This document shows, piece after piece, positions 1 through 34,290 of a DNA stretch of 34,290 bases (its first letter is position 1; each line of letters opens with the position of its first letter). The notes under the pieces were generated by a model. The model was given only the letters and a program-made list of their open reading frames with translations, was not told where the DNA came from and searched no databases. Source of the DNA: an uncultured Flavobacteriales bacterium (GTDB taxonomy: Bacteria; Bacteroidota; Bacteroidia; Flavobacteriales_D; Crocinitomicaceae). A program made the position numbers and the translations under genes. The stretch is taken from assembly GCA_903945495.1 (NCBI GenBank), contig CAJAVU010000043.1, positions 1-34,290 on the forward strand, written 5' to 3'.

Positions 1-1
1 A

Positions 2-130
2 GAAAATAAAAATTGTGAAAAAGGTAGTAATACCTTCCAACTAAAGAATCTAACTGTCGCTCCAGGGATTTACTTCATTCAAGTAAGAATCGGAGAAACA
101 ATTAGTAGAGTTAAACATAGTATTCGCTAG
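2..130 (+). CDS. C-terminal fragment of a T9SS type A sorting-domain protein
   Basis: The window opens inside a gene. Frame 2 reads without a stop to TAG at 128-130 and gives 42 residues. They match the end of a type A T9SS sorting domain: alternating hydrophobic strands, a central L-x-V-x-P-G-I-Y-F-I segment, then a strand carrying I-G-E-T and a basic, hydrophobic tail ending in S-I-R. In T9SS cargo this domain directs passage across the outer membrane and is cleaved on export. Nothing can be said about the functional part of the protein, which lies to the left of the window. A strong terminator follows 21 bases after the stop, so this is the last gene of its transcript. Confidence 0.8.
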   Translation, partial: ENKNCEKGSNTFQLKNLTVAPGIYFIQVRIGETISRVKHSIR

Positions 131-151
131 TTTAGTAATTAATGGTCTAAC

Positions 152-183
152 AAAAAAGCACATCAGTTTTGATGTGCTTTTTT
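152..183 (+). terminator. Rho-independent terminator after the partial T9SS gene
   Basis: A perfect 14-bp inverted repeat (AAAAAAGCACATCA at 152-165 with its complement at 170-183) encloses a four-base loop GTTT. The 3' arm ends in six T. The A-run/T-run symmetry means it could also work on the minus strand, but no minus-strand gene ends here. Confidence 0.9.
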
Positions 184-300
184 GTTTTTGATTTACTGAA
201 ATGCTAAAAAATTTACTGAAAGACTGAAAAAATTCAGTCGTTATTTTGCTTGTAATGCTTAATTCAATAGGTTTGTTTTGAAATCACATAATTAATTAAA

Positions 301-726
301 ATGTTTAGATCGGATTTGATCAACAGATTGTTAAACGACACTTCTCTTTGTGTTAAAGAAAAAGAAAAACTTTTTGAAATTAGTTCAATTGAAAAAGGTC
401 CAATGTTTTTTGTCCAAAAGGATACGTTGTCAATTCAATTAGTATTTAATGTTACCGAATTACTAGCTTCAAAAGAAGGTACTGTTTGTTGTGAAATATT
501 GGTAACGTACTTGAAGTTAAACTATTTAGTTCAAAATGGGTTTTTAAGTTTATTTCTTGAGGATAACATTTCGAATTTGGAAGCATTGAATGTTACGAAA
601 ATTCAAAATTGTTTGAGCTTTTTTGAAGAATTGAAAGGTGAAAAGAAATCAAATTTAAACGAACATCAGCTAAATGCAATTAGTGTTTATGGAAAAAAAA
701 TGCATGAATCATTTATTCGAGTATAA
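301..726 (+). CDS. hypothetical protein, 141 aa
   Basis: I do not recognise this protein. It is a soluble, leucine-, lysine- and glutamate-rich sequence with no signal peptide, no membrane segment and no obvious catalytic motif. Residues 1-60 look alpha/beta, and the stretch around 85-120 is likely helical. It is transcribed alone between a terminator at 152-183 and the convergent glycosyltransferase gene. Its last 14 bases overlap the last bases of that gene (stop at 713). The ATG at 301 follows an AT-rich stretch without a Shine-Dalgarno sequence, as is usual in this phylum. AT-rich codon use and an intact frame suggest a real gene, but its role is unknown. Confidence 0.6.
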   Translation: MFRSDLINRLLNDTSLCVKEKEKLFEISSIEKGPMFFVQKDTLSIQLVFNVTELLASKEGTVCCEILVTYLKLNYLVQNGFLSLFLEDNISNLEALNVTKIQNCLSFFEELKGEKKSNLNEHQLNAISVYGKKMHESFIRV

Positions 727-1699
727 TTTCATTTCCACATTTAAAATCATTTTTTGGACACGCTTTGTGTCCATGTAAGCCACAAGGTCGACAAGTTAAT
801 TTTTCTACCTGTATTATTGTTGAATCTTCTGATAAAGGTCCAAATCCAAACGCTGGTATCGTTGAGCAGAAAAAGGCAGTTACTGGTGCATTCATCGCTG
901 AGGCAATGTGCAAAGGACCAGAATCATTCACGAAGTTGCGCTGTGCACTTTTCATTAATGCAGCAGATTCGAGTAAATTCAATTCACCCGCAAGATTTAA
1001 TCCGTTCGTAATTTTAGAACTTTGAATTATTTCTTCACATAAATTTCTATCATCTTTTCCTCCAAGTAAAATAATTCGACCTGAATTAGAATAACGTTGA
1101 ATTAATTCAATCCATTTTTCCTTCGGTAATTGCTTTGTGAACCAAACGCTCGCTGGAGCAAAACAGAAATACGGAGTGTTTTGAAAGGATTTCACTTTAT
1201 CAAAATGTCCTTTTGTTGGATACAACTCAGGACGTTTCAACGCAACAGCACCAAATTCTTTTATCATGGATAAATTGCGTTCTACTTCATGTGTTCCATT
1301 CCCTCCAACAGTGTCAGCAGCGGAGCTAATTTCATGTACAAAGGTTTTACTATACATGAACGAAAAAGGATTCTTTTTAAATCCATATTTCTTCTTCGCT
1401 CCTGAAAATCCTGCAATGATTCCACTGCTTGCAAAACGATGTAAATTAATCACCAAATCATATTCTTGCGAACGGAATTGTTTAATCAATTGAATCATCG
1501 AACGATACTTGCCTTTACTCTTGTCGAATGTGACACAGTAACGAATATTGGGATTGTTTTGCAAAAGCGATTCGTTTCCTTTTTTTACCAGTATGTCAAT
1601 TTCTGCTGAAGGAAAAATGCGTTTCAATTCAGATACAACTGGTGTTGCCAAGATGACATCTCCTAAAAAGGCTGTTTGGATGATAAGTATGCGCTTCAC
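713..1699 (-). CDS. Glycosyltransferase family 9 (lipopolysaccharide heptosyltransferase-like)
   Basis: This 328-aa protein has the layout of GT9 ADP-heptose:LPS heptosyltransferases (WaaF/WaaC type): an N-terminal Rossmann half with F-L-G-D-V-I-L-A (residues 11-18, D14 at the usual catalytic position), a middle LLGGKDD segment (211-217) and the donor-binding NDSGPLHIASA motif (258-268). Such enzymes add sugars to the LPS core at the inner face of the cytoplasmic membrane. A C-terminal Cys-rich tail (C303, C306, C314, C321) also occurs in some GT9 proteins. The start is a GTG at 1699, chosen because the protein begins directly with the family's basic-hydrophobic first strand and because a perfect -7 box lies just upstream. 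The sugar specificity cannot be read from sequence, so I give no gene symbol. Confidence 0.87.
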   Translation of the reverse strand: MKRILIIQTAFLGDVILATPVVSELKRIFPSAEIDILVKKGNESLLQNNPNIRYCVTFDKSKGKYRSMIQLIKQFRSQEYDLVINLHRFASSGIIAGFSGAKKKYGFKKNPFSFMYSKTFVHEISSAADTVGGNGTHEVERNLSMIKEFGAVALKRPELYPTKGHFDKVKSFQNTPYFCFAPASVWFTKQLPKEKWIELIQRYSNSGRIILLGGKDDRNLCEEIIQSSKITNGLNLAGELNLLESAALMKSAQRNFVNDSGPLHIASAMNAPVTAFFCSTIPAFGFGPLSEDSTIIQVEKLTCRPCGLHGHKACPKNDFKCGNEIILE

Positions 1700-1703
1700 G
1701 TCG

Positions 1704-1711
1704 CAAAGATA
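1704..1711 (-). promoter_or_regulatory. -7 promoter element (TATCTTTG), probable leaderless start of the GT9 gene
   Basis: On the minus strand TATCTTTG matches the Bacteroidota -7 consensus TAnnTTTG. Its final G lies four bases before the GTG start of the glycosyltransferase gene, so transcription would begin at or next to the start codon. No convincing -33 TTTG is seen at the usual 19-base spacing. Confidence 0.6.
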
Positions 1712-1714
1712 GGT

Positions 1715-4700
1715 CTATTTTAATAAACTTACGTGACCACGTTTCACGATTTCAATTCCATTGCCATCATGCATCACAACCATATAAATATACGTTCCTG
1801 TTTCGGCCATTTTCCCTGTACTTTCAATATATCCAGACCAACCTTCTAGCGGTGAATCTGTTTGAAAAACGACTTGTCCCCAACGATCAATTACTGTAAA
1901 ACGATAATCTGTTGGGTCGAAATTCGTGATAACAGGAATAAAGTTTGGATTCAATCCTTCTGGTGTGAACGCATTTGGAATGTAAATAAGTGGTTCAAAG
2001 ACTTCACACGCTATGTTCGATCGACTAATTTGCGGGTCATTGAATAAATTACTTCCTTCAATTGCCTCAACGTAATAGCATACTTTACCAGTAAACGAGA
2101 CATTGTTCAAGTCGTCTTCGAAATAACGAGCAGATGAAGGTAAGGAAGCTATTGGCGCTCCACTGAAATTGCCGTCAATTCCTCTGTAAAGATTGTAACC
2201 TAAAATTGCACCATCAAAATCGGTGTATTCATTCCATGTCAAATAATTCATGAGACGAACGTCATCTTTTTGAATTTTCAATAAGATGGTTTTACCAATG
2301 TTGGATACAGCTCCTGGTTGACCGCAACTGTCGATGATACGAGCGCGATACGTGTAACTAAACGCATTGACATCGACATCAGCATCTGTGTAACTTAAGT
2401 TGTTTGAAATGGCTGGTAATTGTGTGATTTCTTCAAAAATGCCTGAATCGTTCATTTTTTCAATAGCAATTGCTGTAATACCTCCGTTTACGTCAACCAA
2501 ATGTTTAATATCCACTTGATTTCCATTGACTGTTGCAACTTGTAAATAGTGAAAATCAGGCTGAGTAGGAGCAATAATACTCAAACAAGCTCTCTGCGAA
2601 AAGGATGAATCTCCAGTGGTCGAATAGGCCTTAACAAAAAAGCAATAATCCTGAAGCGGAAGTACATCAGCAGTGAAATTTGGTGTTGTTGAAGTCCCTA
2701 ATAAACTCCACGGTCCACCAACGATTTTGCCATAAATATCATAATGATCAATTCCTGACCAGCCAACGTAATCTGTCCACGTTAATTCAACTTCATTGCT
2801 ACAAATCAACAAATTGCTTGATAAGAACATGGTAGTATTGACATCCGCTTTTGCAGAAGTCTGATAAGTAGGTGGTATGGAAGGTGTAAAACAAGAATCA
2901 AAGGCAGCAACAGAATAGGAAAGTGGTCCTAGACTAACATCTGGTGAATAGGTGTAATTCGTATTGGAAATTCCCCAAACAGTATCCATTTCATACAAGA
3001 ATCCATTGGCGTCAAAAGTGTAAATAACATAGCCATAGGTATCTGGCTGATTGTTTTGATTCCAATTGATGCTCACATTATTTGTCAAAGTGTCGATGCT
3101 TACATTAGAAATCACCGGAATTGAAGGCGTAAGCATATCCTCAAAATCATCACCTTCTACATTTGATGTAAAATCGCACGGTTGATTTTCTAACACAATT
3201 TGGTAATTCAAAAAGGCTTCGCAAATGTCAATCGTGTCTTTGTAGAAATTTACACCGTAAGCAACGCTATCCACCATTGTCCACGTTCCAGTTGGATACT
3301 CACGATAGATGTAATAAAAATCGTTCATGTTCGCCTGTTGCGTAACTGTTGGATCATTCCATTGTAAAATAGCAGTTCCATTCGCAGGATTGGTTAACGC
3401 CAAATAAATATTTGAAACCGTATCGCTGTAACGCGTTGTGTTTCCATTGCATCCAGAAACTACCGCGATGAAATAATCATTTTGTTGCGTAACGAGTGGA
3501 TCAATCCACGAATTAGTGCCAATCGCAGGAAGTGTTGCCAATAAGCCGTTTTGCACAGAATGGATTTGGTATTCGATAAATGTTCCGCTTGGATTCGCTA
3601 CTGGATTCCATTCAATCGTTACGTTTCCTGCAGCATCTGAATGAATACAATTAATTGCTGGTGCTTGAATAACTCCTGGATTTACAACATTGATTGTGAC
3701 TGTTGCGTAACTCACTTTTGGCACTTGACAGTAATCATCCTGAATTCTAAAGACAAAATGATAGGGAATTAAATCTTGCGCGTTTCCATCGGCTCCAACC
3801 AAATGATCACAATCGGTTTGCCAATTGAATGTTGTTGAAACACCTTGAACTCCCGAAATAATCGGCGTTGAATTTAAGGTTGCACATGGAGAAATTCCGC
3901 ATCCAGTAGTACTCGTGAAGTTGGTACCGAACATTGGTCCAGAAGCAGAAAGCAAATTCGATTGTGGTGAGCCATCTTGCAACACTTCAACATCTGTTGA
4001 GCTTAAATTAAAGTTAACCAGCGTTCCAGCATTCACCGTTGTTTCAAACAAACCACCTGCGAAAGGAGCATTGATGATTGGTGCATTGTTAGCATTTGCG
4101 CAAGCTGTTACAACAATTTGCATTTCGCGTTCAACTTCAGCAATGAGAATTCCATTTCGGTACGATTTAACAGAAACTTTAACCGCATAATTTCCTAAAT
4201 TGAACGAAGTGAACGTCAATTCTCCGGAAGAACTATTTATCTGAGCCGCTACATTACTTGCGTTTAAACTCGCATCTGGCGTTGGTGATGAAAACGAAAA
4301 TCCTGGTTCAAACGGTACAGGAATTGGATTGATTGGCGGATTGTAAACGCCTGTTGGGAAATTGTTGTAGGGAATTCCAAAGTCAATGGCTAATGAATCT
4401 AAATCAGGATCAACTGCATTCATGTTGTAAACGTATGGAGAACCAGCACACGTAACGAAATTCGGAGCCTGAAGAAAAACAGGCGAATTATCGACACATG
4501 TTCCGGCACTTGTTCCGATGGCATACATTTTTGCGGCCAAGGTAATTCCGTACGTTCCAGGATTTGAGACATTTGTCAGTGCATTGCTTCGTGAAAAATT
4601 CTCATACGTAAAAACCCATCCATTTGCGGGAGGCGTTCCTGCAATGGCAATCGGTGCGCTTTGGTAGACAATTTTTTCAATAGCTCCAATTCCATTTCCA

Positions 4701-5005
4701 CCACTCGTCCCAGAACCACATGCAAGTGGAATAGGTGAGCCAGCAACAGGATTACAGCTTGGAGAAATATCTGTTCGTGATACAAACGGAAGTGTGATTG
4801 ATGTTAAAGTAGGATGATTCCAAACGCGTAAATTTTCTGAAATCGTGTTGACGTCAGCACCATTACAATCACGGTAAAAAACAAGTTGAAAAACGTAATT
4901 TCCGCCCTGACATTTCCACGTGATTTCCCCGCCCATAACATGGGAAGCTTTGGATGAAAATGAACATCCAACAACAATCAGGAGAATGAGTAACAGTCTT
5001 GGCAT
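1715..5005 (-). CDS. Large T9SS type B (gliding-motility C-terminal domain) secreted protein, 1096 aa
   Basis: The protein starts with a signal peptide (residues 1-20, hydrophobic LLLILLIVVG core, cleavage likely before SHVMGG). SHVMGGEITWKC followed by YRDCNG is a recurrent N-terminal module of Bacteroidota surface proteins. The middle (about residues 430-990) is a run of beta-sandwich repeats resembling fibronectin type III, rich in Y-x-I-Y and W-x-D patterns. Residues ~1007-1096 begin IYIPNAFTPEG and continue with DRWGQVVF and GWSG, the signature of the gliding motility-associated type B sorting domain. It is probably exported by T9SS and displayed at or released from the cell surface as an adhesin or structural protein. 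It lies 61 bases downstream of the M16 gene on the same strand and may or may not share its transcript. Ligand unknown. Confidence 0.88.
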   Translation of the reverse strand: MPRLLLILLIVVGCSFSSKASHVMGGEITWKCQGGNYVFQLVFYRDCNGADVNTISENLRVWNHPTLTSITLPFVSRTDISPSCNPVAGSPIPLACGSGTSGGNGIGAIEKIVYQSAPIAIAGTPPANGWVFTYENFSRSNALTNVSNPGTYGITLAAKMYAIGTSAGTCVDNSPVFLQAPNFVTCAGSPYVYNMNAVDPDLDSLAIDFGIPYNNFPTGVYNPPINPIPVPFEPGFSFSSPTPDASLNASNVAAQINSSSGELTFTSFNLGNYAVKVSVKSYRNGILIAEVEREMQIVVTACANANNAPIINAPFAGGLFETTVNAGTLVNFNLSSTDVEVLQDGSPQSNLLSASGPMFGTNFTSTTGCGISPCATLNSTPIISGVQGVSTTFNWQTDCDHLVGADGNAQDLIPYHFVFRIQDDYCQVPKVSYATVTINVVNPGVIQAPAINCIHSDAAGNVTIEWNPVANPSGTFIEYQIHSVQNGLLATLPAIGTNSWIDPLVTQQNDYFIAVVSGCNGNTTRYSDTVSNIYLALTNPANGTAILQWNDPTVTQQANMNDFYYIYREYPTGTWTMVDSVAYGVNFYKDTIDICEAFLNYQIVLENQPCDFTSNVEGDDFEDMLTPSIPVISNVSIDTLTNNVSINWNQNNQPDTYGYVIYTFDANGFLYEMDTVWGISNTNYTYSPDVSLGPLSYSVAAFDSCFTPSIPPTYQTSAKADVNTTMFLSSNLLICSNEVELTWTDYVGWSGIDHYDIYGKIVGGPWSLLGTSTTPNFTADVLPLQDYCFFVKAYSTTGDSSFSQRACLSIIAPTQPDFHYLQVATVNGNQVDIKHLVDVNGGITAIAIEKMNDSGIFEEITQLPAISNNLSYTDADVDVNAFSYTYRARIIDSCGQPGAVSNIGKTILLKIQKDDVRLMNYLTWNEYTDFDGAILGYNLYRGIDGNFSGAPIASLPSSARYFEDDLNNVSFTGKVCYYVEAIEGSNLFNDPQISRSNIACEVFEPLIYIPNAFTPEGLNPNFIPVITNFDPTDYRFTVIDRWGQVVFQTDSPLEGWSGYIESTGKMAETGTYIYMVVMHDGNGIEIVKRGHVSLLK

Positions 5006-5066
5006 CGTATTGTTAACGTAGAATCATGCTTTATAGTATGCAGACGAAAAATTCTAGACCAAGTTG

Positions 5067-6323
5067 CTATCCAGCAGAAACAACTGTCATGTCGTTCCAA
5101 CGAAGATATTTTTGCGCTAATTCTTGAATGCGTTCAGGCGTGATATGATTAATCGATTCGATCGACTTATTGTAAAAGTCTAAATCCAAATCATACGGTT
5201 CAACACTCATGTATAAATCTGTCATGGAATACGGTCCATCGGCACTTTTCAATAATTGTCCCAACATGTAGTTTTTCACCAACAACAATTCTTCTTCGCT
5301 CACCAATTCGGTTTGTAAACGTTCCATTTCAAACTGAATTTCTTTCAAGGTTGCATCTTTCACATCTTTTCCAACTTCGGTTGCAATCAGGAAATAACCT
5401 GTTTCATGTAACTCAGCCACCATCGTTCCAATTCCATAGGTATAACCTTTGTCTTCACGAATGTTTGACATCAAGCGACTACCGAAATAGTCACCGAAAA
5501 TGGTATTTAGAATCAAGAAGTCATTGTAATCTTCATGCGTTTTATTGAAGAGTATTTTTCCTACACGAATAGCAGTTTGTACGGCTCCATCTTTTACAAT
5601 GTGTGCTCCACCGCGAAGATTTTTGATTGAATTTTCAAATTGCGTATTAACTTCGGAAGACCAGCTTCCAGTCAAATCAATGATTTCATCAATTTCGTCT
5701 TGGTTCAAGTTTCCTACAACCACAACTTTACTCAAGCCATTCAAATAATTTTCTTGAAAAAAGTGCTTCAATTTTGGAATGGTGATTGAATCGAAATCTG
5801 CTTCATTCGTAATGCGTCCATAAATTGAGTCATTGAACAAACGTTGTTGAAATGCACGTTGTGCCAAGAAACTCACTTTTTCCATGTTCTGTTTGAACTT
5901 CTGACGACGATCAGCAATCAATTCTTCGACTTCATGCTCGATAAATGCAAGGTTTTGAATCGCATCTTGAATCACGCGAAGAATCGGTAAAATATTTTCT
6001 CGAAGGGAATAAATCGTAATGACAGCATTTTCGTTTGAAATACCCGATTCGAAAAATCCACCAAGATTATCAATCTCACTGTTAATTTGAATCGATGTTT
6101 TATCCTTTGTTCCAGAAAGCAATAAACCATTTACAAATGAAGAAATCCCAATGTCTCCTTTGATTGTTCCTGCATCAAAATACAAATCCAAACGCGTTGT
6201 TTCGTTCGGTACTTCCTTCATGAAAAACAACTTCGTGCTCGTCGAAATATCGAATACTTGTGGTTTAACAAAGTTTATTTTCTCGATAGGCAAAATTGCC
6301 GGTGTCTCTTTTCTATTAAGCAT
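5067..6323 (-). CDS. M16 family peptidase-like subunit without the zinc motif
   Basis: This 418-aa protein has the M16 (pitrilysin/processing-peptidase) fold pattern, including D-x-Y-F-D-A-G-T in the first domain and the glycine-rich SNIREDKGYTYGIG segment typical of the C-terminal M16 domain. No HxxEH motif occurs where the zinc site should be. It is therefore expected to be the non-catalytic partner, as in two-subunit bacterial M16B enzymes where the subunit carrying RxxxY completes the active site. Its start overlaps the stop of the catalytic subunit gene by 8 bases, so the two are translationally coupled. No signal peptide is visible, so a cytoplasmic location is likely, although some relatives are periplasmic. 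Confidence 0.87.
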   Translation of the reverse strand: MLNRKETPAILPIEKINFVKPQVFDISTSTKLFFMKEVPNETTRLDLYFDAGTIKGDIGISSFVNGLLLSGTKDKTSIQINSEIDNLGGFFESGISNENAVITIYSLRENILPILRVIQDAIQNLAFIEHEVEELIADRRQKFKQNMEKVSFLAQRAFQQRLFNDSIYGRITNEADFDSITIPKLKHFFQENYLNGLSKVVVVGNLNQDEIDEIIDLTGSWSSEVNTQFENSIKNLRGGAHIVKDGAVQTAIRVGKILFNKTHEDYNDFLILNTIFGDYFGSRLMSNIREDKGYTYGIGTMVAELHETGYFLIATEVGKDVKDATLKEIQFEMERLQTELVSEEELLLVKNYMLGQLLKSADGPYSMTDLYMSVEPYDLDLDFYNKSIESINHITPERIQELAQKYLRWNDMTVVSAG

Positions 6324-7560
6324 TGGTTGAAGCTTTAACTTTCAATAATGAACAGTTGGTTGGTTTTAAGATGTGCAAAGCCGTTTCTTGCAAATGACTT
6401 GGTTGAATCGCATGATAGATTTCATGTTCTGTATTGATTCCCTCAGCATCGCCAAGCAATTCAAACACGCACAAGTTCATTGCGCGGTTCAGCAATCCTT
6501 GTTCTTGAAATTCTTTTGATGTACGAATTTTAATCATCAAGCGATCTAATTCTTCTTGCGAAATTGGATGCGTTTGAATTTTATCCAATACCTTCCAAAG
6601 TGCTTTATCAAGATCTTCAAATGAAACGCCATCGTTCAGTTTTCCTGAAACCACCAAAAGTCCTTGGTCCATTGAACCTGTAATGTATGCGCCAATTTCA
6701 GAAACCAACTTTTGTTCTTTCTTCAAGGAAATATACAAGCGAGATGATTTATCACGACCCAAAGCATCGGACAATACATCAGCCATGTAAAAGCCTTCAT
6801 TTCTGCGTTCTGGCATTTTGAAAGCATAATAAAACGCATCGGTCGGAACTGGTCGTTCGATTGTTTTTTCTCTGAATTCGTTTTGCTCAGGTTCGCTTTC
6901 AAGAATGCGTGCAGGTTTAATTCCAGCTGGAATTGGGCCATACCACTTCTCAACAACTTCTTTTACGTAGTCCAATTCAAAATTTCCAGCGACACATAAA
7001 ATGGCATTCGATGGATTGTAATGCTTATGGAAAAAATCCTTCACATCTTCCATTGTTGCATCTTCAATGTGTTTGATTTCTTTCCCAATCGTTGCCCATT
7101 TGTACGGATGTTTTTCATACGCCAATGGACGCAATTCTAACCAAACATCACCATACGGTTGATTGAGGTAGCGTTGCTTAAATTCTTCAATTACCACATT
7201 GCGTTGAACTTCCAAACTTTTCGGAGTGAAGGCCAATGACAACATACGATCACTTTCCAACCACAAAGCAGTTTCCAAATTGTTCGCTGGAAGAACGTCG
7301 TAATAATTGGTGATATCGTTTGAGGTAAAGGCATTGCTTTCGCCACCTGCCATTTGCAAAGGAGCATCAAAATCAGGAATGTTCACTGATCCACCGAACA
7401 TTAAATGTTCAAATAAATGGGCGAATCCTGTTTTTTCTTCCACTTCATCGCGTGCACCTACATCGTACAATGTATTCACAACAGCTAAGGGCGTAGTTGG
7501 ATCTTTATGAAAAAGAACGGTAAGTCCGTTGTCTAATTTAAATCGTTCGAATTTGATCAT
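6316..7560 (-). CDS. M16 family zinc peptidase, catalytic subunit
   Basis: A 414-aa M16 metallopeptidase. The inverted zinc motif HLFEH occupies residues 48-52 (H48, E51, H52) within GFAHLFEHLMFGG. The third ligand is a glutamate of the NVVIEEF segment (E125 or E126). The N-terminal LDNGLTV strand and the downstream P-Y-G-D-V-W region also fit the family. It should cleave peptides inside a clam-shaped chamber formed with the inactive partner encoded immediately downstream (8-base overlap). Its start overlaps the stop of the nitronate monooxygenase-like gene by a single base (TAATG). The three genes therefore form one coupled unit. The substrate is unknown; peptide clearance or processing of exported peptides are possibilities. 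Confidence 0.92.
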   Translation of the reverse strand: MIKFERFKLDNGLTVLFHKDPTTPLAVVNTLYDVGARDEVEEKTGFAHLFEHLMFGGSVNIPDFDAPLQMAGGESNAFTSNDITNYYDVLPANNLETALWLESDRMLSLAFTPKSLEVQRNVVIEEFKQRYLNQPYGDVWLELRPLAYEKHPYKWATIGKEIKHIEDATMEDVKDFFHKHYNPSNAILCVAGNFELDYVKEVVEKWYGPIPAGIKPARILESEPEQNEFREKTIERPVPTDAFYYAFKMPERRNEGFYMADVLSDALGRDKSSRLYISLKKEQKLVSEIGAYITGSMDQGLLVVSGKLNDGVSFEDLDKALWKVLDKIQTHPISQEELDRLMIKIRTSKEFQEQGLLNRAMNLCVFELLGDAEGINTEHEIYHAIQPSHLQETALHILKPTNCSLLKVKASTNA

Positions 7561-8513
7561 TAAAATTGATATTTTTCAGTTTGTTGTTCGCTCAAAGCAG
7601 CTTTAAATTCAGTAAGTAATTCAGCAACTATTTCCGCTGCAGGTTTTATTTCGTCAATTAGTCCGACAATTTGACCAATTTCTAATTCTCCTTCCACAAT
7701 GTCTCCTTCAAACATGCCTTTTTTCGCACGACCACGACCTAATAATGCCGTTAATTCTTCAGGACTTGCACAGTTTTCATATGCTTTTTCCAATTGATGA
7801 AAGAATTCATTCTTCACCAAACGCACAGGTGTCAATTCTTTTAAAGTTAACAATGTATCGCCTTCTTTTGAGTCAACAACTACTTTTTTGAAGTTAGCGT
7901 GTGCACTTGATTCTGGCGTTGCGACAAAGCGACTTCCAATTTGCACGGCATCAGCGCCTAAATTCATTGCAGCCAACATTCCTCGTCCTGTTCCAATTCC
8001 ACCTGCGGCGATTAAAGGAATAGACAATTCTTTCGCAACCATTGGAATCAAACAAAGTGTCGTTGTTTCATCGCGACCATTGTGTCCACCCGCTTCAAAT
8101 CCTTCTGCAACAATCGCATCAACACCTGCATCTTGCGCTTTCAAGGCAAATTTTACACTTGATACCACATGAACGACTGTAATTCCGTGCGATTTTAAAT
8201 GTGCAGTCCATGTTTTTGGATTTCCTGCAGAAGTAAAAACAATCGGAACCTTGTGTTTGATAATCGTTTCGATGTGTTTATCGATATCAGGATAAAGCAT
8301 TGGCAAATTCACCGCGAAAGGTTTATCGGTCGCTGCTTTACATTTTATTACTTGATCTTCCAATACTTCAGGATACATTGAACCTGAGCCAAGAATTCCT
8401 AATCCACCTGCATTTGAAACAGCCGAAGCCAATTCCCAGCCTGAGCACCAAATCATTCCTGCTTGAATTATGGGATATTGAATATTAAAAAGAGAAGTAA
8501 TTCGATTCTTCAT
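7560..8513 (-). CDS. FMN-dependent nitronate monooxygenase / FabK-like enoyl-ACP reductase family protein
   Basis: This 317-aa protein begins with the family pattern R-I-T-x-L-F-x-I-x-Y-P-I-I-Q-A-G-M and continues with A-G-G-L-G-I-L-G, a phosphate-binding A-A-G-G-I-G-T-G-R-G, and EAGGHNGRDETTTL, which carries the catalytic-region histidine. It is a TIM-barrel FMN oxidoreductase. The same architecture covers nitronate monooxygenases (oxidative denitrification of nitronates) and FabK (the last reduction step in fatty-acid elongation). The sequence resembles both, and FabK cannot be excluded without phylogeny. It is first in a coupled operon with two M16 genes. The ATG at 8513 follows a 177-base divergent spacer shared with the 1193-aa secreted protein. 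Confidence 0.85.
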   Translation of the reverse strand: MKNRITSLFNIQYPIIQAGMIWCSGWELASAVSNAGGLGILGSGSMYPEVLEDQVIKCKAATDKPFAVNLPMLYPDIDKHIETIIKHKVPIVFTSAGNPKTWTAHLKSHGITVVHVVSSVKFALKAQDAGVDAIVAEGFEAGGHNGRDETTTLCLIPMVAKELSIPLIAAGGIGTGRGMLAAMNLGADAVQIGSRFVATPESSAHANFKKVVVDSKEGDTLLTLKELTPVRLVKNEFFHQLEKAYENCASPEELTALLGRGRAKKGMFEGDIVEGELEIGQIVGLIDEIKPAAEIVAELLTEFKAALSEQQTEKYQF

Positions 8514-8690
8514 AAAGCGTAATAAAAGCGTGTAAAAAACTCTGTTTTCAGAGACTTACGAAATTAAAATTTTTGACCGATAAAATGGCGTGGAAAGCTG
8601 TTTTTTATTCACGAATTCTCATTAAAACTGCACCAACTTTCATTTTTTACCGTCTTTAAATGAAAATTCATTAATTTAGTTCACAAACTA

Positions 8691-11600
8691 ATGCATCGAA
8701 TGCGCTTGAAAAAACTAATTGCTACTTTTCTAATTTGCTCTACATTTTCCTTGTTTGCGCAGGAAATAGAGCATGCACATTCTATTCATCATGCATTTAT
8801 TGAAAACAAAGGCCAGTGGGAAGATCCAATTCTTTTCAAAGCACGATTTACAGGTGGAAACCTTTGGATTCAGCAAAAGAAATTCGTTTTTCATTTACAG
8901 GATTTTTCAGCCTTAAAAGAATTGCACGGTAATCCGCGTGATATTGAAGTTGAAACAGTTGTACCACAAACCGTCGTCCATTTAAATTTTCTTGGTGCCA
9001 ATGAAGTGACACAATTTGAAAAACAAGTTCCAACCAAGGAATATTACAATTATTTTTTAGGTAATGACCAATCAGAATGGACTTCAGATGTGCATGGATA
9101 CAGCGAAGCAACTTTGCGAAACTTGTACAATGGAATTGATTTAAAATTGATTGAAGAACATGAACAACTGAAATATGAATTTCATGTGCAACCGAATGTT
9201 GATGCCGCCCAATTGGTGCTGAATTATGCTGGTCAAGAGAAATTAAGCATCGACAAAAAAGGAAATTTGCTTGTGAAAACCCCGCTTGGTACTATCATGG
9301 AGCAAAAACCATATTCCTATCAAGTTGTGAACGGTAAAATAATTGAAGTTCCATGTGAGTTCGTTCTGAATGGTAACAATGTGAAATTTAAATTAGGACA
9401 GTACAACAAAAACGCCATTTTAATCATCGATCCAATTTTGGTTTTCGCAACTTATTCTGGTTCGATCACGGATAATTTTGGAATGACAGCGACCTATGGT
9501 TATGATGGAACCGCTTATTCTGCAGGAACCGTTTTTGGCAATGCTTATCCAACGCCGGACAATGCTGTGTTTGATCCAAATTCAAATTTTACGGTTCCAA
9601 CCAATGCAACGTATGGTATTACAGATGTTTTTGTTTCGAAATATGCTGCCGATGGAACGAACATGCTTTGGACTACCTTTCTTGGTGGTGGAGATGGAAA
9701 TCAAGGTTCCGAAACAGCTCATAGTTTAATTTGTGATCCGCTGAATAATTTGTACATCTATGGTGCAACGTCAAGTACCGATTTTCCAATTGTCAATGGT
9801 TATCAAACAACACATTCTGGAGGTACGGCAAATGCTGATTTCTATTTCAATGGTGTTTATTTCACGTCTCAAGGAACGGATATTTACGTTGCCAAAATTT
9901 CTCCGAACGGACATAATTTATTGGGATCAACCTACATGGGTGGAACTCTCAATGACGGAATAAATACGAAAGTCACTTCGGGAACCTACAATACAGTGGC
10001 CAATTACGATTCATTGACGTCCAATTATGGTGATCAGTTTCGTGGAGAAATTATGTTGGATTCCATTGGGAATTGCATCGTTGCTTCGTGTTCACGATCT
10101 GTGAATTTCCCTGTATTAAATGCGTTCCAACCGACAAATGCTGGAATGCAAGATGGTGTTGTCTTTAAATTATCTTCCAACTTATCGACCTTGCAATGGT
10201 CAAGTTATTATGGTGGAAGTAACAACGATGCCTGTTATTCTGTGAAAATCGATTCCAGTTTAAACATCGTTTTTGCAGGAGGAACAAGTTCTTCCAATTT
10301 ACCGTTTACTTCTGGTGGATTTCAACCAACTTACAACGGTGGGAAAACGGATGGTTTTATTGTGAAGCTGAATCCAAGTGCAAGTGCTGTAACGAATGCA
10401 ACCTACCTCGGAACAGTTAATTATGATCAAGCATTCTTTGTGGAAATTGACCGCAACGACAACATTTTCGCAGTTGGACAATCAGCTGGTGGAATGTTCC
10501 CAGTGTTCAATGCTGGCTTTGTAAACATCAACAGTAGTCAGTTTGTGATAAAATTGAATCCAGCTTTAACAACGAATTTGAATTCTACGACCTTTGGTAA
10601 TGGAATGTCATCCATCAATATTTCACCTTCAGCCTTCTTGGTGGATATCTGCGGAAACATGTACATTTCAGGTTGGGGCGCAAATATTTTACAAGGAACA
10701 CCACTTTCAGGAATGCCTGTTTCTACCAATGCTTTTCAATCAACTCCGCCAAATGGCTATGATTTTTACTTGATAGTCATTGCACGTGAATTTACAGGTT
10801 TACTTTATGGCTCGTATTTAGGAGGAAACCAAGCAAATGAACATGTTGATGGTGGAACGTCGCGCTTTGATAAAAATGGCGTTGTCTATCAATCCGTTTG
10901 TGGAGGTTGTGGAGGCTTTTCTGATTTTCCAACAACAGCTGGTGCTTGGTCGAATACTAATTTAAGTTCGAACTGTAACAACATTGTTTTCAAATTTGAT
11001 TTCCAATTGATTCCAAATGCTGAATTTACGGCAGATCAAACTCTTGGATGCGCCAGTTTTACAGTTACATTGGATAATTTCTCAACCACTTCCGATTCGT
11101 ACTTGTGGGATTTCGGAAATGGTGATACAACATCAGTTATTTTTAATCCAACAATTACATACGACACGCCTGGCATTTACGATATCTATTTATATGTTAC
11201 AGATAGTGTATGTTTGTTGACAGATACAGCCTTGATCTCAATTACTGTAACTGATTCAGTTCAATTGAATGTGAACAATACGATCGAATTGTGTAATCCA
11301 GTTCCTGTTACCTTAACCGCGAATAGTTTTGGTACAGCTGATTTTTTCATTTGGTCATCGGACAATACGTTTTCAGATACCTTAAACAATTCCGTGAGCG
11401 ATTCCGTCTTGACAATCACACCAAGTGGAAGTGCAACCTATTACGTCATGGTGGGCAATGCTGGATGTTACAAGAAGGATAGTGTCGTCGTCGATTTTGT
11501 AAGTTCCGCTATTTCCTTATCCGCCAATGATTCAATTTGTGCTGGAGAAATGACGGTTGTTACAGCAACAAATACAAATCCAGCATTCTCATTTTCGTAT

Positions 11601-12272
11601 GTTTGGTCGCCAAGTTCGATTATTGTGACGCCAAGTGTATCCAATCAAGTGACGGTTCAACCACCAACTTCACAATATGTTTATGTGACCGCAACTGCAA
11701 CGAACGGCTGTATTGTGCAAGATTCACTCTTCATTGCTGTAAGTTCGATTGCACCGGGAAGTGTTATTGCTTCAGCGAATCCATTGTTAGTTCCAGCAGG
11801 AGGTACAACTACTTTATCCGCTCAACCAAATGGACTTGCGTATTCATGGTTTCCGACAGAACAGGTGACAAATCCAACAGCACAAACAACAGCTGCGGTT
11901 GTGGACCAAAATACGATTTATACGTTATCGGCAACAGATGGAATTTGTACACGTCAAGACACTGTATTGGTGCGCATTTTCACCTTTTTGTGTGATGATT
12001 CTTATATCTATGTTCCGAATGCATTCACACCAAATGGTGATGGTGAAAACGATGTTTTGTATGTAAGAGGAGAACTCATTGAAGGAATGTTATTCCGTGT
12101 GTTTGATCGTTGGGGAGAAATGGTCTTTGAATCAACAGATCGTTTGATTGGATGGGATGGAACTTTCCGCGGAAAAGCCATGGATCCTGATGTCTATGAT
12201 TATTACTTGAAGGCTATCTGCATCGACGGAGATGAATCAATTATCAAAGGGAATATTACCTTGATGAAGTAA
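8691..12272 (+). CDS. SBBP/PKD-repeat T9SS type B secreted protein, 1193 aa
   Basis: A signal peptide (residues 4-23, ending S-L-F-A-Q) is followed by a domain opening with E-N-K-G-Q-W at about residue 38, as in Bacteroidota proteins with SBBP beta-propeller repeats. Repeated blocks of T-x-L/Y-G-G-x-x-x-D ... A-x-D-x-x-G-N-x-Y ... FPxxNxxQ run from about residue 250 to 720. A conserved-looking VCGGCGG segment lies near residue 736. A PKD domain (W-D-F-G-N-G-D, ~807) follows, then further Ig-like repeats. The end (~1105-1193) has YVPNAFTPNGDGENDV and FDRWGEMVF, a full type B sorting domain. It is predicted to be exported by T9SS to the surface. ATGs at 8691 and 8700 are both possible starts; the second gives a cleaner signal peptide. 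Confidence 0.9.
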   Translation: MHRMRLKKLIATFLICSTFSLFAQEIEHAHSIHHAFIENKGQWEDPILFKARFTGGNLWIQQKKFVFHLQDFSALKELHGNPRDIEVETVVPQTVVHLNFLGANEVTQFEKQVPTKEYYNYFLGNDQSEWTSDVHGYSEATLRNLYNGIDLKLIEEHEQLKYEFHVQPNVDAAQLVLNYAGQEKLSIDKKGNLLVKTPLGTIMEQKPYSYQVVNGKIIEVPCEFVLNGNNVKFKLGQYNKNAILIIDPILVFATYSGSITDNFGMTATYGYDGTAYSAGTVFGNAYPTPDNAVFDPNSNFTVPTNATYGITDVFVSKYAADGTNMLWTTFLGGGDGNQGSETAHSLICDPLNNLYIYGATSSTDFPIVNGYQTTHSGGTANADFYFNGVYFTSQGTDIYVAKISPNGHNLLGSTYMGGTLNDGINTKVTSGTYNTVANYDSLTSNYGDQFRGEIMLDSIGNCIVASCSRSVNFPVLNAFQPTNAGMQDGVVFKLSSNLSTLQWSSYYGGSNNDACYSVKIDSSLNIVFAGGTSSSNLPFTSGGFQPTYNGGKTDGFIVKLNPSASAVTNATYLGTVNYDQAFFVEIDRNDNIFAVGQSAGGMFPVFNAGFVNINSSQFVIKLNPALTTNLNSTTFGNGMSSINISPSAFLVDICGNMYISGWGANILQGTPLSGMPVSTNAFQSTPPNGYDFYLIVIAREFTGLLYGSYLGGNQANEHVDGGTSRFDKNGVVYQSVCGGCGGFSDFPTTAGAWSNTNLSSNCNNIVFKFDFQLIPNAEFTADQTLGCASFTVTLDNFSTTSDSYLWDFGNGDTTSVIFNPTITYDTPGIYDIYLYVTDSVCLLTDTALISITVTDSVQLNVNNTIELCNPVPVTLTANSFGTADFFIWSSDNTFSDTLNNSVSDSVLTITPSGSATYYVMVGNAGCYKKDSVVVDFVSSAISLSANDSICAGEMTVVTATNTNPAFSFSYVWSPSSIIVTPSVSNQVTVQPPTSQYVYVTATATNGCIVQDSLFIAVSSIAPGSVIASANPLLVPAGGTTTLSAQPNGLAYSWFPTEQVTNPTAQTTAAVVDQNTIYTLSATDGICTRQDTVLVRIFTFLCDDSYIYVPNAFTPNGDGENDVLYVRGELIEGMLFRVFDRWGEMVFESTDRLIGWDGTFRGKAMDPDVYDYYLKAICIDGDESIIKGNITLMK

Positions 12273-12306
12273 TTAGGGTTAACTTTTAAAAGTCCCTTCA
12301 AAACAG

Positions 12307-12314
12307 TATGTTTG
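12307..12314 (+). promoter_or_regulatory. -7 promoter element (TATGTTTG) for the M42 peptidase gene
   Basis: TATGTTTG is a perfect match to TAnnTTTG. A TTTT at 12284-12287 sits exactly 19 bases upstream, where TTTG is expected. The start codon is at 12337, giving a leader of roughly 15-18 bases. Confidence 0.5.
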
Positions 12315-12336
12315 TGTAGACAAAAAATCAACACAG

Positions 12337-13416
12337 ATGAAAAAAGTGATTACACCGAAATCAGAAAAATTTCTTGAAAAATATTTGAATAATCCGAGTC
12401 CAACTGGGTTTGAATCAGAAGGACAAAAATTGTGGTTGTCTTATATTAAGCCCTACATTGATGAATACTTCACCGACAATTACGGTTCAGTCGTTGGTGT
12501 GATTAATCCAAAAGCGGAATACAAAGTTGTTATTGAAGCACATGCGGACGAAATATCTTGGTTTGTACATTACATCACGAAAGATGGTTTCATTTACTTA
12601 CGCAGAAATGGTGGTTCAGATCACATGATTGCACCTTCAAAACGTGTAAACATTCATACAGACAAAGGAATTGTGAAAGCAATTTTCGGATGGCCAGCAA
12701 TTCACATGCGTTCTCTAAAAGAAGAAACACCGAGTATGAAGAACATCTTCTTGGATTGTGGATGCAGTTCAAAAGAAGAAATTGAAAAATTGGGAGTTCA
12801 TGTTGGTTGCGTTGTAACGTTTGAAGATGAGTTCATGATTTTGAACAAAAATCGTTACGTTGGTCGTGCATTGGATAATCGTGTTGGTGGATTCATGATT
12901 GCTGAAGTAGCACGTTTATTAAAAGAAAACAACATCAAATTGCCTTTCGGTTTATACATTGTGAATTCAGTTCAAGAAGAAGTTGGATTGCGTGGAGCGG
13001 AAATGATTGCACAGAGAATCAAACCAAACGTAGCGATTATCACCGATGTTTGTCACGACACGCATACGCCAATGGTTGATAAAGTGGAGAATGGTGATTT
13101 AAAATCGGGTGATGGACCTGTTTTAACATATGGTCCTGCGGTGCAAAACAACTTGTTGAAGCAAATTATCAAAACTGCTGAAAAGAACAAGATTCCATTT
13201 CAACGAGCAGCTGCATCACGAGCAACTGGAACAGATACGGATGCCTTTGCCTATTCGAATGAAGGTGTTTCAAGTGCCTTGATTTCATTGCCATTGCGTT
13301 ATATGCACACCACAGTTGAAACAGTGCGTAAAGAGGACGTGGAAAACACCATTCGCTTGATTTATGAAATGGTTCAAACCATTGAGAAAGAGCAAGATTT
13401 TCGTTACTTTAAATAG
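12337..13416 (+). CDS. M42 family metallo-aminopeptidase
   Basis: This 359-aa protein carries the full ligand and catalytic set of M42 (TET-type, glutamyl aminopeptidase/FrvX) enzymes: H69 and D71 in AHADE, D180 in ALDNRVGG, E214-E215 in QEEVGLRG, D237 in TDV and H324 in RYMHTTVE. Length is normal for the family. It is a cytoplasmic di-metal exopeptidase that trims N-terminal residues from peptides, often as a dodecamer. It has no signal peptide. It lies between two secreted-protein genes with its own predicted promoter (12307-12314), so it is probably a monocistronic housekeeping gene. Confidence 0.94.
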   Translation: MKKVITPKSEKFLEKYLNNPSPTGFESEGQKLWLSYIKPYIDEYFTDNYGSVVGVINPKAEYKVVIEAHADEISWFVHYITKDGFIYLRRNGGSDHMIAPSKRVNIHTDKGIVKAIFGWPAIHMRSLKEETPSMKNIFLDCGCSSKEEIEKLGVHVGCVVTFEDEFMILNKNRYVGRALDNRVGGFMIAEVARLLKENNIKLPFGLYIVNSVQEEVGLRGAEMIAQRIKPNVAIITDVCHDTHTPMVDKVENGDLKSGDGPVLTYGPAVQNNLLKQIIKTAEKNKIPFQRAAASRATGTDTDAFAYSNEGVSSALISLPLRYMHTTVETVRKEDVENTIRLIYEMVQTIEKEQDFRYFK

Positions 13417-13520
13417 TTTGGATTTCAAGAATAGAGGCTCAAATAAATACATGTAAAACAGCTTAGTACAAAATCTTATCGTACATTTAGCTTGTTAAAA
13501 CCGTAAACAAACATACGCTT

Positions 13521-15533
13521 ATGAAAAAAATTACCTATTTGTTAGGCGCTTTATTTTTCGCAGGAACTGTCAATGCACAGATTTTCTCTGACGATTTTGA
13601 AGCATACAACACAGGGGCCTTAGGTCCTCAATCTCCAAACTGGACTACATGGAGTGGAACAGAGGGAGGAACAGAGGATGGCACAGTATCAACAGCTCAA
13701 GCTTCTAGTGGTACAAAATCAATCTATTTTAACTCAACTGCTTCAGGTGGTGGACCACAAGATTGTGTGTTGGATTTCGGTTCAACGTACACAAGTGGAA
13801 TCTTCACATTTCAAGCAGATTTTTATGTAAACACAGGTAAATCGGCATATTTTAATTTTCAAGCTGTTGCGCCAATTGGAACAACATGGGCAATGAATGC
13901 AAACTTCGCAAATGGAGTGTTGACAATTGACGATGGTGTTACTGCTGAATTAGCAACTGGAGCATTTACACATGCGTCTTGGTTCACATTGGAAATTAAA
14001 GCAAACTTAACAATTGGTTTATGGGAAGCATTTATTGATGGCAACTCAATTGGTGTTTGGGAAAATAGTATCAATACAATTCGTTCTATTGATATTTTCC
14101 CCTTACAAGGATCTCAATTTTATGTGGATGATGTTAGCTACGATCATTCAACGTATGCTTTGCCAACATTGAATGCTGCATTAAGCGGTATTGACATGGG
14201 TGGAAACATTGCAACTCAAGTTGTAAATCCAGTTGTTAGTGTTTTAAATGGTGGTTCAACTCCTTTAACATCTTTTGATGTTGTTTTGGATTACAATGGA
14301 ACTCCATACACACAAAACATTACAGGACAAAACTTAGCTTCTTTAGCTTCTTACCAAGTAACATTTACAAACATTACATTGGCTCCAGGTTCAAACGTAG
14401 CTACTGCAACAGTGTCAAACGTGAATGGTGGAACAGACAATGATCCTGCGGATAATTCAACATCAATTACAGTCAATCCTGTTGTTCCCGCAGCTGGTAA
14501 AATGGTTGTTGGTGAAGAAGGAACAGGTACATGGTGTCAATGGTGTCCACGTGGTGCCGTTTACATGGATTTGTTTGAGCAAGAGTTTGGTGATTTCTGG
14601 GCTGGTATTGCAGTGCACAATGCAGATCCAATGACAGTAACAGAATATGATGCTGGAATGGGATCATTAATTGGAGGTTATCCAAGTGCTTTGGTCGATC
14701 GTGGAACAGACATTGATCCTTCATCAATGGGACCAGATTTCTATTCTCGTTTGCAAACTGCACCAAAAGCCTTGATTACAAATGGAGCAACTTGGGATCC
14801 AGCAACTCGTATGTTGTATGTTTCTGTTTCTGCAGATTTTCAAGCAGTAGCGAATAACAACTACAAAATCGCATGTGTTTTAACTGAAGATGGCGTAACA
14901 GGAACAACATCAGCTTACAACCAATCGAATGCTTATGCAGGTGGTGGAAATGGAGTTATGGGTGGTTTCGAAGCATTACCTAATCCAGTTCCCGCAGCAC
15001 AAATGGTATATGACCATGTTGCTCGTGCAATTCAACCATCATTCACAGGATATGCAAACAGCTTTCCAGCAACAGTGAACGCTGGAGATGTTTACACAGT
15101 TAATTTCTTATACATTTTACCAGCTACTTGGGATGAGACAAAAATTCATATTATTGGTATGATGATGGATCCAGCAGGTAGAATTGATAATGCTGGAAAA
15201 GCGACAATTACTGAAGCTGTTGCAAATGGTTATGTAAGCGGAACTATTGTTGGTACAGAAGAATTGTCGTTGGATCAAATTGATGCAATGTTCCAATTGT
15301 TCCCAAATCCAACAAGTGAAAATGCTACTGTTGCATTGAACTTACAGAAAGAATCAACTGTTGAGGTTCGTTTAATTGACATGGCAGGACAAGAAATAGC
15401 TGCTAGAAATTACGGATCAATGAACGGTTCTTCTAACATTCAATTGAACACTGCTGAGTTAACTGCTGGAGTTTATGTTGTTGAAGTAACAATCAATAAC
15501 GAAAAAATGATCAAACGTTTAATCATCGAATAA
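13521..15533 (+). CDS. Omp28-like thiol-motif protein with T9SS type A sorting domain, 670 aa
   Basis: A signal peptide (residues 1-20, ending G-T-V-N-A-Q) precedes an N-terminal region (~20-210) beginning D-D-F-E-A-Y that resembles concanavalin-like jelly-roll domains. An Ig/CARDB-like segment (~215-325) follows. From about 328 comes an Omp28-related domain with TGTWCQWCPRG (C339-x-x-C342), the thioredoxin-like CxxC position of this family. The last ~75 residues (from LFPNPT at ~592) are a type A sorting domain ending M-I-K-R-L-I-I-E. The protein should therefore be secreted by T9SS and anchored or released at the surface. Whether the CxxC is redox-active or structural is unknown. A strong terminator follows 24 bases after the stop. 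Confidence 0.88.
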   Translation: MKKITYLLGALFFAGTVNAQIFSDDFEAYNTGALGPQSPNWTTWSGTEGGTEDGTVSTAQASSGTKSIYFNSTASGGGPQDCVLDFGSTYTSGIFTFQADFYVNTGKSAYFNFQAVAPIGTTWAMNANFANGVLTIDDGVTAELATGAFTHASWFTLEIKANLTIGLWEAFIDGNSIGVWENSINTIRSIDIFPLQGSQFYVDDVSYDHSTYALPTLNAALSGIDMGGNIATQVVNPVVSVLNGGSTPLTSFDVVLDYNGTPYTQNITGQNLASLASYQVTFTNITLAPGSNVATATVSNVNGGTDNDPADNSTSITVNPVVPAAGKMVVGEEGTGTWCQWCPRGAVYMDLFEQEFGDFWAGIAVHNADPMTVTEYDAGMGSLIGGYPSALVDRGTDIDPSSMGPDFYSRLQTAPKALITNGATWDPATRMLYVSVSADFQAVANNNYKIACVLTEDGVTGTTSAYNQSNAYAGGGNGVMGGFEALPNPVPAAQMVYDHVARAIQPSFTGYANSFPATVNAGDVYTVNFLYILPATWDETKIHIIGMMMDPAGRIDNAGKATITEAVANGYVSGTIVGTEELSLDQIDAMFQLFPNPTSENATVALNLQKESTVEVRLIDMAGQEIAARNYGSMNGSSNIQLNTAELTAGVYVVEVTINNEKMIKRLIIE

Positions 15534-15556
15534 GCTCGTTGATTTAATGATATATC

Positions 15557-15588
15557 AAAAACGGACAGGTGTTAACCTGTCCGTTTTT
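15557..15588 (+). terminator. Rho-independent terminator after the Omp28-like gene
   Basis: A perfect 14-bp stem (AAAAACGGACAGGT at 15557-15570, complement at 15575-15588) encloses the loop GTTA and ends in a long T-run. The core GGACAGGT...ACCTGTCC has the same sequence as the hairpin repeats that follow at 15641-15782, so the terminator may itself derive from that repeat family. Confidence 0.9.
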
Positions 15589-15636
15589 TTTGTTTTTAAA
15601 GTGACAAGAATTGACAGTAATACTATTAAAATCGAA

Positions 15637-15785
15637 CGTAGGGACAGAATGCATTGGTCTGGGTTAGCCCCCAAGAAATAATATCGAATTCCAAATGAAC
15701 GCAGGGGCAGGTCGCGACCTGTCCGTACCCATCGAGAGGAATGAAATTGGAATCGAATGCAGGGACAGATTGCATCTGTCCGCGC
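15637..15785 (+). repeat. Three REP-like palindromic repeats in the 15534-15861 spacer
   Basis: The 328-base gene-free spacer holds three copies of a short head GAAYGYAGGGRCAG, each followed by an inverted repeat. They start near 15634, 15697 and 15755, about 60 bases apart. Copy 2 contains the perfect 14-base palindrome CAGGTCGCGACCTG (15708-15721), extended by G-C pairs on both sides. Copy 3 has an 8-bp stem GGACAGAT (15763-15770) / ATCTGTCC (15774-15781) with loop TGC. Copy 1 (15641-15670) is decayed: CAG/CTG arms are recognisable, followed by GGGTTAGCCC. These look like REP-type intergenic palindromes, which in other bacteria are moved by Y1 transposases. No transposase gene is present in this window. 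Confidence 0.65.
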
Positions 15786-15849
15786 AAGGCATTAGAATTA
15801 AAATTGTTTTCCAAACCACGATGAATGATCAAATCCAAAAAATATTCGG

Positions 15850-15857
15850 TAGTTTTG
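15850..15857 (+). promoter_or_regulatory. -7 promoter element (TAGTTTTG), probable leaderless start
   Basis: TAGTTTTG fits TAnnTTTG and ends four bases before the ATG at 15862, which puts the transcription start at or next to the start codon. No good -33 TTTG is seen 19 bases upstream (GATC there). Confidence 0.55.
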
Positions 15858-15861
15858 CGGC

Positions 15862-16428
15862 ATGAAATGGATTGGTGAACGTATTAGCTTTGTTGACGAT
15901 AAAGTAAAGACGACAATTGTAATTTATCCTGAAAATGTTACATGGGTAAAAGGATTGATGGGTGCGTGGGTTGCCATGTGGACTGTAATCGGTGCTACAA
16001 TTGTTTGGTCGTATTATACGTTTAAATTAACCGATCAAGAAAATCTAATCATTTACATTTTCATGGTGTTTTGGTTGTATTACGCCGTCAAAGTATTTCG
16101 CTCATTCGCTTGGTTAATGTGGGGAAAGGAACTTGTGAAGATCAATGAGGCTTCGTTTACCTATAAAAAGTCGGTGAAAAATTACGGGAAGGCAACACCG
16201 TATTATTTCGAAAACATTAAGAAAATTACCATGTCAACACCAAAAGATCGTTCTTTTCAAGCGATTTGGGAGGCATCACCTTGGGTTCGAGGTGGGGAAC
16301 GTTTGGAATTTGAATACATGGGTAAAGTCATTCGTTTTGGTCGTAAATTGGAAGAGAAAGAAGCCAGACTTCTTTTCAATTTGATTACGAAAAAGATCGA
16401 AGAAAAAATGAAAAAGAAAAAAGATTGA
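15862..16428 (+). CDS. hypothetical two-TM membrane protein, 188 aa
   Basis: I do not recognise a named family. Two hydrophobic segments (about residues 32-54 and 62-84) are separated by a short polar turn, after a ~30-residue N-terminal part. The remaining ~100 residues are soluble and basic, with a beta-rich pattern and a final helix ending in a run of lysines. This layout (TM hairpin then a beta domain) resembles small bacterial PH-like membrane proteins. It is probably an inner-membrane protein with the C-terminal domain in the cytoplasm, by the positive-inside rule. It is followed after 51 bases by a lipoprotein gene on the same strand. Confidence 0.7.
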   Translation: MKWIGERISFVDDKVKTTIVIYPENVTWVKGLMGAWVAMWTVIGATIVWSYYTFKLTDQENLIIYIFMVFWLYYAVKVFRSFAWLMWGKELVKINEASFTYKKSVKNYGKATPYYFENIKKITMSTPKDRSFQAIWEASPWVRGGERLEFEYMGKVIRFGRKLEEKEARLLFNLITKKIEEKMKKKKD

Positions 16429-16479
16429 TAAATCTTTGTTACCTTTCTTGGTGAAAGAAGTTCTAGTTAAAATTTCACC

Positions 16480-17334
16480 ATGAAAATTCTCCTTTTTAGC
16501 TCTGTAGGTATTGTACTATTTTTGGCTTGTTCGTATCAGCAAGTTACAAAAGGTGCCACCGAAAATGAGCAAGTTGTAATTGAAAATCCAGAAGGAAAGA
16601 CACTTCAAGAACGCTTTAATGCTCCAGAAGGATTCGTGCGAGACAGTTTAGATTCTACTTCTTTCGGTGTTTATTTGAGAAAATTACCCCTAAAACCAGC
16701 AGGTTCATTCGTGAAACTCTACGATGGACGTGAGAAAACAAAACCAAATGTCTATTGTGCCGTTGTTGATTTACCAATTGGAATACGCGATTTACACCAA
16801 TGTGCCGATGCGGTAATGCGTTTGCGTGCTGAATATTTGTGGTCACAAAAGAAGTATACATCGATTCACTTTAATTTTACAAGTGGCTTTCGGGCGAATT
16901 ATTCCGAATGGATGAAAGGAAACCGAATTACTGTAAATGGTAACAGCGTTTCTTGGGTACAAAAAAAGCCAGCTTCGAATACTTCTGCTGATTTATGGGC
17001 GTACATGGAAATGATTTTTAATTACGCAGGAACACTTTCTTTGTCGAAAGAATTAAAAGTAGTAGCAGTAAAAGACATGGAAATTGGAGATGTCTTTATC
17101 TTGGGCGGTTCACCAGGTCACGCAGTAATTGTGGTTGATAAAGCGACAAATGCAACAACAGGAAAACAAGTGTTCATGTTGGCACAAAGCTACATGCCTG
17201 CGCAAGAAATTCAAGTATTGATTAATCCGAATGAAGCAACTAATTCGCCTTGGTTCTCGACTGAGTTTGGTGATGTATTGGAAACACCAGAGTGGGATTT
17301 TAAATCAACGCAATTGATGCGATTTGCTGATTAA
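16480..17334 (+). CDS. DUF4846 family lipoprotein
   Basis: This 284-aa protein opens with a lipoprotein signal peptide: hydrophobic residues 3-15 then the lipobox F-L-A-C with C17. The mature part has the conserved pattern of DUF4846: a P-x-G-F-x-R start (~48-52), YLRKLPLKP (~64-72), KLYDGREK, then DLHQCADAVMRLRAEYLW (~106-123), the most diagnostic stretch. The GDVFILGGSPGHAVIVVD region near 205-222 may form an active site, but no function is established for the family that I know of. It is likely anchored in the envelope. Its stop codon directly abuts the stop of the convergent GNAT gene with no base between them. Confidence 0.83.
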   Translation: MKILLFSSVGIVLFLACSYQQVTKGATENEQVVIENPEGKTLQERFNAPEGFVRDSLDSTSFGVYLRKLPLKPAGSFVKLYDGREKTKPNVYCAVVDLPIGIRDLHQCADAVMRLRAEYLWSQKKYTSIHFNFTSGFRANYSEWMKGNRITVNGNSVSWVQKKPASNTSADLWAYMEMIFNYAGTLSLSKELKVVAVKDMEIGDVFILGGSPGHAVIVVDKATNATTGKQVFMLAQSYMPAQEIQVLINPNEATNSPWFSTEFGDVLETPEWDFKSTQLMRFAD

Positions 17335-17802
17335 TTATGAATTCCATTGAATTTTCACAGCTGAAATGACTTCATTGTCGATGCGCTGATGCGAAACAAG
17401 TTGAAAATCATTTTTAAGGTAAAAAGCTAAAGGAGAACAATAAAAACTTCCGTCGCTCATTGTAGCATTTCCATGATCAATCACCCAACCATTTAATTGC
17501 TTGTTGGATTGTTTCATGAAGTTCAACAGTTGTGAACCAATTCTTTTTCCTTGCTTCGCCTTGCCAATAATCAATGCAAACCAGCGTTCTTCATTTCGGT
17601 CAAACTCAAATCCCCAAGCAAAAATTGCGTTATTTTCTTCCAACAAATAATGCTTGCAATAGGATAAGGTTGCTAAATAGGCTTCAAAATCTTCAAGCGT
17701 TTTATGCGCAAGACTTGCAGGATATTCTCGGTTCCAGAGTTCCATGAGTTGCAATAGTTGTTCTGTTTGCAACGATTTTGTATCAAGGGAAGTAATTTCC
17801 AA
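17335..17802 (-). CDS. GNAT family N-acetyltransferase, 155 aa
   Basis: The protein has the GNAT pattern: an N-terminal helix, a W-F-A-L-I-I-G strand, then the acetyl-CoA pyrophosphate loop Q-G-K-R-I-G-S-Q-L-L (around residues 84-93), and a C-terminal strand set with AFYLKNDFQLV, typical of the segment that closes the acceptor site. The acceptor is unknown. It is the last gene of a minus-strand operon, starting one base after the stop of the preceding GNAT gene, so the two are probably co-translated. Confidence 0.82.
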   Translation of the reverse strand: MEITSLDTKSLQTEQLLQLMELWNREYPASLAHKTLEDFEAYLATLSYCKHYLLEENNAIFAWGFEFDRNEERWFALIIGKAKQGKRIGSQLLNFMKQSNKQLNGWVIDHGNATMSDGSFYCSPLAFYLKNDFQLVSHQRIDNEVISAVKIQWNS

Positions 17803-17803
17803 C

Positions 17804-18232
17804 TTATAGATTTTTCTCCATTAAAAAATGTTGCAATACATCGAACAATTTGTAGGATGGTTCAATCAGCGTATAGTTTAATTTCAAATAGAAGTCAACA
17901 GCATAGTCGCGGGCATGCAAAATGATTTTTTGTCCAAAGAGTTCTTTTGTTTTTTCTTCTGTTGCTTCCATGATTTTGCGACCGTAACCAGCACCTTGTT
18001 CTGCTTTTTCAACTGCAACAAAGCGCACTTGAAATACTTCAGCATCTTGTTGGTCCAAGCGAGCAATTGCTTTTAAAATGTCATTGTCATAAAGCGCAAA
18101 ATGAATTCCTGTTGCATCACCATCATTGCGTTCACTGCCTCTTGTTTGGTTCAGTGGTTCACGTAAAATGCGGTAGCGTAAATCGAAGTAATCTTCCCAT
18201 TCACGTTCTGTTTGTGGTGATCTTATATCCAT
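17804..18232 (-). CDS. GNAT family N-acetyltransferase, 142 aa
   Basis: A compact GNAT protein: an R-Y-x-I-L-R-x-P-L segment near the start, the strand F-Q-V-R-F-V-A-V-E, the acetyl-CoA loop E-Q-G-A-G-Y-G-R-K-I-M (about residues 77-87), and a C-terminal H-A-R-D-Y-A-V-D-F-Y-L-K-L-N-Y stretch. The RYxILRxPL and ILHAR features resemble ElaA/PhnO-like acetyltransferases. The acceptor is not deducible. Its start lies inside the end of the CoA-transferase gene (10-base overlap). Confidence 0.83.
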   Translation of the reverse strand: MDIRSPQTEREWEDYFDLRYRILREPLNQTRGSERNDGDATGIHFALYDNDILKAIARLDQQDAEVFQVRFVAVEKAEQGAGYGRKIMEATEEKTKELFGQKIILHARDYAVDFYLKLNYTLIEPSYKLFDVLQHFLMEKNL

Positions 18233-19290
18233 TTGAAAGCGAGAGATGTAACACGTTTCGTTTCTATTCCTTCAATCTCTTCCGAACGAATGAGTTCTTT
18301 GGCTGATGCATTATTGAACACTTCTTCCAGATTTTTGATTTTCCCACAAGGCACATTGTTCTCCAACATATTTGCAAGAACTTCATCACTTGAATAATGT
18401 GCCAATTTATCTTGTAGAATTATTTGTAATTCTGTTCGATGTTCAACACGATTCACATTTGAAGCGAATTTAGGATCCGCAATCAATTCTGCTATCGTCA
18501 AAAATGCACATAACTTTTGAAAATGTACGTCGCTTCCAATAGCAAAAGTGATCAAGGCCTTGTCTTTCGTTTCAAAGATTTCACCGTAAGGCGCTATATT
18601 CGGATGTAAACTTCCAATGCGTTGTGGAATTTTGTCTTCCATTAAATAATTCGACGCTTGATTCGCTAAACTGGCAACAGCAGCATCATACAAGGAAACT
18701 GTAACTGTTTTCGCAACTCCATTTTGTGATCGTTCCATCAAAGCTAGGAGCAATGCTTCCTTTAAATGATGTGCAGCTAAAACATCAATAAAAGCAACTG
18801 GCATTTTTACAGGACCACTTTCTGTTGTTCCGTTCATTGACATAAAACCCGTTTCCGCTTGAAGGATTAAATCGTAAGCTACACGATCGCTTTCATCGCC
18901 AAAACCTGTGATTTTACCACAAATTAATCGAGGGTTAACTGCTCTAAGAACTGTATCTTGAATATTGAACTTCACATCATCACCCAATTTGAAATTGGAT
19001 AGAAGAATATCTGCTTGAGCAACCAATTCAAGGAATTGCTGATAATCGTTGTTGTTTTTTAAATCGAGTTGAAGGTATTCTTTCTTGTAATTGATAGATG
19101 AAAAATAAGCCGAAACGGAAGAAGTTGGTTCTTCGCTTCCCAATTTCCATGATCGTGTTACGTCAGGAACTTTAGGATTCTCCACTTTGATTACGCGTGC
19201 ACCCAATTCTGCGAAAAACGTTCCAACAGAAGGACCAGCGAGTACAGTAGATAAATCTAATACAACAAGATTTGAAAACATTTTATCCAA
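18223..19290 (-). CDS. Family III CoA-transferase (CaiB/BaiF type)
   Basis: This 355-aa protein begins with L-V-V-L-D-L-S-T-V-L-A-G-P and G-A-R-V-I-K-V-E-N-P, the CoA-binding start of CaiB/BaiF enzymes, and continues with DLKN, LLSNF and A-Y-D-L-I-L-Q-A-E-T-G. D169 in VAFIDVLAAHHL aligns with the catalytic aspartate of formyl-CoA transferase. Members move CoA between carboxylic acids, or act as racemases. It is somewhat shorter than the usual ~400 aa, mainly towards the C-terminus. It overlaps the YgiD gene upstream by 8 bases and the GNAT gene downstream by 10. The acyl substrate is unknown. Confidence 0.9.
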   Translation of the reverse strand: MDKMFSNLVVLDLSTVLAGPSVGTFFAELGARVIKVENPKVPDVTRSWKLGSEEPTSSVSAYFSSINYKKEYLQLDLKNNNDYQQFLELVAQADILLSNFKLGDDVKFNIQDTVLRAVNPRLICGKITGFGDESDRVAYDLILQAETGFMSMNGTTESGPVKMPVAFIDVLAAHHLKEALLLALMERSQNGVAKTVTVSLYDAAVASLANQASNYLMEDKIPQRIGSLHPNIAPYGEIFETKDKALITFAIGSDVHFQKLCAFLTIAELIADPKFASNVNRVEHRTELQIILQDKLAHYSSDEVLANMLENNVPCGKIKNLEEVFNNASAKELIRSEEIEGIETKRVTSLAFKWI

Positions 19291-20167
19291 TTTTTACCGA
19301 AGTCATCGTCAACGAACCAGCCATTGGTTCATCGTTGAAGAAAGAAATAGCATCCTTTTCTTCTTTTAATGCTAAGGTATATAAAAGTGGGTAATAATGA
19401 TCCGGTGTTGGGATGGCTAATTTTGATGCAGCGTTTAATTTTTCATAAGCAATTAACGCAGCATGGTCGTTTGCTTCAATTTTTTGTTTGAAAATGGTGT
19501 TCATTTCGATTGCCCAATCAAATCCAAAAGGCTCGTTTAATTTATCCCAAGCAACCATTCCAAGGTTGTGAACCATATTTCCACTTCCCATAATCAAAAC
19601 ACCTTTCTTGCGAAGCGCTTGAAGATTTTTTGCTAAATCGTAATGATATTGAGGTGCTTGATTGTAATCGATACTTAATTGTAAAACTGGAATATCGGCA
19701 TCTTGATACATGTGTCGAACGATTGTCCATGTTCCGTGATCCATTCCCCATTCGTGATCCAATCCAACAGTAGTTGTTGTGAAAAGTTTCGCTGTTTCTT
19801 CAGCTAATTTCGGATCACCTGGTGCTGGATATTCCACATCAAAAAGCGCCTGGGGAAAACCACCAAAATCATGAATGGTTGGTGGTTTTTCCATAGCAGT
19901 AATATATGTTCCTTTCGTCAACCAATGCGCTGAAACGCACAAAACGGCTTTCGGTTTTTCAATTTCAGAAGCTAATTTTTTCCAATACTGTGAAAAAGAG
20001 TTGTCCTCAATTCCATTCATAGGTGAACCATGTCCAACAAAAAGCACAGGCATTTTTGTGTCTGTTTCCGGCAAGGTATCCATTAGTGAGTTTAAAACAC
20101 TCACAGAACCAACGGCTCCAAGAGAAATTGTTCCACCCATAAGTTTCAGAAAATTACTTCTTTCCAT
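19283..20167 (-). CDS. ygiD: YgiD-type extradiol dioxygenase (4,5-DOPA dioxygenase, LigB family), probably exported
   Basis: This 294-aa protein fits the class III extradiol dioxygenases: H46 in FVGHGSPMN, H81 in SAHW, DHGTW (H144), GNMVHN (H200) and H257 in PTPDHYYPL. H46, H81 and H257 are the expected metal ligands by analogy with E. coli YgiD. The family opens catechol rings such as DOPA, although the physiological substrate is unclear. Unusually, about 38 residues precede the family start and form a signal-like segment (R-S-N-F-L-K-L-M-G-G-T then a hydrophobic stretch), resembling a degenerate Tat leader. It may therefore act outside the cytoplasm. It sits 8 bases after the cytochrome c gene. 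Confidence 0.87.
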   Translation of the reverse strand: MERSNFLKLMGGTISLGAVGSVSVLNSLMDTLPETDTKMPVLFVGHGSPMNGIEDNSFSQYWKKLASEIEKPKAVLCVSAHWLTKGTYITAMEKPPTIHDFGGFPQALFDVEYPAPGDPKLAEETAKLFTTTTVGLDHEWGMDHGTWTIVRHMYQDADIPVLQLSIDYNQAPQYHYDLAKNLQALRKKGVLIMGSGNMVHNLGMVAWDKLNEPFGFDWAIEMNTIFKQKIEANDHAALIAYEKLNAASKLAIPTPDHYYPLLYTLALKEEKDAISFFNDEPMAGSLTMTSVKIG

Positions 20168-20175
20168 TTAAGGAA

Positions 20176-20496
20176 TTACAATCCTAATTGCCAGTTAACG
20201 TAAGCTGTAACGTTTGCTCCTTGAGCTTCATCCAACTTAGATTTTTTAATCATCGGAGGCAAAACTTTATTCCAACGTTCGATAGAGTGTTCAGAAATCA
20301 CAGGCAAATCATGACATTTGCCACAATTGTTCGTGTATAGAGCCATTCCAGCCATTTCTGCATCTGTACCAGGTCTTAACATTGTAGATACTTTAACTTC
20401 TTCAACTTTTTTAACTTCTTCAACAATCTCTGCTGTTTTTGGTTGACAAGCTGCGAAGAATCCTAAAGCAGCAAATGCAATAAATACTTTTTTCAT
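20176..20496 (-). CDS. Mono-haem cytochrome c lipoprotein, 106 aa
   Basis: A lipoprotein signal peptide (M-K-K-V-F-I-A-F, lipobox F-A-A-C, C17) is followed by a charged linker of E, V and K (residues 21-37) and a small cytochrome domain with one haem site C58-G-K-C-H62. M82 in LPPMIKK is the likely distal ligand. It should be anchored in the envelope and carry electrons. The open frame extends upstream to 20544, but the ATG at 20496 is preferred: it gives a perfect lipoprotein signal and starts one base after the stop of the RlpA-like gene. It is placed between an exported protein and a possibly exported dioxygenase. Confidence 0.88.
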   Translation of the reverse strand: MKKVFIAFAALGFFAACQPKTAEIVEEVKKVEEVKVSTMLRPGTDAEMAGMALYTNNCGKCHDLPVISEHSIERWNKVLPPMIKKSKLDEAQGANVTAYVNWQLGL

Positions 20497-20497
20497 A

Positions 20498-20854
20498 CTA
20501 ATTAATTTTTTCAATTGTAACCGTTGTGATTCCATTTTGTACAAAGTTTAATTGTTGAGCGGCTTTCAATGATAAGTCAATTACATGTCCTGATTTTTGA
20601 CTCAAACGATCATTCACTTTAACAATTACAATAGAATCGTTTTTTAAATTTTTCACACGTAACAACGTTCCAAATGGAAGGCTTTTATGCGCTGCTGTTA
20701 ATGAATCTTGACGAAAAACTTCCCCTGAAGAGGTGCGCTTTCCCTCAAACTTATTATGGTAATAACTTGCTTTGCCAGTTTGAAATGTAGTGCTATAAAC
20801 AAAACTACATAAAAGCAAACATATTATTGACCAACTAACTACTTTCATTACCAT
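20498..20854 (-). CDS. RlpA-like double-psi beta-barrel protein, 118 aa
   Basis: A signal peptide (hydrophobic residues 4-20, cleavage around S-T-T-F) precedes an RlpA-type double-psi beta-barrel: GKASYYHNKFEGKRTSSGE, then AAHKSLPFGTLLRVKN, VKVNDR and HVIDLS. These motifs are the core of RlpA septal-ring lytic transglycosylases, which cleave peptidoglycan glycan strands lacking stem peptides. The protein consists of the barrel alone with no SPOR domain, as is common in this phylum. ATGs at 20854 and 20848 are both possible. It is the first gene of the minus-strand operon that runs to 17335. Confidence 0.87.
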   Translation of the reverse strand: MVMKVVSWSIICLLLCSFVYSTTFQTGKASYYHNKFEGKRTSSGEVFRQDSLTAAHKSLPFGTLLRVKNLKNDSIVIVKVNDRLSQKSGHVIDLSLKAAQQLNFVQNGITTVTIEKIN

Positions 20855-21142
20855 GGTAAATATATTTTAAATTTTCGAAACATCGATAGATGAGGGCGCA
20901 ATTTACGGAAAGATTAACAATTAAATGCAAAAAACAGGAAAGAAGGAACGTGTTTTAGTGTATTGGATGCTAAGCACAAGCGTCTCAAGAATACCATTTT
21001 AGCTGAGAATAAATAACAAAAATGGATTTGAAAACTAAACGTTTTGATAAACTAAACTTATTGAACGACAATCAATGATTTCTATCGTTTTCTTGCAAAA
21101 CGTCAAGCAATTTGCGAGATTTACCGCTCTAACAATTCAACA
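20855..21142. other. Divergent intergenic region between the RlpA-like gene and tex
   Basis: These 288 bases separate two divergent transcripts and must hold both promoters. I find no perfect TAnnTTTG with a 19-base-spaced TTTG on either strand. Weak candidates are TATATTTA just before the RlpA-like start (minus strand) and TATCGTTT near 21083 (plus strand). No open frame, repeat or RNA gene is evident. Confidence 0.4.
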
Positions 21143-23257
21143 ATGCAACAACACGAATTTATTCAATCGAATTCCGGATTAAATGGAAAATCCATTACCA
21201 ATACACTTAACTTATTAAATGAAGGAGCAACAGTTCCGTTTATTTCGCGCTACCGGAAAGAAATGACTGGTGGTTTAGATGAAGTTGAGATTACAACGAT
21301 TCGTGATTTGGCTAAAAAGCATGATGAATTAATTGCTCGACAAAACACGATTTTAAGTTCAATTGAAGAACAAGGTAAATTAACGCAAGAATTAAAAGAT
21401 AAAATTACTTCGTGCTTCGAATCGACAGTTTTGGAGGATTTGTATTTACCGTACAAACAAAAACGTCAAACGAAGGGAGACAAAGCAAAGAAATTAGGAT
21501 TAGAACCATTGGCACGTATGATTATGGCGCAACGTGGGGGAGATCCAGAAACTATGGCAGAGAAATTCGTGAAAGGCGATGTGGAGGATGAAGAAATGGC
21601 TATTTCGGGAGCAAAAGATATCATGGCGGAATGGATGAATGAAAATTCGGCAGCACGTGCACGCATGCGTCAAATGTTTCAACGTAAATCCGTTCTAGCG
21701 TCGAAATTGGTAAAAGGAAAAGAAGAAGAAGGTGCCAAATACCGCGACTATTTTGACTTTTCAGAACCATTATATAAATGTGTGTCACATCGTTTTTTAG
21801 CCTTGATTCGTGCAGAACGCGAAGGATTTATTTCCTTAAAAGCACAACCAGATCAACAAGAAGCAATTGAATCCTTGGAACGCTTTTTTGTGAAAGGAAA
21901 TGATGCCTGTGCTGAAATTGTAGCAGAAGCATGCAAAGAATCATACAAACGCTTAATGTGTCCATCGTTAGAAAATGAATTGTTGAACGAAGCAAAAGAA
22001 AAAGCAGATAAAGAAGCGATAAAAGTCTTTTCAACGAATTTACGTCAGTTGTTATTGGCGCCGCCAGTTGGTTCAAAGCGCGTTTTGGCAATTGATCCGG
22101 GATTCAGAACGGGTTGTAAAGTCGTTTGTTTGGACGAATCAGGGAATTTGTTGACCAATGCGACAATTTATCCGCATCCACCACAGAATGAAAGTTCGGC
22201 AGCACAAGGAAAAATTGCGCAATTGGTGCAAGCCTATAAAATTGAAGCGATTGCAATTGGCGATGGAACAGCAGGAAGAGAAACCGAGGCATTTATCAAA
22301 AAGACGCGTTTCGATCGAGATTTAGAAGTATACGTTGTACGTGAAGATGGCGCATCGATTTATTCAGCTAGTCCGATTGCACGAAAAGAATTCCCTGATT
22401 TTGATGTGACAGTGCGTGGTTCAGTTTCGATTGGTCGCCGATTGATGGATCCATTGGCTGAGTTAGTGAAAATTGATGCAAAATCGGTTGGCGTTGGACA
22501 ATATCAGCATGAAGTAAATCAAACACAGTTGAAAGAAGCTTTGGACGATGTTGTCGTTTCATGCGTTAATACAGTTGGTGTTGATTTGAATACGGCTTCA
22601 CCTTATTTATTAAGTTATGTTTCTGGACTTGGACCAACTTTAGCAGAAAACATTGTTGCTTATCGAACAGAAAACGGTGGAATTAAATCACGTGACGAAT
22701 TGAAGAAAGTGAAGCGTTTGGGTGATAAAGCTTTCGAACAGGCTGCAGGATTCTTGCGCGTGCGTGATGCCGATAACCCATTGGATAATTCATCGGTTCA
22801 CCCTGAAAGCTACAAATTGGTCTCGTCGATGGCGAAAAAATTGAAAGTTGATATTAAAGAAATGGTTGGTAATGAAGAATTGTTGAAGGCAATTAAGAAA
22901 ACAGATTTTCCAGACATTGATGGTTATACCTTTGATGACATCATTAAAGAATTGAAAAAACCGGGTCGTGATCCGCGTAAAAAAGCGAAAGTCTTAGAGT
23001 TTGATAATTCCATTCGAACAATTGATGATTTGCGTATTGGAATGATTCTTCCTGGAATTGTTACAAATGTGACAGCCTTTGGTGCATTTGTGAATATTGG
23101 AATTAAAGAAAATGGCTTAATACACAAATCACAATTAGCTGAAACCTATGTGGAAGATCCTGCACAGTTTATTTCGTTACATGAACATGTTGAAGTTCAG
23201 GTATTAGAAGTCGACGCTTCAAGAAAAAGAGTTGGATTAAAAAGAATTATCAACTAA
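21143..23257 (+). CDS. tex: Tex family RNA-binding transcription accessory protein
   Basis: The 704 residues show the Tex order: an N-terminal helical Tex_N part with PFISRYRKEMTGGLDE near residues 32-47; a YqgF/RNase H-like domain with A-I-D-P-G-F-R-T-G-C-K (about 315-325); tandem helix-hairpin-helix segments (Y-V-S-G-L-G-P-T-L-A and V-K-R-L-G-D-K-A-F-E-Q, about 490-555); and a C-terminal S1 domain (about 630-704, with V-T-A-F-G-A-F-V-N-I-G). Tex binds nucleic acids and is linked to transcription. Length fits the family. The gene stands alone, with a divergent spacer upstream and 64 bases before the next gene. Confidence 0.95.
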   Translation: MQQHEFIQSNSGLNGKSITNTLNLLNEGATVPFISRYRKEMTGGLDEVEITTIRDLAKKHDELIARQNTILSSIEEQGKLTQELKDKITSCFESTVLEDLYLPYKQKRQTKGDKAKKLGLEPLARMIMAQRGGDPETMAEKFVKGDVEDEEMAISGAKDIMAEWMNENSAARARMRQMFQRKSVLASKLVKGKEEEGAKYRDYFDFSEPLYKCVSHRFLALIRAEREGFISLKAQPDQQEAIESLERFFVKGNDACAEIVAEACKESYKRLMCPSLENELLNEAKEKADKEAIKVFSTNLRQLLLAPPVGSKRVLAIDPGFRTGCKVVCLDESGNLLTNATIYPHPPQNESSAAQGKIAQLVQAYKIEAIAIGDGTAGRETEAFIKKTRFDRDLEVYVVREDGASIYSASPIARKEFPDFDVTVRGSVSIGRRLMDPLAELVKIDAKSVGVGQYQHEVNQTQLKEALDDVVVSCVNTVGVDLNTASPYLLSYVSGLGPTLAENIVAYRTENGGIKSRDELKKVKRLGDKAFEQAAGFLRVRDADNPLDNSSVHPESYKLVSSMAKKLKVDIKEMVGNEELLKAIKKTDFPDIDGYTFDDIIKELKKPGRDPRKKAKVLEFDNSIRTIDDLRIGMILPGIVTNVTAFGAFVNIGIKENGLIHKSQLAETYVEDPAQFISLHEHVEVQVLEVDASRKRVGLKRIIN

Positions 23258-23321
23258 ATTTGCTCCGCTAGGCAACCATTCTATTTTTAATCTGTACTTA
23301 AGGAAATTAAAAAGATAAATT

Positions 23322-24455
23322 ATGAAAAAACTACTTACTATTTTAACATTGCTTTTTACAGTAATGATTAGCACAAGTTCATTTGGACAAAATTTAATTT
23401 GGACGAGTAATACGTCTTCACCAGCAGCTTGTGATGGATCAGCATACATTGATTCAAATGTTGTTGTAACTAACCAAGTTTGGGCAGGGAATGGAATGAT
23501 CTATCAAACGGGTGGGAATTACATTTCTAGTTTGTGTGCAGGAACATATACATTAACGTATACGGATTTCTTTGGAAATAACGTTACTACAACGTTTACA
23601 ATTGGTTCAGGAACAACTAATCCGTGTGCAGGATTGATAGCGTATGTGACAACAACAGATGCTTCAGACATGGCGACATGTGATGGAACAGCTACTGTAA
23701 TGGGAGTTGGAGGAACTGCACCGTATGCTTATCAATGGTCTAATGGTCAAACTGGTGGTTCAATTGGAAATTTATGTATTGGAACGTATGATTGTTATGT
23801 TACAGATGCAAATGGATGTACTTCAAATGGCTCTGGAAATGTTGCAGATGCATCAGTAAATACACTAGATTCAGTTTTAGTATTTACAAATGTAAGTTAC
23901 CCAGGAACAACAACAATAGATACATTATCGACTTCATGGATAGAAGATTGTACAATTGATTACAATGCTATCGCATCTGCAAGCATTACAAATTATGTTT
24001 ATTTAACGGTTGATACAGTTATGATCACTTGGACATTAGTTGATACATTAGGAAATGTAGCTGCAACTTATAACATTCCAACGTTGATTACAAATCCAGC
24101 ATCTGGTGTTTTTGCCGCTACGTTAATCGTTTTCTGTTCTCAAAAATCAATGAATTACAACACTATCGAAATTCATGATCAAATTTATTTGAACATTAGT
24201 CAAATGGGTATTACAGAAAATACTTCAAATGCAATGAATATTGTTAAACCATTCTCAAATGAAGTGAATGTGAAATTCAATGAAGCAACTTCTGGTTCAG
24301 CTGTATTAGTTGATATGAATGGAAGAACAATTGCTGAAATGAACTTCAACAATGAATCGTCAATTTCAATGAATACATTAACTGTTCAAGCAGGAACGTA
24401 TTTCTTGACAATCGTTGCGAACGGTCAAACAATGACAGCGAAATTGATAAAATAA
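23322..24455 (+). CDS. SprB-repeat T9SS type A secreted protein, 377 aa
   Basis: A signal peptide (residues 1-22, ending S-S-F-G-Q) is followed by beta-rich repeats. One segment (about residues 115-160) has GGTAPYAYQWSNGQTG, then L-C-I-G-T-Y and V-T-D-A-N-G-C, the hallmark of SprB repeats found in gliding adhesins. The N-terminal part has a related C-A-G-T-Y-T-L-T-Y-T-D pattern. The last ~70 residues (VDMNGRTIAEM, then V-Q-A-G-T-Y-F-L-T-I, ending A-K-L-I-K) are a type A sorting domain. It is probably secreted by T9SS and surface-bound. It is much smaller than SprB itself, so a role in motility is not implied. A terminator follows. Confidence 0.87.
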   Translation: MKKLLTILTLLFTVMISTSSFGQNLIWTSNTSSPAACDGSAYIDSNVVVTNQVWAGNGMIYQTGGNYISSLCAGTYTLTYTDFFGNNVTTTFTIGSGTTNPCAGLIAYVTTTDASDMATCDGTATVMGVGGTAPYAYQWSNGQTGGSIGNLCIGTYDCYVTDANGCTSNGSGNVADASVNTLDSVLVFTNVSYPGTTTIDTLSTSWIEDCTIDYNAIASASITNYVYLTVDTVMITWTLVDTLGNVAATYNIPTLITNPASGVFAATLIVFCSQKSMNYNTIEIHDQIYLNISQMGITENTSNAMNIVKPFSNEVNVKFNEATSGSAVLVDMNGRTIAEMNFNNESSISMNTLTVQAGTYFLTIVANGQTMTAKLIK

Positions 24456-24475
24456 TTCAATTAACATAAGATTTT

Positions 24476-24511
24476 AAAGGCGGTCTGACATTTTGTTGGA
24501 TCGCCTTTTTT
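24476..24511 (+). terminator. Rho-independent terminator after the SprB-repeat gene
   Basis: AAAGGCGGTC (24476-24485) pairs with GATCGCCTTT (24499-24508), with one G-T pair, around a 13-base loop. A T-run to 24511 follows. Confidence 0.85.
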
Positions 24512-24565
24512 ATTGTTGGACCAGCCTCAATATTAGATAAAATGCAATAAACCAATTAAAAAGCC

Positions 24566-24573
24566 TATCTTTG
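24566..24573 (+). promoter_or_regulatory. -7 promoter element (TATCTTTG) upstream of rhlE
   Basis: TATCTTTGC is a perfect Bacteroidota -7 box in the spacer between the terminator at 24476-24511 and rhlE at 24633. The leader would be about 55 bases. The -33 position does not show a clear TTTG. Confidence 0.6.
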
Positions 24574-24632
24574 CACCTAATACAGAATTTCCTTTTGATA
24601 ATACAAAGTCATTTTCTGACAACAAAATATAC

Positions 24633-25922
24633 ATGCAATTTAGTGAATTAAACATTATTCAGCCTATTCTCAAAGCGATTGAAGAAGAAGGCTACACAAC
24701 ACCTACACCAATACAAGAGCAAGCCATTCCGCTTGTTTTAGCTGGAAACGATTTAATGGGATGCGCCCAAACCGGTACAGGAAAAACAGCAGCATTCTCA
24801 ATTCCAATTATTCAACTTTTAAGTAAGAACAAAGAATACAAAGGTAAACGTAAGATTAGAGCCTTGATTGTTACGCCAACCCGCGAACTAGCCATCCAAA
24901 TTGGAGATAGTTTGAAAGCATATGGTCGTCACGCAGGTTTAGCAAGTACAGTAATCTTTGGAGGTGTAAACCAAAACAAACAAACAGGCGTACTTCAACA
25001 AGGCGTTGATATTCTAGTTGCAACACCAGGTCGATTATTGGACTTGATGATGCAAGGATTTATTTCTATACGTGACGTTGAAATCTTCGTTTTAGATGAG
25101 GCAGATCGTATGTTAGACATGGGATTTATTCACGATGTCAACAAATTAATTAAAGCATTACCAGACGAGCGTCAAAATTTATTTTTCTCAGCGACAATGG
25201 CTCCTGAGATTTTGAAATTAGCGGGTACAATCTTAAAAGATCCTGTTCGCGTAGAGGTAACACCTGTTTCTTCAACTGCTGAAATAATTCAACAATCTCT
25301 TTACTTCGTTGATAAAGGAAATAAGAATGCACTTTTGGTTGATGTTTTAAGCGAACAACCTGCAACCTCGGTATTGGTTTTTACACGTACGAAACATGGC
25401 GCAGACAAAGTGGTAAAACACTTAATGAAACATGGAATTAAATCGGACGCCATTCACGGAAACAAAAGCCAGAACAATCGTCAACGTGCTTTGAGTAATT
25501 TCAAAGACAAAACAATTCGCGTATTAGTAGCAACAGATATTGCTGCTCGTGGAATTGACGTTGAAGAAATGGAATTGGTAATCAACTTCGAACTTCCGAA
25601 TATTTCAGAAACGTATGTTCACCGAATTGGACGAACAGGCCGTGCGGGAAACAAAGGAACGGCAATTTCATTCTGTGATTACGAAGAAAAAGCGTACTTG
25701 AAGGATATCGAAAAATTGATTCATACTACAATTCCTGTGGTTGAAGGACATCCTTATCCGATGGAAGTTTTTGTAATCGAGAAAAAAGAACAACGTGGCG
25801 CGCGTCCTCCAAGAAATCAAGGAGCACAAACGAAAAAACCACGTCCAACAACAGAACAAAAAGTAGATGCGGCGAAGAAGAAGGGGAAGAAGACTTGGTT
25901 CGGAAAGCGCGACAGATACTAA
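24633..25922 (+). CDS. rhlE: DEAD-box ATP-dependent RNA helicase, RhlE type
   Basis: All core helicase motifs are present in order: the Q-motif region [18 protein letters not shown] (residues ~46-53), P-T-R-E-L-A, D-E-A-D (~155-158), S-A-T, A-R-G-I-D-V and [10 protein letters not shown] (~330-339). The C-terminal ~50 residues form a basic, low-complexity tail rich in K, R and P, typical of RhlE proteins, which bind RNA non-specifically. Roles include ribosome assembly and cold adaptation. The leader of ~55 bases is longer than for its neighbours, leaving room for regulation, as is common for cold-induced helicases (inference). Confidence 0.92.
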
Positions 25923-26062
25923 ATTGTGTTTAAAAAAGCTTCAATATCTTCGTTGTATTCATATTTTAAAAACTCATTTACGAATGTAAACTCCGTTTTT
26001 TAAACATTTCATACGCCTAAATCTTGAAGATTTTTTGAAAACACAATCATAAAGGATAAATG

Positions 26063-26091
26063 AAAGGAATGACGAAAGTTGTTCCTTTTTT
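26063..26091 (+). terminator. Terminator of rhlE, possibly bidirectional
   Basis: AAAGGAATGAC (26063-26073) pairs with GTTGTTCCTTT (26078-26088) around a GAAA tetraloop, with two G-T pairs, followed by a T-run to 26091. The hairpin lies 140 bases after the rhlE stop and its T-run reaches the menC stop codon (26090-26092). On the minus strand it could also terminate menC, but the T-run there is interrupted. A second weak hairpin (AAATCT/AGATTT, 26019-26033) precedes it. Confidence 0.7.
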
Positions 26092-27106
26092 AGTTACGAT
26101 AAATGAATCCATTTTCCACAACCAAACCATTTTCTACATTCGATGTGTACAAGGAACCTGTTCCTAATCCTTGAGGAAGATTGTTAGAATATTCAGCCGT
26201 TAATTGACAAATGGCAGATAATCCTATGTTTGATTCTAAGGCTGAGGTCATCCACCAGGGAATTGAGCGTTCTTCAGCGAGTGAAATCCATTCTTGCGTT
26301 CCAGAAATCCCACCATGCAAACTTGGCTTCAGAATAATGTATTGCGGTTGAATAGTTTCTAATAATTCAATTTTCAACTTGCGATCATTGATTCCAATCA
26401 ATTCTTCATCCAAAGCAATTGGAGTAGGAGTAGAAGAGCAAAGTTTGTGCATTTCGTTCCATTGTCCAGCTTTAATTGGTTGTTCAATCGAATGGATTTC
26501 TAATTCCGCTAATTGTTCCAAGACTTTTACAGCTTGATGAGGTTCAAAAGAACCATTTGCGTCAACACGCAGTGTAATTTCCGTTGCGGAATAATTTTTC
26601 CGAATCGAGTGCAAAAGTTCTAGCTCCTTTTCAAAGTCGATTGCACCAACCTTCATTTTTATAGTTGAGAATCCTTCCGAAAGTTTCGCATCAATTTGCT
26701 CCTTCATGAAATCTTCACTTCCCATCCAAATGAGTCCATTGATCGGTAGTTTGCGTTTTCCAGAATAGAAAGCATTGTTGAAAATGATGCCTAAACCTCC
26801 ATTTTTTAAATCTGCCAAAGCACATTCATAGGCAAAACGAATAGAGGAATTTGTAGTGAGAATTGTTTGAATTGAATCGTGATCATCTTTTTTCACTGCT
26901 TCGCAAAATGCTTGAATCGTGGATTCAAAACTTGTAACATCGACAAATTCAGCAGAAAGTCCTTCAATGATGGAAATTTCACCTTTCCCAACGATTGAAT
27001 CTTTTTCTAGGGAAAGAATCCAACTGTTTTTAATGTTCATCACGCCACGACTTGTGCCTGCTGGGCGTTTGAAGGTGAGTGGGAAATGGGTCACGTTTGC
27101 TTTCAT
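26090..27106 (-). CDS. menC: o-succinylbenzoate synthase (menaquinone biosynthesis)
   Basis: This 338-aa protein is an enolase-superfamily member with the OSBS pattern: K150-M-K152, the metal ligands D182 (RVDANG), E208 (SIEQP) and D233 (ALDEE), and K260 in ILKPSLHGG. It dehydrates SHCHC to o-succinylbenzoate in the cytoplasm. The enolase superfamily also contains dipeptide epimerases with a similar motif set, but the position directly downstream of menA favours menC. It starts 123 bases after menA in a spacer with short tandem repeats. The menE gene that often follows is absent; a convergent rhlE is there instead. Confidence 0.9.
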   Translation of the reverse strand: MKANVTHFPLTFKRPAGTSRGVMNIKNSWILSLEKDSIVGKGEISIIEGLSAEFVDVTSFESTIQAFCEAVKKDDHDSIQTILTTNSSIRFAYECALADLKNGGLGIIFNNAFYSGKRKLPINGLIWMGSEDFMKEQIDAKLSEGFSTIKMKVGAIDFEKELELLHSIRKNYSATEITLRVDANGSFEPHQAVKVLEQLAELEIHSIEQPIKAGQWNEMHKLCSSTPTPIALDEELIGINDRKLKIELLETIQPQYIILKPSLHGGISGTQEWISLAEERSIPWWMTSALESNIGLSAICQLTAEYSNNLPQGLGTGSLYTSNVENGLVVENGFIYRN

Positions 27107-27132
27107 TTTAGAAAATAAAATTATTTCATTAA

Positions 27133-27180
27133 TTACAACATTACAACATTACAACTTTGCAACATTACAACTTTGCAAAT
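27133..27180. repeat. Short tandem repeats in the menA-menC spacer
   Basis: Two copies of the 8-mer TTACAACA (27133-27148) are followed by two copies of a 16-base unit TTACAACTTTGCAACA (27149-27164 and 27165-27180, the second ending AAAT). The repeats make up much of the 123-base spacer, upstream of menC. They look like slippage-generated simple sequence rather than binding sites. Confidence 0.75.
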
Positions 27181-27229
27181 TAACAATGTTGCTAATAACT
27201 CCCGAAAACAGTGGCTTACAAGCGGGTAT

Positions 27230-28132
27230 TTACCCTATCATCAACCCAACCGAGGTCAAAATCGCAACAGCAAAAGTTGATAAAGCTACTTTTTTCAATT
27301 CAGGATCAAATTCTTTAGGATCTTTTGTTGCCATTACTTTTCGAACATGCAACAACAACAACACAAATGGAACCAATCCGATAAATGCCATTGGATGATT
27401 TTGTTGTGTAATAAATACAATGTGACAAACCAACGCGCCAAGTACTAATAAGGTATGATACATTTTTGCCAAATTCGCGCCCATCATCACAACCAATGTT
27501 CGCTTGTTTGATTTTTCGTCATTGGCTCTGTCGCGCATGTTGTTCAAGTTCAATACGGCCGCACTCAGCAATCCAATACTAGAAGCAGGTAATAGCAAAT
27601 TCCAATCGATCGTTTTAGAAAATAAAGGATAAACGCCTATCACGCTTACAATTCCGAAGAACAAAAACACCATGATGTCGCCGAAGCCATTGTAACCGTA
27701 AGCCTTTTTACCAACTGTATAAGTGATTGCAGCCAAAACACATGCAATTGCTAGTCCAATATAAAACCAAACAATTCCTTGAGCTAAATCCTTTGTCCCA
27801 ACAAAAATTAAACTTCCCGCTAATACAAAACTTAAAATCGCGGTTCCAATCACAGCATTTCGCATTTCTATTTTAGAAATAACACCAGATTGAACTGAAC
27901 GCATTGGGCCAATTCGCTCCGCATTATCCGTTCCTTTTAATGAATCACCTAAATCATTGGCTAAATTGGACAGAATTTGAAATGTAATTGTGGTGAACAT
28001 CGCAAGGGCGAAAATGACCCAATCCCAATGACCGTTGAATTTTGCAATAAACGATCCCAGAATAATTCCGGATAAAGAAAGAGGTAAGGTGCGCAAACGC
28101 AATGCTTTTACCCAAGCTTGTGATTTTGTCAT
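27230..28132 (-). CDS. menA: 1,4-dihydroxy-2-naphthoate polyprenyltransferase (menaquinone biosynthesis)
   Basis: This 300-aa UbiA-superfamily membrane protein has about eight hydrophobic segments. The two aspartate motifs that bind Mg-polyprenyl diphosphate are N59-D60-L-G-D63 (with D69) and N-N-M-R-D201-R-A-N-D205. The order and the KALRLRTLPLS start are typical of MenA. It attaches the isoprenoid tail to DHNA in the inner membrane, giving demethylmenaquinone. The frame is open to 28294, but the ATG at 28132 is chosen: it matches the family N-terminus, avoids overlap with the divergent gene at 28237, and follows a perfect -7 box by four bases. menC lies downstream on the same strand. Confidence 0.93.
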   Translation of the reverse strand: MTKSQAWVKALRLRTLPLSLSGIILGSFIAKFNGHWDWVIFALAMFTTITFQILSNLANDLGDSLKGTDNAERIGPMRSVQSGVISKIEMRNAVIGTAILSFVLAGSLIFVGTKDLAQGIVWFYIGLAIACVLAAITYTVGKKAYGYNGFGDIMVFLFFGIVSVIGVYPLFSKTIDWNLLLPASSIGLLSAAVLNLNNMRDRANDEKSNKRTLVVMMGANLAKMYHTLLVLGALVCHIVFITQQNHPMAFIGLVPFVLLLLHVRKVMATKDPKEFDPELKKVALSTFAVAILTSVGLMIG

Positions 28133-28136
28133 AACA

Positions 28137-28144
28137 CAAATGTA
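28137..28144 (-). promoter_or_regulatory. -7 promoter element (TACATTTG), probable leaderless start of menA
   Basis: On the minus strand TACATTTG fits TAnnTTTG exactly and ends four bases before the menA ATG (28132). There is no clear -33 TTTG at the 19-base spacing. It shares the 104-base divergent spacer with the element at 28225-28232 on the other strand. Confidence 0.6.
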
Positions 28145-28224
28145 CTTTAAGAAATTAGAAAAACCATTGTTCTTTGTTAACAAAGATATTTTTAAAAAGT
28201 TCTGCATACATAATAAAAATAATG

Positions 28225-28232
28225 TAAATTCG
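28225..28232 (+). promoter_or_regulatory. Candidate degenerate -7 element (TAAATTCG) before the NMO-like gene
   Basis: TAAATTCG differs from TAnnTTTG at one position and ends four bases before the ATG at 28237, the same geometry as the other probable leaderless starts in this window. A TCTG at 28201-28204 is a weak -33 candidate. Confidence 0.4.
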
Positions 28233-28236
28233 AAGA

Positions 28237-29208
28237 ATGGAACACGAAGTAAAGAGACCAGTTTTATGCGAAATGTTGGGAATTGATTTTCCAATTATTA
28301 TGGCGCCAATGTTCTTGGTGTCCAATGAAAAGATGGTAATTGAGGCTATTAAAGCGGGAATTACTGGAGCCATTCCAGCATTGAATTATAGAAATACGGA
28401 CGAACTTAGAAAAGCGATTCAATTCATTAAATCAGAGGTGAAAGGACCATTTGGAATTAATTTAATCGTTAATAAATCGAATTTCTTATACAAGGAACAA
28501 CTACAAGTTTGTTGCGAAGAAAAAATTGATTTCATAATAACCTCACTTGGTTCACCTGAGGAAACCATTCGCGAAGCACACAACGCAGGAGTGAAAGTAT
28601 TTTGTGATGTTACGGATGTCAATTATGCAAAAAAAGTTGAAAGCTTGGGTGCGGATGCTGTAATTGCTGTGAACAAAGAAGCGGGTGGCCACGCAGGTAA
28701 TATTCCTTTTTCTGAACTTATTCCGCAATTAGTGAAATCGGTAAAAATTCCGGTAATATCTGCTGGTGGAGTTGGAACAGGAAAGCAAATCAAGCAAATG
28801 GTGAAATTAGGAGCAGAAGGACTTTCGATGGGAAGTATTTTTATTGCCTCTACTGAAGCTGGTGTTTCTCAAGAATACAAACAAGCCTGTGTCGATTTCG
28901 GCGCAAAAGATATTGTAATGACGACCAAATTATCAGGAACGCCTTGTTCTGTTATCAATACGCCGTATGTTCAGAAAATCGGAACGAAACAAAATTGGTT
29001 AGAACGTTTATTAAATAAGAACAAACGTTTGAAAAAATGGGTCAAAGCACTTGTGTTCTTGAAAGGAATGAAAAGTTTACAAAAAGCAGCATTCAGTTCT
29101 ACTTATAAAACAGTTTGGTGTGCAGGTCCATCGATTGAATATGTAAATGCAATTCGACCGATTCAAGAAATTGTTCAACAATTAAAAGATGAATACAATG
29201 CCAGCTAA
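28237..29208 (+). CDS. Nitronate monooxygenase / 2-nitropropane dioxygenase family FMN enzyme
   Basis: This 323-aa TIM-barrel FMN protein has G-I-D-F-P-I-I-M-A-P-M-F at the start, NKEAGGHAGN near residues 147-156, and the phosphate-binding I-S-A-G-G-V-G-T-G-K and M-G-S-I-F-I-A strands. It is a distant relative of the enzyme at 7560-8513, not a close duplicate. The C-terminal ~90 residues are basic and family-specific. The physiological substrate is uncertain; nitronates, or another enoyl/quinone reductase activity, are possible. Its stop overlaps the start of the DUF4442 gene, so the pair is co-expressed. Confidence 0.85.
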   Translation: MEHEVKRPVLCEMLGIDFPIIMAPMFLVSNEKMVIEAIKAGITGAIPALNYRNTDELRKAIQFIKSEVKGPFGINLIVNKSNFLYKEQLQVCCEEKIDFIITSLGSPEETIREAHNAGVKVFCDVTDVNYAKKVESLGADAVIAVNKEAGGHAGNIPFSELIPQLVKSVKIPVISAGGVGTGKQIKQMVKLGAEGLSMGSIFIASTEAGVSQEYKQACVDFGAKDIVMTTKLSGTPCSVINTPYVQKIGTKQNWLERLLNKNKRLKKWVKALVFLKGMKSLQKAAFSSTYKTVWCAGPSIEYVNAIRPIQEIVQQLKDEYNAS

Positions 29209-29671
29209 AGAAATCTCCTTGAGAAAAATGCGTTGGATGTTGTTTTTGCTTGGATTGGTGAAAATACCAATTGTCGGTTTTGTGCGTCCTCGATTAATTA
29301 CAATAGATGACGAGACAGTACGCGTTAAAATCAAATTGCGTCGTCGAACAAAAAATCACTTGAAATCGATGTACTTTGGAGCATTGGCTGTTGGCGCTGA
29401 TGTCGCTGGTGGAATTCATGCATTTTACTTCGCTGAAAAAGCAGGTTCGAAAGTTTCATTTGCATTTAAAGGAATGAAAGCTGATTTTATTAAACGTGCA
29501 GAAAGTGATATTCTTTTTGAAAGTAACGAAGGATTATTGGTGAAACAGGCGATTGAACTTAGTAAATCATCAGGTGAACGAGTGAATCAAACCATTCAAG
29601 TGAAAGCGATAGATCAAAACCAAGAAGTTGTTGCAACCTTTGAAATGATCGTTTCTGTTAAGTGCAGATAA
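29189..29671 (+). CDS. DUF4442 hotdog-fold protein (thioesterase-like)
   Basis: The 160-aa sequence fits DUF4442: an N-terminal hydrophobic helix (W-M-L-F-L-L-G-L-V-K-I-P), the R-R-T-K-N-H-L-K-S-M-Y-F-G-A-L segment, then A-D-V-A-G-G, and a beta-rich second half. DUF4442 belongs to the hotdog superfamily of acyl-CoA/ACP thioesterases, but no activity is proven for it. Starts at 29189 and 29198 are both possible; the second (MPAKEI) still overlaps the upstream gene by 11 bases and is slightly preferred. Coupling to an FMN oxidoreductase suggests acyl metabolism (inference). Confidence 0.8.
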   Translation: MNTMPAKEISLRKMRWMLFLLGLVKIPIVGFVRPRLITIDDETVRVKIKLRRRTKNHLKSMYFGALAVGADVAGGIHAFYFAEKAGSKVSFAFKGMKADFIKRAESDILFESNEGLLVKQAIELSKSSGERVNQTIQVKAIDQNQEVVATFEMIVSVKCR

Positions 29672-29724
29672 ATAGGAATTCAACAAATCAAGCGTTAAGG
29701 GCTTAATTTATCAGTTCTAAAAGT

Positions 29725-29732
29725 TAACTTTG
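29725..29732 (+). promoter_or_regulatory. -7 promoter element (TAACTTTG) for the rhodanese-DedA-aroE operon
   Basis: TAACTTTG matches TAnnTTTG. CTTA at 29702-29705 stands 19 bases upstream, a near match to the CTTG seen at the rRNA promoters. The ATG is 17 bases after the box. Confidence 0.6.
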
Positions 29733-29748
29733 GACCAAATTAGTAATT

Positions 29749-30066
29749 ATGCGTTTGATATCTGCTTTAGAATTGCACGATGCAATGAAAAAAGGAAACG
29801 AATTTGAAATCATCGATATTCGTGAGTCTTATGAATATGATTTAGCGAATATTTGTTCGAAACATATCCCAATGGGTGAGATTAATCAGCGAATTGATGA
29901 ACTTCCAAAAGACAGAAACATTGTTGTGATGTGTCGTTCAGGAAAACGTGCAGAAGCAGTTGCTAATTTATTAATGACAGATTATTCTTTATCCAACGTT
30001 TATATTTTGGATGGCGGAATTTTGGCTTGGAAAGAAAATATTGACAATACACTTGATTTAGACTGA
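29749..30066 (+). CDS. Rhodanese-like domain protein, 105 aa
   Basis: A single rhodanese domain: IIDIRESYEYDLANI near residues 21-35, the active loop C62-R-S-G-K-R in VMCRSGKRAEAV, and the closing Y-I-L-D-G-G-I-L-A-W. The family transfers sulfane sulfur through the active cysteine, which is intact. It has no signal peptide, so it is cytoplasmic. It is the first gene of a three-gene run with DedA (one base apart) and aroE. The sulfur acceptor is unknown. Confidence 0.92.
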   Translation: MRLISALELHDAMKKGNEFEIIDIRESYEYDLANICSKHIPMGEINQRIDELPKDRNIVVMCRSGKRAEAVANLLMTDYSLSNVYILDGGILAWKENIDNTLDLD

Positions 30067-30067
30067 A

Positions 30068-30712
30068 ATGGTAGAATTATTCAAACATTTATTTAATTTA
30101 GATTTTGAATGGATTGTAAGTAATTACAGTGATTCAATTTACGTAGTATTGTTTTTGGTGATTTTCATTGAGACTGGATTGGTGGTGATGCCATTTTTAC
30201 CTGGTGACTCCTTGTTATTTATGGCAGGAATGTATGCGAATTCGAAAATAGATCCGTTGAATTTAAGTTACTTATTATTTTTCTTAAGTATTGCTGCAGT
30301 ATTGGGTGACAATATTAACTATTGGATCGGAAGACGTATTGGTTTAGGAGTTTTTGAATGGAAAATCCGCGGACGTCAATTGGTAAAAGAAAGCTATTTG
30401 AAGAAAACAGAAGACTTCTTTGAGAAAAGAGGAGTTTTTGCAATTATCATGGCGCGTTTCGTTCCGATTGTTCGAACATTCACACCTTTTGCAGCTGGAG
30501 TTGGAAAAATGAATTACCGAAAGTTCTTATTGTTTGATATTATCGGTGGAGTGCTTTGGATCTGTTCAATGACATTAGCGGGATATTTCTTGGGAGAAAT
30601 AAAATGGATCAAAGACAACAATGAAAAAGTTGTGTTAGGAATCATCTTTATTTCTGTTTTACCAATGCTAATTAGTGTAATCAAATCGAAAATGGCAGCA
30701 AAAAATGCGTAG
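30068..30712 (+). CDS. DedA family membrane protein
   Basis: The 214-aa protein has four to six hydrophobic segments and the DedA (SNARE-associated/VTT) signatures: F-L-P-G-D-S-L-L-F (about residues 44-52), with a proline-glycine-aspartate turn, and ARFVPIVRTFTPFAAGVGKM (about 135-154) with its key arginines. DedA proteins are inner-membrane transporters or lipid scramblases; some recycle undecaprenyl phosphate and others support membrane potential. It begins one base after the rhodanese stop and overlaps aroE by 8 bases, so all three genes are translated from one message. Confidence 0.92.
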   Translation: MVELFKHLFNLDFEWIVSNYSDSIYVVLFLVIFIETGLVVMPFLPGDSLLFMAGMYANSKIDPLNLSYLLFFLSIAAVLGDNINYWIGRRIGLGVFEWKIRGRQLVKESYLKKTEDFFEKRGVFAIIMARFVPIVRTFTPFAAGVGKMNYRKFLLFDIIGGVLWICSMTLAGYFLGEIKWIKDNNEKVVLGIIFISVLPMLISVIKSKMAAKNA

Positions 30713-31436
30713 ATTCGGTTTGTTAGGTAAAACCCTAGGTTATTCTTTTTCCAAGAAATTCTTCGAAGTGTATTTTGAGAAACATGCAATTGAAGCCCAA
30801 TTCGATAATTTTGAAATAGATTCAATTGAAAAAGTTTCTGACGTTTTTCAAGAAAATTTATCGGGTTTAACAGTTACAATTCCTTATAAAGAAGCAATCA
30901 TTCCTTTTTTAGATGAATTATCAGACGAAGCAAAGGCTATTGGCGCTGTAAATGTTGTTCAATTTAAAGGAGGAAAAAGGATAGGTCACAATACGGATGC
31001 TTTCGGATTTCACCAATCGATTAAACCATTTTTGACATTTCAGCATGAACGTGCATTGATCTTAGGGACTGGTGGCGCTTCAAAAGCGGTTGCACATGTT
31101 TTTAAATCTCTTGGAATAGATGTGATTTATTGCTCACGAAACCCAAAAGGTCCAAAAGAATTTTCATACGATTTGTTAAATGAACACATGGTGAAGGCGT
31201 GCAAGGTGATTGTAAATTGTACTCCGCTTGGAACATTTCCTAATACAGATGAATACATTAAATTACCTTTTGAGCACTTAACGTTAGAACATTTGGTAGT
31301 GGGTTTGGTATACAATCCTCCAAAGACGACCTTTTTATTGAAAGCTCAGGAAAATGGAGCAACTATATTAAATGGTGAATCAATGTTGAAAGAGCAAGCG
31401 TTAAAAGCTTGGTCAATCTGGAATGAAAAAGAATAA
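30705..31436 (+). CDS. aroE: Shikimate dehydrogenase
   Basis: The 243-aa sequence has the shikimate-binding G-Y-S-F-S (S14, S16), the catalytic lysine K62 in TVTIPYKEA, the NTDAFGF motif with D98, the NADP-binding GTGGASKAV and the closing N-G-E-S-M-L-K-E-Q-A. It reduces 3-dehydroshikimate to shikimate in aromatic amino-acid synthesis in the cytoplasm. At 243 aa it is slightly shorter than the usual ~270, as is common in Bacteroidota. The start overlaps the end of the DedA gene by 8 bases. Confidence 0.93.
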   Translation: MRRFGLLGKTLGYSFSKKFFEVYFEKHAIEAQFDNFEIDSIEKVSDVFQENLSGLTVTIPYKEAIIPFLDELSDEAKAIGAVNVVQFKGGKRIGHNTDAFGFHQSIKPFLTFQHERALILGTGGASKAVAHVFKSLGIDVIYCSRNPKGPKEFSYDLLNEHMVKACKVIVNCTPLGTFPNTDEYIKLPFEHLTLEHLVVGLVYNPPKTTFLLKAQENGATILNGESMLKEQALKAWSIWNEKE

Positions 31437-31474
31437 TGCCTTTTATTCGCTGATTTTTATTCTTAAGTTTCCTT

Positions 31475-31482
31475 TATCTTTG
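31475..31482 (+). promoter_or_regulatory. -7 promoter element (TATCTTTG), probable leaderless start
   Basis: TATCTTTG is a perfect -7 box that ends four bases before the ATG at 31487, so the transcript likely starts at or next to the start codon. The spacer from the aroE stop is only 50 bases and no TTTG stands 19 bases upstream (GATT there). Confidence 0.6.
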
Positions 31483-31486
31483 TTTC

Positions 31487-32122
31487 ATGTCAACACTTCA
31501 AGAATTGATAGCTCAAGGTGAGCATGTACAGCAAGATTTTAAATTTCGCATCGACGATCAAAAAAAGATTGCACGAACATTATGTGCTTTTGCTAATACA
31601 AAAGGTGGACGCTTATTAATAGGAGTGAAGGACAATCGAAAAGTAGCAGGCTGCAATCCAGAAGAAGAATTTCACATGATTGAAGGCGCTGCGCAATTGT
31701 TCTGTCAGCCGGAAGTGAAGTTTACGTCAAAAGTGTGGCAAGATGATTTTCGTTTGGTCTTGGAAATTAATGTTGAGCCTTCTGATATAAAACCGCACAA
31801 GGCGAAAGATGATGAGGGACGATGGAAACCATATGTGCGAATTGAAGATCATACGACAGCGGCAAACAAGATTCTTGAAAATGTTTGGAAGGAACAAAAG
31901 AAGTTACAAGCTCGTCCGGAGAGATTTGATGACGAAGAATTATCTATTTTGCGCTTGATTCGAGAAGAAGGGATGATTACATTAAGTAAATTGTATCGAA
32001 AAGCGAATTTACCACTCAGAAAAGTTGACCGACTGATCGTTTTATTCATTTGTTGGGATTTGGTCGAAATGATTTTTCAAAGTGATGGCACTTTTTATAG
32101 AATTAAGGAAATAGGGGAATAG
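31487..32122 (+). CDS. AlbA_2 (schlafen-type) domain protein with C-terminal winged helix
   Basis: The first ~135 residues match the AlbA_2 / divergent AAA-4 domain: Q-D-F-K-F-R near residue 17, then ARTLCAFANTKGGRLLIGVKD (about residues 29-49) and K-P-Y-V-R-I-E-D. The C-terminal ~55 residues (L-S-I-L-R-L-I-R-E-E-G-M-I-T-L-S-K-L) look like a winged helix. AlbA_2 proteins are nucleic-acid binding or putative regulators; some are linked to defence, but nothing else here suggests that. Among Bacteroidota this single-domain form is frequent and probably a transcription regulator (inference). Confidence 0.82.
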   Translation: MSTLQELIAQGEHVQQDFKFRIDDQKKIARTLCAFANTKGGRLLIGVKDNRKVAGCNPEEEFHMIEGAAQLFCQPEVKFTSKVWQDDFRLVLEINVEPSDIKPHKAKDDEGRWKPYVRIEDHTTAANKILENVWKEQKKLQARPERFDDEELSILRLIREEGMITLSKLYRKANLPLRKVDRLIVLFICWDLVEMIFQSDGTFYRIKEIGE

Positions 32123-32235
32123 CAAAGGAAATTTGCTTCTATTTCAAGAATTTACGTTTCTTAAAATTTCATAAAATCAAACAAAATCCGATTTTTTGTG
32201 TTATATTTAGAAATATTTTAAATAAGCACACACAA

Positions 32236-32430
32236 ATGGGAAGACCAGCGACAAAGCCAGCAAGATTGCGTAACGGATTTTACATTGAAGTTAAAACACA
32301 AGGAAGTAGTGCCATTTTAGTTAGAAGAGACACGAAAGAACAAATGCTTCTTGCTGCAGAAGATTACGCACGAACAAAGTTCGTTACAATTCGCGGAGAA
32401 ATGCGAAATGATAAATGGGTAGAATGTTAA
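32236..32430 (+). CDS. Small conserved-looking protein, 64 aa
   Basis: A 64-residue basic protein with no known domain that I can name. It begins MGRPATKPARLRNGFYIEV; the GRPATKP start is similar to AT-hook-like G-R-P tracts, and the rest is a short beta-alpha-beta pattern ending W-V-E-C. A strong terminator follows directly (32441-32467), which supports a real independent gene. A nucleic-acid-binding role is possible from charge and the GRP start, but this is a guess. It has a 113-base upstream spacer, AT-rich and without a perfect promoter match. Confidence 0.65.
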   Translation: MGRPATKPARLRNGFYIEVKTQGSSAILVRRDTKEQMLLAAEDYARTKFVTIRGEMRNDKWVEC

Positions 32431-32440
32431 AACTTAAATA

Positions 32441-32467
32441 AAAGGTCTTCGTAAGAAGGCCTTTTTT
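32441..32467 (+). terminator. Terminator of the 64-aa gene, abutting the next promoter
   Basis: AAAGGTCTTC (32441-32450) pairs with GAAGGCCTTT (32455-32464), one G-T pair, loop GTAA, followed by T-run 32462-32467. The last T is also the first base of the -7 box of the next gene. Confidence 0.88.
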
Positions 32468-32474
32468 ATTTTTG
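32467..32474 (+). promoter_or_regulatory. -7 promoter element (TATTTTTG), probable leaderless start of the MtfA-like gene
   Basis: TATTTTTG matches TAnnTTTG, begins on the last T of the upstream terminator and ends four bases before the ATG at 32479. A promoter reading would place RNA polymerase directly over the terminator hairpin. The sequence could alternatively be just the T-rich tail of the terminator, which lowers confidence. Confidence 0.45.
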
Positions 32475-32478
32475 TCCT

Positions 32479-33363
32479 ATGAATAACTATTTAAAATTCT
32501 TAGAAGGTAAAGCACGTTTCTCTGCTTGGTTGATTGTCCTTTTTGTTTCCTTATTGTTTGTCCCTTTATTATTGACTTCTGATTATAAGGTGTTGGCCAA
32601 AATAATTGGTGTTACAATTGTCGTTTTGTTTTCTGTAGCCTTATGGTTTTGGAGAACGCAAACTATAAGAAGTTTAAAAAAACAAGCTCGCATTAAATTA
32701 AATCTAAATGATCGTTTTTGGTTGAATGAACACATACCTTATTATAAGGCGTTGTCGAAATCGAATAAAATTATCTTTGAAGATCGTCTAGGTTTGTTCC
32801 TTGCTGAAATCAGAATTACTGAAATCGGAAAAGAAATACCAGAAAAAGAAACGTGTCTATATGTTGCAAGTTCTGCGATTATCGCTTTTTGGGGATTGCC
32901 TTATTGGAATTATGGAGAATTAACAGAAGTCTTGGTTTATCCGAAAGACTTTAATGAATCAAATGAGATTGTCGACAATGGGTATCTTCAAGGTAAGGTT
33001 CACCATGGAGGCTTAATGGATTCAACTATGATTCTTTCATTGGAATCACTTATTAAAGGATTCAAAAATTTGGATGGACACAATGTGGGGATTCATGAGT
33101 TCTCACATTTAATAGATAAGAATGATGATGTTATTGATGGTGTGCCAGGGTTGTTTTCAATTGATGATCAGAATTTATGGAATGAATTAATTGAAACAGA
33201 ATTGAGAAAACGTATCAAGCAAAACAAAATAGATAATTACGCATATACGGGTAAAACTGAGTTTTTCGCAGTAATTATGGAATATTACAGAGAAACACCA
33301 GAAAAATTAGAAAGACATTTCCCGGAAATTTATGCAATTCTGAAGAGGAACTTACCGAATTAG
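32479..33363 (+). CDS. MtfA-like zinc peptidase (M90 family), membrane-anchored
   Basis: The 294-aa protein has two N-terminal hydrophobic segments (about residues 16-34 and 38-56) and then a soluble MtfA-type domain. The zinc site is H206-E-F-S-H210 in GIHEFSHLID, with E261 in TEFFAVIMEYY as the likely third ligand. E. coli MtfA is a cytoplasmic zinc peptidase that binds the repressor Mlc; the Bacteroidota forms carry the extra TM pair. The substrate here is unknown. It is the last protein gene before the rRNA operon, 120 bases upstream of the first rRNA promoter. Confidence 0.9.
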   Translation: MNNYLKFLEGKARFSAWLIVLFVSLLFVPLLLTSDYKVLAKIIGVTIVVLFSVALWFWRTQTIRSLKKQARIKLNLNDRFWLNEHIPYYKALSKSNKIIFEDRLGLFLAEIRITEIGKEIPEKETCLYVASSAIIAFWGLPYWNYGELTEVLVYPKDFNESNEIVDNGYLQGKVHHGGLMDSTMILSLESLIKGFKNLDGHNVGIHEFSHLIDKNDDVIDGVPGLFSIDDQNLWNELIETELRKRIKQNKIDNYAYTGKTEFFAVIMEYYRETPEKLERHFPEIYAILKRNLPN

Positions 33364-33483
33364 TTCAATGAATTGGGGGCTTTCTTAAAAATAATCAAAA
33401 AAAAGTTCGGGTATTAATTGATGCTTTATCAGTGAGTTAGAGTAGGAGATTAATATTTTTCAAAAAAAGATTGTTCAAAACGC

Positions 33484-33513
33484 TTGTTTAAATAAAAAGA
33501 GTGTCTATCTTTG
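33484..33513 (+). promoter_or_regulatory. rRNA promoter P1 (TTG-N19-TATCTTTG)
   Basis: TTG (33484-33486, within CTTG) and TATCTTTG (33506-33513) are separated by exactly 19 bases, the full Bacteroidota promoter form. It lies about 360 bases before the 16S 5' end. Confidence 0.82.
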
Positions 33514-33871
33514 CACCCCGCTTACAACGGTAAGAGGAAATAAGATTGAAAGAAAGGTAACAAAATTGGAGCTTAAGGAGTAGAAGAAGTTTCAGATGAG
33601 TCGAAAAGAGGAGTTTGAAAAAAAATCGAAAAAAAATTAAAAAAAGCTTGCGAGATTAAAATAAGTGCTTACCTTTGCACTCCCAAATCAAACGAGACAC
33701 GGGAAGATAAATAAAAAGAAAAGGCGATTAGAACAACGGTTCGAAAGTTATTAAGATTAGAAAGTTTGAAAAGACAGAAAGATCGCAAAAGAGTTCTTTG
33801 AAAGATTGAGAAATAAGGAAACAGCGTAAGAATTAAATTAAACTAAGCCACAACAAAATTCACAGTTTTTT
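33514..33871 (+). other. rRNA operon leader with a second promoter and boxA-like element
   Basis: This ~360-base A-rich stretch holds no protein gene. It contains promoter P2 (33648-33677) and a GTTCTTTGAAA element (33793-33803) in the usual position for a boxA-like antitermination signal upstream of 16S. The rest is A-runs and poly-purine tracts. Confidence 0.7.
33648..33677 (+). promoter_or_regulatory. rRNA promoter P2 (TTG-N19-TACCTTTG)
   Basis: TTG (33648-33650, within CTTG) stands exactly 19 bases before TACCTTTG (33670-33677). It is a second promoter 164 bases downstream of P1 with the same -33 and spacer, giving a tandem arrangement as in many rRNA operons. Confidence 0.8.

Positions 33872-34290
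<419 letters not shown>

Follow-up and report, generated by a model that had tools for sequence, protein, structure and literature searches.

Our analysis of a 34,290-nucleotide stretch of DNA from an uncultured Crocinitomicaceae bacterium (hereafter the window) revealed a group of genes in which the motif TAnnTTTG ends exactly four bases ahead of the start codon (the N4 arrangement), and these boxes are very probably ordinary -7 elements that give rise to leaderless mRNAs. Bacteroidota translate their messages without Shine-Dalgarno pairing, and the way in which their ribosomes find the start codon is still debated. The N4 boxes would act as -7 elements of the Bacteroidota primary sigma factor (sigma-ABfr type), and their placement would lead RNA polymerase to begin at the start codon's first base, or at most one base away. 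The mRNAs would thus be without a leader and would be translated via a 5'-terminal start-codon route, whereas most genes of these bacteria use one that depends on a leader but not on Shine-Dalgarno pairing. The geometry and its statistics, the spacing profile, a promoter-like gene context and conservation at several genes are observed directly, and from them we infer the 5' ends and the ribosome-binding mode of these genes. The finding is real, mechanistically sound and of a known kind, and what is new in it is the trough in spacing, the spread through the class Bacteroidia and the conservation at individual genes.

Direct reading of the window bore out all five perfect boxes listed in a preliminary description, as well as a sixth with one mismatch. 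On the reverse strand, the box of a GT9 (heptosyltransferase-like) gene (713..1699, Pfam PF01075 above cut-off), predicted to be leaderless from its own promoter, lies at 1704..1711 and reads TATCTTTG-CGAC-GTG, with the GTG at 1699. The box of menA (1,4-dihydroxy-2-naphthoate prenyltransferase, 27230..28132, TIGR00751 above cut-off), also reverse and predicted leaderless, lies at 28137..28144 and reads TACATTTG-TGTT-ATG, with the ATG at 28132. The forward-strand gene of a 188-aa protein (15862..16428), likewise predicted leaderless, is preceded at 15850..15857 by TAGTTTTG-CGGC-ATG (ATG at 15862); searched against Pfam and NCBIfam at E 0.001, the protein gave zero matches, and it was matched in 59 of 60 family genomes. 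The box of this gene has a G at an n position, which the refined TAHHTTTG consensus excludes. The SLFN_AlbA_2 domain gene (31487..32122, forward, PF04326 above cut-off), a further predicted leaderless gene, has its box at 31475..31482, TATCTTTG-TTTC-ATG, with the ATG at 31487. The weakest of the five is the forward MtfA-like (Peptidase_M90) gene (32479..33363, PF06167 above cut-off, NCBIfam MtfA below cut-off), with the box at 32467..32474, TATTTTTG-TCCT-ATG, and the ATG at 32479. The one-mismatch box at 28225..28232 (forward), TAAATTCG-AAGA-ATG, precedes a nitronate monooxygenase-family gene (PF03060) whose ATG is at 28237, and is a doubtful member.

Three comparator genes indeed carry the same box farther upstream, at distances about one base off the 17 to 60 bases given before. 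On the forward strand, TATGTTTG (12307..12314) lies 22 bases ahead of the ATG at 12337 and TAACTTTG (29725..29732) lies 16 bases ahead of the ATG at 29749; both serve as leadered comparators. The box of gene 24633 lies 59 bases ahead of its start.

The distinctness of the four-base group was evident in gene counts from the same genome, for which 799,593 of 3,642,191 bases (about 22%) were sampled and supplemented by whole-genome string counts. The N4 box preceded 15 of the 565 sampled genes, whereas 200 dinucleotide shuffles averaged 0.57 and never exceeded 3, in line with the earlier expectation that the geometry is rare by chance, and TANNTTTGNNNNATG occurred 137 times in the whole genome versus 62 times with a 10-base spacer. 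Pooled over four genomes (1201 genes), the box was found 31 times at N4 and 14 times at N5; the mean per position was 2.7 at N6-11, 7.9 at N12-30 and 2.2 at N31-60. This spike at N4-N5, followed by background counts and a broad leadered peak, upholds the claim of a separate class, and together with published maps of transcription starts the N4 peak supports the proposal that transcription would begin at or next to the start codon. The preliminary description had named a missing N4 peak as grounds for refutation, and the count went against such a refutation. Since only 8 leadered boxes were found in one sampled genome (G144), the second peak is unclear there. Across the four sampled genomes, the share of genes marked by N4 boxes is 1.9-2.9%. 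In a survey of 296 genomes, from which totals were taken for the class Bacteroidia (73 genomes), f24 (9/9), f16 (16/16) and the first ten rows of f17, N4 counts were higher than those at N10, taken as a phase-matched control, in 72 of the 73 from Bacteroidia (7705 vs 4506 in all).

Comparison of orthologues, counted without redundancy and with the own copy included, suggests that the leaderless state may have been kept at particular genes over evolution. Perfect N4 boxes were found in 8 of 24 family orthologues of menA, and at least five of the six bases at N4 in 17 of 24; a counterpart 95% identical to MenA is encoded on a Crocinitomicaceae MAG, in support of the assignment to this family. 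The 188-aa gene has the box at N4 in 14 and at N5 in 4 of 25 family orthologues, and for GT9, of 14 family orthologues that start with GTG, 9 carry an N4 box of the form TAnnTTTG or TAnnTTTA. The N4 geometry was retained in diverged orthologues of uvrC, as for menA and the 188-aa gene. Orthologues of the leadered gene 12337 had boxes at 15, 17, 21, 22, 22 and 38 bases and zero at N4 among 27 loci. The conservation that the preliminary description put up for testing thus holds for menA, the 188-aa gene and GT9; it is weak for the AlbA_2 gene (N4 in 4 of 22 family orthologues) and confined to its own lineage for the MtfA-like gene, whose own copy alone had the N4 box among the 8 usable of 30 family loci. 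In L071, a close relative that is 99% identical at this site, the MtfA-like box is retained, and beyond this relative support was not found for the MtfA-like and 28237 sites. L071 shares 95-99% identity with the own genome around starts (about 90% overall), and its start regions are therefore too similar for boxes to be singled out by that comparison. The TTCG variant seen at 28237 recurs among orthologues of the 188-aa gene, two of which carry it at N4. Judged gene by gene, menA and the 188-aa gene are near-certain members of the predicted leaderless class, GT9 is a probable one and the AlbA_2 gene a likely one in this species; the membership of the MtfA-like gene and of 28237 is uncertain.

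It is possible, if rather unlikely, that the N4 promoter works beside a second one, with the leaderless transcript accompanied by a leadered transcript from farther upstream or from read-through. menA has a second TATCTTTG box, 48 bases ahead of its ATG, so that a leadered transcript could coexist with the leaderless one, and the GT9 start lies only 15 bases past a co-directional gene that ends at 1715. Against this arrangement, 8 of the 15 sampled own-genome N4 genes have an upstream neighbour on the opposite strand and 6 have a co-directional gap of at least 30 bases, and among menA orthologues N4 is the most repeated spacer, all others being rarer.

A very unlikely explanation is that the start codons were miscalled and the true starts lie downstream, behind normal leaders. 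Most orthologues of the MtfA-like protein lack a match to its first 10-12 residues, which makes its start uncertain and speaks for miscalling there. Our gene caller put the start of menA at 28207 and that of GT9 at 1498; orthologue alignments favour 28132 and 1699. The alignments of MenA, the 188-aa protein and GT9 open within the first six query residues at nearly all loci among the matches listed, and the N4 count was unaltered when every in-frame ATG near the start was counted, both of which argue against miscalled starts. Leaderless mRNAs mostly start with AUG. In the 5' zones of genes, the N4 box stood ahead of 33 of 1869 in-frame ATG codons and ahead of 63 of 50,528 non-ATG codons taken all together, with none ahead of in-frame GTG (0/571), TTG (0/1262) or CTG (0/497). 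The GTG start of GT9 is an exception in the window to this ATG preference. With the reversed pattern as the sole control, GTG preceded by an N4 box was counted 517 times versus 440 in 20 whole genomes (higher in 14 of 20) and 20 versus 31 times in the whole own genome. These whole-genome counts point no clear way, and with 0/571 in-frame GTG codons a general class of leaderless GTG genes was set aside.

The surroundings of the N4 boxes resemble those of promoters. Among 424 genes whose co-directional neighbour is less than 30 bases away, a single one had an N4 box, versus 30 of 698 other non-edge genes, and this scarcity in operon interiors is the behaviour expected of promoters. Base composition was compared at 31 N4 sites (26 sampled and 5 from the window) and 143 leadered sites. 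At position -17, T had a frequency of 0.68 and G of 0.00 at N4 sites (0.54 and 0.03 at leadered sites), so that the AT-rich element near -18 expected of sigma-ABfr promoters is present. A TTG starting between -35 and -31 was found at 4 of 31 N4 and 39 of 143 leadered sites, and the motif is weak also in the accessible text of PMC6847099; reliance on the -7 element alone as a special trait of the N4 sites, suggested earlier, is hence not supported, as leadered promoters here likewise show no more than a weak TTG near -33. The n positions were free of G in 29 of 31 N4 boxes from four genomes, but of 120 background boxes at N31-111 as many as 100 were also free of it, so that avoidance of G carries little weight here. 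A pyrimidine at -1, considered as a sign of the transcription start, was set aside as a mere trend (Fisher P 0.096 in sampled genes, 0.044 in orthologues).

It is highly improbable that the box acts in translation instead of as a promoter, as a ribosome site of UUUG type carried by the mRNA close to its start codon, and this reading was set aside after the gene-context test. The box does sit where ribosome contact is possible, in a group of bacteria that dispenses with Shine-Dalgarno pairing, but such a site should be equally useful to genes close behind a co-directional neighbour, where the N4 box is nearly absent. Moreover, counts are at background at N6-11, the box also occurs at N12-30 with a like T-rich stretch upstream, and TA is needed, as single-base changes to it (six variants in sum) gave 4 at N4 versus 15 for TA..TTTG in the own-genome sample.

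No better prospects attach to the idea that hits of an AT-rich motif arose by chance in an AT-rich genome and were singled out post hoc. It is favoured by the richness of upstream DNA in T, by the reading of the window for patterns and by the mildness of the window's own excess (3 of 28 genes vs 15 of 565 elsewhere with the identical gene caller, one-sided Fisher P 0.048; 4 N4-ATG strings vs 1.3 expected, P 0.042), but the shuffles, the restriction of the spike to N4-N5, the absence of an N4 peak for eight other or permuted motifs and the retained box position in diverged orthologues refute it for the class. This refutation does not extend to 28237 or to the MtfA-like gene, whose box, unsupported outside its close lineage, shares bases with the T tail of a terminator-like hairpin (32440..32465, forward) that lies directly 5' of it and starts 9 bases past a 64-aa ORF (32236-32430). 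Hairpins just ahead of N4 boxes were noticed at this gene and at some orthologues. As a general coupling to terminators this was rejected, hairpins not being enriched before N4 boxes in sampled genes (1/31 vs 4/150 at N12-30).

Twenty own-genome N4 proteins (13 of the 15 sampled and 7 from whole-genome string loci) were inspected for a shared function. GatC, UvrC, IspD, GuaA, Ung, MnmA and RnpA passed their NCBIfam cut-offs, and a PurN-like protein scored below; the others were one glycosyltransferase-like, one ABC-F and one MFS protein, methyltransferase-like proteins and unknowns.

Leaderless mRNAs are, in the accessible text of two transcript studies, an already reported minority class in Bacteroidetes: 5.5% among mRNAs of 890 CDSs in Flavobacterium psychrophilum (PMC9723704), and about 3.7% of 5' UTRs shorter than 10 nt in Bacteroides thetaiotaomicron (PMC7366714). 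The share marked by N4 boxes is somewhat under these values. Box class and outcome are alike, whereas those transcripts were mapped, in other families, and ours are predicted from spacing; the present work adds the Crocinitomicaceae, class-wide genome counts and gene-by-gene conservation. The first of these studies sets the box at -12 to -5, which in the N4 arrangement would put +1 on the first base of the start codon, and for 241 of 434 candidates Baez et al. (2019, PMC6847099) placed the start 4-5 nt past the box. Their sigma-ABfr consensus (TAnnTTTG / TAHHTTTG) and the AT-rich element near -18 recur here, and the -33 motif is weak in their work as in the leadered promoters here. The emphasis in the available part of that paper is on messages with leaders (>10 nt in 87%), and an N4 class is not described in it. 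A like logic underlies the TA-led leaderless genes of Zheng et al. (2011, PMC3160421), marked by a box about 10-12 bases ahead of the start. According to the accessible text, Pribnow-like signals only were used there, leaderless genes were found in 1 of 37 Bacteroidetes/Chlorobi genomes and a possible underestimate was flagged; with the Bacteroidota box, the excess appears in nearly all Bacteroidia genomes surveyed.

With the Bacteroidota box at N4, leaderless genes can be predicted from sequence alone in genomes of the class, and the background counts at N6-11 together with per-gene conserved spacing make selection on leaderless translation directly testable. We tentatively suggest, with somewhat more doubt than confidence, that the leaderless state in Bacteroidia may be selected and gene-specific and not a product of promoter drift, the promoters of menA, uvrC, the 188-aa gene, GT9 and possibly mnmA having long been locked at N4/N5 amid surrounding change and leaders of about 2-7 nt being avoided. 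If so, translation would be entered by two separate routes in a phylum that does without Shine-Dalgarno pairing, and the leaderless set would form a regulon-like group.

Direct reading of the sequence verified the perfect TAnnTTTG box (-7 element) that, by the preliminary description, leaves a gap of exactly four bases to the start codon (a spacing here called N4, with N5, N10 and so on named likewise) at five genes: the GT9 gene on the minus strand (TATCTTTG, GTG at 1699), the gene of a 188-aa protein (TAGTTTTG, ATG at 15862), menA on the minus strand (TACATTTG, ATG at 28132), the AlbA_2 gene (TATCTTTG, ATG at 31487) and the MtfA-like gene (TATTTTTG, ATG at 32479). The sixth gene, at 28237, carries TAAATTCG at the same spacing, with one mismatch as described. 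At the comparator genes 12337, 24633 and 29749 the box lies 22, 59 and 16 bases from the start, respectively. Window gene products matched UbiA, Glyco_transf_9, SLFN_AlbA_2, Peptidase_M90 and nitronate monooxygenase above the Pfam cut-off, and the MenA identity is backed by NCBIfam; the 188-aa protein had no match in either Pfam or NCBIfam. With one gene caller applied to both, N4 genes are only slightly denser in the window than in the rest of its own genome (3/28 versus 15/565, P 0.048), and N4 strings in the window numbered 4 against 1.3 expected (P 0.042).

The box of the MtfA-like gene is the weakest of the window set. A terminator-like hairpin (32440-32465), preceded by a 64-aa ORF that ends at 32430, has this box as its T tail. 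Within 32236-32475, this ORF, the strong hairpin and the next gene's -7 box are packed one behind the other with next to no sequence between them, and the T tail enters the box. Within 28171-28188, in the intergenic region of the divergent menA and 28237 genes, a perfect 16-bp palindrome, TCTTTGTTAACAAAGA, was observed (28171-28186). Read on the menA strand, the palindrome shares bases with a second TATCTTTG box, which lies 48 bases upstream of the menA ATG and precedes a very short, out-of-frame reading frame beginning with ATG. In a close relative (L071) one base of the palindrome is changed.

Across the whole genome of origin (3.64 Mb, 114 contigs), TANNTTTGNNNNATG occurs 137 times, versus 63 occurrences of the reversed pattern and 62 with the box ten bases from ATG, N10 being in the same codon phase. 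In a gene sample from this genome (40 stretches, 799,593 bases, 565 starts called with a simple Markov gene caller), 15 boxes stood at N4, 6 at N5, 7 in total at N6-11 and 91 at N12-30, with about 0.7 per position beyond. The N4 peak, for which a genome-scale count against shuffles and other spacers had been proposed, was seen. In 200 rounds of dinucleotide shuffling of the 60 upstream bases, N4 averaged 0.57 boxes and reached 3 at most. Eight other or permuted motifs showed no peak at N4 in this sample; six variants with one TA base altered gave 4 N4 matches in total, and among other single-base variants TAnnTTTA gave 6 and TAnnTTTC 4. The counts were again 15 at N4 and 6 at N5 when all in-frame ATG codons close to the start, and not the called one alone, were taken.

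The four-base group was upheld as a distinct class by the spacing profile of 1201 genes pooled from this genome and from members of the same family (G041), the same class (G154) and another class of the phylum (G144). An N4-N5 spike (31 and 14 boxes) and a trough at N6-11 (2.7 per position) are seen, with 7.9 per position at N12-30, the range of boxes termed leadered here, and 2.2 at N31-60. Single genomes differ: the shoulder extends to N6 in G041, leadered boxes are few in G144, and a genome of family f16 (G035) had no N4 box among 134 genes. A survey of 296 genomes was summed over 73 Bacteroidia, the families f24 (9 genomes) and f16 (16) and the first ten genomes of family f17. N4 exceeded N10 in 72 of the 73 Bacteroidia (7705 versus 4506) and in all nine f24 genomes, which lie outside that class (360 versus 79, about 4.6-fold; for example G144, L276-L291). 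The excess was small in f16 (1108 versus 1021) and absent in the ten f17 genomes (98 versus 97), so the N4 class extends to at least one other lineage in the phylum.

To tell a promoter from a translation signal, genes were split by their upstream neighbour: where it is co-directional and less than 30 bases away, 1 of 424 genes has an N4 box, and where it is more distant or on the opposite strand, 30 of 698 do (79 genes at stretch edges, none of them N4, were excluded); for leadered boxes the same contrast is 10/424 versus 128/698. When aligned on the box, both sets are rich in AT and poor in G from -18 to -16. The two n positions lack G in 29 of 31 N4 boxes, in agreement with the published consensus TAHHTTTG; this says little, because the same holds for 100 of 120 boxes at background distances. 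A clear -33 element is seen in neither set (TTG starting at -35 to -31 in 4/31 N4 and 39/143 leadered sites). Use of the -7 element only, proposed as a special trait of the N4 sites, therefore describes these promoters generally, in agreement with PMC6847099.

Mapped transcription starts in F. psychrophilum put the box at -12 to -5 (PMC9723704), and for 241 of 434 candidate elements in F. johnsoniae the predicted start follows the box after 4 or 5 nt (PMC6847099). By these distances, N4 would place +1 at the start codon's first base and N5 one base earlier, positions that match the observed spike and shoulder. Within four genomes, the 5' gene zones have the N4 box before 33 of 1869 in-frame ATG codons and before none of 571 GTG, 1262 TTG or 497 CTG codons; before all non-ATG codons it occurred 63 times in 50,528. 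The GTG-N4 pattern in 20 whole genomes gave a mixed picture, with 517 versus 440 reversed, higher in 14 of the 20 but 20 versus 31 in the genome of origin. The base at -1 leans to pyrimidine, not decisively.

Orthologues of each gene were searched in 60 family genomes, the best 30 loci being taken, near-identical upstreams removed and the window copy counted. Conservation of the box, put forward earlier as a check, was borne out for menA, the 188-aa gene and GT9; it was weak for AlbA_2 (N4 in 4 of 22 upstreams), and for the MtfA-like gene the box stood in the window copy only among the 8 loci remaining after 22 of 30 were dropped. Among 24 menA upstreams, 8 have perfect boxes at N4 and none at other spacers up to 44, and 17 keep at least 5/6 box bases at N4; 12 menA loci titled Flavobacteriaceae, Lacinutrix, Formosa, Cloacibacterium, Riemerella, Planobacterium or Chryseobacterium have no perfect N4 box, the aligned position not being a start codon in four. 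The 25 upstreams of the 188-aa gene carry the box at N4 in 14, at N5 in 4 and elsewhere in 2. Four of its orthologues in genus g141 (L159, L161, L163, L164) lack the N4 box, and in two of these (G296, G348) the match contains an internal stop codon; the gene may be diverging there. For GT9 (27 upstreams), perfect boxes stand at N4 in 4, N6 in 3 and N18 in 2, with at least 5/6 bases at N4 in 14; among orthologues starting with GTG, 9 of 14 have TAnnTTT(G/A) at N4, of which 7 are TTTA. These seven family GT9 orthologues (L227, L228, L231, L233, L236, L237, L244) combine a recurrent box variant, TAnnTTTA, at N4 with a GTG start, which is unusual for a leaderless gene. Two further N4 genes of the genome of origin were compared, counted with the own copy: among 30 family loci of uvrC, 10 have the box at N4 and 5 at N5, and for mnmA it stands at N4 in 4 of 9 loci, just 9 of 60 class genomes having matched at the threshold used. 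In the single control gene, leadered 12337, six of 27 loci (30 fetched; two truncated and one distant match excluded) have perfect boxes, at 15, 17, 21, 22, 22 and 38 bases, and none at N4.

In earlier reports, leaderless mRNAs make up 5.5% in F. psychrophilum (PMC9723704), about 3.7% of 5' UTRs are shorter than 10 nt in B. thetaiotaomicron (PMC7366714), and leaderless transcripts are a minority in F. johnsoniae, with leaders above 10 nt in 87% (PMC6847099). A 2011 sequence survey of Pribnow-type signals, which itself cautioned about underestimation, found one genome with leaderless genes among the 37 of Bacteroidetes/Chlorobi (PMC3160421), and a 2017 study tied Bacteroidetes nucleotide biases to leaderless mRNAs and/or ribosomal protein S1 (PMC5397173). 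In a limited selection of open-licence literature, neither the N4 spacing class nor its per-gene conservation was found described. The N4 finding is real, and its reading as the mark of a class of predicted leaderless genes is sound; leaderless mRNAs in the phylum being already published, it is of a known kind. Beyond this, it contributes a spacing rule whose trough falls at N6-11, the spread of the N4 geometry over class Bacteroidia, and evidence that individual genes hold on to the predicted leaderless state.
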